Positions 1-64,000 of a DNA stretch of 64,000 bases are shown here, in pieces (position 1 is the first letter of the stretch; every line of letters starts with the position of its first letter). The notes beneath the pieces are model-generated. The model did not search any database. It saw only the letters and a program-made list of their open reading frames with translations, and was not told the origin of the DNA. The stretch is from Wolfiporia cocos (lineage: Eukaryota > Basidiomycota > Agaricomycetes > Polyporales > Phaeolaceae). The position numbers were made by a program, and so were the translations under genes. Location: positions 806,001-870,000 of the forward strand of contig JACCLO010000007.1 of NCBI GenBank assembly GCA_029448655.1, read 5' to 3'.

Positions 1-3000
1 ATCGTGCCGTCATTGATGAACGAGCATCGGAAAGTGTATGTTTACTTGAAGAGAATAAGCGCTCAACCGAGATACTGACACCCGGAATAGCGAGTACATC
101 GCGCGCAATGCGCGATAGTACAGGGAAGTGGCGAGCATGAGTCTAATTTATATTACAATATATTGAGACAGATATATGCAGAATTGAGATGAGATTCACT
201 CACCTTCCACCAAATCAATGCACCGTCTTCATCCTCACAAGGGTACATGCCGGAAAAGTAGACCTCAAGTTCTGATTTCAAAGCCTGAGCTGAAGGGATA
301 GCTCTGCCAATGGCAGCGGCGAATACAGATTTTGCTTCCACTTGAGAAGCCTGAGATGACGAGGTGAGCTGGGTTGCGGCAGAACCGGCTGAAGCATATT
401 CTAGAAACAACTTCTCCAGAATAGCCTGTGCACGCTGCGCTATGTCAGCGCTCCACAACGTATCATTCTGGAAGTATGTAAGTCGTATAAATGGATGCAA
501 TACTATATAATATAAGGGTCAGAATTGGCCAATGTCAAGTGAACAAACCGGCTCCAATAAGGGGAAATGATGAGACGAGTGCCTTCCTAAGGTGGACATC
601 GAGCCTTTTGAGGCCACATTCTATTGCATTCGCTAGGTTATTGAGTGATTGATCTTCTGCCTTCTGCTTGGACTCCTTGAGATGGGATTCTATGAATTTG
701 TACATCGGAAGGACCAAACAGATGGTAGGAACCATGGACTTTGAGAAAACCAAAGTCACTTTTTGGAAGGGCTAGCAAAAAGAGAACATTAGGATGTTTT
801 CAATCAGCAGTATCAATTGCATACTTCTAGAACCTCGCATATGTTTTCGAGAAGCTCCCAGTCTGCCGGAGAGAGAAACTTCTTCCGAGTAGCAGCAGCT
901 TTCTTTTGACCTGTCAGATTCTTGTCGAGCTGCTCAATCCAATGGTTTATAGCCTGTGGCGAAATAAATATTAAGTGAAACATACATCAGTCCTTCAGAT
1001 GATACAGCTTACAGGGCGCAGCTTGATGCCACGTTCAATCTCGGCGTAGGTCGTATTCCAGCGGACTGGCATACTGCGAACCGGTACAAGATGTTTGTGC
1101 TCATTCTCACAGAGCTGCCGGATAAGGCGGTGCATACGTTTTCTACGGACTTCAGAGCGCAGGACATCTACGACAACTGCATGAAGCTTAATATGTAAAG
1201 GTTAAAATTAAATCAGAATGACATATAGCACCACTCACCTTGTCAACTGCAGTGAAACACTTCTTAGATTTCGATTTGCTTGCCTTGCCATAGTTAGAAC
1301 CTAATAGGATTTTATCCATGATCTCTGAGCTTATCCCTAGCTCAACTCCACTACCATCATCATCCTTCCACTCATCTGCCTCCTCCTCTGAGCTCAGCTC
1401 ATCCAGATTCTCCTTATCCTTAGTACCAGATAGTATTTGCTTACCATCCCGCTCATTCTCGGCCTCATTTTGAGCTGCCTCCATCTGCTCAATAACGGCG
1501 GGAGCATGATTTGGATCATATGCGAGAGGATGGTTGCGGGTTTCCGTGTAGAAATCAGTCTGGTCTGGGTGCGGAGCTAGGCCGAGACTACATAGAATAC
1601 GCCTATAAATGCCGAAATCTCATTAAAAAAAGTATGCACCGTCAGGAGATGGACTTACTACACAACAATATTGGTTACATGCCCACCACAACCTACTTGT
1701 ATCTCTTGAGGGTCTAACAGAATACCGTGCTTCTTTTGAATCATTGTGCTGAGGGTGCGATTCATTGTACTGTTACTAGCAGCATTGTCGGCTGTACTAG
1801 CAACTAGAATGCAAGAAGCATGAATATCTCCTACAGTCAAAGGGATACAGTGATACAGTGAGTGCATAAGACTCACTAAGCTTATCGGTCACTTTACGGC
1901 GATGCAGCGCATTGAAGATGAGCTTCGCAGATGCTGCACCTGAGGCCTGAGTGATCACCATCAAGAGGAAGCAGCTCAAGCACATGTTCGATCAGGTCCC
2001 AGTTGTCATCGATCCAGAATGCGACTGTGCCTGCAAAGGCATAGACAGAATTTTTGCTTGTCCAGAGGTCACTTGCAACCGCAATCTTTGACGGGTTTTC
2101 CTGAATGCGGAATATCAGTGATGTCATTACTAAGCAATGCTGATGCATCCAGAGTCACCTGCATAACCTTGTGTAACTGTGCATCGATACAATTGTGCAG
2201 TAAATTCAAGTCACAACGGACCATCTGTCGATTTGGGATGGTGATATGGCGTGGTAAGACATAACGAAAACATCTGTCCATTCCAGGCTTTTCTCCGAAT
2301 GAGTAAGGCAAATCATCTTCTATAATGGCTTTGACAAGGTGTTCACGGAAGCCTTTCATTGTTACCTGTTTCTCTGAATTGTCCGCACCTCGCTTTGTGA
2401 ACTCTAGCATGAACCTTGTCTGTGCTTGGCGGCCACCCTGGCTACACATCTCCGTGACGAGTCCATCACCCAGCCGCCCATTCTTCCGACTGCTCCATGC
2501 CGCAAATGTCTGGTCTGCAGGTAGGCCCTCACACTTTTCAAGATGTGATATGAAATTACTAGAGACAGGTGCTTTGAGTGTCTCCTGTGCATACTCCCTG
2601 CATTTTGGAGTCCGGGGTGATGTGCGGAATGTCCTACTAGTATAGAGCATTCAATAGAATTATTTTATCCATTTTTGGCCACTTACGAGCACCAGTTACA
2701 GCGCCATTTCCATATGGGCTGCGATCTGTTTGTGGCTGCTAACGGCTCAAATGCCCATTCAGCTTTTATGGGGCGACGGCCTGCCTTCTTGTTAACCTCC
2801 GGGACATCACTCTCGTTGTCTGTAGGCGGCTGTCGGATATGACATGTGGCTGAATACAAGTCAGTTTAGCATGGATATGAAGTGGAATGTTTAGCACCTC
2901 GGATGGCTTATTTAATATTTTCCCCACTATGCTGGGCTTCTTCGCAGTGCTGTCCATAAGTTGTTTCTGCAGTTGTGTGAATTACGTCAGCATATCACGG

Positions 3001-3180
3001 CAACGTTTGGCTCCGTCTTACCTTGCTTGGTACTGTATCTGGTGCATCAGCTCGTTTGCACTTACTATGAACTGTCACATGTGATTTTGATGTGGCAGCA
3101 TCAGCAGCGGCAAATGCTGCATCACTATCAATACTAGCTTGCTGGGCTGCCGTGAAGGCTGCCTTCCTGTGGCGGCAAGC
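1..3180 (-). CDS. hAT-family transposase, partial (C-terminus beyond left edge), frameshifted
   Basis: Cut-and-paste DNA transposase of the hAT superfamily, read on the minus strand through about ten short introns. A BED-type zinc finger lies near 2560-2715 (WKWRCNWC, an intron, then HLEKC). Next come the core block IAVASDLWTSKNSVYAF (2040-2100), TADNAASNSTMNRT (~1740-1800), MPVRWNTTYAEIERG (~1030-1075), and at the edge the hAT dimerisation motif ARDVLAIPGVSISVERLF (~45-110). Exons join in frame across GT-AG introns except at 1941-1950, where a 7-nt near-repeat (TCAGGcc/TCAGGtg) breaks the frame. The last residues lie outside the window. A start codon was not fixed; the first convincing exon begins near 3180. 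The gene is a possible relative of the source that moved the hAT MITEs in this window, but its own terminal repeats were not found, so that link is inference. Confidence 0.85.
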
Positions 3181-3213
3181 ATGAATTATATAAGAAAGAA
3201 GGACTCACGCATG

Positions 3214-3851
3214 TAGTGATGTGCCAGGCCCGGCCCGGCTCAAAAGCCCCGGCTTTGGCCCGGCTTTGGACGGCCTTGGCTTTTCAAAACCTCAGGCCGG
3301 GCCCCCATTGACGGCCCAGGGCTTGGCCCGGCCCGGCCTGGGGCTTGCCCGGGGCCTGGCACTGTGAGGATGATCATCACTGTAGCCACACAAACTCATA
3401 ATGTACCTTCTCCAACTATCTTCTGACAAAGTCAAGCTCCAGTATCTTCAATAATTAGTGAATTATAGTGTGAAATCATCATTTCACCGGCACGGTGCTC
3501 TGTGGCGCGCCTTCCAAATGGGGCATCGTATAGGCGCCCAAAAGTGAGCGACAGGCTTCAGCACCAAATATTCAATCCATGGGACTATCCTCTTGCTTGA
3601 ATTTAATAATATAGACATACTTCATTGGAATATGGCATACTGCTACTATATATATCCTTATATCATAGTTACTAGACATTTTATCCGTTAGAGCTTCAGG
3701 CTGGGGCTCACGGCTTGGCCCGGCCCGGCTTGAGACACAAGCCGGGCCCTGGGCCGTCTCAAGCCGTGGTGTAGGGCCCGGCCTGGCCCGGCCCAAGTAG
3801 GGCTTGGCCCGGCCCGGCCTATGGCCCAAAGCCGGGCCTGGCACATCACTA
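3214..3851. mobile_element. hAT-type MITE, GGCCCGG family, TSD CACGCATG
   Basis: Non-autonomous element of 638 bp with terminal inverted repeats TAGTGATGTGCCAGGCCCGG and its complement. It is flanked by an exact 8-bp duplication CACGCATG (3206-3213 and 3852-3859), the size expected for hAT. Both subterminal regions (~3220-3360 and ~3700-3850) are packed with GGCCCGGC/AAGCCGGGC units; the middle is AT-rich. It has no coding capacity. The insertion falls at an exon/donor-site junction of a minus-strand reading frame (GTGAGT at ~3203-3208). Confidence 0.9.
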
Positions 3852-3859
3852 CACGCATG

Positions 3860-4222
3860 TGTGATGAGGTCAATCAAGGAGCCTATCCGGTCCTCCAGTA
3901 ACCGTAGACCATTATCCTTCTCAATGCCCGGCACAGTGATAAAATATGCCAAGAAATTGTGGATAAGCTGCAAACCGTATTCTCCCCTGCAGACCAGCTT
4001 AATTTTGCTGTGTTCGGACACTTGGAAAACATGAGTCCATGCCCGATCAACTGAATAGTATGGCCCTTCGTCAGGGTCCACACTGAGATCGGAGAAATAG
4101 CGGGCAATTGGCCCTTCAGAAGTTCCGTGAAGAAGGCAGGCTATCAATGAGAGATTGTAGCTCGCTGAGATGCTGCCGTGATTTCGTAACTGACATGGTG
4201 GGGTCATTGGGCTTGTTCGCAC
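3860..4222 (-). pseudogene. Unrecognised protein-coding fragment cut by a hAT MITE
   Basis: An open frame of about 120 codons contains PYYSVDRAWTHVFQVSEHSK, KLVCRGEYGLQLIHNFL and GLRLLEDRIGSLIDLITHA. It looks like genuine coding sequence (amphipathic helices, no low complexity), but I do not recognise the family. Its 3' side meets the MITE at the GT donor of what looks like an intron. Sequence beyond the MITE (2700-3200) belongs to the hAT gene on the same strand, so this could be an upstream exon of that element or an unrelated gene remnant. No ATG supports a defined start. Confidence 0.45.
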
Positions 4223-4704
4223 TAGCAGGGCTCAGCAGAGGGTTTTTTGCATGCATTTACATAAGCATATTGTATACCAAATCAAGTATGAGCTTGCTCT
4301 TTAGGTCACATGATATCCCTACCGTTACTATTAGATAGAGTACCAGTATCATATTGTATTCATAGTATATCATATTGTAATACTTCATAATAGACACCAG
4401 TGGGATCCGCCTCGGCCCAGTATTTAATAGTGATATTACGATTAGATATTATTATAATCAATTATAATAGTAATTTTGGCCAGCACTAATGTGATGTACC
4501 CTAATGCTGTAACTATGATCATGTGACTATCTAGGCATATGTCCATGAGACCAAGCCAGGGGTTGGGCAAATACTTGCATGCCACAAAAACCATAACACT
4601 ATCATGAAAATTGCAACTACACATTCAAGGCTTTTCTACAAAAACCTCTGGTTCCTCTTGTCTCAGTTGATGCCACTACAATCCAAAAGTGAGAGCACTG
4701 TATG
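4223..4704. other. AT-rich spacer, nothing recognised
   Basis: No ORF, terminal repeat or RNA-like structure could be supported here. It separates the hAT region from the solo-LTR block. Confidence 0.6.
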
Positions 4705-4709
4705 GTATG

Positions 4710-5863
4710 TGTCACAGATTTTACCGGGTCTTCATACCTAAACAACTCATGTCTGGGATTATATTTTGCATTTTACTGACACGGAAATACTCAACATGTC
4801 ATCCACAAGTGGCCCCCTAGGCCCCAAGCCTAAGGTAGTCAGCACAGATAGTACCAGACTAGCAAGACGAGGGTAAAAGGGGCATCGACGTCACAAAGCT
4901 AGAGTCGACGTAGTGCACACAAGGGGACAAGAAGTGTAGACCGGGGCACACACGCCCAACATCCACATTAATGGAACTGAGGTTGTAAGACCTCAGCTCA
5001 GTGGTATATATACATGACAGACCAGTGGTACTACTGTAGGTACTTGCCCTAAAGGCCTGGTCTGTGCGCACTAACTACGTGTCATGATATAGTAAGCAGT
5101 CTAGATGTAGGAAGTACTGGGCTGGGGTAATCTAGACACTAGGGACAATCTAATCTAGGGGTCATGTGACATACTGGCTAAGTAGTTCATGACGCAGTGG
5201 TAAATGTACAAAGAGGGGAGCGCAAAGCCCTGTGTTCGAGCCCGGATGGAAGCGGCTACGAAAAGTCAGGGATGTCACAGAAAATCTGTGACATTTACAC
5301 CTTAATTATCACATGCTACACAGGCACTTATGCATCACATGATAGTTCCCTTATGGGGCTACAATATTGCTTATTAGCATGTGACTGTGAGAATAGCTTA
5401 TATAAGCTCTACCATGGTACCAGATCATATAACTGTATAGTTATAAGCCATCCAAACCTTGCCTAGGTTAGGTACACATGACCTACACAGTCACCTGACA
5501 ACCAGATGTGCCTTAAACATGCTACTAAGCTGGTTTACATCAGTGGTCCGGGCAAATACACCTGACCTGATGACTAACATTTGTTGCCACAAAGCACAAA
5601 CATGGACCTACCATCCAAAAGCACATACATGATTGGGCCGCTCATTACCTGGTGCCCAAACAATTGTGCACTTGCCATCTAGCTTTAGGGCAGACCATTA
5701 CTGGTCGTTGCAACCCATGTATATAAGCTTGACTTCTAAGGCGTAGTTGCCTTAGAGCTACTCACTTCGTTTGTAACCTGCTCATACCTAAGCTTGTTAC
5801 CACCTGTCTTGCCAACTACCAGCAACTTTTACAACTTTGTTAGTAAGTCCCAGACCTGTGTCA
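4710..5863 (+). mobile_element. Solo LTR (outer), TSD GTATG, interrupted by a second LTR
   Basis: Begins TGTCACAGATTTTACC and ends CAGACCTGTGTCA. It is flanked by exact 5-bp duplications GTATG (4705-4709 and 5864-5868). The plus orientation follows from the TTTAGGG box (~5683) and TGTATATAAG TATA box (~5718). Downstream of the TATA lies a stem-loop CTAAGGC-GTAGTT-GCCTTAG (~5735-5755). Without the nested LTR and its duplication it is about 632 bp. There is no internal region, gag or pol, so it is a recombination-derived solo LTR or a short LTR-like element. Confidence 0.85.
4777..5293 (-). mobile_element. Solo LTR nested in the 4710-5863 LTR, TSD TTTAC
   Basis: This 517-bp unit is bounded by TGACACGG (left) and CTGTGACA (right) with exact duplications TTTAC at 4772-4776 and 5294-5298. 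Read on the minus strand it begins TGTCACAGATTTTC and has GCGCACAGACC, TTTAGGGC, a TATA box and the stem-loop CTGAGGT-CTTACA-ACCTCAG (~4975-4995). On the opposite strand, near its 5' end (5190-5260), it carries a tRNA-like A box (ACGCAGTGGTAAATG) and B box (GTTCGAGCCC). Confidence 0.88.
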
Positions 5864-6044
5864 GTATGTCGAATGAATGCATATTGTTTTGTGCATTGCA
5901 AATTAAGTTGATCACTAATTAACTGCAATTGTACTGATCATGTGCTTTACCTTCCATAGTGGGCATCTGCCATGTGGTGTGGCCAATTTGTCATGACTGC
6001 TTGTCACAGTTCACCCTTAGGTGCCATCTTCATGTGGTCAGCAG

Positions 6045-6430
6045 TGTTACAGGTTGAATACCCATTCGTATATTCGAGTCGCAAATATAGATCATTCTTC
6101 TGCACGTAGGCACATCGCCGTATGCAAGGCAAATACTCGTTAGATGCCTTCAAGTCCTAGGTGAAGTTCCTAGGAGATCGTATAATATCCAATACACTTT
6201 AGAGGATATAATCAGTTTGGGTGCGAGTCTGAGAGAATATAAGACTCACCTAAGTCTGAGAAGTCAGTGTGCACTTCGAGGACTTAGTCGTTCGGTTGCT
6301 CGAGTGAGAAATACTGAGCATAGTTTCCTACGTTTGAGAACGAGTATAAGACTTCTTGTTTGTACAACAAGGTCGAGCTGAAGAGCCTCGACAGTAAGTA
6401 CATGAGTTTATATACTACACTAGGTGTTAG
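6045..6430 (+). mobile_element. LTR of a second retrotransposon family
   Basis: TGTTACAGGTTGAATACCCA matches the start of the sequence at 63657 (TGTTACGGATTGAATATCCA). Similarity continues through a TATA-like GAGTATAAGA (~6340) and the hairpin CTTGTT-TGTAC-AACAAG (~6353-6369). The 3' end was not fixed; the following 350 bp may be internal retrotransposon sequence. The family could be Copia- or Gypsy-like; no pol sequence is present to decide. Confidence 0.55.
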
Positions 6431-6784
6431 GGGTTAAGTCCATCCCAGATGTCACCACTACTATCTATGCTATAGTACCAAATGTTTGATAAGTATGTAG
6501 TGATATATCCGAAATGATAGATAGGAATGATGATGGCAGTTGAATGCCATCTGTCAGCTAGTAAGTGATAAAGATGAAACGGTGACAGAGTTGGATCTGC
6601 CAAAGGTGAAATGCACCCTATACACTAGTACAACTGGGGATGTGCCCAGTAGAGTCACGAGTAGCCAGGGGGGTTGGTTGTGCAACAAGTCCCTGAATCA
6701 TATTCACCCAATGGTGAGTTCTATCAGCGTTCGAAAAATCAAAATAACCGTAACAAGCAGCAACCCCTGGTCTAATACTAGTGG
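6431..6784 (+). other. Possible retrotransposon internal remnant, no intact ORF
   Basis: Short frames contain a basic stretch SKNQNNRNKQQP (~6727-6762), followed directly by the target duplication of the next LTR. The same sequence resumes after that LTR at 8037-8179. No reverse transcriptase, protease or zinc knuckle survives, so the assignment rests only on position after an LTR. Confidence 0.3.
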
Positions 6785-8031
6785 TATCACAGTGTGCCTA
6801 CTGTGGTAACGAGGCACACCAGGGCCTCCCTTCCCATCCATATACACCTGCTAAGGTGTATAGAGGGATGTTATCATAATGTTGTAGTCTCCAGCTGTAG
6901 GTGTTAACCCAGACTAGCAAGAAGAGAGAGGAGGCTGTCATAGATTTGGGACATGCCACTATTTTTCCCATATTTTTACCTATTTTATTGGTATTTCTAC
7001 AAAGCCCATAGACGTTTACGCTGTTAAGTGCCCGTCTACATGTACACCAAACCAAACAACACGTACATAACACGTCACACGTCCACTGTTCATAACAACA
7101 CGTAAACAACACGCTTGTACGTGTCAATGACTCAGCGGACTAACCTCCGAAGTCACGCGTCTGACTCATATCCCGATACCAGGCTATGTCAATACATACG
7201 CATAAGCGGCCCGCTCGTTATCACATGCCAATAGCACTATTGTGACTCATATCCCGATACCGGTATATGTTTATCACATGCTAGGCTTACTAACGTAGCT
7301 ACCGCCACAATACAAACATGGACCTACGGTCCAAACACGGTTTCTTACTGGTGCGGCCATTACCGGCGCACATGGTCTATAGTAGAATACGACTTAGCTG
7401 TACTATCTGTATCTGCGCACAGACCGTCTCAATGTTTGGTTCCACTTATGGATACCAAACAACACATGTATATAAGTAGGGCTATCATCTCCGATAAGCC
7501 TTAGATTTGTTCTCTGCATTCACACAGTCAAACACCATCCTGCTTGCGCTCTCTAGTCTCTCACCAGCCTTTAGCAACTACTTCAAGTCGCTACAAAGCC
7601 TATAAGTGAGTCCCACAACTAGTTTGTGTCAGAGGCGGCACACCGAGTCATGCAGGGAGCGAGTCACAAAGGGGCCAGTGAGCCCATCGATGAGAATATA
7701 AGTTCTAAGCTGTAAGGCTCAGAACCTCTAGGCATAAGTACAGGGGGCGGAGCACTAGTACAATGCCTACCCTAAACTACTAGGTCCATGCGCAGCCATA
7801 AGGGCATTGCTAAGGGCCGTCATCAAGTACTTATGTCAGGTGATGTACCTAGCTAGCACTGACCAGGCACTACTATGGTATGGTCATCTAATCTAATCTA
7901 CATATGGAGGTGCTAGCTGGCACGTAGCGCTGGTACTGGTGCTAAGGGATGGGATGCTCTCACAGAGCCCAAATAACCTCTTGAAAGCCTGTAAAAAGTA
8001 GGAGCAATGCCCCAGATGCCAGTCTGTGACA
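6785..8031 (-). mobile_element. Solo LTR (outer), TSD AGTGG, interrupted by a plus-strand LTR
   Basis: The left end is TATCACAG, the right end CTGTGACA, with exact AGTGG duplications at 6780-6784 and 8032-8036. On the minus strand it starts TGTCACAGACTGGC and ends CTGTGATA. The TG...TA ends recur in the 27549 and 44175 copies, so they are a family feature. The stem-loop is GTTCTGAGC-CTTACA-GCTTAGAAC (one G-T pair, ~7690-7720). Net length without the nested LTR is about 546 bp. Confidence 0.82.
6936..7631 (+). mobile_element. Solo LTR nested in the 6785-8031 LTR, TSD GAGGC
   Basis: This 696-bp unit runs from TGTCATAGATTTGGG to AGTTTGTGTCA between exact GAGGC duplications (6931-6935, 7632-7636). 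It carries GCGCACAGACC (~7415), the TATA box TGTATATAAG (~7466) and a shorter stem GGCTATC-ATCTCC-GATAAGCC just downstream. Its insertion leaves the two parts of the outer minus LTR on either side. Confidence 0.87.
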
Positions 8032-8179
8032 AGTGGTATGTGGATGAGCAAAACATGTGATTCTGACATGGAAAACATGTCAGCTCACTGGCACCTGCCT
8101 CAACCCTCTAACTGAAGCCCCAAGACCCTAGAACTGGGGAATACCCTGGACCAAGGAGAATGTTGAATGACTTCCAGTT

Positions 8180-8458
8180 TGTCACAAATAAAGTTGTGCA
8201 CACCCTGTTTTATTCCTTTCTAGCACTTCTATTGCACTTATTGCACTTAGCTGGGGTCGATCCAACGACCTGAAGGTTATTGGGTCACATGACTTACTAA
8301 ATTCTCAGATTAGATAGCGGCACCAGGTACCATCACAGGAACCATGTCAGGTGACCCTCAATCTTATCTCTGAGGTCAGGACTATTATTAGTTCATCAAG
8401 CCCCATGTCACAGAATGTCCGGAGGGACTCTATGACATCCCTCACCTGGGTTGCAAAG
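8180..8458 (+). mobile_element. 5' portion of an LTR, 3' relations unresolved
   Basis: Starts TGTCACAAATAAAG, like the LTR at 8459. It contains an antisense tRNA-like B box (GGGGTCGATCC, ~8255) and continues after the nested LTR through 9491-9659, with a CTTAGGGCAG box but no TATA. It meets a new LTR start at 9660. A CAGTT pair (8175-8179, 10096-10100) could be an outer duplication, but the homologous LTR end lies at 10108, so I leave the right boundary open. Confidence 0.45.
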
Positions 8459-9485
8459 TGTCACAACTTTATTGTTTGACATATTTTCTTTATGCTTATA
8501 CTGGGGGTTGAACCCTCAACCTCTGGGTATACCGGCATGTGACCTACTTAGGCAGCACATGATAAACTGCTAGACAGTGTGTGTCTGGACTTCTACGTTA
8601 CATCATAGGTTACATAAGCATTCTAGGTGCTATCTGGTAGGCATGTGCACACAGGCCACGTCGCTTTAGGGTAGTCATAGTTACTTAGGGAATCGGCGCT
8701 ACTATGATGTATATAAACCTTAGGGTCTGAGGCATCTTACTGACACAGACCTTTGCGTCTGTGTGACCGGCCCAGCCGGGAACCCCTAAGTCCTATGGTC
8801 AAGCAGTCGACATGGCGCAAGGCGCTGCATAAGGGTCACCAGGCACCGCAGACTAGCAAGACGAAGACGAAAGAGTTGTCGGGCAGACCAGCGCACGCAG
8901 AGTTGGCGAGGTAAGGGGCCAAGCCCAGTTGTCCAAAATCTAAGAGATGGGTTGTAAGACCCATCTCGCTACCCTTAAGTACATGGAGCGCAACTTGCCA
9001 GTAATGGCTGCCCTAAACGATATGGCCCGTGCGGCGTATCTAAGGGAACGTGCCAGACTGTAATGCTAATGTAACGAGTGACAGGGAGTGACCGTGATGT
9101 AAGTAAGTGCGAGCGCGTGCTACCCCGGAGCGCTAATCTACTGAGTCAGGTGATCTGTACGGTATGGGAGCGACGCGGAGGCGGAGTAGGGGTACGGCGC
9201 GGACGCAGCTCGACTCGTCCGCGGGCAAGAACCTACAGGGGGATGTCATTAGGGCCCCTCCAGGCAATTTGTGACACTTACCTCAGACCTTTTATTCTCT
9301 ACCATGCCTTAGGGCACTTAACTCGTCATCTCTTGCTGCACTCCTGGCATTGACTCACTAGACTGTTGATATGACCTCAGCATAGCCTTGAGGGTTTGGT
9401 GTCACCCTTGGATGGCATAGCTTTGGTTGACAGACCTAGTAGTGGGACGTTAGTGGATTAGGGATGACTCAAGAGTTTTGGGTCA
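8459..9485 (+). mobile_element. Solo LTR, TSD CAAAG, itself split by a minus-strand LTR
   Basis: Runs from TGTCACAACTTTATTG to GAGTTTTGGGTCA with exact CAAAG at 8454-8458 and 9486-9490. A TATA box lies at ~8709 (TGTATATAAA). The stem-loop after it, GGTCTGAG-N9-CTCAGACC, is visible only after removing the nested LTR, because that LTR landed in the loop. An antisense tRNA-like module sits at ~8500-8570 (TTGAACCCTCAACC as B-box arm). Net length is about 486 bp. Confidence 0.85.
8741..9276 (-). mobile_element. Solo LTR nested inside 8459-9485, TSD CTTAC
   Basis: This 536-bp unit is bounded by TGACACAG and TTGTGACA with exact CTTAC at 8736-8740 and 9277-9281. Minus-strand features are a GTTTAGGGC box, a weak TATA region (TACTTAAG) and a perfect 9-bp stem GAGATGGGT-CTTACA-ACCCATCTC (~8942-8967). 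It is the innermost layer of this LTR stack. Confidence 0.87.
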
Positions 9486-9659
9486 CAAAGGCGCCGCTGT
9501 GCACACGGCTAACTCCTTATGCCAGGTCACCTCTCCATCGCTCCCTAGATACTGTGTAGACCACCTGAGCCAGTAGAATAGCACCTTAGGGCAGCACACA
9601 CTACCATGCACTCACATGATGGTCACTCCTTGTTACATAGTTACATTACTTCATGGTCA

Positions 9660-10108
9660 TGTCACAGATTTATTCTTCTCTCCCCCTCTCGGGATCGAAC
9701 TCATAAACTCATTGTATATAGTCATGTGATCTGTGCCAAGTAGCTTAACGGTTATGTGTAGCCCCCCTCTCTGGTCAGTGCCTTCTAGCTTATGTCAACT
9801 ACATACATGTGATTGGCTTATATCATACGTACGCACAGACCACACCTTTAGGGCTGGTCCGGTATCAGTAGCGTACAGCCTCTCATGTATATAAGTTAGC
9901 GATGTCTGAGGCTTACACCTCAGACTGATGATACTCGACGTTGGGCTTAGTCCCTCAGATCTAACTGCTGTGTGCCGTCTGCGACTGGACTCCCCCCTCT
10001 TTCTCGCTAGTCTGGGGTACGATCATTAGATTACCTCGTCTCTAGCCATTGGACGATATCTTGAGGATTAGGACAATGGTAGTCGGTACATGACACAGTT
10101 CTGTGTCA
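9660..10108 (+). mobile_element. LTR, no clean TSD
   Basis: Begins TGTCACAGATTTATTC and ends ACATGACACAGTTCTGTGTCA, homologous to the end of the 62599 LTR. It contains an antisense tRNA-like module (~9685-9740), GCACAGACC, CTTTAGGGC, TGTATATAAG (~9889) and the stem-loop GTCTGAGG-CTTACA-CCTCAGAC (~9912-9933). Flanks GGTCA and CAAGG do not match, so one side has probably been rearranged, perhaps by recombination with the 8180 LTR. Confidence 0.7.
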
Positions 10109-10113
10109 CAAGG

Positions 10114-11150
10114 ACAGGACATGAAAGCACTCTACTCGCATGGGCCAATCTAGCATGTGCACAATCTGATGGGAATTCTCTTTAGTAATTTTCGAGGCAT
10201 TTTCAAGTCTCAAAGCCTGATTTTCTGTGTTCATGAATCTGAGAAGTACAGCCTTTGAGATATCAAATCACCAAGATGATCACACTAATTACCTTGCTAT
10301 GTGGTATGAAGGGAGGTTCAATCAATGACAGATAGGTAAGGGAGGGTACTATATGTCATATGTCTGAATATACCATATCCATGTACAGTATGACCAACTT
10401 TAATCATATAAAAAGGGACGACCGCTGCATGGGAATCGCCATGTGCTTTTCCACATGTGCCACATGCTGTCCATCGTCCCATAGGGCTCGCACCACCAAC
10501 CCGGGGAGTTGGCCAGTGGATTCCCACAACCGGCACCTGCAAGGCACACGCACATTCAAGTCCCTGCGACGAAAACCCGTGTTACGCACATCATCCCTGC
10601 GGCGTGCTGCCACAATTTTGGTACCGTTATAATGTACATGAGATGTACTGTACATCCATGTAACAAATTTGCAAAAAAATGAAGACAAATTTTGAGGCAC
10701 CACAAATGTAGAGGGGGGGCCCACCAAATGTTGAGTAGGTGGACACGGGTGGATGGAGGTGTTAGGCCATCCCAGTCCACACAGGGACAAACAATGCCTC
10801 CTGCCTACCCTGTGGGGGAGTGGCACACAACACATAAACACACTACATTGGCGCTATAACAAATATGTTACCATCCCTGCTAAGCCGTTGAAAGTCCCTA
10901 AACAGTGACCACTTATTTGTGAGCTGATAAACGGCCTCCCCCACACTTGCTTGGGCAACACAACATATTGTGGGTTGTTATAACATGCTGGCAGTGGGTT
11001 CTTTGGCATTGATGGGTTGATGCACATAGATTTCCCAAATCTTTGAGGCAACAATTCTCATATCATCACACACAAAACACATTCACGATGTATGGGTTCT
11101 GTTCTGCCAGACACACTGAATGCTGATGGTTACAATCTGTTATAGGGATC
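10114..11150. other. No supported gene; probable 5' non-coding part of the Helitron
   Basis: Only short overlapping frames with no recognisable domain are present. The Helitron 5' end (TC after an A) should lie here or slightly upstream, but no terminus could be chosen with confidence. Confidence 0.4.
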
Positions 11151-11154
11151 CTCC

Positions 11155-14100
11155 CTCTACACCAGAGCATAACCGTCAGGCTGATAGGGACCGGGATCGA
11201 GAAGCACGTCTGCAAATGACACCGCCATCCATGTGACGTGAACGATTGCAGATGAGGCAGCCCTTTCCACAGCCCAACTTTGCCTTGCAGCATTCTCATG
11301 GTGTTGCAAGTGCATTGGTCCCACAAGACCATCCCATGGCTGGACCACTACGGCTGCCAGTGACTGGACAAACAAATCAGTCTATTGCTGGACTGTCATA
11401 TTACGTCCCTGTTGCAGGTCCTCCTGACCCACATAACATTCCTTGGAACATGTCCCAAATACACAGCTGGAATCCTGAGCCTTTGTGGCCTGAGCATCCA
11501 GTACCTGGACCATCCCACATGCCTGATCTGGATGCTGCATATTATCAGCCCCCTGCACATACTGTGCATGTGCCTCTACCTCCACGGCGAAATTGGCAGG
11601 CGGAACTTGAACACCATTTCAATGAAAGCCATGCTAACAGAGTCCATGCATACAGACAGAATAGGGTGTTGCCTGTCCCTTCTACTTCACACATGCTGGT
11701 GCCTTCCTCAGTAGCCAGTCGCCGTCAGATGGTATTGGAACAGCATCCAAATGGGGACAACCATGTAAGAGAGCAGCAACAAGTTGTGCAGAGGACCCAA
11801 CAACATCATGTCGAACATCAAGCAGCAATTGCCATTGATGTCCAGCCAAATGATGAGGAGCATGGGATCCTACAAAACATTCCTCTGGGAAGGCAGCCCT
11901 ACCTTGAACCAGCAGACCAGCAGTCTGTTGGAAGGATGGACATACAATGTCCACAGTGTCATGCATTGCACTGGAAGGGAGAGTGCCTATCAAGATCCAC
12001 CAACACAAACCCCAAGTTTGGTATGTGTTGCCTTCAGGGCCAGGTGCATCTGCCTCCTATACAACGGCCTCCTCTGTGATTATGTCGGCTGTTCATGGTA
12101 ATGGATCCTCAGTCACACTCATTCCGGGACAACATTCGGCAGTACAACAATGCATTTGCATTCACATCTGTTGCTGTCAAGGTGGATGATACCATCCTCA
12201 ATGGATCAGGTCCATATTGCTTCAAGATCCACAGAGGGCTGTACCACCAGATGGGAAGTCTCCTTCCACAGGACAATCATCAGCCATCGTATGCACAACT
12301 CTATATTCATATGCTCAGGCTGCCCTGAATACCCGAAACATGCGGAATCATAATTTGGATCCAGGCATCATGGGTGAGCTGCAGGACATGTTTGAGCAGC
12401 ACAACCCCTTTGTTCCTCTGTATCGGTGTGCATTTGAGATCCTCCGAGCAAAGCCACCAGAGGAGCAGGTCAATGTGCGGGTCCATATCATGCTGCAACA
12501 TGCTGCAGACAGACGGCATTATAACCTCCCCACCACAGATGAGATTGCAGCAGTAATCCCTGGCAGTGGTGATGAAGATGTTCAAAGACATCGAGACATT
12601 ATCCTTCGGCTCCATGGCTGTAACCTGGAACAAATCAGCAATATCCACTTGCTATATTCACCATTGCACAATGTGCTGCTGTTTCCACATGGTGACCAAG
12701 GATGGCACCCCTCAATACCCTCAGAAGCTGGCCCTCAAAGGCAGATGCGGAGCTCCAAAGTCTCTGAACAATGCTTCTACGCCTATCATCTACACCCCCA
12801 CATCATCAGGCATGAAGATGCCGTTGAGGAGTTTGACTATCTCTTCCATGGGGGACGTCTGTTTCAGCAATATGTTGTGGATGCGTGGGCTTCCATTGAA
12901 GCTAGCAGGCTCAATTGGATCAAGAATAATCAAAAACAGATCCAGGCAGACCTCTAAAATAGTGTATGGGATGCCCTGGATGCCCAAGACAATGTCCCAG
13001 ACCCCGGGCAACAAGGACAGCGCATTGTTCTGCCCTCCTCACATGTGGGGAGTGCACAGCACATGTATCAGCTGCTGCAGGACTCACTTGCAATCTGCAG
13101 GTACTGCCGCAAACCTGACATCTTCCTCACAATGATGGTCAATCCTAATTGGCCTGAAATCCAGGAAGCATTGCTGGAGCTGGATGCAGATGGTGACAAT
13201 TCTGGGCAACCACGGAAGAAGCAAACTGCAGCAGACCATCCTGATGTTGTGGCCTGTGTGTTCCAATTGAAGCTCCAGGCCATGATCAAGCTGATAAAGG
13301 GTGGCTTCTTTGGCGAGCTGGCTGGAGACGTCTACACAATTGAGTTTCAGAAGCGAGAACTGCCTCATGTCCATCTCCTGATTTTCCTTAAGGAGATGTA
13401 CAAGATCCAGGATGGCAGCCAAATGGACAGCATCGTATCAGCACAGCTGCCCTGCAAGGACACCCAGCCAATGCTATACAGAACTGTCACCAAATGTATG
13501 CTGCATGGGCCATGTGGGAATGATCACCCCCATGCCCCATGCATGGTGGACAGGGCCTGCTCCAAGCGTTATCCAAAGCAGTTTTGTGAGGATACCAAGT
13601 TTGGAGATGATGGATACCCCACTTATGCACGCCCCAACAATGGCCGTTCACATGTCAACTCTAAAGGCGACCACTTTGACAATCACCATGTTGTCCCCTA
13701 CAATCCACGTCTCACCGCCCTGTTCAACTGCCACATCAATGTGGAGATTTGCACTTCCATCAGGGCAGTGAAGTACATTCACAAATATATCTACAAGGGC
13801 CATGACCATGCCACCTTGGAAGTTGGACAGGTAGATGAGATAAAACAATATGTTGATGGACGCTATGTTTGACCAGTGGAGGCATTTTGGCACATTGCAG
13901 AATTCTCTATGCACGAGGAGAAGCCTTCTGTCTACCGGCTGACTGTTCATCTGAAGGATGAACAGATGGTGTTCTTTACCGAGGGGGACAATCCACAGGA
14001 TGTCGCTGACCGTCCATCCTCAACAAAGACTCAGCTCACAGAATGGTTCACAGCAAACCGAGAGCTTCCAGGGGCAACACAACACCTGTATCAAGATTTT

Positions 14101-16143
14101 CCACAGCACTTTGTGTGGAATGCAAGGACCCATGCCTGGAAGGTCAGGCAACGGGACTTTTCAATAGGCAGGATGGCCTTTGTGCACCCTTCAGCTGGCG
14201 AAAAGTTCTACCTACGACTCTTGCTCACCATGGTGAAGGGTGCCACCTGCTGGGATGACCTCTACAAGGTCAATGGGGTTGCATACCCAACCTTCAAGGC
14301 TGCATGCTCTGCCCGTGGACTTCTGGAGGATGATGGGGAGTGGGCACTGTGCTTGGAGGAGGCAGCAGACATGCAGTCAGGATCACAGCTACGCAATCTG
14401 TTTGCCATACTCCTCACCCATTGTCATCCTGTGGAGCCTGCCAATCTGTGGATCCGATTTAGGAACAACATCTGCGATGACCTATGGCCCCATGTCATTG
14501 CTTATGGGCATGAGAATCCTGTGGAGGAACAGGTCTGGGACCTGGGTCTATTCCTTCTTAATCAGATTCTGCTCAAGTATGGAAAACACCTAACAGACTT
14601 CCCACCAATGCCCCTTCCTCAGGTGCAATGGGAGCCTCTACGCATAAACCCCATCCTTCAAGAGGAACTTGCCTATGATGATGCAGAGCTTGCTGTGGGG
14701 GTGGAGGTGGACAGGGAACGGTTCAATCCAGAACAAGAAAATGCATACAATGTGGTCCTTCAATCTGTCCTTCAGCAAGAAGGAATAATATTCTTCCTTC
14801 ACAGTGCAGGTGGTGGTGGCAAGACATTCACATGTAATGCCATTGCTTCTGCAGTTTGAATGCACAGGAAAGTGGCACTCTGTGTGGCATCCTCTGGGAT
14901 TGCATCATTGCTCCTTATTGGTGGACACATGGCACACTTGCGCTTCAAGATACCCATAGCAGTCCATGAGACTTCAACATGCCATATCCCCAAGAACAGC
15001 AACCTTGCCAATCTCATACAGGAAACAGGGATTATCATATGGGATGAAGCACCCATGCAGCATCGCCATGCCATAGAGGCAGTGGACCGGACCCTTCATG
15101 ATGTCCTGGACAAGGACATACCATTTGGTGGGATTACTATGCTTTTTGGAGGTGACTTCCGTCAGACATTACCTGTCATTCCCTGAGGCACAAGAGAACA
15201 GATTGTATCTGCTTCCCTGTGGAGATCATATCTCTGGAGACACATTCAGGTTCTTCACCTTACCCAGAACATGTGACTTGACCGCACACCTGCAAGCGAC
15301 GCTTTTGCACAGTGGCTGCTAAATGTCGGAGCAGGAGACCCTACATCTTTCCAGAAGATTGTTACTCTACCGGAGACCATGTGGCTTGATGACAATACAG
15401 TCCAGGGATTGGTGGATGCTGTTTATCCTGGCATTGCTGAAGGAAACAAGTCCAATTGATACTTCCTTGAATGGACGATTCTGTGTGCCAAGAACGATGT
15501 TGTCACAGAGCTCAACTCCTATATATTGGACAAGTTCCCTGGAGAGGAGGTTGTGTTGACAGCAGCTGACAAGGTCATAAGTGCTGAGGACGTGCATTAT
15601 CCCATTGAATACCTCAATTCAATCACTGTCTCCAGCCTACCCTTGGCTCATTTGGCTCTCAAGCCAGGATGCCCCCTCATGCTCCTACATAATATCGACC
15701 CAGCCAATGGCCTCTACAATGGGACATGGATGATTCTGATGTCGATACACACCCGTGTACTCCAATGCCGGATATTAGGAGGAAGCCATGCTGGAAAGGT
15801 GGTCTACATCCCCCGTATTACCCTGGAGCCATCTGCAGAAGACCTCCCTGTTTCCCTTTCTTGCCGACAATGTCCTGTCCACCTTGCATTTGCGGTGACT
15901 ATCAACAAGTCCCAGGGCCAGTTGGTTGTGCATGTGGGATTGGACCTACGTGTCCCTGTGTTCTCTCATGGCCAACTCTATGTTGCTCTTTCACGGTGCA
16001 CAGCAGTGGAGCGTATCAAAGTCCTGTTCCCACCAGACTCAGAGTCTACAAACACAGTAAACATTGTCTACCAGGAGGTGCTTTCAGGCCTGTTGGACCA
16101 TTGGTATGCACACTTGCATCATTTGGAACCCTTATCAATGTAG
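11155..16143 (+). pseudogene. Helitron Rep-Pif1 helicase (RepHel), multiple nonsense codons
   Basis: The N-terminal part reads SFRDNIRQYNNAFAFTS (~12115-12165). A frameshift near 12305-12318 moves it into the frame used to the end. The Rep HUH-like motif is KRELPHVHLLIFL (~13350-13390) and the Rep tyrosine region KYIHKYIYKGHD (~13770-13805). The Pif1 helicase has Walker A SAGGGGKTFT (~14803-14832), [16 protein letters not shown], motif [10 protein letters not shown] (~15034), [10 protein letters not shown] and the C-terminal KSQGQ...HGQLYVALSR (~15905-16000). In-frame stops are TGA at 11234, 12077, 13870, 14857, 15184, 15274 and 15457, and TAA at 12955. Seven of eight are TGA, several where an arginine is expected, which suggests CGA to TGA decay. 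The final codon is cut by the MITE at 16141, which supplies the TAG stop. Confidence 0.93.
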
Positions 16144-17930
16144 TGTTGCCGAAGTTCAGTTCGGTTCAGGTTCAGGGGGGTCTGGGGCTGAACCCAGAAC
16201 TGAACCGACTGCAGGGAGCCTGAACCTGAACCTGAACCTGGACTGAACCTGCTGAACCGGTTCAGCAGGTTCAGTTCAAGGTTCAAACTAGGTTCGGACC
16301 ACTAAGTCACTTGCTTTTATAGTGTGTAAACATAATATTTTGGACACCAACTCTGGGTACCTTTTTGTGTATGCCAATTGCCCTATATTGTCTACCTCAT
16401 CCCCAGCAATATTGAAACCACTAGAATAACCACACTTCAAGTTTTGCAGTGCCTCAAGCATCCATTTAGTGTCTATTGGGCTGCTGCATTCTAAAGTGGC
16501 TCTTAGTCTTCTTCAGAGTGGTAAAACATAATTTGTTGATGCACAATAATCACTCAAGGCAGCTATTTTGAGCAGTTCAATAGTCAGATTCCATGAGCAG
16601 AATAAGTGTGAATTAGCCTGAGGCAAAGCTCAATAACAAACCTTATTAGACAGCTCTGTATATAACCTACAGTAGGATCATGAATACAAAGTGAAACATT
16701 ATATCTACATTTTTGACTTCATCTAACAGCAGTGAATGCAGCCTCATGTCACAGAAAGCACAGTAATTCCAACATGGGGTTGAGCTCTTGCCATAGTGGG
16801 TGTCACAATCCTTGTGACGTCTCAGGCTGCCGGCGCAGAGTCCAAAGGGGAGCCCTAACTAAAGGGCCATAGGCCAGTGGGGCGCATGTTGAAACAGCGA
16901 GAGTCGTGTCTTCAGAGGAAAGGACGGGGAATCACCCCCAAAGCATTTTGTCTTTACTTCTTAGATTGCTAAGTCTAAGGCCTTCAGGGCGCTTAGACCT
17001 ACTGCTTATATACATGCAAGACCCTAATCTACTAGTCAATAGGTTAGCCCTAAAGTAGGGGGTCTGTGCACATATTATGGCGCCATAATGCCAGTAATGG
17101 CGGCACCTCTGTGTTGTGATGGCGCCACAGTGATGTAGGCGTCGACTTAGTAAAATGACTTTATGTGTCATATGTCAATAGTCAGCGGGCCGCTTTATAA
17201 TACCTCTCTGGTAAGCGGGCCGCACTAAGAATAACCTATGAAGTCATATTCTAGACCAGTAATGGTCTAGAGTTGAGATGAGGTCATTAATCCTATTTTT
17301 AAGGGATGACATCATGAGTGGGAGGCCGTTGACGACCAACTATTTACTTAGATAAGATAGTAACCTGGGACATAGCCACCTGTGATGGTAGATAGTCCCA
17401 CTATCTAATCTAGAAAGTTAGTAGATCACGTGATCTCTATTCAGTAGGTCACATGATCCGATAATCTTCTACCGCCTTCCAGGGATCTGGGCGTGGTAGA
17501 GGCTGCTGTGCTGAGTGCTGTAGGTCAATAGTACAACCGCTGCACGACTTTTATTCTGAGTAGTAGAAATATGAGGGGACGCCCCGGATAAATCCATGAC
17601 AGTGGGAGACTGGAGTATATGAGCACTGATGCTTGCCATGGTGAAGCCAGTTATCCATAACTTACTATAACAATATTATAGCAAGGATGGCAAGACCATG
17701 ATTGTAATTAATGCTTATCCACCAGTAGCTACCAAGAATATGTCAATGCTAAGTGGTTCAAGGTTCAGTCCGGTTCGAACCTGGTTCAAGGGTATCCATG
17801 GCCCCCCTGAACTGAGAACCGAACCTTGACATCCTACCCTGAACCGGACCTGGACTGAACCTGAACCTAGGTTCGGTTCAGGTGGTTCAGGTTCTGAACC
17901 TTGGTTCTGGACTGAACTTCGGCAACACTA
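16141..17930. mobile_element. hAT-type MITE, GGTTCA family, TSD TATCAATG
   Basis: Terminal inverted repeats TAGTGTTGCCGAAGTTCAGT / ACTGAACTTCGGCAACACTA are flanked by exact 8-bp TATCAATG (16133-16140, 17931-17938). Subterminal regions (16155-16300 and 17755-17920) consist of GGTTCA/TGAACC units. Without the nested LTR it is about 984 bp. It inserted in the last sense codon of the Helitron ORF. Confidence 0.93.
16801..17601 (-). mobile_element. Solo LTR nested in the MITE, TSD GTGGG
   Basis: This 801-bp unit runs from TGTCACAATCC to AATCCATGACA with exact GTGGG at 16796-16800 and 17602-17606. On the minus strand: GTGCACAGACC, CTTTAGGGC, the TATA box TGTATATAAG (~17010) and a 7-bp stem GTCTAAG / CTTAGAC (~16970-17000). 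This is the third nesting level inside the Helitron. Confidence 0.88.
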
Positions 17931-18384
17931 TATCAATGGTCTGACTTATTTCATAGAGGATGCTTTGGGGTGTGTGGATTAATTAATGGATAGTTGTGAT
18001 TATACTGGGGCTGCAATGGTATGCACAATCTATGACATCTGATCCAATCTGACTCTTGAATACAGCAGTGGAGTCAAGAAAGGATCTGTGGTAAAATGAG
18101 GCCATGGCTATCAAGGAATCATAACTGAATTCATGATGTCTCTGTCCGGTATGCTCTTTCCTTATTCTGTTTCTTATGCTTACATCTTTGACTTAGGTTT
18201 TCTCAAGAACTCTCAAAAGTAGTGTAGAAAATCTGTTTGTAATTGGTTGATCTCTGCTATTGAATGTTGTATCAAAAACCCCTTACTTTGTGTGTGAATG
18301 GTGCGACAGGCTTGAGACTGGAGAGAACTTAAATGAGCTTTGCACATGCATTGAGATCTTATCTGGGCAACTAAGTTGTAATGT

Positions 18385-18414
18385 CCGTGGCAAAGCCACG
18401 GGTAATTAAGCTCG
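18385..18414 (+). other. Helitron 3' terminal hairpin and end
   Basis: A perfect 7-bp palindrome with an AAA loop lies 10 nt before the presumed CTCG terminus. This matches the known layout of Helitron termination signals. Confidence 0.7.
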
Positions 18415-18596
18415 TTCATAGTATTGGCCAAACTGTGACGAAACCATCATTCCTATCACGTGCCATCACAATTGTGACGGCTTGTGACCGGACGCGTTTG
18501 TAGTTTGTACACCACGACGACGCGCTCTATGGTCGGTTTATCTATTCTTCACTTCAGAACATTCGGACCCGCGCCAAAGATACTTTGCCAGCATCC

Positions 18597-20661
18597 ATGG
18601 ACTTCACTGAGATATACAAACACACAGCTTCTCTTGTAGCATTTTCTCCTGGGACCCATTTCCTCCTAACAGCTATTCAAGACCATCTGATCGTTCGGCG
18701 TGCCGACTCCGTTCAGATCACTCGTTCATGGGCTATCAATAGCGACCCTAGTCCTACAACTACGGCTCTATCTCAGTCTGCTTCGGGTAGAATGGGGCTG
18801 AACAAATCTAATAACACAACCAAATCAAGGATCCCGTCGGGCACGGACGCGCTCGGGGCGGGAACGGATGGCTGGATCACGCACGCAGGGTGGTCGAGCG
18901 ATTCGGAATATATCTTTGGCGCATGTTCAAAGCGCGGTACTGTTGAAGTATTCAAAATGCGCGACGAAGATTGGCGGGCCCATATTGATGCGGGCGCAGA
19001 GGGCCTTGTGAAGGCAGAGTGGGCCCCTGACGGAAGAACAATCGTATGCTGGAGCGAATGGGGGGTGCGGATCCATCATTTTCTGTATTGATACATCTTA
19101 ACTCCCTGCTTCAGCTAAGAATCACCTTATGGTCGCTCGTGACGGGTTCGGCGACGTATATTCAGAACCCCATACATCCAGAACGAGGTGGGCTTATACA
19201 CGGTATTCCTGAATTTTATTCTGATTGTTATCAGGTTATGATTTTCGAAGCGACAGTCATTACCTCGTTGTTGCCGAGCGCCACAAATCACACGACACCT
19301 TAGGAGTTTATGACGCTACGGCTGCGTATCGTCTCGTGAGGGTATGTTTGTCGTCACGTGATGTTTCATCGTGATTCGATTCATGTGCGAGCTGACCTTC
19401 AGGCTGAGTTCAGCACTTCCCATTGCCAACCTCGTCGCTGTCGGGGATCGCGCTGTCGCCGACGGGCAACCACCTTGCTATATGGGAGGGCGCTTTGGAG
19501 GTGCGCAGCTTGCACCTCAAAGTGTGAACTATCTCACGGTTGTAATTCCAGTTCAAGATTTACATAGCAGCTCTGTCTGGGGAACTGCTATCCACATATG
19601 TTCCAGAGCGCGACCCAGGCTTCGGGATACGTACGGCAGTCTGGCATCCTGCAGGACTATACCTCGCTGTCTTGGGTTGGGACGACAAGGCATGTTTAGC
19701 GCCAGTTATTAGTTCTGTTGTGCTCACAGTTGTTAGGTGTACGTGTTAGAAACCATAACATGGCGCCCAGTTACGACCTTCGAATTGCAAAGTCGAATAC
19801 CGGCTGGCGTGGTACGTTGCTACGGATCACCGCAAACGCTTCGACATTGAATTGACTCTCGATTGACAGGCAATCTGGCGAGAGCCGTCAAATTGGTTAG
19901 AATCCACTCACGGACGCGGTTTTCTTTCCTGTACGCCTGGTTTATTCTACTTTGTTTCATTGCTGGTCACCGATCGTAATCACAGATGCGCGTGTGCATG
20001 CTCCTCACTCGCTCAACCTTTCTCCGCGTGACCGCTTCAAGCCCCCGCCCGAACTGCACAGCGCATCTAATTCCAACACAAGGAGCATTCCCGCATCCGC
20101 CACCGACTACCTCGCTTGGAACTCAGATGGCAGCATGCTGCTCGTTCGCTACGCCGGGGCACCCACTGCCGTGTTCCTTTACGTATTTTCACCCAGAGCC
20201 AGTCATAATCCCAGCTCCAATAGCAGTCGCAGCAGCAGAACGGGAAGAAGTAAGACGGTCACAAGCCAGAGTTCGAAGCTGCGCACGGTACTGGTGCACG
20301 CCAGTATAGTAGCGTGTGTGAGATGGAATCCCGTACGGAAGGGAAGCTTGGCTGTGTGCACTGGAGGAGGGGCAGTTTATTTATGGAGCGATGAATGGGT
20401 GAATGATGGAGATGGCGAGCAAACGCAAGGTGAGGGAGGTGTGAATGAGGGAGACGGAGTTGCAGAGTGTGTAGGGGTACCTGCTAGTAAGTTTTTCTAT
20501 AATTTCGAGCGGGTGAGCGGCAGTAATTGATGCCACTCGCAGAGAGGTTCGCAACGCATTACTTAAGGTGGGCGCCGGATGGCCGGGGGATGATTCTGTA
20601 CGATCGTGAGACATTCTGCTGTGCGTTCGAGGTCGAGGAGGCAGATCAAGGCCCCATCTAA
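18597..20661 (+). CDS. wdr8: WD-repeat protein WRAP73/WDR8 homologue
   Basis: WD40 protein of the WDR8/WRAP73 family; in fission yeast Wdr8 acts with Msd1 and Pkl1 at the spindle pole. Start chosen at MDFTEIYKHTASL, the conserved N-terminus. Nine exons can be traced: 18597-19064, 19115-19187, 19235-19341, 19414-19500, 19552-19689, 19737-19811, 19870-19930, 19986-20486 and 20543-20661. Frame is kept across every junction. Family signatures are WSSDSEYIFGACSKRGTVEV, AEWAPDGRTIVCWSEWG, LRITLWSL, SGIALSPTGNHLAIWEGALE, TAVWHPAGLYLAVLGWDDK, TDYLAWNSDGSMLLVRY and a C-terminal HYLRWAPDGRGMILYDRE. The intron at 19690 starts GC rather than GT. No nonsense codons. A Helitron ends about 180 bp upstream, so its promoter may have been altered. 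Confidence 0.93.
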
Positions 20662-22182
20662 TCGGTAGACTCTACTACTATAAGATCTTGGACGGGCGAA
20701 GCTTCCATGTCGTATGCAAAATGCGATCGGCCACAGTCAGACTTTGCCTCCATTGTCCTTGCTGAGTGGAATTCATAATTGCATCTTGGGTCAACTTGAT
20801 CGACCAGAGTAGACTCGATATTCATCCATAACCACACGACGAACCCGGAGCCGAAAACGCCATCGAGAAACTATGTTGCAATTATTGACATGTTTGCGGT
20901 CGTTGGGGGACAGCGGTGGTTGCGGCCCTCAGGTCCTCAGTTATAGCCGTTGGGGTTCGTGCACGGTAACGAGTCATAAACAAGTGCTAAAATCTGGTAG
21001 AGAACCTACCTGTTACACGCTGGACCCGGATATGTCAACTATATCAGGATAGCCACCTGCACACCATAGTTATCACCGCCCCCGCCTTAGGTATCCATCC
21101 CACTAACACTACTAGTTGGAATTGCTCCATCTCGATAAGCCAACTCGGTATCCCCTTTGAGGAAGGACTACGGCACAGCCCGTGTGTTCATAACTCCGTG
21201 ACCGTTTTGTTTACCAACAGCAAGTCCTAGCTCGGGGTCCCGCATGGCTTTTCTCCCACAGCTTCACGCAATCGCATATAAGCTGATTCATGCTATAAGC
21301 CTCTAACTGGATCACAACATTCTAACGTACCGCTCTGAAGTGGATGAGGTCATGTCGTCACAGCTATCCACAATTGACGATTGTCGAGAATTCGAATGTG
21401 CCGGACTCGTAATCGCTCCAATTCTCTTGAATACCCTGGAGCTGTGTAGCACATCGCCATAGGCTTTGTAGCATCTAAGATGAGGAGCTGAGTACTTGAC
21501 GACTGCACGGTCCTAGCGCGCATCATCTCTTGACAGTTGTCGGTGGGTAGCGCTTTGACATGACCCACCATTCGCAATATGCTATACAAAGGTCATACAT
21601 AGCATCCGTATTCAAACACAACAACGAAGGCACGGGATGCCAAGATGATAGAATGAATGGTGTCAAATATGCAACAGTTATGCCGTCTGGGGGTCATACG
21701 GTGCGCCACTTAGCATGTGTTCAGCGCGGTACGCTCGGTGCCGAGCGCAATTAAGCAAAGTCATCCATCATCTAATACCGGGTGAGCGCGAGGAACGTTC
21801 ACACGTTCATTGATACACGGGCTCCTACAGGATGAATATCTGATCAATTATCTTAGTCGTCGACTTCCTATTGAGACTCAGTTGTCGTACTTCCCTGATA
21901 TACATAATGATTGCATTGCGATAAAGCCACTTGGTAGAGGTGTTGGTGACAAGTCGCGTATATGAAGAGCTGGCTCCGAAGATGTGGCACAAAGTCTACA
22001 TTCGACCGTACCGTCGCTCTTGCTCTGCGTCCTGCCAGCTATGAGCAGAGCCTCAGATAGTTCAGGAACATGGATTTGGTCATGCTTTGCGGAATCCCTC
22101 CTTCGACGTGAAGACTGGAGATGTGGGCTGAATCACACCTAACAGAGGATTTCAGCGGCTGATTTATACGACTGGAGGCCCG
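20662..22182. other. Intergenic, nothing recognised
   Basis: Only scattered short frames of about 60-80 codons without family resemblance, no terminal repeats found. It is the left flank of the large nested insertion. Confidence 0.5.
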
Positions 22183-22674
22183 TAGTGATGTGCCGGCCCG
22201 GCCCGGCCTGAAAGCCCCCGGCTTTGGCCCGGCTTTGGACGGCCTTGCCTTTTCAAAACCTCAAGCCGGGCCCCCATTGACGGCCCACGGCTTGGCCCGG
22301 CCCGGCCTGGGGCTTGCCCAGGGCCTGACACTGTGAGGATAATCATCACTGTAGCCACACAACCTTATACCATACCTTCTTTAACTATCTTCTGACAAAG
22401 CCAAGCTCCAGGATCATCAATAATTAATGAATTATAGTGCGAAATCATCATTTCACCGGCACGGTGCTCTGTGGCGTGCCTTCCAAATGGGGTATCGTAT
22501 AGGCGTCCTAAAGTGAGCGACAGGCTTCAGCACCAAGAATTCAATCCATGGGACTATCCTCTAGCTTGAATTCAAAAATATAGAGATAATACATTGGAAT
22601 ATAGCATACTGCTACTACATATATCCTTATATCATAGTTACTAGACATTAGAGCTTTCAGGCCCGGGGCTCACG
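22183..22674. mobile_element. Left half of a hAT MITE split by a 30.5-kb insertion
   Basis: Starts TAGTGATGTGCCGGCCCGG and follows the same body as the 3214-3851 MITE (including ACTGTGAGGATAATCATCAC and the ATCATTTCACCGGCACGG block). It stops at GGGGCTCACG, where the inner element begins CCCAGTGAAG. The matching right half resumes at the same point of the MITE at 53176. The outer flanks, CTGGAGG-CCCG before and CTGGAGGG after, resemble a slightly altered 8-bp duplication. Confidence 0.85.
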
Positions 22675-23340
22675 CCCAGTGAAGAAACACCCTATCAGAA
22701 GCTATCGAAATATACCGGATAGGTTTAGATCGGATTTCCGACTTTTCAATAGCTTTTGGTATGTCAGTAGGCGCTCAAAGACATAGCAGACGCTACCATT
22801 AGATACTCGAGCCTATCCTAGGTAGCATTCAGTATATAGAGCATGTATCTAAAGATATCTGAAGTATATCCACCTCTACTTATAGTTATCGGAGAATATC
22901 CAGAGCACCTGACTTAGGATCCTCAAAGATACCCGGGCATACTCATATGTAGTGGCCCTTGGTTTGTCGGTCAGCCAGAATATATCAATAAATATCAAAT
23001 CCCATATATTGAGCAACTGCAATGTATCAAAGGCTACTTGAACATATTTTGAATCATTGTATGCAGATTTTTGTTGTACCAGAAAATACTCGAATTTATT
23101 GTATGCATGTATCAAAAAATACTCCAATCTAGCGATTGCAGTCCCAAGCATGTACCAAAAAAATAATTATTCAATAGCGAAATCGTGCACGTACTGCGAA
23201 ATATCTGAATCCATCAGGGCGATCCTATGCATGTATCAGGATTCGCTGGAATCTATCGCTCTACCAACCAGTCAACTCGACTCCAAGAACTAATACGTGT
23301 ATTGCCAAATGCACCAGCCAATGTGTTAAGCCTGTTTCTG
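22675..23340. other. Left subterminal region of the Tnp2 element
   Basis: Repeated short words (ATGTATCA, GTACCAGAAAATACTC-like, ATATCAAATC) occur without coding potential. They probably include transposase-binding sites. A spliced tail of the accessory gene may end near 23350. Confidence 0.5.
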
Positions 23341-23349
23341 CTTCCTCTG

Positions 23350-25863
23350 CGATGAAAGTCAGCACAATTCCTCGAACAAATTGGGATTTTTAAAAATACC
23401 TGCTCCTTCTCCAGGTCCTTGTACGGCTACATGGACTTGATTATTCGACAAAAGACACATAGAATATAATACTTGCCTGAAGGGCCTCTCTCGACAAAGT
23501 GCGGAAGTGCGCTTCAAACTCTTCGAGTGTACCTCCAGGATTCTTGTTGTGCCAGTCCTTCCCGTACAGATTCCTGTGCAGCATTAGCATAATCAAGTTA
23601 GCCCAGCTCATGGCTTACTTTGCATTTATGGCCTTCCTAGGTGTGCAGCGGCGAAGGCGTGAAGTCTTGGTAGCAGCAACTGTCTTTGTGGCTGTCAAGG
23701 ATGCTGAGAAGCTGGCGAGTTGCTCGTCAATGTGCATAGAAGCCCGAGGTTCTTGAATCATCTCATTATTTTCTGTGTTGTAGATGTAGCAAAAATTGTA
23801 TCGTTAAAATATAAATGAATGCATACCTGGTTCTTGGTTATTGACAAATGAGTCTGTGACACATGCACATTCAAAACCAGTCGAACTTGAACTGGGGAAT
23901 ACTACTCACCTGCACTGTTATTGTTATCCATGATGGAAGCATCCACTGTGGCTGATTGCGACTGGGAAATAGCCACGGTGCCCCGTTGAGATCGATTCCT
24001 GATTGCAGTAGTAAGCGAATTGTGGAATGTATAAGAAAGCAACATACAGGGCTGATCTGATCGTAAGTGTGGTGTGGCGTTTGCTTGGCTGTCCTCCAGT
24101 ATGGTCTGGCTCTGAGGGACGCTTTCCACGATGAGTGGGAAACATTTCTTCTGCCTCAGAGATGACTGGCTGTACAACAGTCGCATCCCTAGCTGTCAGA
24201 GGTATGTCTGAGAGTTGGGGGTAAGGCTCCAACCATATAATATACATGTACAGGAAATCAGTAAATATATGGTATATGGTATATACATGGTATATACATA
24301 GTATATATATGGTTTACATGGTTTTCAGATGGTAGATTTTTCAGACATCTTGACATAGCCATTGCCTTGCCCATATGGCTATGGAGATTGTCTCCTCCTT
24401 CAACAACATGCCACAGGTATCAGCACTTGGCTGATGCAAGGGAAAAATTGGTGTTCAGTATTCAACAGCCACACTAGTAGCTGGAATGGCTTAGGAATTG
24501 TGCACAATGTGTGAGATGATGGGAAACTTTTACACATGAGTCTAATGCATGATGCAATCACTATGTGGGATATTATATAGCATAAACATAAATCTGATCT
24601 TACCTTCCACCAAATGAGAGGGTAAGCAGAGTGTGTGAATTATGACTTAACATCTTTGCATTTGTGCAGTGGCCACCAGATTGTCCAAATCTCATATTGC
24701 CACTGCACCATACAATCTGTAAGACACATAACTAGCTCAAGTACATATTCAAAACAGCAATTTGAGAGTGTAATATGAATGCATTCACAACAACCATATA
24801 CCATATAATATACCATGTATATACCATGTACTCGGCCATGTGTAAATACATGTATATAGTATATATATAAAACCATGTATACATGGTATATACATTATAT
24901 GGTTGGAGCCTTAGTTGGGGGACTTCGTATTCTAACTCAGAGGGCAGCTGGGGACTCAGAGCAGAAGGTGGAGGCGAGTGCTGTGATACCAGAGCAGCGA
25001 CCAAGTCAGATGATTGCGCAGTAGCCATAGACAGGACAGGATTCGTCGATGTAGTGTGCATCGAACTTGCGGTATTGGAGCGCTTGTCTTCCATTCCGAC
25101 ATGAGATGTTCGTGAAGACAAAGAGTTTCCAGCCAGAGTTTCAGGCACAGAAGGCCCCTGTACCTCGTGTAAATAGTTTTCAGACACTGTTTACGAAGCC
25201 ATAATGAGTTGATCCAAAAGCTCACCAGTTCTGCATTGCTCTGTGCTGGAGGTGGTGGCCGTGGCAGTGGAGGAGCTGAAGGTGCAGCTGGTGGAATGTC
25301 CAGCTCAGGACATTGGTGGTCGGCATTCCACTGTGCCCTAATTTTTTTTTTACCTTCTTCTGCTTCCAAGATGGATAGAGGCCTATAGCACACATGTCCG
25401 CCTTCCAGTGCCCCTCGCAGAGGCCAATCTCCGGGAATGATTCTTCCAGCCTGTGACATAACTCATCTCTCCCCTCCTTGGAAACCTTCGACCAGGTCCA
25501 TGGTGCCACCCTATTCCGCAGCAGTTCTTGGAATACTTCCCTGCATACTTTGCTTACGCTGCGCACACGTGCTTCATTGAATATAGTGCCGTCTTCGTTT
25601 TCCAAACAAGACGACCACTTCCTTCTGACAGGTGACTCTGGCGTGCCATCTGCCACCGGATCCATCTCACCGATGTCTGCTTGTGTTACCCGCCAATCCG
25701 CAGCATCCCAAAATTTAATGTCACTGTGCTGCGCCCCCCTAGAACCTGACACAGCATCGGATATGCTGTTGCGCACATCAGTTCTAAAATGAGAGAAAAT
25801 GTCTGTAAAAACCAGCTGCATCATTCAGATGAGAAAACATGCCCTGCTGCATGATCTCTAATG
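23350..25863 (-). pseudogene. Accessory protein of the Tnp2 element, 3' exons
   Basis: From 25824 the frame reads FTDIFSHFRTDVRNSISDA, FWDAADWRVTQADIGEMDP, ESPVRRKWSSCL, VCREVFQELLRNRVAPWTWS and LCEGHWKADMCAIGLYPSW. This resembles accessory ORFs I know from fungal DNA transposons; its function is unknown. A run of ten T (ten A on the coding strand, ~25342-25351) shifts the frame into IRAQWNADHQCPELDIPP. A serine-rich linker and NLYGKDWHNKNPGGTLEEFE (~23500-23590) follow. A 692-bp MITE (24222-24913) sits inside; deleting it with one duplication rejoins YEVPQL to SDIPLTARD in frame. The 5' exons lie beyond the KDZ insertion at 46482-47082. Confidence 0.65.
24222..24913. mobile_element. MITE with TAAGGCTCCAACC ends, TSD GTTGGGGG
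   Basis: Inverted termini TAAGGCTCCAACCATATAAT / ATTATATGGTTGGAGCCTTA carry an exact 8-bp GTTGGGGG duplication (24214-24221, 24914-24921). Next to each end are runs of TATACATGGTATA-type words that can fold back on each other. No coding capacity. The 8-bp duplication suggests hAT-like mobilisation, but the ends do not start TAGTG. Confidence 0.85.
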
Positions 25864-26090
25864 GTAGAGTTTCAGTGCCCCAGATACATCTTTAGAGTGA
25901 ACGCAGATGCATCTAGGCCACTCTAACACGTAAATCATGTGCCAAGTATGTAGACAGATGCATCCAGATACATTTATCATCTATGGAAAAAGACAATGCT
26001 ACCGCAAGGAGTCGAACTCCTGACCTCTGGAAAAGATGGATGGCAGTGCTAGCAGTGACTCAGACCACTTGGCCACAAGGCTTCGTAACG
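25864..26090 (-). repeat. Left terminus of the KDZ element with tRNA-like module
   Basis: Read on the minus strand: an A-box region TGGCCAAGTGGTCTGAGTC (26063-26080), a B-box GGAGTTCGACTCC (~26007-26020), then a tail with AGATGCATCT and the terminal CACTGAAACTCTAC. The head resembles a long-variable-arm tRNA, but acceptor pairing is not convincing. Alone it would be called a tRNA-derived SINE; its partner at 46186-46371 in inverted orientation and the shared duplication argue that it is an element end. Confidence 0.75.
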
Positions 26091-26182
26091 CGCTCACTTA
26101 CAATATGATATGATACGTCGTTACCCATCTCCAAGTCGCGATTCAAGTTATATCTGCTTTACACGAGATGTACGTTATATGT

Positions 26183-26278
26183 GCAGATGCATCTGGTGGG
26201 CAGATGCATCTGGTGGGCAGATGCATCTGGTGGGCAGATGCATCTGGTGGGCAGATGCATCTGGTGGGCAGATGCATC
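26183..26278. repeat. 17-bp minisatellite built on AGATGCATCT
   Basis: Six copies of the palindrome CAGATGCATCT are separated by GGTGGG, a 17-bp unit. The same decamer occurs in the KDZ terminal tails and in a second cluster near the other end (45985-46125). A subterminal transposase-binding array is the likely role. Confidence 0.9.
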
Positions 26279-26503
26279 TACTGTTGGAGATGTATCCCAG
26301 TTCCAAATCAATATATTTACTGAGCATAATACCTCTGTCGGACAAATAGTATATAGCTAAGTGTACAGGAGGTCCATGCAATCTACGAGGCACAGTACTG
26401 AGCTCTTGCGGTACAGACAATCCAATATGATACAGTATGTACACGGCCGATAAATGATGCGTCAATCGAGAGCAGCGCGCACAGCCAAAAATATTGCGGC
26501 TGT

Positions 26504-29463
26504 TCATGGTTTTGGTGATTCGCAGGTGATACACTGTTGCGCGCTGGACTTGTTCCGGACCATGCAGATAGAACATTCCCAATCAGATGTCGCAGATGGC
26601 GGTGCCAGACCAGCGGCAGCCCAGTTAAATCCGGAAACTGGCGGTGGCGGCAACGGAGCAGAGGGGGCGGGTGACGGAGCAGAGGGAACAGAGGGAGCAG
26701 ATGACGGAGAGGAAGATGACAGGGAAGGAGATGTCAGGGACGGACCGTTCGGCCGTGGAGCCTCGCAGACGCTACACTTGACAGCCGAGTCGGGGCTCCG
26801 GAGCTGACAGAGTCCACAGATCCATTCAGGCTGTTTACCGAGAGAGACAGCAGAAGTCGACAGAGACGACGCCATGCACTTCACGAAATCGTAGGCCGGG
26901 AGCGTATGAATCGGGACAGAAGAAGCGAATTGCCACGCCTTCATGAGGCGAGCACCAGTATCGAGAGAAGGGGCCACACACGCCGAGAATTTATACCTAG
27001 GAAGCGCCTCGAGCGGGACCGAAGCCGCACGTTCTAAAGCCTTCGAGTTCATAACAGTTTCTTGTTCACGTTGTTGACCGGAAGTTGACGCGTAAGACGT
27101 GACTGCGTCGCGAGCGAGGGTGGCGGGAGCGTGCACCGGAGTTAAGGGATGCTCCTGGCAGACCAGGTGGGCCTTTGCGGGAGCGTGCGCGTTTGCGGGA
27201 TGCTCCTCGGTGCTGACGGGGACCATAGAGGCGGAGGGGGCGAGAGCGTGCGCTAGTGGGGGATACTCTTGAGAGGGGATCAATTCCGCAAGTTGGGGGA
27301 CGGGAGCGTGCGCCATCGTTGAATCATGCTTCTGGCGTGAATCGGTCTCCTTCTTGCTGTCTTGGTCAATGGTAAAGCTGGTCCGCAATTTGCTGGGCTC
27401 GCGGGGCGCGTACGAGTTGCGCGTGAACGATCGGTCAACGTGAGAACTTGAAGAACTGTTGATGACGGGGGAAGGCAGAAGGGGGGTGACGGCTGGGCCC
27501 GGGACGGGGGCGGGTGTAGGTGTAGATACTGGTGGTGAGGTGGGGGTGTATCACAGTACGACTTACTGTGATACTAGCTGCGGAGCCGCAAGTCTATGCG
27601 CTCTTGAGATGCGCAGGGAGACCCTCAGGGCGACCGGTGAGGCTGAGGCTCTAGCAGACTAGCACGCACAGAAGTAGCAGCAGGCGCATTGGGCGCAAGA
27701 GATTGAGAATCTAAAGGATGAGGATACGTCCTCATCCCTACCGCATTATATACATGACGATGCGCATATTGTACACTAGCTAGCTTGCCCTAAAGAGGGT
27801 CTGTGCGCAGAAGGCGCACAGACGTAACGCTGTAACTAAGTGACGCAGTCATGTGCTACTTGTGACCGTGGTCTACATACCCTTGTCTTATCTCTACAAG
27901 ATCTTATCTAAAAGTCAGGTGACTATGAACGAAAGGAAATGCCACACCGTTCTGTGACAGGGTGCTTGGCCGTGACGGGTGCTCTACAACTTCCATGGGC
28001 TTCGTAACCGGTGCTGATGGTGCGTCGTCCATATTGACGTCGGCGACTTCTGGTGACGGCGAACTATCCAAGTGGCCGTTTGGCGTTGAGCCGATTCTCC
28101 TCTTCTTCGGCTGAGAACCTTCGTTTTCGGCATCCTCTCCATCGTCACTGTCATCCAAACGACGCCGTGTCGACCGCCTTGACTTCTGACTAGAATTCGC
28201 GGCTGGGTTCAGGAACTTCGTGTTAGGATCCGGACGAGACCGTTTTGCTCCCTGCGAATGTGTGAGCTCGTACGCACGATACAGTATTGATAACTTACCT
28301 TCGGGACGGTCGCTTCGATGATCCTCTGCTCCGTAAGTCTTGGCTGTGACTGTTTCGCCCCTACTTCGAGATCCTTCATCTGCTGCCAAGTCCTTTTGAG
28401 TGGACGGAGCAGATCGATATTGTCGACGTCGGGTGTCCGAGCTCCTTCCCACTCGTATGGGTTGTCGACATCAGGCTCCTCGACTGATTTCGTTACTTCG
28501 TTGACAATCTCGATGAAGGCCATGGTCGAAAACATAGGCATCTCAGGGGTCGGTGGGGGATTAGGAGGCGAACGCTCCGGAGGACTCGATACCTCACGTA
28601 CAGAGACAATCGGCGCGGCATCAGGCAGGGGTTGCGAGGGGTCCGGAAGCGATGTAGGTGCAGCGTCATTGTGAGTAGCAACAGCAGAGGTATCAGGGGC
28701 GGAGTCATTCTGAGCAGGAGTGGCGGGACCGAAACAGTCTCTCTGTATAGCGGCGACATCTAGCACGCGGGCTTTGATATTCGCCGTGGCGTTCTTGAAC
28801 CATTCGATTTCAGCCAAAGCTTCGGCGCGGGCTGCCAGGAATTCGGGAGTTTCCACCCTAGGTGGGATGGAATTAGATGCCTTTCGAGCCGCCTTGATAG
28901 CTTCATAATTAGCGAGTCTCTCCTCCCGAATCCACTCAGGTTCAGGCACTTTGAAAGAAGGGTCAGCAAGGGCCACAAGTCAAATTGCAGTACTTACAGC
29001 CTTCCAACTCTTTCATAAGACCTTTAAATGCCATCGTGTCCAGAGCGCCGTCGCCATAATTACGCAAGTTCGCTTCCACAAACGGAGTCATTTTCCCTAT
29101 TGCCCTCAGCTGGTGGAAAAGCGTAACCGCAGGATAGCGCCACTGAAGCCAGTATTCGAATTCATCTTGAGGGCAATCCTCGCTACTGGGAGGCGGGAGA
29201 AACTCCGGAGCCGGCGGTAGAAGTTCGTAAGGAGGGATTTGCAGCTCCTCCGGTACTCTCTGGGGTCGGGTAGCGAGGAAGTTGCAAAAAGGGCGGGCGA
29301 GGCGACAGTGCGGTGCAGGTTGTTCCACAAGTTCGAGTTCCGGCTGAGGGACGTCCTCCATAATAGGCTCGAGCGTGGTGTCGGCGGGTTGTTCCGGGGC
29401 GAGTTCAGGCTGTTCAAGGACGTTCTCGTATTCTCCAGGGACGGCAACAGTAGGTAATTCCAT
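26504..29463 (-). pseudogene. RanBP2-type zinc-finger protein (nucleoporin-like), interrupted by a solo LTR
   Basis: Starts at MELPTVAVPGEYENV (29463). Intron 1 is GTAAGT at ~28990 and joins MKELEG to LPEPEWIREERLANYEA; intron 2 at ~28300 joins EATVPK to GAKRSRPDP. A bipartite basic region QPKKRRIG lies at ~28100. The frame continues across the LTR site, so removing 27549-27959 and one duplication joins HPSRPST to PTSPPVSTP. Then come two copies of a ~43-residue repeat with LPRYKFSA / LPAYDFVK (~26880-27030) and two RanBP2 zinc fingers, WICGLCQLRSPDSAVKCSVC and WECSICMVRNKSSAQQCITC, just before the stop at 26504. Intact length would be about 820 residues. The fingers and repeat suggest a Nup153/Nup1-like protein; no FxFG repeats are seen, so that is tentative. 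It lies inside the KDZ element. Confidence 0.75.
27549..27959 (-). mobile_element. Solo LTR in the RanBP2-finger gene, TSD GGGTG
   Basis: This 411-bp unit is bounded by TATCACAG and CTGTGACA with exact GGGTG at 27544-27548 and 27960-27964. Minus-strand motifs are GCGCACAGACC, CTTTAGGGC, the TATA box TGTATATAATG (~27755) and a 9-bp stem GGATGAGGA-CGTA-TCCTCATCC (~27716-27738). It points the same way as the host gene, so it introduces a stop for the upstream part and a potential promoter for the zinc-finger part. Confidence 0.88.
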
Positions 29464-30360
29464 GCTACTGCCAGCGAGCTGGGACGACGCGTGTCAGTAC
29501 GAGACGTAAATTTGCGGACGTGCAAGATGTGGCCAGGGGTGAAAACGCGCGCGGTTTGTGTCGAAATTTGGATACGACGCGTTTTGCTTCCGAACGACGC
29601 AAATGGGCCGAAAGCGACGCGAAAAAAGCTGTAAACGCGTAGGAAAAACGCTCACCTGGTGACCGCGCTCAACCAATCTCCAAGTGGCTTCCATATATCC
29701 TGCATCTGGCCTGTAATCCTTGTTCGTAATAATCTCCTTTCCCCACGAGAAAAAGTCAGATAAACGTTTGAAGACACGCGTCGAAAAGTAGATGGTTCCT
29801 GCTATTTCGAGTTAGCCATATTCCGAAGTCAAACATACAAAACACGTCACTCACTTCGTAATCGGGGCGTTTGTCCGGGCGAAATTGGGGTAGGACGTTG
29901 TATCTGTGCGACCCACGCGTATCCGAACGTGTTGGTCCGCTCATTGCGGAATGCGGCGCAAGAGTGGAGTCGATCTTTAGAAGAGGCAACCGATGCACTA
30001 CGTATGATAGGATCGAGGAGTCGCTGATCAATTTTAAGACGTTCACGTGTACGATGTTTGCCTGTTATAGGAATACAGACGATCTGCGGTTCGAAATGAG
30101 TATAGCTCAACGGAAGTGCGTAAGGTCCAGAATGCTTACCGTAGATTTCTGAGGTTGCGAGTTCGAATCTTGGAGGGAGCATCAATTTTTGATTGGCCTT
30201 ATATAAGGCGGCTGCTAAGATCTAAGAGTTGGCAATTTTTGGACATCGCAGCTCACCGTTATAGCAAACAACAATATGACCGCACCCATCTGCATGTCTG
30301 TAGAGGTGCTTCCGGCCACACGTAATTGGTCTTTTTTTTTGGCAATGATAATACAACAAT
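29464..30360. other. Spacer between cargo gene and transposase, with tRNA-like boxes
   Basis: No gene supported. At ~30105-30170 (+) there is TATAGCTCAACGG (A box) and GGTTGCGAGTTCGAATCT (B box), but acceptor and D-stem pairing fail, so it is a tRNA relic or an internal Pol III module. A T run follows at ~30186. Confidence 0.45.
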
Positions 30361-30361
30361 T

Positions 30362-33300
30362 TCACTCTCTATCCCCACCCGTGACTTCCGTGTCCGCTAT
30401 CGATACCGAAGACCCAAAATCGCGCTTGCAGACCTCCAGCAATCGCACATATCGAAACGCTTGCCTGCACAGGTTATTGTCAGCATCTATATTTATTCTA
30501 AGGGGAGATACGAACCTCCGAGCATAAGCTGCTCGCCCAGTATCGTTCAATGCAATTTGGCGCTCTGCTTCTTTATTCCACTTTTGCTCATGGTACCGGA
30601 AAAAACGCGCCGTCCGACGCATTTTCTCTTTTACGAGTTCAACTTGCTCTTGCCAGCGTGTCATGCGCGCCTTGGAACGGAACCAGTGCACTCGGACCGC
30701 TGAAGAATCAGTCAGACATTTTCGTCACCCATGAGAATAGAAAACACCTACCGTCCTGGAGATATTCTTTGATGGCCCCCTCCCCCTGTTGTGCCGCAAA
30801 TGATACATCGTCCCAAAGCCACGATGGCTTCCGTCTGCTGTCTCCCACAAGCTGGTCCATTGTGTAGACAATAAACGGTCGCACGTCTTCCGCTTTCAGT
30901 CATCGAAATGTTGGGTCATTCTCCACCATGCCGAGCGATATGAGAGCCCTCCTAGCACTTTGGTAACGTCTGGCTGCTTTATGCGTTGTGAGCATCTGGC
31001 GCCGGATTATTTCGTTCGATTTTGTATTGACTTTCTGTCCCGAGCCCTGCTGTTTTCGTAGACGCAGCGCACGACCCGTAATTAAGTGCGTGCGCACGTC
31101 ATCCAGTGCATCATGTGCCTGGCCCTCGCGCAGCTGTCGTTCAATCTGCGCCGCCGCCTGGAAACGTTGCTGGGTACGTAGCGATGAATCGTACGTGGAA
31201 GGAAGCTCTATTCTCACCGCGCGAATATGTTCCCAGCCATGCCTCTTTGATGTCCTGGCTCCTACATTCGTGCTGCTGCCGCCCGGTGCCTTTCGCTTGT
31301 GCCCTGTTGATATCTTGTCGTCCGAGTTGCCCTTTTCCGCCGAAACCATCGACCCATTATCCCCGCTTTCCGATTCGCACTCTGAAGCCTCGTTGAAGTT
31401 GTCGTCGTCATATCCATCCAGTTCGTCTGCTCCGCACGCCATAGGGAGTTCCTTGCATTCGACACCAGTAGATACCGCCTCGATAGCTTCCTCGACAATG
31501 GGCCACAGATATTGTTCGTTCAGCTTCTGCCACTGCTCCACCCGGCACAAGAAGGTGTTGACCCGTTCCTCCACGTCAGTACTTTCGTAGTCTTTGTCCT
31601 CTGCGTCTTCTAAGATATGCAAGAGATCCGCCCTGAGCACTGTATGAGTATAGACCCATGCATACCAATGTACACGTACTGTAGCTCCTGGACTGTGATA
31701 CCTTCTTGTATTGTACCTACTATTCCACTCACGGCCGTGTTGATCTTGTTTTGATTGAGTGCCGAAAACACTTCCTTCTGTGTAAGCCCTAAATACGATA
31801 TTAGGGAAAGCTCTTCGCCAATACCTATGCCGCACCTTTATCATGCCGCAGCTCGTATGGGTTGCTCATTGCGTTGTGATGCTTCATATCTATGACCCTC
31901 GACAACCAGGCTGTCTCCTCCTCCTGCCAACAAGCAAGCAGAGCCATTCCCCCTTCCCCTTGTGACACACACTCTTGCACTCTGATGAAGTGATCTTCGG
32001 ACAATTTTAACTGTGCGACTGCCTCCTTGAGCTTCTTTGAGAGATCATGTGCTACTATTCTTGTTAGTCATGGAGACTATCGTGAACATAACGATGTGAG
32101 TAAAACTCACAGATCGAATGAACGCGTCGTATGTTCATGTCAGAGTAATGGTCGTTGATGACATCGTGCCGGTGACCAGGAGTCATTTCGCGCGTTCGCT
32201 GGGCGAGAGCATTCAACGCAGCCCAGATCCGCTCTGGAGCCTCGCCATCTGTCATGCCCATGCCCGGTTGAAGGTACAGTGATTTGAATATACGACACTT
32301 TTCGGTATGTGCTCCCCCATGCCATTTGCCCACGACACGTCTCGTCTCCGGAAATTTCGCCGTCTTGATAGATGTATAATCAGCTAAACGTTCGGCGATC
32401 TTGCTCATACGCTTGTCAAAGTTTATTCCGTATTGACAATTGATGTCGTATGACGACACATGAAGCGTCAGGTCCATCCATGCTTGTAGGCCAGACAGCA
32501 TCGCAAAGTCAACATTGGCGTATCTGTAAATTTACGTCAATTATGCTCATGGGATGCGCAACCATGAATACCTTTCTCCTTTTTGTAGATCCACTGAGCC
32601 CCCCGGTAGTACAAACATGTGGCGCGCACAGGACAGACCAATTGTTCCGGAGACCTTGTCCCAATATCCCCCGTAGCCCATGGCGCCAAATTTGTGGCAG
32701 GTCGTTAACTGAGAAGATATGTGTTTCAGAATGTTGCATGCACGCAAAAAACACCCACTTCCCGCTTTGGGGGCCCTAGCGTTTTTTGAAACCTCGTAAA
32801 GTCGTCGGAATGTGCGTGGTAAGCCGCTCCCAGACTGAGTGCAGCATCATCTTTGTTGCCCGGTTTCTGTTTCAGGTTTTGATGGAAATTACCGTCCACT
32901 GTGTGGAACAGTGCATCAAGATACCTGCACTGCGTTCAGGGTAAAATCTGTACGATGATATATGCACATACCATTGATCCCGAGGTCGCTTCTTCCACGC
33001 TGGATCCATGTTCATGTCAATTTGTGGACATGCAGGACATAGCACCGCGAGGGACCCAGATGGTAAATTACGGGCGGGTCGTACTCCCGCACGCTTAGTC
33101 GCGTGCAGGAAGGCAAATTCTCGTTGCGAAACCAGAAATTCGCGATACCGATCCTGAAAAGGTTAGTACAGGCATCACCCATGTAGAAATCACCCACCGT
33201 TACTTCATGCATGCATGCATTATCTGTCGAGTGTCGTAGGTATAACATGAAATCGTATGCACTCAGCTGCCCTTGTAGTGATAGCAGATGGAACTGACGC

Positions 33301-34236
33301 ATGACATCTAGTGTGAATGCCGTGGCTGGATTCTCCCATGACGCCGGAAACAGTCCAAAGGCGATGAGCTGTAGTGAACGTGGCTTGGGTTCTAAGCGTT
33401 CGTCGAGAATGCAGGAGCAGAAGTGGACCTCTATTTGAGTGACTCCCCGGCTGTGTACTATTGTCATAAGACGACTGTCAGTTGAAGCCTCCGGACAACG
33501 ACTGCCGTCATGTCCCAGACGGAGTACATATCCCAACGTCGACAAGTCTACGCGTTCCCAAAACCCTAGAGAGGTGCTCCACTTCTCTAATCCGTGGAAT
33601 GGAGAAGAGACATGTGCCGACATTATGCATCCCGTTCATAGCGGTGCGCTATGGAAGCAATCCCGGCAGCGGTATAAATCGGTAGCCTCATTGACAACCC
33701 CTTTGAATGTGCATCGCCCACAGAGGACATCGTCCCTGGCAGGAGACTCTCGCGCGAGCAATGAGTCTTGCGCTAATGCTGCCCACTTGTCGAGGAATTG
33801 AGACATCCGAATTGAAGGGGGCTAGCACTCTGATCGTCAGCGCCATAGTTGCCTGGAGGTGCATTCCACATACAATCGTGTTGTTCACCTTTGCTTTCTT
33901 CACCTGTATAGCCTCCTCTGCAGTTTCCATTGAAGCCGTAGTTGCTGATGAGCCAGTGTTCACATCGAGCTCAGCTTGGATGGCGGACCGTTCAGCTTTG
34001 GGTGAGGCGTTGGGCCGGACACTTGCAAAACCATCCAGATGGCGGGTATCAGGGTTTTCAAGTCCGCACCGACTACGTTGAGCGACATCTATGGACATGT
34101 GCTGCAATCCAAGATCCCGAGCTATCTGCTCGAGACTTCTTCTTGCCAGCCATGTCCGCACGAGGGTCAGCGCCAGAGGATGGTAGGATTCTGAGAAAGT
34201 GCGGCGCCTACAAACTTGACGCCAAACCGCATGCAT
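30362..34236 (-). pseudogene. KDZ transposase with CxC2-like cysteine cluster
   Basis: N-terminal CxC2-like cluster: DVLCGRCTFKG, LYRCRDCFHSAPL (~33630-33750), then SPFHGLEKW, LGHDGSRCPEA and FCSCILDERLEPK-type residues. KDZ core: GNFHQNLKQKPGNKDDAA (~32800-32880), GLSCARHMFVLPGG, LQKGERY joined by a short intron to ANVDFAMLSGLQAW, VSSYDINCQYGINFD (~32415-32460), KWHGGAHTEKC and GMGMTDGEAPERIWAALNAL (~32210-32290). C-terminal block: LREGQAHDALDDVRTHL and YQSARRALISLGM, then a further exon WFRSKARMTRWQEQVELV. In-frame TGA codons at 33636-33638 (in the cysteine cluster) and 30900-30902 argue that this copy is inactive. The exact start is uncertain; upstream frame 33850-34236 probably includes the first exon. 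Confidence 0.88.
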
Positions 34237-35444
34237 GCATAATTGCTCACTTTCATGGACTGAGTGTCAAGTATGCTCGTACCTCGAGTGGCAGCTCAAC
34301 ATCGAGCTGTCCCAATCTGAGACGTCAATAGGACGTCCAGGTCTTGTGCGTCCTTGGTGTAACTTACTTATATCAAGCCAGTCTCCCCCTAGACTCCTCT
34401 GTACCCGGTACCAGTGTACCCATCGATGCTGCTTGCTCTACGGCTTCTCTTTCCCTCTCATAATCACACTTGTACTCAATCTTCAGCTCAATGCTCCAGC
34501 TGTGTGCAGATCCAGTCAAAGGAAAAGCAAGGCTTCGCCGTTACTACCGACGTCTTTGTTCGTCGTGCATTCACCTTACTACCCACCCACACGCTCTTGC
34601 CTCTCGTCACATGCACGGACCGATATCTATATCATGCAACATGCATGGTCGCTCGCTTTCTTTGTCTCGCCCGGTGAATCACAGGTGAGCTTTATCTGAA
34701 GTGCCAGTTAGCTGCTGGTGTACTGCTAAGTTCGTCGAAATGCACTCAATAGGCTGTAGATACTGTCCTGGCGAAGCTCCTCGTGGCTCATGACAAGCTC
34801 GAGGAATTGAGCATAATCATTGACGAGCCAAACTTCATCAACTTGCCCGAAGTCGAAGCGATACCACAGGATTTACACCAGTACCATGCGCTGTGCAAAC
34901 TATATCGGCAGCGCGGTGAGCACCAAAGACTGTTGGAGACGTGGCCAAATAAGCAGACTCATTACCTTTGCTCGCGTGGTCATCATCTCGGTGAGTGGCA
35001 TCCCAACCTTGACCGTAACGCCTGCCATGGCTGCTGCCCTTACTCCGCACTTCTCGCCACACACCCACCATCGCGTCACACATACCCAAACCCTTCCCAA
35101 GTTCTCCTCCATTCGTACTTACCACAATTTAGCTCACAGTCCCTGTTGTGCTCCCGCCGCTCGTTGCACGCACGGACCAATATCTATATTATCTCATGCA
35201 ATTAGCAGCAGACATGCTCGCACCTCCAGTGGCAGTCCAACATCGTGCCTCACCAGCACCTGGGACCGTGTCCGCTGCCACCCATGCTCTGATCACAAAC
35301 TTACAGCGCATGTATTCATGGAACAAATTTTTTGGTATAAATACAACGCACTATGGCCATGTTTCCGTACATAGTATGTATATTGTGTCAAAGTCATGTC
35401 GGTATTACTTGGACCTCACGGGCCTCCTCGCTTGCGCGTTCTGT
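34237..35444. other. Spacer with a diverged ~900-bp-apart duplication
   Basis: Blocks at ~34270-34320 (CTCGTACCTCGAGTGGCAGC) and ~34610-34650 recur in diverged form at ~35210-35260 (CTCGCACCTCCAGTGGCAGT) and ~35165. Between them a short open stretch (34783-34990) includes HDKLEELSIIIDEPNF and DLHQYHALCKLYRQRGEHQR and may be a coding remnant. No family recognised. Confidence 0.4.
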
Positions 35445-37943
35445 TCACAAGTGACGTTTTAGACTGGATGGAGGATGTAGAGGTACGGTGGGCAGTCTCC
35501 CAAACATCCGGCGAAAGCTCCGGCAATAAAAGCATATAACCTCCTTCTCGAACCGTTCGAATCCCGAGTTATCGATATTCTGCCCTGCAGGCATCCGAAT
35601 ATGACCGCTCAGTGGCCAACAGGTCAGAATGCGAGCCCATGCTATGACATGCTTACGACGGACTGTTGGGTCGTCGTGTCCAAACAAGTCTGGCACCTCC
35701 TCTACCTCCCACATTGGCCTCATCGCTCCAACATCGCTCCAAACACTAGTGATGAGTAGCTGCCTCTCGTGAGCGCTGGAGTCATCCATGTACAGCCCCG
35801 CCGCCAGTCGTCGATCCGCAATCATGAGTTCCCATCGGAAACCGAGCACAGAGAGCTCCCAGACTACCTCTGCCCATAAGCGTTCGTCACTGTCTGCAGT
35901 TGCCCGAGGGACAACGCAGCCCGCCCATGTCGATCCGTTGAGTTCGCTTTGATATGGTACAAACTTGCCATGTACCCCAAAAATCACGTTAATGTCGAGT
36001 CGTGAGGCTGAGCGCTTCATTGCACGCTGATCCCCTGTTTTAGGGCCCGACATCCGATTGCCGTCGTCAGGTGGAAGGGGGAGACATGCAATTTCTGCCT
36101 CACTCGCTCTGGTCCGGATGTCGTTGTGGGGTTGAAATGGGATTCGCCAATACTTGCCATCAAGGACTATCCGCCATTGTCCAGTCGTGAACAGGACTTG
36201 GCCATGAGCAGGAGGGTCCAGCGCTCGTATCAGGCACCATTCCCGAATCCGCAGCCAGTTGTGCATTTTCGCACCCATCACAGGGCCGGTAGAGTAAAAC
36301 AGGTGGACAGGTGGGAGTGGATACTCTAGAGGCTTTCTCGGATCGGGGGTCCGTAGATCCGGTTCCATTGCTAATGCCACATTCCAACCTGGGCATTCAG
36401 GAGGTAGCCAATGTGGCTTGTCGTTCGGTTGGTTGTCGTTTCGTTGGGGAGGCTGTGGCTTCGCCGACACCGATGCCTTCACCTGTGTGGCCGGACCGTG
36501 CTGTGCAGTGGCTGCCTTTATTGTTTTGCTCCTTTTACTCGGCCTCAGTACTAGGACAAGTGCATCAGTGTGTTAACCTACAGCGATCTTAATAAAACGG
36601 CTACCTTCACTGCCCTCACTATCGCGTTTAGATTTGTCGTGGTGGGGTACGTCATTTGCTATATTGCTCGAGTCGGCGCCATCGTCATTGTCTGGTAGCG
36701 CTGCTGTCTGTATCACGCGCAGGGTGGGCTGACTGGAAATGGAATATCGGCGAAGGTGGTGTAACAGGCTCTCCGACGCAAGATCAAGTAGATCTGTGCA
36801 ACGCCAGGCCGGCGCTTTGAGAACATATTGCCCGTGTGTCATGTTTACGTCCATATCAAAACAAGATGAGGCTTTCACCGTCTCAGCGAATTGGCCAATG
36901 CGTGTGTCTTGAGTTAGAGTATAGAGAGGCCGCACATACCATACGGGCACTCCGATACGATACATAGTTTCCACAATTGCTGGACGGGCTGAAAACACGC
37001 CGCGGAGCGGCAACACGGCATTACTGGCGTTGTATCCAGTGATTCCGATGTTGAGACGGGGAAGAATGACATCTATATACGTACACCAGGCCTCTACCTC
37101 CAGCAGCAGACGTTGAACCTCGCGGAACCATAGCGCACAGTCGAATGTCGTCAATGGCAGCTCTTGCAGCTTGTTGAAGGCTCGCTTCAATGTGGCACAA
37201 AGACGCTGTACATACACAGCACGCCTGACCTTGCCCACTTTGACATTGTGGCTATCCGCACTATCGGGTATGTAATGCTTGTTAATCGTGATGTCCACAA
37301 CAGCGCATGCTTCCATGATGGCAGTGCTTATGCGCTTCACGAGACTCTTCTTGAGATATCCTACGCCTGCCCCAGGTATAGTAGTAGAGACCTGGTGATT
37401 GTCAGAGAAATGGTTGCCTGGTATCATACTCAATCCTACCTCTACGTCCGTGTACTTGAATTCTATCCATGGCACGTTCACATCTGCATATTGCCAGAGC
37501 ACACCACCTGTGTCAATCGGGCCATTCCCTGATTGCAATAGACGTGGGTTGCAGGGTGCAGCCAACAAGTGAGGCTCAATTTGGTCATACAGCTGTGGCC
37601 ATTTGGTCAACTCAAAAGCGCCCAGCATTCCGTCTGCATTATAGCTGAATTCCTGGGTTGGATCGTGAATAGGCGGCTCGGGGACGATACTCATGTTGGG
37701 TGAGGAAATGTAGTATTCGACCCCTTCTTCCAGCGGTGCGGGATATCGAGCCAACACCCGACAATCAAAATAACGCAGCTTCGCGTCCATGGGAATTAGA
37801 GATACCGCCTCCAGCAGTTGATCATGGCTCTGGTACGGTTCTGCAGATGAAACCAAAGGCACCCCAGTCTCAGGCGGTGGTGAGGGAGGTAATGGAGGTG
37901 GGGGATCAATCGGCTCAGGCGGCTGCGAAGAGAGCGATGCCAT
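35445..37943 (-). CDS. Uncharacterised Agaricomycete multi-copy-type protein (KDZ cargo)
   Basis: Starts at MASLSSQPPEPIDPPPPL (37943) and runs 450 codons to an intron (about 36585 down to 36485, CACACAG acceptor). It continues KASVSAKPQPPQRNDNQ to the stop at 35445, about 790 residues with no internal stop. Distinctive segments: LRYFDCRVLARYPAPLEEGV, GGVLWQYADVNVPWIEFKY, GVFSARPAIVETMYRIGVPV with WYVRPLYT, CPGWNVALAMEPDLRTP and MWEVEEVPDLFGHDDPTVRR. The layout resembles hypothetical proteins I recall as numerous in mushroom genomes. No catalytic motif, signal peptide or membrane segment is evident. It is apparently the most intact gene in the KDZ element. Function unknown. Confidence 0.75.
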
Positions 37944-37989
37944 GCCAGTACGAGTTTGGGTGTCTCTGAACGTAAGGAGCGCATCAGAT

Positions 37990-38780
37990 TACGTCCCTGA
38001 CCACACCGCCTGCGTGCGCAAGCTCGTCGACCTGCGTAGCGCCAACCACCGTACAGCTCAGCATCGCTGCTGCCGGGTATGTAGACCACTCTTGAAGCCG
38101 TTCACTGCTTTGCAACGGCTTAGAGCCACTGCTTGGCAAACGACGGCCGCTCTAGGAGCAGGCATTGGGAAACGACGACGACGGCCGCTCTAGGAGCAGG
38201 CATCGGGAAACGACGACGACGGCCGCTCTAGGAGCAGACGCCTGCGCACGGCGGATTAAAATGTACAAACTCACAATTTTGCTGATGCCGGATGGGCCAG
38301 CGTGGATACGGAGAGCGGCGCGATGATGGCAGGAGACAGGCGAGTGCGAGGCATGCGAGTTGGGGGCAGTCGCGGGAGAAGCACAGTCACGAACGGATGT
38401 AGCGGACATAGCGGCATGCGTGTCTTCGTGAGAACACGATCATATTTGACGCGACGCGCTCTTCACGGAACCTCATCATATATGCATCAGCCATAAGCAG
38501 GTAAGACCGGACAAGCGCACGTAGTGCCCAACCAGTTGTGGTACTAATACGATGGAAATGCAGCCTTCATGTGCCCGACGAGCGCAGGCGTCTGCTCCTA
38601 GAGCGGCCGTCGTCGTCGTTTCCCGATGCCTGCTCCTAGAGCGGCTGTCGTTTGCCAAGCAGTGGCTCTAAGCCATTGCAAAGCAGTGAACGGCTCCAAG
38701 AGCAGTCTACATACCCGGCAGCAGGAGCTGTACGGTGGTTGGCGTAACGCAGGTCGACGAGCTTGCGCGCAGCTCCCACA
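37990..38780. repeat. Large inverted repeat with a tandem ~36-bp unit
   Basis: The left arm (~38005-38245) and right arm (~38575-38775) are inverted copies (AAGCTCGTCGACCTGCG ... GGCCGCTCTAGGAGCAGGC). The left arm has three copies of GGCCGCTCTAGGAGCAGGCA with GGAAACGACGACGAC, the right arm two. A unique ~330-bp centre separates them. It could be a foldback element or an arm-to-arm conversion product; no clear TSD seen. Confidence 0.75.
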
Positions 38781-39255
38781 CGGTCATTGTCCGGCGGTGC
38801 TTGAGGCAGCTGTCCCGAGGATTGGTATTTTGAAGTTATGGCAGACGCGCCTTGCGTGCCCTTTCTGGAGGCTCAAGAGAGTAGCGGGTGACAATTCACG
38901 ATCGACATGTCAACGCGATCGGACAGATTTCTGGCATGCAAACGCTCGGACGTCATAGGCACAGCTTTTGCTATCCGGCCTCCAAAAACGCCTAAGACTA
39001 GGTTTGGGATCACGTGAACCACCAATCGGTTCCGTGGGGCCCCCGCAGGTTCTTGCTTGCTTTCCGGGGCACTGTGTACGATTTATATCACTATAAATTA
39101 TCATATACGTTCCACTATAGCGTGAAAAGCGACAGGTGCTGTGAGAAAATGGGCATAAAGATGTACACTTACTCACGTGCTCTTGTACAGATTTCTTGCG
39201 TTTTGCCAACACAGCGCGCGTGAATCACGTTTCCTGTCCCCTCTAACGAGCTGCG

Positions 39256-39927
39256 ATGCATTTCCGTAGGTATCTGGAAGCACTAGATGAGATGAAGAAT
39301 GTACGTGACATTCGTTATGGTTCGAGAAAATGAGGTTAATATGAGTCTATGCATGTATAGCACGACGATGAAATCTACAGCGAGGTTACACGGGCTGCGC
39401 GTTGCGATAGGATCGTAGGGGAAGACACGTCGGACGACGAAGATCATTCCCAACGCGACGCAGAAGATGAGGTCAAGGAATATGATGACAAGAGCACTGG
39501 GGAGCGTCCTGTAGAGGACAACGAGATCCACGACAACACGCATAGTGCGTGCGACAGGCCAGAATTCGCCCACATTGTCGCACTCGCTCGCATGATCGTC
39601 GCGCAATGGCCCCCGGATAACGACACCGTTGACCCACGAAGTGATTCCGCCGCCCACGGAGCTTCGGCAGCTGAACTACATGCTAAGGCTCCTGCAAAGC
39701 GAACCCGTAAAAAGCACAACGCTGTACCCGTGCGCCGGAGTTTGCGTCTCAGGAGGCCGTCAGCACGGCAGTTGGGAGAGGACGGGTGAGTGATCTCAAT
39801 TCACAGATGGTGCCCACATCTCAACATCAGGATCATGACACTTAGGATCGAGATGATGGCAGCGTCACAAAGGGCTACACAGAAGCATGCAGTTGTTCTG
39901 AAAGAGAGAGGGCGGCATCATCGTTGA
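39256..39927 (+). CDS. Small uncharacterised acidic/basic protein (KDZ cargo)
   Basis: Exon 1 39256-39300 encodes MHFRRYLEALDEMKN. A GTACGT...TATAG intron leads to exon 2 from 39361: HDDEIYSEVTRAARCDRIV, an acidic stretch EDTSDDEDHSQRD, HIVALARMIVAQWPPDND and a basic AKRTRKKHNAVPVRRSLRLR tail. A GTGAGT intron (39786-39805) probably joins a last exon ending at TGA ~39927. The basic end suggests a nuclear or DNA-associated protein; no family recognised. Confidence 0.5.
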
Positions 39928-40150
39928 CCGCGCTGGTGCCAGGTGTCAGACGGGATTGACAACTTATGGTTTTTATGCCGCATGACCACGGTCGAGAGCA
40001 GTCTAGTACTGAGTTCTGGAAATGCTGCGTTGTCTCAACCCGCATGCATCTGCTGAAGGAAGCTGCTCTTTATGCCATGTTCTGGGAAAGGAGAACGTGA
40101 AGGGGATCTGAGACCACGAAAGAGGTCAATGTTAAGCTGAGACTGGAGAT

Positions 40151-40700
40151 ATGAACGCATCTATCACATCAGCATGTTCGGACTCCGCAGATGCATCCTC
40201 ATCAGCATCTCCCACCCACTGCCATCCCATCGCCGCCACTGGTAGCTATTGCACCGCAACCTCCGCTTCCTCAGCCTCTAGGTCCTGTGGACGAAACACA
40301 GTTTTCGACCGCGTGAAGCGTGCTCTTGATAATACGGAGACATCCAACGAGTTTTTGAAACTCGTCATTCGCTTTACGCAATACATCACTGACACTGCGC
40401 GGCTAGTTCGCGAGAGTCGGTCGTTCCTCGGTGACGGGGAGCTTATGGCCCAGTTCAGAGAGATTCTTGGCTGGTACGAATGGCGAGACCGAATAGCGGT
40501 CGCAGATGATGTCGGGAACTTCCTACATAGCCTGGTACACCTCCTGTCCTGCGTCACGACCGTAAAGACGGGGAGCTTATGGCCCAGTTCAGAGAGATTC
40601 TTGGCTGGTACGAATGGCGAGACCAAATAGCGGTCGCAGATGATGTCGGGAACTTCCTACATAGCCTGGTACACCTCCTGTCCTGCGTCACGACCGTAAA
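40151..40700 (+). pseudogene. Sin3-like PAH domain fragment with internal duplication
   Basis: The open frame contains VFDRVKRALDNTETSNEFLK, LVIRFTQYITDTARLVRESR and SFLGDGELMAQFREILGWYE. This has the pattern of a Sin3 paired amphipathic helix (PAH3-like) followed by the segment that follows PAH3. Sin3 is a histone-deacetylase corepressor of well over 1000 residues, so this is a small piece. A 134-bp tandem duplication begins at 40433/40567 and breaks the frame because 134 is not a multiple of three. It lies inside the KDZ element. An independent PAH protein encoded by the element is the alternative. Confidence 0.5.
40433..40700 (+). repeat. 134-bp tandem duplication
   Basis: Two nearly identical units start GACGGGGAGCTTATGGCCCA at 40433 and 40567; the only difference noted is CGAATAG versus CAAATAG near the middle. 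High identity implies a recent event or gene conversion. Confidence 0.93.
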
Positions 40701-40864
40701 TCTTCTTCAGCACGCGCAAGTGCACGCTCTTCCCAACTCCATCGAAATTCGGTTTGAGGTTAAACGGTCATGTGTCGCTGTCTCGCGTGTGACGACGCTG
40801 CAGGAGATATTGAAATCAGGTAGCCAGCACCCTGAGGACACATTGTGGGCTGCAGCAAGTCGAT

Positions 40865-41344
40865 TTGCCACTTATTGCCAAATCCAGATTGTCTGTCGGA
40901 CACTTGGGCCGTGCACGTCACTATCTCGCACCCGAGATTCTTGACATCTGCCATTCTGCGGAACTCATGGGACACATCAAGTGGCGACCGGCCGAACTGG
41001 AGTTCCTGCGTCAACAGTACACCTCGACGGAAGTTTGGCAGCTTTTGGGGCCTGGTCCTAGGTACAATTTTGCAAAAGCGGCACGGGCGATCCACAAGGG
41101 GTTTCTGCTCAACTTTGGTCAGCCATACGCAGCTGAAACAGGAGATGAATTCCTTGCGCATCAGAAGTTGACCAAAACGCCTTCGATACGAGCTGAAATG
41201 AAGCCATGGCCTGCGGAGACACCTGACGAACATCGAACGCGACTTGAGGATCTTTTCGATGTATTTATCTTCAATGCGCTGACACCTGATGAATTTTCCC
41301 TGACGTACTTGACAGCGCATTCACAACTGGTGCAAGAACAGTAA
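40865..41344 (+). CDS. Unrecognised open reading frame (KDZ cargo)
   Basis: About 160 codons with ordinary protein composition: YLAPEILDICHSAELMGHIK, WRPAELEFLRQQYTSTEVW, NFAKAARAIHKGFLLNFGQP and EHRTRLEDLFDVFIFNAL. It overlaps nothing else, follows the PAH fragment on the same strand and may be its continuation or an exon of the next gene. No ATG-defined start and no family assignment. Confidence 0.45.
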   Translation: MPLIAKSRLSVGHLGRARHYLAPEILDICHSAELMGHIKWRPAELEFLRQQYTSTEVWQLLGPGPRYNFAKAARAIHKGFLLNFGQPYAAETGDEFLAHQKLTKTPSIRAEMKPWPAETPDEHRTRLEDLFDVFIFNALTPDEFSLTYLTAHSQLVQEQ

Positions 41345-41393
41345 TTCAAACCGTCACTGCGCGGGCACTGCCCGCGCACTCGCCCTACCGGTT

Positions 41394-44300
41394 TTGGACG
41401 ACACCCGTGCTGTATGCGCGTGGGACGTATTCTGGGAATGGCTGAAGTCTGGACGGTACGACCGGTTAATTCAGGAAAAGAAAGCTACCATTGAGGGGAA
41501 AAATGGGCTGGCATGGACTGCGTGGGCTTCGGAAATATATGGACTACTACCTCAAGAAGAGCTCACCGCTATCAAGGAGGAAGTGGGTCAACACAAAAAG
41601 GAAGGTGCCAAGGAACAAGGCTCAGACATTGACTTTGAAATTAGCCCAGGGGAGTTCATACGAGCAAGGTATGCTTTGCTCTCCTGGATAAAAGAGCGGA
41701 GAGACTGACTACTGAGCCACTTTAGGAAGGCCGCGGCACTGGCCGATGGAGTGAGGGCAGTTACTGATCTCTGGACGAGGGAAACTGGCTGGGTGGGTAT
41801 GGTGATGCTTACGGGCCTGGATGGGAGTGGTGTCTTGCAAACATTCGTGTAAGGTGCTTTTGCTTCATATCATCATTTGCTGAACGATAGAAGGACAGAC
41901 ACAATTTTGGATGCGACTCGAACGATCAAACCTTTGAGGACATTCCCGTGAAGGAGGCTCAGATATCGTCTCGCCGCTTGCGTTACACGTTGTTTGGATT
42001 CGGGCAAGACATTTTTGACCGTACGTGTATCTTATTGTGCGATGCGACCAAGCTGACAGCAGGACAGCCCGACGAACGATGACCTACGGGCCCGGCGAGG
42101 ATCCACCTTTGGAAGCGAACGGCTCTACAGGTGGCACCATCATCGCTGAGCAAGGCGAAGGGATAGATGGTAGTGGAACGACATCTGTAGTATCAGGGGT
42201 AGCCGATGAAGAAACGATCTCGGTCACTAATACTAATAGAGAACCTGAAAACAGTCTGGGGATGGCCGGGGAGCAGGTTCCATCTCGGTGCGTGTTGCGA
42301 ACTCCACATCTTCTGTTTTAGAACCATCGACTGACATAATTGCCTCTTGTATAAGAAGAGGGTCAGATGAGGGAACACATGAGCAGACTGCGAGTTCAGA
42401 GGAATCCGTGCGGAGCGAGCCAGGAGACGGTCTTCATACCATGGCAAAGAGTGATGACAGATTCCCCACCCCCATGAGCAATGGAACCCCAGTTTCGACG
42501 ACCAGCAGCTCGCCACTGCCCACGAAGTCAAAGGTCACGGCGGTGGCGGCCGGATCGCACTTGAGACCTGTACAGTCACAAAAACGGAAGCGTCAAGCTG
42601 AGGGCAAGGATGAAGCGTTGACTGCTGAAGCTATACACAGGGGACGACCTTCTCGTGTGCGAAAACCAAGTGCCAAGGTCCGTGAAGCAGAAGAGTATGT
42701 CACACTCATCATGCGATCACGCAAATTACTAACATGGTCTATTGCAGGGGTGGACAGCAAACTACATGGCGTAGAATTACGTACAAGAAGGGAGTAGCTA
42801 GTGCGCCTGAAAAAGGAAGGAAATAGCGTGAAAGCTGGTTGTTACTGAGGGTCCGTAGCCTAGACGTCGATGTTGCACGCAAATCCTGAGGACGAGAGTA
42901 GTTATACCAAAGAGGACATGGCAAAGACTGAGAAATACCGGGAATAAGAAATTCCCCCAATTCTTGTGCTGCTCGTGCTCGCGTGGGCAGTCATGGTAAG
43001 CGCTGCCAAAGTTTTCACCTCGCTCTTACATCCCCCCTGTTGGCCTGCTTGCACAGTCCATTCTCCCTGCACCATGAGAGGCACGTTGGGCGAATCGAGG
43101 TCTAAGTACCCCCTACGCCTCTGGAACCTTGCGAAATGGAATGCTGAGAAACGCCGTCCGGTGATCCCTGCCGTGTGTCCGACATGCGAAGTGGGTTCAG
43201 TCGGCGCACAGGTCGTTTACAAGGAGGGTGTAGCAGGTTTTTGGCAGTTTTTTGTGAGTGACATCAGCTGGGATATGATAACGAGGGAGAGCTTACTGCG
43301 TTCGTGCATACAGTGTAGACTTCCGAAGGAGGTCTGCGGCAAACATTGGTACCCACAAGAGCAGATATTCCCATCGTCGCAACTCACAGCCGAGATGGAG
43401 AAGATCCGCTACGACGCAGCTCAGCAGGCGGCTGCCATTAAGGCTGAAAAGGAGGCTGAGAGAGCCAGGAAGGCCGCGGAGAGGGGTGCAAAAGCTGAGC
43501 AATGGAGGCTTGCAGCCCAGCTAAGGAATATACAAGCAGAGGAGAAAAGGAGAGCTAGGGAAGAGCAGAGGGCGGCCAAATGCGCTGAACGTGAGCACAA
43601 GAAAGAAGAGCGCGAGGCACAGCGCATGCTCAAGGCTGTTCAAAATGAGCTGGAGCGTGCTTCACGAACTCACGGCAGTACTGACCCTGTCTCGCTGAAC
43701 AGCAATCGCTACCCGAAATTTGAGCCACAGAAAGCGAGCCACGCTGACTTCAATGCGTATTTGGCGGAGCTCTTCAAGTCTGATCCTGAGGTAAGACTTA
43801 TTTTAAATCAGTGGATTTGCAGAGTGGACTAATATAACCTCCCTGAGGATAATGACAGCGGCGGCGAGAACGAGCCAGACGACGACGACAAAGGCGGCGA
43901 TGCCGAAGGCGGAAACCACGAAGACGGCAACAATGAGTCAGGCGGGGATGACAAAGGCGGGGACAATGACAAGCGTGGTGATGCCGGCAAGAGCAGCAAC
44001 GACAAGGGAGAGGATGACAAAGGCGAGGACAAGGGCGAGGACAACAACCAAGAGGTCACAGGCGATGGCGATGGGGCGGCCGAGAAGGCTGAATGGCGGT
44101 TTATACGTGTTTGTTTCTGGGGTCCAGAGGTATGACATTGGTTGTGTTCCAAGTTGAGCATGCTTAACGTGATCTGTCACAAGAAAGTACGTGACTACTC
44201 ATTTCCTTTATTATCTATGGTTTCCCCTACGATACGGGTCCAAGGGTCCCCCTACAAAGCCCTTAAGGCTTAGCGCCAGCCAGCGCGTCCATTACTGGGC

Positions 44301-45530
44301 GCGCCGGACTTGTGGTTCACGCCGAATACAGGCACGTGACCACGACGCGTAGGCAGGTGACCGCGTAGGTGGCACCTGATCTTACGATCACGACACCGCG
44401 TCGAAGCGCCCCCTTAACCTGGGCCGCTGACGCCTTGTCAATGATTCATCGGCGGCCGCCATTACTGGCCGGCCGCTTACTAATACATAACAACGGTCTT
44501 AGCAACGCCGATAGGGCTGCGCACGGACCCTTACGTTAGGGCAGGTAGTTACTGAGTAGTTACCATGCCTCTCATGTATATATATCGTAGGTCTGGGACA
44601 CTAGGTCCTCAGACTTAAGATTCTCATCTAGGGCTTAGGCCCGACTTGATACACCCTGCCTGCTGAGTGCCCACCCTGCCTCGTCGACAACGCCAATACC
44701 GACGCCTCCTCTGAGGGCTTGCCTCTATAAATACGCACTTGGGTTCTCCCTCGACATAGCCGAGTCAAAGGCTACGCCTAGGGGTTTAGGAGTATAGCAC
44801 AGCGAGTCATCTTGTGATATGATCACCAGGATGGCACGAAGGGGAAGGCAATCGTAGTGAGGGTGGTCGAGGGCAATGTTATCCTGAGACACATGCCCTC
44901 AGTGCTCGAATATTTCGGATTGACACTGACGTCGCCGATTAAAGTTTGGAGTTCCCCATCAGGAAGTTGGATCACTGATTACAGAGTGACGTCGGACATT
45001 CCTGTCTTTTGTGACACGGTGCTCTTGATCAAGTCGCATGGGCTTCAAAGGTAAATGGTCAAAGCAGGTCTATTGCCAGTACTAATGTTAGGTTTGTGCC
45101 GATAGATGTCCAGGAATCGAAATAGAACAGCTAGCACTACATCTACCCCCTGTCCCGCTGCGTATCGCCAAGGAGATTCTGGATGCAGGCAAGCATGCAA
45201 GTGCTACTGGCCAGATTACATGATCTGACAAGTGCTCGAGGCGCCGAGCAAAAGGTCTACGAGGGTCGTGCAGTTCAGACAAACAGGTCTGGGGCTATCA
45301 TCGTCGCCGATACTGCGGACGCGTCATCATCTGCCAAAAAACGGAGGATCCACGCTAACAGACACGTTGACTATGACAGCCCCATCGACATCAGCAGCGA
45401 TGACGAGGCACTACACCGTCCGAAGAAGAAAATTAAGTTAGTTACGTCAAGGCGGACTACGCTGACGGAGGCATTGCCGTTTGCGAGCGAAGTTGAGGAG
45501 AATGGGCGGACCGTAATCGTTCTGGACTAA
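41394..45530 (+). CDS. Uncharacterised multi-exon protein with coiled coil and acidic region (KDZ cargo)
   Basis: Exons read: WDVFWEWLKSGRYDRL...SPGEFIRAR, a GTATGC...TTTAG intron, then KAAALADGVRAVTDLWTRET and GWVGMVMLTGLDGSGVLQT, and RRLRYTLFGFGQDIFD. A Ser/Thr-rich part with an AT-hook-like RGRPSRVRKP (~42640) precedes CPTCEVGSVGAQVVYKEG and a CIQCRLPKEVC cysteine pair. Next come a long Lys/Glu/Ala coiled coil (43400-43660), an acidic Gly/Asp repeat (43850-44090), FIRVCFWGPE, an intron holding a solo LTR, GTKGKAIVVRVVEGNVILRH and a C-terminal PIDISSDDEALHRPKKKIKL ending VIVLD at 45530. Whether this is one gene or two adjacent ones (break near 42800-42960) cannot be settled here. The family seems expanded in Agaricomycetes. 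Function unknown. Confidence 0.6.
44175..44819 (+). mobile_element. Solo LTR inside a presumed intron, TSD TGATC
   Basis: This 645-bp unit runs TGTCACAAGAAAG to ATCTTGTGATA with exact TGATC at 44170-44174 and 44820-44824. It has GCGCACGGACC, GTTAGGGC, the TATA box TGTATATATAT (~44575) and a stem-loop GTCTG-GGAC-ACTAG-GTCC-T-CAGAC (~44591-44616). It is co-directional with the surrounding gene and lies between a GTATGA donor (~44130) and an ACCAG acceptor (~44829). Confidence 0.88.
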
Positions 45531-45984
45531 CAATTTCACTAGCAATACATGGTACGTGCTACACGTCGACATCTCTAGAGATATATACACCAACATTGGT
45601 TTCTTTAGGGATGAAAGGCAAAGGGGGGTTTATAACGCATGACTACAAACCGCAAACATTCGGCAGTACGGCTGCCGCCGTGGAGCTCATCTCGTGCTAT
45701 GCATAATACAATGAGTTTACGCAACATTTTGCGCTCGCTCAACTGTCTGATGCATTATATGGCTACATGTACGTCTCTCACTGTCGTCCATGACATCCAA
45801 ACACATAGAAATGTACGTCTACAACTGTCGGCATCTGTGCGAGTAACACTCTGAACAAGTACAAATTACGGTGGATTAACAGCACAAGCGACGGGCATTA
45901 TGCTTGAGTACATCGTGTTCCTGCTTGCTAGATGAATTACCGTTATTTTACATTTATATTTTTGCCTATGTGTATTTGCATCCG
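45531..45984. other. Spacer, nothing recognised
   Basis: Between the last cargo exon and the right-end repeat cluster only short unsupported frames occur. Confidence 0.5.
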
Positions 45985-46125
45985 AGTCATAGGAATATGC
46001 ATCTGCGGATGCATCCCGTGTTCACGACGAGATACATCTGCGGATGCATCTTATATCCACGAGATGCATCTGCAGATGCATCTCTTCTCCAGTCGTACAT
46101 GCATCTACGATGCATCTGCTGATTT
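45985..46125. repeat. Cluster of ATGCATCT/AGATGCATCT palindromes near the right KDZ end
   Basis: At least eight imperfect copies (GCATCTGCGGATGCATC, GAGATGCATCTGCAGATGC, CATGCATCTACGATGCATC) lie within 140 bp. This mirrors the 26183-26278 array near the left end, at a similar distance (about 250-320 bp) from the terminus. Confidence 0.85.
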
Positions 46126-46185
46126 ATTGCTCATTTACATACACCCTCTGATCTTATAAGATATTCTTTACGTCGATATACAAGC

Positions 46186-46371
46186 TCACATGGTGCAGTT
46201 GGTATAGTTACTGTACTCGTTATTTCACTTGGCTGTTGGTTCGATTCCTGCAGCTCGTTTGTTTTACTCCTCTTTAATGCCTTTCCGGGCGTGTGGCTGG
46301 CGCTTACCTTAGAGTGCCCCAGATGCATCTGCGGTGTCTCTAAAGATGCATCTCTGGCACTGAAGTCCCTC
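46186..46371 (+). repeat. Right terminus of the KDZ element with tRNA-like module
   Basis: An A-box ATGGTGCAGTTGGTATAG (46190-46207) and B-box TTGGTTCGATTCCTGC (46236-46251) are followed by a tail AGTGCCCCAGATGCATCTGC, GTCTCTAAAGATGCATCT and the terminal GGCACTGAAGTCCCTC. Its tail is the inverted counterpart of 25864-25930, although the tRNA-like heads differ. Confidence 0.78.
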
Positions 46372-46481
46372 CTCTAATGATCAGTTGTATGTCTTCTCGA
46401 ATCTGGGAGAGGTATGTGCTGCAATGACAAATGTAGCCTAGAGCGCCTGGAATAGAGTACAGTGTGCATATACTCACTCAA

Positions 46482-47082
46482 TCTGCACTCGAAGCCTTTC
46501 ATTTTCCGCAATGAGGTAATCATTCTTTTCCACAAGTAACCTGTACGTCTGATTGCCTGAGAAAATCAGTGCCTCATGATTCGTGCCAGAGATGAGCTGG
46601 TTGGAGATGAGCTAGTGATTGGTGCAGCAGTTTTCAGACATACGGTAGAATTCACTTCTTCCCAATTTGAAACTCCTTGCAAATTTCCTGCTAAGAGATC
46701 TGAATTAAAAGAGTTTATTGTCCGTTGATTGTTGCCCAGGGACTGTGTGTGCTCAGGAGAAAATGAGTGTGGTGTACGGAGAATACCAGCTGCTGTTGTC
46801 AAAGGGGTTTGTAAATTAGGAGGATCAAGAGGTGTAAAAGAGCTGAGAATATGAGGGTTTTGAGACATGAGGGAAGTAAAAAAAGAGGCAACGTGACAAG
46901 ACATGACATGTGACGAGATCAGACAGGATGATGAGTGACAATCTTGGAGCTTCAATTACCCACGTGACTGACCAGAGTGGAAGCTTGCCTTCTCGATCTA
47001 GCAACTGCTGCAGTGCTCTCTTCAGTGCTCCGACCAGTGCCTGATTCAGCACTTCCTTACACCCGTCTTTGTCATGTTTCAA
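46482..47082 (-). pseudogene. 5' exons of the Tnp2-element accessory gene, separated by the KDZ insertion
   Basis: Reads MKHDKDGCKEVLNQALVGAL, KRALQQLLDREGKLPLWSVT and W. A later exon has AGILRTPHSFSPEHTQ, and GNQTYRLLVEKNDYLIAENE / RLRVQI leads into a GTGAGT intron. The next exon, TYLSQIREDIQLIIRD, runs straight into the KDZ target site CTCTAATG and continues at 25855. The leucine-rich segment could be a short coiled coil. This continuity supports the KDZ boundary independently of the repeats. Confidence 0.6.
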
Positions 47083-47099
47083 AAGTGTATAGTTGTATT

Positions 47100-49560
47100 T
47101 TATGTCATATACTGCACTTTACAAATTTTTAACCCAGTATAATGCAAACCAGAGACAAGACTTGCTGTGGACTAGCGAGGATTCTAATGATCACGTGATA
47201 ATAATCGTAGTGTGGCAACTATTACTTTCTATAAGGCGTTAAGGCCACGCAAGCACGGCATAGCCCGCTACCGGTGTGCGGGCAGATCAATGTGTGCAGT
47301 ACAGAACAAATAGAGAAGTAGTCATAGCTTTCGTATAAGCGGTTGTATATCTCGCCCTGCCCCGCCCCCCACCCCCCGAACCAGTGGTTGTGAATAGTCG
47401 CGCTCGCGCGTCTAGCACGCTGTAATTAGTACCGGCATTCTTGAGACATTACTTACTGCTGCTTCGATAACTATATGCTCTGTATATGCTATGGGTATAC
47501 AACAATAGTAGCTCAACTTCAAAACAGATAGTAGTGAAGATGGAATGGCTGACATCAATGACCACTTATGGGGACTCCTTGGGCGGCAGCTCACATAAGC
47601 AGGAGTGTACTCGGAAACTACATGCAGCACTAGAGGCTGAAGATAGCGACCGGAAGACTATGGCGCATGTTCTAGCTATTCTCTACTTAGCATCGTGGAC
47701 TTGCTGCGGGCATTTTTGCTGATTCTTTGCAGGTCTTGCTTGATGATGGCATCCAGATGAAAGATGCCCGGAAGGCATTCCAACTGAGTCGCCCCAAAAA
47801 TCAAGGCACTTCAACCATATATACGTTCGCCACAATCCGAGCTATCCGAAGAGTCTCTGATATCAGATTGATAGCTGAGCAGGCGTGCATTCGCACAATA
47901 TTACTACTGGCACATACACGTACCAGCACAATTGTTAACACTGTAATAACGTAGGGTACACAACGCGAGTCAGGCAACGCTACAAGCTGTTCACCGTCTG
48001 GGTGCGAGACTACTTTGCTGTCAGAGACATCCGGATCAAATATTTTGTTACTTATATTCCCACACATACAAGCTGATAAGAAAAATTGTAACCATAGACC
48101 TGCCCTAAAGCCCGAGGGAAATTTTGAAACCTTTTGCGTTCCAATTTACACTCCAAGACCCACTACCTCCGGTAGCGGGAATGTTGATCCGACGCTACCA
48201 CCTGTCGAATCACTTGCCTCTCGGCTCTCAGCTCAGCTCAATACAACTGGAAGTACTATGGTACTTCCAAAGCAAATATTGGAGCCACATAATGTCAAAA
48301 CTTGAACTTGAAGTCCAAGATTTGTTATGTACAACAGCTGAAAGTGATGTTCCTGCTACTTCCGTTCGACTAGATGAGATATAGAGCTAAGGCGTTACAG
48401 AAAATGTACGTATTTCAATTTTATACTTGTATTCTAAGATTATAAAGGTGTAAGACATGATATTCTTTGAATAAACATCACATAGGAAGGAGCTACAGTG
48501 TCTCTGCGGAGGCAAAATGGTAGAGAGTCAAGATAGCATTATCTGTGTCTGTTGTGACTGAAATTTGTATGACTACATGTGTAATATGTTCTATAATATA
48601 TTCAGAGTTTTATCTCGATTTCTACTTGAAGAATAAGTAATTCAATCCGATGGTGTCCAAATAGTGCACCAGTTTCCAAATGCCTGTAAGATATTACTAG
48701 GTGAAATCGGGCAATCAGAAGCATGGTATTATATTGAAATGGATGTTTACTTTCTATGTATATGGTATGTTAATATTCTATAGAGAAGATCTACTGTAAC
48801 GCATGAAATACAAGAACATGTCAGTTTTAGCACTGACTTTCTTGATGTTTTCCTTCACCAGGAACCAAGTAGAAAGAGCAGGACCATGAGAAACATATAG
48901 AAGAATACAGTGGGACATAGAGAGAGTGGTACAGAAGGCTCGGAATTTTTGAGAATGCGTGACTGTAGGTACAGGCTGCACAAGTCAAATGATGTCGAAA
49001 TCAGCTTCAGCCACAGCAGCCACTGAGACGAAGCTTTAAGCTTTCTGTGTTTAAAAAGTGCGTTTGGTCACGTTTCTGTACATTTGAGGCAAGTACGCGC
49101 TCAGGCAAACAGGTGATGGACAGATATGGCAGGTGCTGCTACCCGGTGGCGCCTCTACTGTAACAGGATAAATACACTACCAGCTACATATCAACGCTGC
49201 TCCTCTGACACCTCCTCCTACATACCTGCCATCTGAACAATTTCTAGCCCGAGTTTCTCGACCAGGAAGAACTGGCCCTCTAAATCTTCCCCATAGGGCC
49301 CATTACGCTTTGGATGTGGTAGCATTCCAACCACAGAGATAATCGAAGTAACCTTCACCACGACGAGACGCAGTGTTCCAAGTATGTGCATGAGTATAGG
49401 GTGTTGTATGAGTAGTCTAATAGCTTCTGATCAGGCTCCGAGTAGAGTGAGATTAATGCCAGAGCAGTAGATGCCGCATTAATTCTGAGTGTGAAGAAGT
49501 ACTGTACTTCTCCTATGCCTACTTTGTCTCCCTCAAGTCGGACCTATGAGATTATATATG
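47100..49560. other. Long stretch without a supported gene
   Basis: Short frames (for example 47486-47722 and 48015-48305) show no recognisable motif, splice-consistent continuation or codon regularity. It lies between the accessory gene and the 3' end of Tnp2 within the Tnp2 element and may hold decayed sequence or further untraced insertions. Confidence 0.5.
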
Positions 49561-49566
49561 ATTGTT

Positions 49567-52500
49567 TTAGAAAAAGGATGTATATAAGGATATATATCTT
49601 ACCTTTACATTGCGTGTCATGCGAAGTTTTCCAAGTGGAATACCCTGTTCTGCCCAAACTGACCGCGCTACCTGTCCAGTTGGTAGTAGGACCCGTGCCC
49701 ATTTCTGGAAGCGCAAATTGAGTCTAAAATCTTCAGTCGGCTGTATTCCTTCATGCTGCAGAAAATCGCTGAGTGATTGAGCCTCTGAGGCTGTCATTGC
49801 TAGCAGTCCATTTGATGCAGCACGCAAGAGGGCATAGCCACCTCCAAGATCAATAGCACCACGAGGAAGTCTCTTGGTTTCATTAAGTGCAGGCATCATT
49901 GATCGAATGGCATTGGTCCTGCATCTCACAAGCCCTCGCTCCGCAAAATTGGCATAGGGGTGTACGTGAGAACGAAGTTGCCGTCCAACGAGCTCAATTG
50001 CGCGCTCCATAGCAAACTGGGAGTATGTAGAGTAGGGGCCAATTCGTTCTGTCTCAGAGGCGATATGAGTGACTGAGTGAACACTTTGTCGGACGAAGTG
50101 ACTACGATCTGGATGTCTGTCGCAGTAGAGAATCTCATAGTCATCTGAGAATGTATGAAGCAGATCATGGGCCTCTTGGAGTTCCTGTGATCGAATTTCA
50201 CGTTGATACATCATCCGGATGCCACGGACAAGCTGACAGAAGTTACGGTAAAATCTTGGGGGCAGGAGATTATACAGAAGAGCAACGCAATACTCATATA
50301 GATGCGTTATCTGCTCTTGTGCTTTGTACCCACTATTAATCTTTTCTGCAGGATTTCGGGGAGATCGATCGAAAGAGCCGGGGAGATATGAGGTCAACTT
50401 AGCAACATCAGCACCATGGGTAGTCCAGGCATCACCAACTAGGACAGAAAATTGCCAAGTTGATTTATTGTCATCCTTGCCACACTTCATTGTACCTCGC
50501 CAGAGCTCAAAGAAAAGCTCATGATGATTCGGACCAGTGAGGTGCATTATGTCTGCAGGAAAGCCACCAGGAATTCCAAGAAAACATCCTGATGGGAGTC
50601 CACCAAATAAACTCGGTTTACAGATCCCAGTCTCCAAGCGAATCTTCTCATATTCACGCTGGGTAGATGCACTGAGCAGGCGTTCCAGATTGGCATAGTA
50701 CCTCTGAGAGGCTTCCTGAGAGTCCAGTTTCTGGCCATGGAGGGAGACATCAGGGTGGCAAGAATTTGGAACGGAGTAATTGTTAGGTAACTGGCATGCA
50801 GGATAGTAATGGCTACCACCAGGCTTATGGCGTCCTTTCAGAGGGCAGTATAGGCGACATCTATGAGCTCCAGAGTGTCCAACTGTGCCATTGAGGTATG
50901 TCATTGCCGGGCCATCGGCGGTTGCGAACACCAAGAATATTTTGGAATCATAGAGTCCACGCTGCTCACTCCAGAGCTTTAGTCTCTCGTGCTCTCCCAT
51001 GAATGAAGCAATATGGCGAAGACTAGGAAGAATGAAAGAGTCGATATTCATTGGCTTATTGGGCCCAGGAATAAATCCACCAGGCATGATATGGGTTTTC
51101 TTGTACCGCATATCTGGTGCATAGTCAAGAAGGATCCATATTAACATCCAGCAATCAGAGACCTTGGAGGCATAAAGCTGGGCACCATCAATGGAAAACA
51201 TTAAGCAGGTATCTTCATCCTTGATATCCCCACGAACAACAGCCTCCAGGTAGTCCTTGCCATGTATGTAGTCGCTAATCACAGGAATCTCACCATCAGT
51301 TTCCTGAAGTGAGGCGAGCACCTGTCTAGTAGCTGTGGCACGGTACTCAGCATTTCGAGAGCCGGCAGAGGAGCGTCGCATGGCTTGTATTACAGGAGCA
51401 ATGGGGATGGTCATTGATCGCTTCCGTGGGACTAGCTTTTGCTTGTCTTCTTTCTTCATACCGTGGCTCATAGCAGTGGCTGCATTTGTCGAGGTCACTG
51501 TATATCCCAGTATATGCCATACAGGAATTAATGCAGCAATCATGTCGCAATACAAAGATCCCAGTGAGATCTTCAACATAGGACTTAACTTGAGCATATG
51601 AGAGAAGCTCCAAGTGAGGTGGACAGCGCAAAAGCGCACTGCGAAAGTGCTCGTAAATCTTTTGAGAGCAGTCATCGAGGCCCGTGTAGATCTCGATAGA
51701 CAGCACTTGAATGGGATTGTTGATGTCGAGATGTCCCTGTGGTGGATTTTGGATACGTCTGAGAATATCCGGATCATGGATGTCATCCTCAAGGCGTGCA
51801 TTACGAATCAGATGCTGCATCTCGACAGTCTGCCGAAGCTCCTCTAGAGTGATTATCTGAGGGTTCTCCAGTTCATGGGGCTCTTGGTTGTTGCTGTTTT
51901 CCGCCAGACTTTCTGATGCTAGTCTGACAGGAAGAATTCCTCTGAGATGCTCTTCATAGTGTTCTTCATCCTCCTCCTCCTCCTCCTCCTCCTCCTGCAG
52001 AGCTATCAGACTGCCAGCATCAGGTTGAGATTGTGGAACACCACCGCCGTGGTTAGGAAATGGCACGTGGCTGAATCCAAGGTCCTCTTGTGCAAGGCTT
52101 TCTGCATCATCACCAGCCAGAATCTATGAAAATTTCATTACATATAGCCACTGCTTTCATTCATATAAATTTTGGTATACCTGTGTGAGTAAATTAGCAG
52201 TGTTCCCACTATTCTCCTGCGCTTGGTTCTGTTCCTGGAACTGATTTTCTAAATTTCTGTCTTCGGCCACTTGATGCTCCGGATTCTCAGGGAAATTAAC
52301 AACAGAGACTTTTGGCTGGCTTATTAAACTATCAAGAGGTGCATAATATTTCCATGCACCAATTTCACCTGAATCTATATTGGGATTTTGTGCTGGCTCC
52401 CGGTAGCTTTTACCACTCAAATCAAGGGGTTCTACGATGTAACATGACATATTTAGCTTACTGGGCCATGGTGAGACAGATGAATATCTACCTGGATCTG

Positions 52501-52921
52501 TTTTTGAGCCTGAGCTGAACACATTGGTATTGGATGCATGACTTTCTTCCTGCGACTATCCCAAGTATATGGTGAGCCATGATTTTAGTAGTGCACAAAT
52601 CACATTGTGGATGTACGTCCCACTCAAACTTACATCAACTCGCCTTCTCTTGGTATACCGGTGACTTTCTGTAGCAGAGTCTGACTGAAATAATCTTGCC
52701 TTCTTCTTGTGGTCGAAGTATGTGCTGCGATGGACTTTGACGCGGATGTTATTGCAGTATAACGAACATTCACAGTAATACTCTTTTTCTCCGCTTGGGG
52801 AAAGCACATACTCAGCAGCTCGTGGCATATGCACTAATAATCGTGTCGAGGAGTGACCAGCATTTTTAAATGCAGAGTGTAGTGTCAATTCAAAGTACTG
52901 AATGGACTGGTAATCTAACAA
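49567..52921 (-). pseudogene. Tnp2-family (EnSpm/CACTA-like) transposase, frameshifted
   Basis: N-terminal zinc-finger-like exon: YCECSLYCNNIRVKVHRSTY (~52740-52800), typical of fungal Tnp2-like transposases. After an acidic linker (EEEEEEEEDEEHYEEH) comes HDCCINSCMAYTGIYSDLDK with CSHCYEPRYEERR (~51450-51530). A one-base frameshift near 51445 (CAAGCAAAAGC) moves to QKLVPRKRSMTIPIAPVIQA. The core reads CLMFSIDGAQLYASKVSDCW, MPGGFIPGPNKPMNIDSFIL, FLVFATADGPAMTYLNGTVG and FPADIMHLTGPNHHELFFEL. The C-terminal part runs to ~49600. It cuts and pastes the element bounded by CCCAGTGAA ends. No other stop was noticed in the core, so the copy is young or the frameshift is an intron I mis-drew. Confidence 0.88.
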
Positions 52922-53175
52922 ATCGGCTCCTTGACGAACTCAGCTTGACATCAGCTCAAGACAAACTCAGACGCGATATTTATTGACGAGGATATGTTGA
53001 ATATATCAATGAGTATGTGTGAGTATGACGAGAGCCTTGGCATCAGTGATCGGACCGCTCAGACTCTTGGCAAATAGCTTTCGCTATATTCTAGTATACT
53101 TGGATATTTCAACGATATATTTTGGTACACTCTAGTACATATCGATATCTCGTGGATATGTGGTACTTTCACTGG

Positions 53176-53264
53176 GGCTCACGGCTTGGCCCGGCCTGGC
53201 CCGGCCCAAGTAGGGCTTGGCCCGGCCCGGCCTATGGCCCAAAGCCGGGCCTGGCACATCACTA
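53176..53264. mobile_element. Right half of the split hAT MITE
   Basis: Begins GGCTCACGGCTTGGCCCGG at the point where 22674 stops, and ends GGGCCTGGCACATCACTA, the hAT MITE terminus. Compared with the 3214 copy it lacks about 67 bp of GC-rich subterminal repeat. Confidence 0.85.
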
Positions 53265-53748
53265 CTGGAGGGCAGCCGTGTCATTACGAGACGGACCCAA
53301 AGTCAGACAAACTCGAGCCACTGAAGGTCGACAGGGTGCATTTTGACGATCAGGCAGCATATAATCTCCAGAGCCCATGTCCTGTCTTGCGGGCTCGTGA
53401 AGACTTCGAGTCGAACGTTGAGACTAGCGCAAAAGGGTACGTCGATATGTATCTATAATGATTGCATCGTCCTGGAATTTGATCTGCTCACTTAGACCTG
53501 CCAAGGTGAAGATAGGACTTGAAACGATGTTACGATATACATGTGAGGCCTGCCTTGTCATTCCCGGATGTAGAGCTCGTAGCAGGGTCCCTCGAGTCAG
53601 CAAGGATAATATCAATCAATATATCAACAAACACTATGACAGCTAATGCCGTATACTCGAGATCAACAGAGTAGAGGCCAAACCGCATGATCTTATCTTC
53701 GTTATGGGGTGGATCAAGTGCCCCACCTGGTTGTTACATCATTCGAAC
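53265..53748. other. Right flank of the nested stack, no gene assigned
   Basis: A short frame with KSDKLEPLKVDRVHFDDQAA and LRAREDFESNVETSAKGYVD (~53290-53457) has protein-like composition and may be an exon, but nothing around it supports a gene model. Confidence 0.4.
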
Positions 53749-54666
53749 TAGTGTTGCGAGGTCCGGTCCCAAGGACCGCTGAAGACCAAGGACCGGACCA
53801 GGACCGGACTGTTTAGGACCGATTCAACGGTCCGGTAAGGACCGGTCTGGAGCAGTCCTGGACCGCTCCCAAAGTTATTGTAGAATAGCACTTAGAATAT
53901 GGTTGCTCCAAGGTAGGGAACTATGCTCAATTGATTTACAACAAACCAAAGTATTTAAGACACCCTAGAGTGATCTGAGATGGTATGCATCATGTATGTA
54001 CCACTGGCTGTTAGGGTGAACATGTCAGACAGAAGCTGACATGAATAGTAATAACCGAAAACCTGATCCTGATGATATAATGAAGCACTGCTATTGTCTT
54101 GGGCCATGCTTGACACATACAGTCTGTCCTCATATTGTCACTAGTTTTGTTGACTGACATGCAGTTGTGTATACAGTAGTGCTAATGCTCACATGTTGTG
54201 ATACACATGCATGCTGCATTCAATATCACCCAGTTATTGGCAAAGCGCTGCTTAGTGCTACTCATTGTGGCACATACAAGATGCAACAAGTATATCTCAT
54301 TAGATACAACTTGAGGTGTGCAGTTACTGCAGTGGTATTTCTGTGTGTTGACTTCAGTTACCAGTATACAATTTTACTTTCAGAAATCAAGAATCATTGC
54401 ACCATAGCCAGTTTTTGGGCTGCATTTAGTATGTTCTGATATATACTGAGTAGTAAATACACTTTTGTCGCAGTTTCTGACATATATAATTATGATTAAG
54501 TCAATAAGCACTTCATCGGTCCTGGACCGGTTCAGACCGGTCCTGGGACCGCTATAGGACTGCGGTCCTACTTGGGACCGGTCTTCGGACCGGTCCCTCA
54601 TCTGGTCCTGGTCCCGGTCCTCGGTCCTGTCCAAAAGACCGGACCAGACCAGACCTCGCAACACTA
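53749..54666. mobile_element. hAT-type MITE, GGACCGG family, TSD ATTCGAAC
   Basis: This 918-bp unit has ends TAGTGTTGCGAGGTCCGGTC / GACCAGACCTCGCAACACTA and exact 8-bp ATTCGAAC (53741-53748, 54667-54674). Subterminal arrays of GGACCGGTC-type words flank an AT-rich core. The core is inverted relative to the related copy at 60792-61780 (shared CAAGACAATAGCAGTGCTT). Confidence 0.92.
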
Positions 54667-54674
54667 ATTCGAAC

Positions 54675-55305
54675 ACACACATCAGAGAGAGGTGATATTG
54701 GACTAATAGCAGGACACAAAATTTTTGCCACACTCACTATTAGTGCACATGGCAGCTACGAGAGCTCTGCTTCCTCAATGTCTAACATTCCCCCCACCCG
54801 AAATTCAGACCACAAACAGATACCCTGGTCAATACATCTTCCTTCCCCATCGAGAAGAGGCTGTTATCGCCATGGTTATTACGTGATCTCATGCCGATAC
54901 GTATAGACCAAATTCGCCGCATAGAGATCCACAAAGCATTGATGGAGGCCAGGAAGATAAAGGGAAGGAGGCTGCGAGAAGCTGATTGTTCATGATGGAG
55001 GTATACCGCCACAGAGTAGGACAGGAGAGGGAGAAAATTCGGCACAGAAAAATGGAGCACCGACAAGACCGGTCCATAGTATGTAGGACGAGAGCAGCGG
55101 AGTGCTGTAGTGGGGCAGCCACAGGAGAGATGAATCAACAGATGAGGTTCAGGCGAGGCAATCCCAGGAGGTTAGCATGCACATGAAGGATCCTGCAAAA
55201 CAGCCACATGCACATGGCCAGGACGGAACACGTATACCACATAACTGAGGAATAGGAGGGAAGCCAGAGAGGAGGAAAAGTCGGAGCAGGCAAAAGGCTC
55301 GGCAA
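54675..55305. other. No supported gene
   Basis: Low-information frames only. It precedes the WDR8-like fragment. Confidence 0.45.
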
Positions 55306-55389
55306 ATCACGCCGGATGACTAGACAATCTTTGATTGCTGTAATGAGGGAATGAGTCCCAGAAGAAAATGTTACAAGAGAAGCTGTATG
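55306..55389 (-). pseudogene. Fragment copied from the first exon of WDR8
   Basis: Twenty-eight codons, HTASLVTFSSGTHSLITAIK plus DCLVIRRD, correspond to HTASLVAFSPGTHFLLTAIQ plus DHLIVRRA of the WDR8 gene at 18618-18701. Nucleotides are also clearly alike. No other WDR8 exon is nearby and the start is missing. An exon fragment captured by a mobile element or a small segmental duplication is the likeliest origin. Confidence 0.75.
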
Positions 55390-56440
55390 TCCATGATGCA
55401 TACATCCATATGACTGTGGAGGTCCATGGTATGTAGCTTTGTGATTCTGGTGTGCGTATGCATACAATTTTGGCTATTGAGTATAATGGGACTATCTGGA
55501 CCTTCCATCATTGATATATATATTTGTCAGTCAATCCTCCAAGAGCCGACATAAGTTACAGCTGTGAGCGAAATGCATCGTCATCAGAACAAAGCTACAT
55601 GCGCTATACCAGGGGCAAAGGAACATGGTACAGTCAGGTAAGCTGGAACAAACACTGATGTTTGTCACCCTACCATCAGGTAGCTCACATATTCCACCGT
55701 TTTTTTCTCTTTGCAGACCATTCAGATCCTGCCATCACTGCATCAAAGTGGCACCGCTCGCGCGTCGGCATTGCTGCACCAACAATGGCAAGCTCAGAGA
55801 AAGATACAGGTGATATGACCAGTAGTTTGATATGCTATTGATAGATCACTGTGCTTGTTGAATGGAGTTTTTATAGGTCCATGATGCCTCAGCTAGTAAT
55901 GACAATGAAATTCAGGCAGAGGAGTCGTCATGTATCAACTGCGCAGTTCTCTTTTTCTGATTCGCCACTGAGATGCTATCATTTATTCCGCGAGTTAGAG
56001 AAGAGACCGCATAACGGACCTCTGGGAATGTGCTATCGCGACGCGACGCGTTCCAGCTCATATCCCGTGACCGCGTCAGGCCATCATATCATTCCCACGG
56101 CTCAACTACGCCCCACCTCCTCGAATGTCTGCCATCTATTCCAGCTCAGCGCCTACACCATGTTCCCGAAAATCGCCGCACCTTCTGCCACATTGAAAGC
56201 TGACACAATGGCATCAGGCCGGCCAAATGAGTTGCAGGGGCAGGGAGGCGGGCGATGATGATGCACACCCCCACGTGTTGCCCTTCTTCCTCTTCACATA
56301 GGGCGTCAAAGGCGCGGGGTTCTTATAGCGAAACCTAACTGTCCCACGACCCCCTGTATATGGCAAGTCATGAAACAGATCATCAATCCTGCTCAGCCCG
56401 CTTCGTCCCTGGCGAGCTGCGTATATAAGAATATGGGATT
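55390..56440. other. Upstream region of the C2H2 gene, no gene assigned
   Basis: Short frames (55625-55813, 55851-56258) contain HCIKVAPLARRHCCTNNGKL but no domain. A TATA-like GTATATAAG at ~56421 lies about 80 bp before the C2H2 start. An overlapping upstream ATG (56448) opens a short frame that could damp translation. Confidence 0.4.
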
Positions 56441-56499
56441 TGGCACGATGGGAGGCACACACCACTGTCGTCGTGTTCCCGAGCATCGAATTATCCCCA

Positions 56500-57735
56500 A
56501 TGTCCTTCGCCGCTTTCCAGAACCAGTTTACCGTCGATTGGCAGGCCATGGACTATGACCAGACGCAGGATGGCATGCCACCCACTACCGATGGATATTA
56601 CTCCCATACGCATGCTTCGTATCTTACAGGTTCTTGCGGGGATGTCACATATACCGACGCTCCATGCTCCACGCATGGCGACGTTTCCCCCTCTTCGACT
56701 ACGTTCTCATCCGGATGGTGTAGCCCTGGCAATGGACCCGTGTCCAGTATATATGATCACGACAGCCCTAATTCGTATGTTATTTGCATTTCTATCTCGA
56801 TATATGCAGTGAACGATGCCCTCGCTTTACATAGAGTGTCCCCTGTCAACGATGTATATTATGCACCGTCTGACAATGTCAATGGCACAGAGTCGTTGCG
56901 TTACAGTGCCACTAGCTCTCTCTTGTTGAATCCGGAGCCTAATGGTACTGCCTACCATCCCACTGTGGACAATATGCCTTTTACTCAGAACGCGCCTATT
57001 GGAGAATTCCCTCAGCTCGTGTACTCTGGCAACAATACCCACCACCCTACGACCGTGCATAGTGTCGAGGCATCTGGGGCGGGTGTCGGTGTTCTCTGTT
57101 CTACACATCCTGGGACCATCCACGCACAGGTCTCGTCGCCCGAATTCGGTTCTTATACCCCGCCGCAGCTTGCGCAGCTTCCGCCTCACTCCTTCACTCC
57201 TTCCCTGTGCGGCTCTTCTATGTATAGTGCTCTCCGTGACACTGCAAATAAATTCTATTCCCCCACCTCGCATGCTCCTCTGCAGCTCTCGCCTCTCTCG
57301 CCTCTCTCTCTAAGCCCCACACCAACCTCCTCCACGTACGAAGTCGAGCAAGCTCCCTACCCCTCCGCACATAAGACCCTCATGCACACTCCTCCTCGTA
57401 ACGAGCAAGCACAACTGTCCTCAGATGAGATATCCACCGCGGTGGAATCTTCACAGCGGTGCACAGTACCTGGATGCAATTACTCGACGTGGCGTAAACC
57501 GGACCTCAGGCGACACATGGAGAGTCATCGTAGAGACAATGATAGTAAGTGGGTGTGCTGTGGCGTACCGCTAGAAGAATGGCTGGGACGTTTTCCGTCG
57601 GAGGAAGAGAAATGCGCAGCGGATGTGCGTGAATACTACGGTCGGAATATGGTGGGTGGGTGCTGGAAGACGTTCGGGCGGAAGGACACCCTGGGTCGGC
57701 ACTTGAGAGACTTCGGATGCATGGGGCACGTGTAA
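56500..57735 (+). CDS. C2H2 zinc-finger protein, probable transcription factor
   Basis: Start taken at ATG 56500 (MSFAAFQNQFTVDWQAMDYD) after a TATA-like site. The next in-frame ATG (MDYDQTQ) is an alternative. About 410 residues: a Ser/Thr/Pro-rich N-terminal three-quarters, then one clear C2H2 finger CTVPGCNYSTWRKPDLRRHM (~57460-57520, closing His in ESH). A second degenerate finger, WVCCGVPLEEWLG ... GGCWKTFGRKDTLGRHLRDF with GC, sits at the C-terminus, an arrangement I associate with Agaricomycete zinc-finger regulators. No intron needed; a possible 35-nt GTATGT...GCAG segment at ~56776 is too short to trust. Nuclear DNA binding is inferred; target unknown. Confidence 0.8.
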   Translation: MSFAAFQNQFTVDWQAMDYDQTQDGMPPTTDGYYSHTHASYLTGSCGDVTYTDAPCSTHGDVSPSSTTFSSGWCSPGNGPVSSIYDHDSPNSYVICISISIYAVNDALALHRVSPVNDVYYAPSDNVNGTESLRYSATSSLLLNPEPNGTAYHPTVDNMPFTQNAPIGEFPQLVYSGNNTHHPTTVHSVEASGAGVGVLCSTHPGTIHAQVSSPEFGSYTPPQLAQLPPHSFTPSLCGSSMYSALRDTANKFYSPTSHAPLQLSPLSPLSLSPTPTSSTYEVEQAPYPSAHKTLMHTPPRNEQAQLSSDEISTAVESSQRCTVPGCNYSTWRKPDLRRHMESHRRDNDSKWVCCGVPLEEWLGRFPSEEEKCAADVREYYGRNMVGGCWKTFGRKDTLGRHLRDFGCMGHV

Positions 57736-58833
57736 ACAGCGGCACAGCTTGGATGAATCATCTGCGATATTGCACTACTGGACAGCTACGCTAGCCAATA
57801 TATGGAACGTCTACAGGGTATCTATGTCTCTTGTTCATATAAGTCCGACACAACTTTGTATGCCACAGTATGTCCCTTTCTACCGTTTCGGACTGTTGAA
57901 AGTCGATAGGACTTAGTCCAGTAGGACACGGACACTGTGGTTACCGCTTATGGTACGTTGTGTCTTACGTACTCAGCGTAGATACCTTTTTCGCTCTCTC
58001 TGTAGCTGCTCCCTCAGTACTCGTTTACACTCCGAGTCTGAGGTGAGCAATGGTCTCTCAGCTAGCCTAGATGCATGTGCTGATTCCAGAGTAGTCACCC
58101 GTATTGTCTCGTGTTTGCATTCAATCTAGTACTCGTTTACACTCCGAGTCCGAGTCACTCGTATTGTCTCGTGTCTTACAGCGCGACGTCCCTACTCGTT
58201 CAAAACGGACTGCCTCATGTAACGCCTTCTTATGCGGACACGGACATTACTTTTTCCGCACCTGTATGTATGTAGGACAGTATCTTCCCTCATTGCAGCT
58301 CGAAAATATATTCGGATTAATGACTAGTAGCCGTTGTATTCATCTCAGCCACGGTTTCCGTGAACGGTTCAGTGCTACTTCTCAGTTCGACCTGTGTACC
58401 ATCTGATCGTGCTCGCCGTAGACTTAGAATCAATCACTAACTAGATCACGATAGCCCGCTGTATACAACCGTCGAGAGCTCCTTGCAATAGAATTAGAGG
58501 ATCAAGTGCCCTACACCGATCCGAGTGTGTTCGCCTTAATCGCATGTGCTCCCCAACTCGTAAGTTCGTCCCACCCTCAATGTACAGGCGTGAAGGGAAG
58601 GCAGCTGCAGGAGAGGCAGGACCAATGGGCGAAAAGCATCCTCATGAGATCGGTAGAATTCCAATTATCATTGCAAACAAGCGCATTCACATACCATCGT
58701 GTAACAATTCCAGGAGCCAGAAGTGGAGAAGAAGCCTCCGGTGCGGGGAAGCGGGTCAGCTACGAATCCGGGTCGCCGGGGAGCAGAGCAAAGGCGACAG
58801 CGTAGATTGGACGCAGTCAACGGGCCACACGAG
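57736..58833. other. Intergenic with short direct repeats
   Basis: AGTACTCGTTTACACTCCGA occurs at ~58015 and ~58128 (113 bp apart) and CGTATTGTCTCGTGT at ~58098 and ~58159. No gene supported. Confidence 0.55.
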
Positions 58834-60143
58834 TAGTGATGTGCAAAGCCCGGCTCGGCTCAAAGCCCGGGGCTTGGGCCCGGCTTTGAAGGGCCCGGGC
58901 TCAGCGAAATGTCAGGCCGGGCCCTCCCTGACGGCTCAGACCGGCTCGGGCCCGGCTCAGGCTCAGGCCGGGGCTTATGAGCAATCAGGAAGGACCTCGA
59001 AGTTATTGGTTTGTACAGCTCAAAATTGCAGCACAATGCATTCAGGATGCATATATGTCCGCTATCTATTGTTGTCCTGATCTACAAGTACTTGTACAGT
59101 TGCTCATGACACTGACGGAAAGAGGGACTTCAGTCAATTATCTTAATCTGCCAACTGCCCTTCGCTTAAGAAATCGCAGTTGCGAGCTAGGTTTGCACGC
59201 AGATTAATCTGCTAAGTGCGGCAGATTAATCTACTGTGACAATAAAATGGTACATCCCGGGGTCGAACCAAGGACCTTAGCGCAGATGAGAATAAGAGCA
59301 TCGCAGCATATGTTAGCCAACTGAGCTACAGTGGAACTAGTGTCTGCCCCATTTTAAGCGATATATAGAGTATTTTGTAAACTTCATTTTCGCAGTTTAA
59401 CATCATCCATAACACAAATACAAATGAATCTGCCTCTAAAGACCTGTGATTCCAGTGTATTCAGCTTTTCCATGGTGAGTTGCTCCAGGTCAAGCATGGT
59501 AAATCAAGCTACCACTATCATTGATTTCTGTATGCTTGTTGGAGCAGTTAGTTGCCTTGATGATTTGCGAAAATTGTGTGTAAAATCTGCGTTATATATT
59601 CTTTGATTGGTCCAGGGTAACTGTTGCCAATATGGCTCAGTTGGCTAATTACGCTGTGATGCTATTATTCTCATCTGCGCTAAGGTCCTTGGTTCGAATC
59701 CTGGATGTACCATTTTATTGTCACAGTAGATTAATCTGCGTGCAAACCTAGCTCGCAACTGCGATTTCTTAAGTGAAGGGTAGTTGGTAGATTAAGATAA
59801 TTGACTGAAACTCTACGACAGAAAATATAGGTCTCGATCACAACCCCGATCGCAACCCCGATCACAATAGTTTGCACCGGCCACAAGTTATTGTATGGTT
59901 ATTGAGAATATTTAAGTTTGAAAGTATGCAAAATCTTGTACCGACGGGCCTATTTTCGCTCACTACAACATAGCTACAGTTGCGCGCCTAAAGCCGCCGG
60001 CTCAGGGCTCGGCTACGGCCGGCTCGCAATCCAAGCCGGGCCCTGAGCCGTCGTAAGCCACCCCCAAGGCTCGGCTCGGCCCGGCTTAAGTCGGCTCGGC
60101 CAGGCCCGGCTCACGGCTTTGAGCCGGGCTTTGCACATCACTA
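58834..60143. mobile_element. hAT-type MITE, GGCTCGG variant, with a nested KDZ-type MITE
   Basis: Ends TAGTGATGTGCAAAGCCCGG / CCGGGCTTTGCACATCACTA enclose subterminal CCCGGCTC/GAGCCGGG arrays. The flanks (CACACGAG and ACCATCAT) do not match, so the duplication is lost or the ends come from two copies. The 59122-59816 element sits in its middle. Confidence 0.75.
59122..59816. mobile_element. KDZ-type MITE with inverted tRNA-like modules
   Basis: The left end GAGGGACTTCAGTCAATTAT and right end ATAATTGACTGAAACTCTAC bound two ~200-bp inverted arms. Each arm has a tail with AGATTAATCT, then a tRNA-like module facing outward. Left (minus): A box TAGCTCAGTTGGCTAAC, B box GGTTCGACCCC. Right (plus): GGCTCAGTTGGCTAAT and GGTTCGAATCC. 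Flanks GACGGAAA (59114-59121) and GACAGAAA (59817-59824) match at 7 of 8. The arms could form a long hairpin RNA. The 695-bp size equals the net size of the 60477 element. Confidence 0.78.
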
Positions 60144-60476
60144 ACCATCATGTCCGAACAAGCACCCGCTTCACCCATCATTGTAGAGCCCCCTGCTCCA
60201 ACCTCCCCTAACATAGTCCCTGCCTCTCAAACCACCATCTAACGTTCAGTTACCCCTGTAGAAACTAAAGACATCCGTCTCAACGATTAAACCTACCCTA
60301 CCATGATCTCTCTGACATCGGCAACACCCTGGCTGGTCAAACCGCTCACCTTGCAATCTAACCCCTCCATGCTTTTTCCACTGAATTCCTCTCTGCCCAC
60401 TCTCACTTGGAATATGAGAATGCCCTTCACTTTTACACCATGTATCTACATTGAAACCTCTGTGTCATCAGTGACG

Positions 60477-62162
60477 TAGAGTTTCAGTCACTCAAATTAA
60501 TTTACCAACTGCCTTTCGTTAGCGTTTCGCAGTTACCGATGTGCTCTGCTAGCACTGGAGAAATCAGATTAATCTGCATCGAGCAGATCAAGCTGGCTTG
60601 GATTTCTAAAAACTACATGAGCCGGTATCGAACTTTCGACCATAGCAACACAAGCAATAGACACACAATATAACCACTAAACTACAAAGGCTAATCATGA
60701 GATGAGGATCTGAAATATTTATCGGATAATTTGTGCTCTACAAAACTCTGTCCTGACACAATAATCTCATCAATTTTTCAGCTCCTGGACTTAGTGTTGT
60801 GAGGTCCGGTCCGGTCCGGTCTTTTGCATATTTTGGGTAGGACTGAGGACCAGGACCAGGACCGGACCGGTGCGGGCAATGAGAGACCGGACTGAGGACC
60901 GGTCCCAAGCAGGACCGCGGTCCTATACCGGTCCCAGGACCGGTCTGAACCGGTCCCAGGACCGGTCTGAACCGGTCCAGGACCGATTGAACGGTCATTC
61001 ACTCGACTAGGTTTTATTTGTAAGAAAATGTGACGAAAGGGCACTTATTGCTCAACATGTATCAAAACATACTTAGCATAGCTCACAGATTGACTACGAT
61101 GCACCGATTGTTGAGTTTGGCCAGTATGGTTGGTACACTGAAGCTGGTATATAATTATATATGCCACTGTGGTGACTGCACATCTCAGGTTAAACCTGAT
61201 GACATTTTATTGTTTCATTCTTGTATGACACAATGAGTAGTAACTAAGTGGTTGGAAGCTAGTGACTGCACAAGATTGAAATGCATGTATATCAATGTGC
61301 AAGTGTCAAGGCTACTGGGCGGGATAATATACAACTGTGTGCAAGTCAACAACATTAGTGATAACATGAGGGCAGACTGCATGTGTTAAGCACTGCCCAA
61401 GACAATAGCAGTGCTTCATTGTATCATTAATATCAGAAGCTTTACTGGTGAAAAGTATTCTTGTCAGGTTTTGTGATGCTTAGCTAGTGGTACATACATG
61501 ATGCAGATCATCTTGGATCACTCACTGGAGTCTTAGGTACTTGATTTTATGTTTAAAGTAGCGCATCATGGTTTACAATCTTGGAGTCGAAGTACTATTC
61601 TATGCTAACTTTTGGGACCGGTCCGGGACCGGTCCTGTATAAATTGATAACTCGTTAGGACCAGGACCAGGACCGTGTTAGGACCGGGACTGGACCGGAC
61701 CGCTGAATCGGTCCTAATCAGTCCGGTCCTGGTCCCGTCCTTGGTCTTTAGCGGTCCTTGGACCGGACCTCACAACACTACCTGGACTCATTAGCTCTAT
61801 GTGGAATGTGGAACTATGACTGCAGTGTAATTTCAGTGTAGCTAGTGCTCTATCTGACCAATTTTTCGAAGCCAGTCAATAAATCAATCTCAATTTTTGG
61901 TTGATCGAAAATTTCTTTGGTGTCAGCACATGATATTAAACATGCAACAATACAACAATGAATGCATTGTGCAGTGGTGTAGTGGTAGGCTTGTCTATAT
62001 GCCAGGTTGCCAGACTCCAGGGTTCAAGGTTCAATCCCCCAGTTGGCAGTTTATTTTATCATAATTGTAGATTAATCTATGCCGGATTGATATGCACATC
62101 AGGTACTGCGCAGCACTAATGAAAGGCAGTTTGCAAATTAATCTCTGTGACTGAAGTCCCTC
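60477..62162. mobile_element. KDZ-type MITE, TSD CAGTGACG, carrying a hAT MITE
   Basis: The left end TAGAGTTTCAGTCACTC and right end GTGACTGAAGTCCCTC have exact 8-bp CAGTGACG at 60469-60476 and 62163-62170. Tails are homologous inverted copies (AACTGCCTTTCGTTAGCG versus AACTGCCTTTCATTAGTG). tRNA-like modules: minus strand TAGTTTAGTGGTTATA plus GTTCGATACCGGC (~60620-60690), plus strand GGTGTAGTGGTAGGC plus GGTTCAATCCC (~61973-62040). Removing the nested hAT MITE leaves about 689 bp. The right-end sequence CTGAAGTCCCTC is identical to the 20.5-kb element's. Confidence 0.82.
60792..61780. mobile_element. hAT-type MITE, GGACCGG family, TSD CCTGGACT
   Basis: This 989-bp unit has ends TAGTGTTGTGAGGTCCGGTC / GACCGGACCTCACAACACTA and exact 8-bp CCTGGACT (60784-60791, 61781-61788). 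It is the same family as 53749-54666, with its core inverted. Confidence 0.93.
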
Positions 62163-62598
62163 CAGTGACGGCATCGAACACTTCGGCTGCCGTGGCCTCT
62201 GCACTCATCCACTCCTACCCCACCTGTCTGAGGACCTTATGTACCTCAGCCACTGGATTGACGATGTCATCTCCAGCCATGAACCCATCTCAGACGATGA
62301 AGACAACATGGATATTCATCCGTCCCCCAACCGGCCCCCTCTCACAGGACCTCCCACTCCTCTACTTCCCCCCTCATCCTCAATCCCATTCCCACACTCC
62401 CCAATGAACCCCAATTCACCTCCAACTCCATTTCCCATGAAGTCATCACCATCCTAGGTCCTATCCTCCAACAATTCACCACTCACCTTGACACTTTCAA
62501 AACATGCCTCAACAACGTGGCCCACCCAACCACCTTCATTACCACACCACCAAAGCACAACACAACACACAAGCCCCCCAATGTGCCACCCACCAAAC

Positions 62599-63134
62599 TG
62601 TCACGGTTTTCTAGGCCTCAATATACGCCCCTATCCGGGCTCGAACCAACGGCCTGAACTGCTCCCCTAGCGGCGACTTCCCCTTAGCCATGTCCACCTA
62701 GCCAGTGAGTCATGTGACCTAAGTAGATTAAATTAGATATCAATGGACGTAGGTAGCACCTGGCACTGCCCCCTACTTACATAATTATGTCATATGATCT
62801 ATGTGAACGTTCTAGATACTCGGGGTATTTCATATAGCGCGCACAGACCATGCCTTTAGGGCGGGTCTCAACATTAGTAGTGTACGCTCCCCCTGTATAT
62901 ATATGCCATGTCTGAGGTCTTACTACCTCAGACCAATCAATCTGTCTTGGGGCGCGTGTGCCCCCAGGCTTCATATCATCATCTCTACCTTGTCTGTGTC
63001 TGCGACACAACCTCTTGTCCATTACCCTCACTTGTCTGTGGTCGACAACTTAGCATACGACCTTGACTTGCGTGACTAGGGCGAACCTTTGGACTTAGGG
63101 GATAGGCGCATGACACAAGAGTAAGTCTGTGTCA
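62599..63134 (+). mobile_element. Solo LTR, TSD CAAAC
   Basis: This 536-bp unit runs TGTCACGGTTTTC to AGTAAGTCTGTGTCA with exact CAAAC (62594-62598, 63135-63139). Near its start is an antisense tRNA-like module (B box GGTTCGAGCCC on the minus strand, ~62636-62646; A-box-like CACTGGCTAGGTGGAC, ~62694-62709). Then GCGCACAGACC, CTTTAGGGC, the TATA box TGTATATATATG (~62895) and the stem-loop GTCTGAGG-TCTTACTA-CCTCAGAC (~62912-62935). Confidence 0.9.
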
Positions 63135-63656
63135 CAAACGCACCTGGATATCCAACCAAGACAACCTTCACATTGCCCCATCCAACCCCCCCCCCCCCTT
63201 AGCCTCCAACCCACCATCACTGGTTAACGGCATAGAAGAACTCTATGCCTCCATCCCTCCTCCCCCACCCCCTGCCAAACCCATGTATGCATCCACCACA
63301 TGCACACACATCCCTTAAGACAACACCACTTCCCACAAGCCCCCCAACCCCAATGCCCAATGCACCACCAAACCACTCCTCCCCTCCACACCCAACATGA
63401 AATGGGTAATCCGACTTGGAGAATTCATCCCTGACAACCTCACACACCCCATTTCTGAGTCACACTTCTACACACAACTCCTCCACAAGACTTCCAAACA
63501 TGCTGCTTGGCGTAAACTCAACATCAGTATCCTCACCATCAAATGCACACCCACCAGCAAGCTTGTCCTTGTCTTCCCTCCCAGTGCATCCCATGATACC
63601 ATTACCTGATACCTCCCCCTCTTCTGATCCATCCTCAAATTACCTGACACTACTGT

Positions 63657-64000
63657 TGTTACGGATTGAATATCCATTCAGCTGAAATAACTAAGTTGAG
63701 TTACTCAGCGTATCGAGTAGCGCACTACTCGTCAGACTCCACAGAGTCAGAGCATCAATATACAAGCTGGGGGCTTAATTGCTCAAGCCTTTGAGAACAA
63801 GTATAAGATCCTTGTAATTCAACAAGGTTGAGCTGAGGGACTTGACTGGTATTTACATCAGGTTATATACTGCAATCCTATAACTGGGGTCATAGTGTCC
63901 TTGGTACTGCTACTATTAAGTCTGTCAAGCTAACGTTCTAAGTAATAAAGGAGAAGTGCTGCGGTTGAGTGCAACAGTGGGTGAAACATAGAATGTCTGT
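63657..64000 (+). mobile_element. Second-family LTR, 5' part, runs off the right edge
   Basis: TGTTACGGATTGAATATCCA and, further on, TTTGAGAACAAGTATAAGAT with a hairpin CCTTGT-AATTCA-ACAAGG (~63809-63826) match the LTR at 6045-6430. The rest of the element would lie outside the window. Confidence 0.6.

Follow-up and report, generated by a model that had tools for sequence, protein, structure and literature searches.

The window analysed here, the whole 64,000-nucleotide stretch of Wolfiporia cocos DNA, contains at 25864..46371 a complete KDZ transposon of 20,508 bp, hereafter the alpha element, which has terminal repeats, a target duplication, an empty site and further copies. Its terminal inverted repeats, a GTAGAGTTTCAGT-type end on the forward strand (25864..25926) and a GAGGGACTTCAGT-type end on the reverse strand (46309..46371), are imperfect and ~62 bp long, with 86% complementarity over 56 nt between the arms 25871-25926 and 46309-46364. 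Both ends recur genome-wide: TAGAGTTTCAGT was counted 604 times against 16 for its reversed control, and GAGGGACTTCAGT 555 times against 2. Farther in, within 600 bp of each end, are palindrome arrays, on the left a 17-bp tandem of AGATGCATCT (26185..26279; 7 copies) that varies among copies of the element and on the right a AGATGCATCT-type array (45997..46084; 4 copies). As the initial annotation described, the inverted ends are bordered on both sides by CTCTAATG, at 25856..25863 and 46372..46379. By itself this 8-mer is little proof, since the window holds a third match at 22646 and 2.2 are expected per window by chance; the decisive evidence for the borders is a paralogous empty site on C3 (G000:C3:1332576), where flanks that are 97% and 96% identical are joined at a single CTCTAATG. 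A third paralogue of the flanks, on C6, is also without the element and has a different KDZ MITE 21 bp off, with the duplication TTCTCGG. The flanks had been taken for a surrounding Tnp2 element, and the paralogues on C3 and C6 do support it as a repeat, but the Pfam match to Tnp2 itself (PF02992, E 0.003) is under the cut-off.

A search by the ends, as proposed with the initial annotation, brought up two other full-length copies (98.9% and 97.4% identity) and two internally deleted ones, and copies, target duplications and empty site together bear out 25864-46371 as a single mobile KDZ element. The exact 8-bp duplication first reported is real at the window copy but is not a rule of the family: among these five copies it is seen in this one only, and four of four others with the same ends have 7 bp (CCGCTAT, GCACCCG, CCCACCT and CCCTAGA). 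As 7 bp is usual elsewhere, the window duplication could be 7 bp plus one extra C. Similarly, 20.5 kb is the size of the window copy but not of the common element, which is ~19.4 kb, because the window copy has two private insertions, a nested one of 411 bp (27549..27959; missing from c2, c3 and c4) and one of 645 bp between exons of G5 (44175-44819), as well as a private 134-bp tandem duplication (40433-40700).

The same ends also bound many MITEs of ~0.7 kb, in which facing end pairs lie 0.66-0.72 kb apart, mostly with 7-bp duplications. On C1-C2, 49 of 69 GAGGG ends face a partner end no more than 1.2 kb away, against 3 in a same-orientation control; the target duplication, judged by eye, is 7 bp at 7 of 10 MITE loci, and among 20 sampled loci it is 7 bp in nine, 8 bp in one and 6 bp in one, with none found in nine. 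It had been anticipated that the ends might prove to belong to unrelated short repeats elsewhere, and they do recur in hundreds, but the repeats are not unrelated, being MITEs of the family. That the end sequences are those of abundant MITEs could suggest that two unrelated short MITEs happen to lie around ordinary host DNA. Such a chance assembly, to which we assign next to no probability, is already refuted by the copies, in which the 19.4 kb and its two ends recur at three loci, each with a different duplication, and by the empty site with its one CTCTAATG.

Inside the element, the KDZ transposase gene occupies several exons on the reverse strand (30900..33635), with a KDZ domain (Pfam PF18758, 7.4e-33, 114.5 bits against a cut-off of 26.6) beside a CxC2 domain (PF18803, 4.2e-31). 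Its five window segments have 0 stops and copy c3 has 4. On the same strand lies G1 (26504..27550), part of a RanBP-type zinc-finger gene (PF00641, 1.7e-9), the reading frame of which is interrupted by the insertion at 27549-27959 that both other full copies lack. Transposase and zinc finger had both been recognised in the initial annotation, as had a Sin3-like fragment; the latter corresponds to a forward-strand ORF (40136..40630, overlapping the private duplication 40433-40700) with a weak PAH (Sin3-type) repeat (PF02671), which is above threshold but barely so, at 21.7 against 21.3 bits. The large accessory protein G3 (35445..37943, reverse strand) has homologues in Wolfiporia, Amylocystis and Grifola, the last aligning end to end; it is in one frame with a single in-frame stop, at the same position in all three copies, that we read as a short intron. 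G4 (40814..41708, forward strand) has no database homologue at 1e-3, and G5 (42948..45530, forward strand) matches a Wolfiporia cocos MD-104 protein (92% identical over 45%).

These genes had been described as a load of cargo, and the proposed comparison between copies did show that c2 and c3 share the genes of the window copy, but, present as they are in all three full copies, they are better seen as the accessory gene set of a KDZ lineage. One copy contains a nested, deeply diverged element of 17,816 bp, the beta element, which has ends of its own and the duplication ATCTATG and codes for a KDZ transposase with segments matching that of the window and for homologues of G3 (35-46% identity), G4 (29-42%) and G5 (26%). 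Across the genome G3 adjoins G4 at all 12 main loci, 11 of which also have a KDZ domain near G3, while 12 of 21 G4 loci have a KDZ match within 16.1 kb. There is also a third autonomous group, its G3 59% identical, at C67:2664683, C6:870803, C6:104924 and C3:886316; its termini were not found, none of 63 gamma/delta-type ends lying at these four listed loci. The accessory genes look like a lineage-specific set common to diverged KDZ elements. Were they accidental passengers of one element, multiplied along with it, one might understand why tblastn at 1e-3 recovered neither the G1 RanBP finger nor the PAH ORF from the beta element, and why several genes are broken in the window copy. Yet the reappearance of G3, G4 and G5 in the deeply diverged beta element, and the genome-wide linkage of G3, G4 and KDZ, make such a passenger origin very unlikely. 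Selection between the three full copies appears weak, with pN/pS near neutral in the transposase segments (0.63-1.22) and mildly low in G3 and G4 (0.32-0.55), in a comparison that leaves out G1 and G2, for which the frames used had stops in the window copy.

Just inside both ends lie outward-pointing units resembling Pol III promoters. The left unit (25987..26075, reverse strand) consists of A box TGGCCAAGTGG, B box AGTTCGACTCC (10/11) and a T-run 16 nt past the B box; the right unit (46191..46265, forward strand) consists of A box TGGTGCAGTTGG, B box GGTTCGATTCC (11/11) and a T-run 13 nt past it. The order of A box, B box and T-run, as found by motif scan, is that of a type-2 Pol III promoter. 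A/B units number 7 in the window against 0.13 expected, and two other family members there have an outward unit at each end: a 695-bp MITE of the beta subfamily (59122..59816) and a gamma-subfamily element with the duplication CAGTGAC (60476..62162; right B box GGTTCAATCCC). Outward units are present at 10 of 11 representative ends from four subfamilies, inward units at none of the 11. The same orientation prevails in larger samples, in which 18 of 20 alpha-MITE ends have a unit and sampled GAGGG ends have an outward unit in 44 of 60 cases and an inward one in 1 of 60; ~54 kb of control DNA gave one weak A/B site. Unit spacing is constant, with 44-59 between A and B boxes and 124-159 bp from B box to terminus, and the T-run distance is 11-16 in all but one representative. 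The B box is just 8/11 in two of three delta copies. These units do not appear in the first description of the two ends.

It might be supposed that the ends carry functional tRNA genes, a reading rejected on the results of ARAGORN and Rfam. ARAGORN found no tRNA in the window, nor any on the ends with introns up to 60 nt, and Rfam gave nothing at the gathering threshold; in the stretches searched with RF00005 no match came up at E 5 or below, and a tmRNA T-arm fragment reached 13 bits. A permissive ARAGORN run, which called 65 'genes' in 14 short sequences, was dropped as non-specific. The RNAs predicted for the two ends are no more stably folded than shuffled sequences (z +1.0 and -1.0). A dispersed SINE was rejected as well: beyond the terminal ~63-80 bp, the region on which this was judged, the 237-bp and 282-bp end queries match alpha copies only, among the matches listed. 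Like tRNA-derived SINEs, the units combine an A box and a B box with a T-run, as type-2 Pol III genes do; unlike them, they form an outward pair within elements that have TIRs and 7-bp duplications, and those of alpha occur, among the matches listed, in alpha copies only. The sequence between the boxes is similar in only 2 of 36 pairs, with z at most 2.5 in 34 of the 36. As most inter-box sequences show no relation to each other and none of the tRNA models matches, the retained feature seems to be a promoter rather than a tRNA. One ancestral pair may have given rise to every unit.

A less eventful history is that the ends of an ancestral KDZ element took up SINE-like sequence derived from tRNA, and that the A and B boxes have been inherited as passive relics without function. 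Several units look tRNA-like, that of the nested beta element even having a perfect T-arm, and the GAGGG end of that same element has no unit. In the MITE subfamilies, moreover, the boxes decay as fast as their surroundings (B-box conservation 0.941 against 0.947 in beta, 0.888 against 0.902 in alpha), which is expected of dead copies and lends no support to a promoter claim; B-box CpG retention, as a raw proportion, is 0.94 in beta and 0.82 in alpha, at the high end of other CpGs. What a relic does not readily explain is the persistence of A box, B box, T-run, orientation and distance in four subfamilies when the sequence between the boxes is at background. A relic should also lose its CpG-containing B boxes along with the rest. 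Passive inheritance is a real possibility, though one we lean against.

We consider it likely, as one joint explanation, that 25864-46371 is a large KDZ-superfamily DNA transposon that moves by cut and paste, operating as follows. The transposase would presumably bind the asymmetric ends TAGAGTTTCAGT and GAGGGACTTCAGT together with the AGATNNATCT subterminal palindromes, and its insertion would create the 7-bp (in the window copy 8-bp) target duplication. The element would travel with G3, G4, G5 and other accessory genes, and the common ends would let it or its relatives mobilise the ~0.7-kb MITEs. On the most likely reading of the units, outward type-2 Pol III promoters just inside the ends would recruit TFIIIC, TFIIIB and Pol III, leaving few nucleosomes on the termini and protecting these from silencing; such open termini could give the transposase easier access and allow less host methylation to spread into the element. 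In yeasts, tRNA genes or TFIIIC sites act as chromatin boundaries, and by analogy B-box insulation is the mode proposed for the KDZ ends, although the yeast cases are host loci and not transposon ends. It is tempting to speculate that the end promoters are functional self-insulators in a heavily methylated genome, kept in MITEs as a cis need for mobility; judged from sequence, this is a tentative and rather doubtful proposition.

The alpha element differs from the KDZ lineages it most calls to mind, as these are described in the parts of the published accounts drawn on here. Kyakuja likewise has a KDZ transposase, 7-bp duplications and large elements with accessory genes in mushrooms, but its termini are CA..TG and it lacks terminal inverted repeats (Kojima 2025, PMC12730594); with its GTAGAG..CCCTC ends (GTAG..CCTC) and ~62-bp inverted repeats, the alpha element falls outside that definition. 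Pfam gave no TET/JBP match in the element ORFs that were scanned, 20 out of 73 ORFs of at least 90 aa. Zisupton and Dileera, with 8-bp duplications and terminal inverted repeats (PMC12730594), share with it the KDZ transposase, the inverted repeats and the 8 bp of the window copy, but the alpha family mostly has 7 bp, in a comparison made by published description. The active Cryptococcus elements KDZ1, KDZ2 and KDZ3 are also fungal KDZ elements with inverted repeats, their duplications being 4-8 bp, but they are ~9-11 kb long with repeats of 139-241 bp and CxC1 (PMC12810828), whereas the alpha element is ~19.4 kb with ~62-bp repeats, CxC2 as best match and several accessory genes. The word 'tRNA' is absent from the main text of PMC12730594.

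The earlier literature, in the parts considered here, deals mostly with transposases accompanied by TET genes or with elements of 9-11 kb; the locus described here provides the whole structure of a large KDZ element from a fungus, together with its empty site, its MITE families and a diverged relative that carries this gene set. If functional, the paired outward Pol III-type units would represent a novel means by which a DNA transposon handles host chromatin, and publicly available small-RNA, methylation and ChIP data could serve to test their function, in a fungus that can be cultivated. The outward units also offer a simple signature by which to find related elements and to correct the annotation of tRNAs and SINEs in genomes of this kind. 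A third A/B-box unit, internal to the element (30103..30170, forward strand) and with no Rfam tRNA match, is found in c2 and c3 too.

The inverted ends that the initial annotation had proposed for the alpha element, a 20,508-bp KDZ transposon at 25864–46371, are present, although imperfect, over about 62 bp (86% pairing between the arms at 25871–25926 and 46309–46364), as is the exact 8-bp duplication CTCTAATG. This 8-mer alone is weak evidence, with 2.2 occurrences expected per window, and copies and an empty site were therefore sought. Both flanks align to contig C3 of the same genome, overlapping there by exactly CTCTAATG (C3:1332576–1332583), and a third paralogue of the insertion site, on C6, is likewise without the alpha element; the insertion is thus real. 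The C6 paralogue has a 716-bp KDZ-type MITE at 21 bp distance, with its own duplication TTCTCGG. Pfam lends weak support to the Tnp2 element proposed around the alpha element. Upstream of the alpha element, at 12190–14856, lies a Helitron fragment with a Helitron-like N-terminal domain and a weak PIF1 helicase domain.

When the genome (64.43 Mb, 76 contigs) was searched with the first 237 bp and the last 282 bp of the element, the matches listed placed the former at five loci, intact at four and interrupted by an insertion at the other, and the latter at those same loci. Paired end matches define two more full-length copies, c2 (C12; 21,112 bp) and c3 (C23; 45,349 bp, enlarged by nested insertions), together with two derivatives that have internal deletions (2,558 bp and 719 bp). 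These four other copies have 7-bp duplications, one each (CCGCTAT, GCACCCG, CCCACCT and CCCTAGA); that of the window copy is 8 bp. Identity to the window copy, over aligned bases of the whole element, is 98.9% for c2 and 97.4% for c3, and the length common to the copies is ~19.4 kb. Relative to both, the window copy has private insertions of 411 bp and 645 bp and a 134-bp tandem duplication of its own, and is 8 bp shorter at 34112. The 645-bp insertion falls between exons of the accessory gene G5, the exons being delimited with a Wolfiporia cocos protein. The copy number of a 39-bp minisatellite (28011–28059) differs among the three full-length copies, and lengths also vary among them in a long inverted repeat between G3 and G4 (38016–38768; arms 38067–38199 and 38592–38724, 95% complementary) that holds 38-bp tandem units.

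Kyakuja elements are described as having 7-bp duplications and CA..TG termini but no inverted repeats, and Zisupton elements as having 8-bp duplications (Kojima 2025, PMC12730594). The alpha-type family mostly has 7-bp duplications, together with inverted repeats and other termini; we therefore file it in KDZ without assigning it to a named lineage. Cryptococcus KDZ1–3 are given as 9–11 kb with 4–8 bp duplications (PMC12810828).

Both ends of the alpha element carry, on the strand facing the nearest terminus, an A box, a B box and a T-run, the layout of a type-2 Pol III promoter. A strict scan found seven of these units in the window, whereas 30 simulated sequences gave an expectation of 0.13 and never more than one. 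The alpha ends account for two of the seven and the interior of the element for one (30103–30170); a beta MITE has two, an end of a gamma-type KDZ element (60476–62162; duplication CAGTGAC) has one, and the seventh, assigned to no KDZ end, is at 62637–62690. The last has TGTCAC close by and may belong to another TIR family; the gamma element contains a nested inverted-repeat insertion (60792–61780) with TAGTGTTGTG.. ends. Among 11 representative ends (two each from the alpha element, an alpha MITE, a beta MITE, whose ends are mutually inverted, the gamma element and a nested beta element, and one delta end), ten have an outward unit and none an inward one; the nested beta element lacks it at its GAGGG end. 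Host control windows, taken outside 59100–62900 (beta and gamma ends and the unit at 62637–62690), were positive in 13 of 10,432 overlapping cases, all from a single weak site at 17870, and element-interior windows in 13 of 3,772, all from the internal unit. In a wider sample of GAGGG ends, 44 of 60 had an outward unit and one an inward unit; 18 of 20 alpha-MITE ends had a unit, as did 0 of 6 non-KDZ nested insertions.

The spacing between A and B boxes (44–59) and that from B box to terminus (124–159) are constant, and the T-run lies 11–16 nt past the B box in all representatives but one, whereas resemblance between inter-box sequences at z > 2.5 is limited to 2 of 36 pairs. No tRNA covariance match was obtained at E up to 5 in the ends submitted, and the two predicted end RNAs folded no better than shuffles. 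As judged from sequence, the promoter layout is retained and a tRNA is not. Contrary to such retention, the boxes are no better conserved than their surroundings within MITE subfamilies, and two of three delta copies match only 8 of 11 B-box letters. The main rival explanation is that the units are captured tRNA-like sequence, passively inherited.

Cut-and-paste transposition by the KDZ transposase is established for the superfamily and, by analogy, the transposase would cut and paste the alpha element via its ends. We favour the reading in which the end units would recruit TFIIIC/Pol III, rendering the termini accessible and insulated. The probable host fungus methylates transposons (15.09% versus 1.28% on genes; PMC9503964), and TET/JBP genes captured by other KDZ elements are thought to aid methylation escape (PMC12730594). 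Among the matches listed in the open-licence literature, no Pol III or tRNA-like units are reported in KDZ elements, MITEs or TIR elements; a listed paper on DINE-1 reports that Pol III sites are absent from it.

The 17.8-kb insertion in c3 is a KDZ element in its own right, of autonomous size (17,816 bp; C23:4445000–4462815), with duplication ATCTATG and termini GAGGGACTTCAGT / ACTGAAACTCTAC; it sits 114 bp in from the left terminus of c3. By tblastn it encodes the transposase, G3 (35–46% identity), G4 (29–42%) and G5 (26%), in an order different from that in the alpha element. Alpha has the subterminal palindrome AGATGCATCT and beta has AGATTAATCT, versions of one motif that differ at two bases, which looks like a shift in transposase specificity. 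The ends of the family also recur in MITEs: the genome has 555 occurrences of GAGGGACTTCAGT (2 for the reversed control) and 604 of TAGAGTTTCAGT (16 for the reversed control). A TAGAG end faces 49 of the 69 GAGGG ends listed on C1 and C2 at a distance of no more than 1.2 kb (same-orientation control, 3), and 47 of these pairs lie 662–721 bp apart. Sixty of 100 listed GAGGG ends, taken at fixed steps, comprised 34 beta, 17 alpha, five gamma and three delta, with one unassigned. Since the two end types remain distinct in every subfamily seen, the two ends are probably not equivalent.

A Pfam scan of 20 of the 73 ORFs of at least 90 aa recovered the expected KDZ domain with CxC2 and the RanBP zinc-finger gene, G1; the PAH repeat behind the proposed Sin3-like fragment is present but borderline. 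Relatives of G3 (35445–37943) occur in Wolfiporia, Grifola and Amylocystis, and a protein from Grifola aligns over the entire gene; G5 matches a W. cocos MD-104 protein at 92% identity over 45% of the query; no database relatives of G4 were found at 1e-3, and no function was assigned to any accessory protein. A genome search with G3 gave 25 rows, of which 18 form 12 main loci, seven short fragments being left out. G4 lies within 5 kb of G3 at all 12, and 11 of them, all but C6:104924, have a KDZ match within 14 kb. The G4 loci number 21; a KDZ match is no more than 16.1 kb away at 12 of these, and nine have none within that distance. In most cases, then, G3, G4 and the transposase move jointly, and the term cargo used in the initial annotation is an understatement. 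A third G3–G4 group, with 56–59% identity to alpha G3, occupies four loci (C67:2664683, C6:870803, C6:104924 and C3:886316), three of which have a KDZ match nearby.
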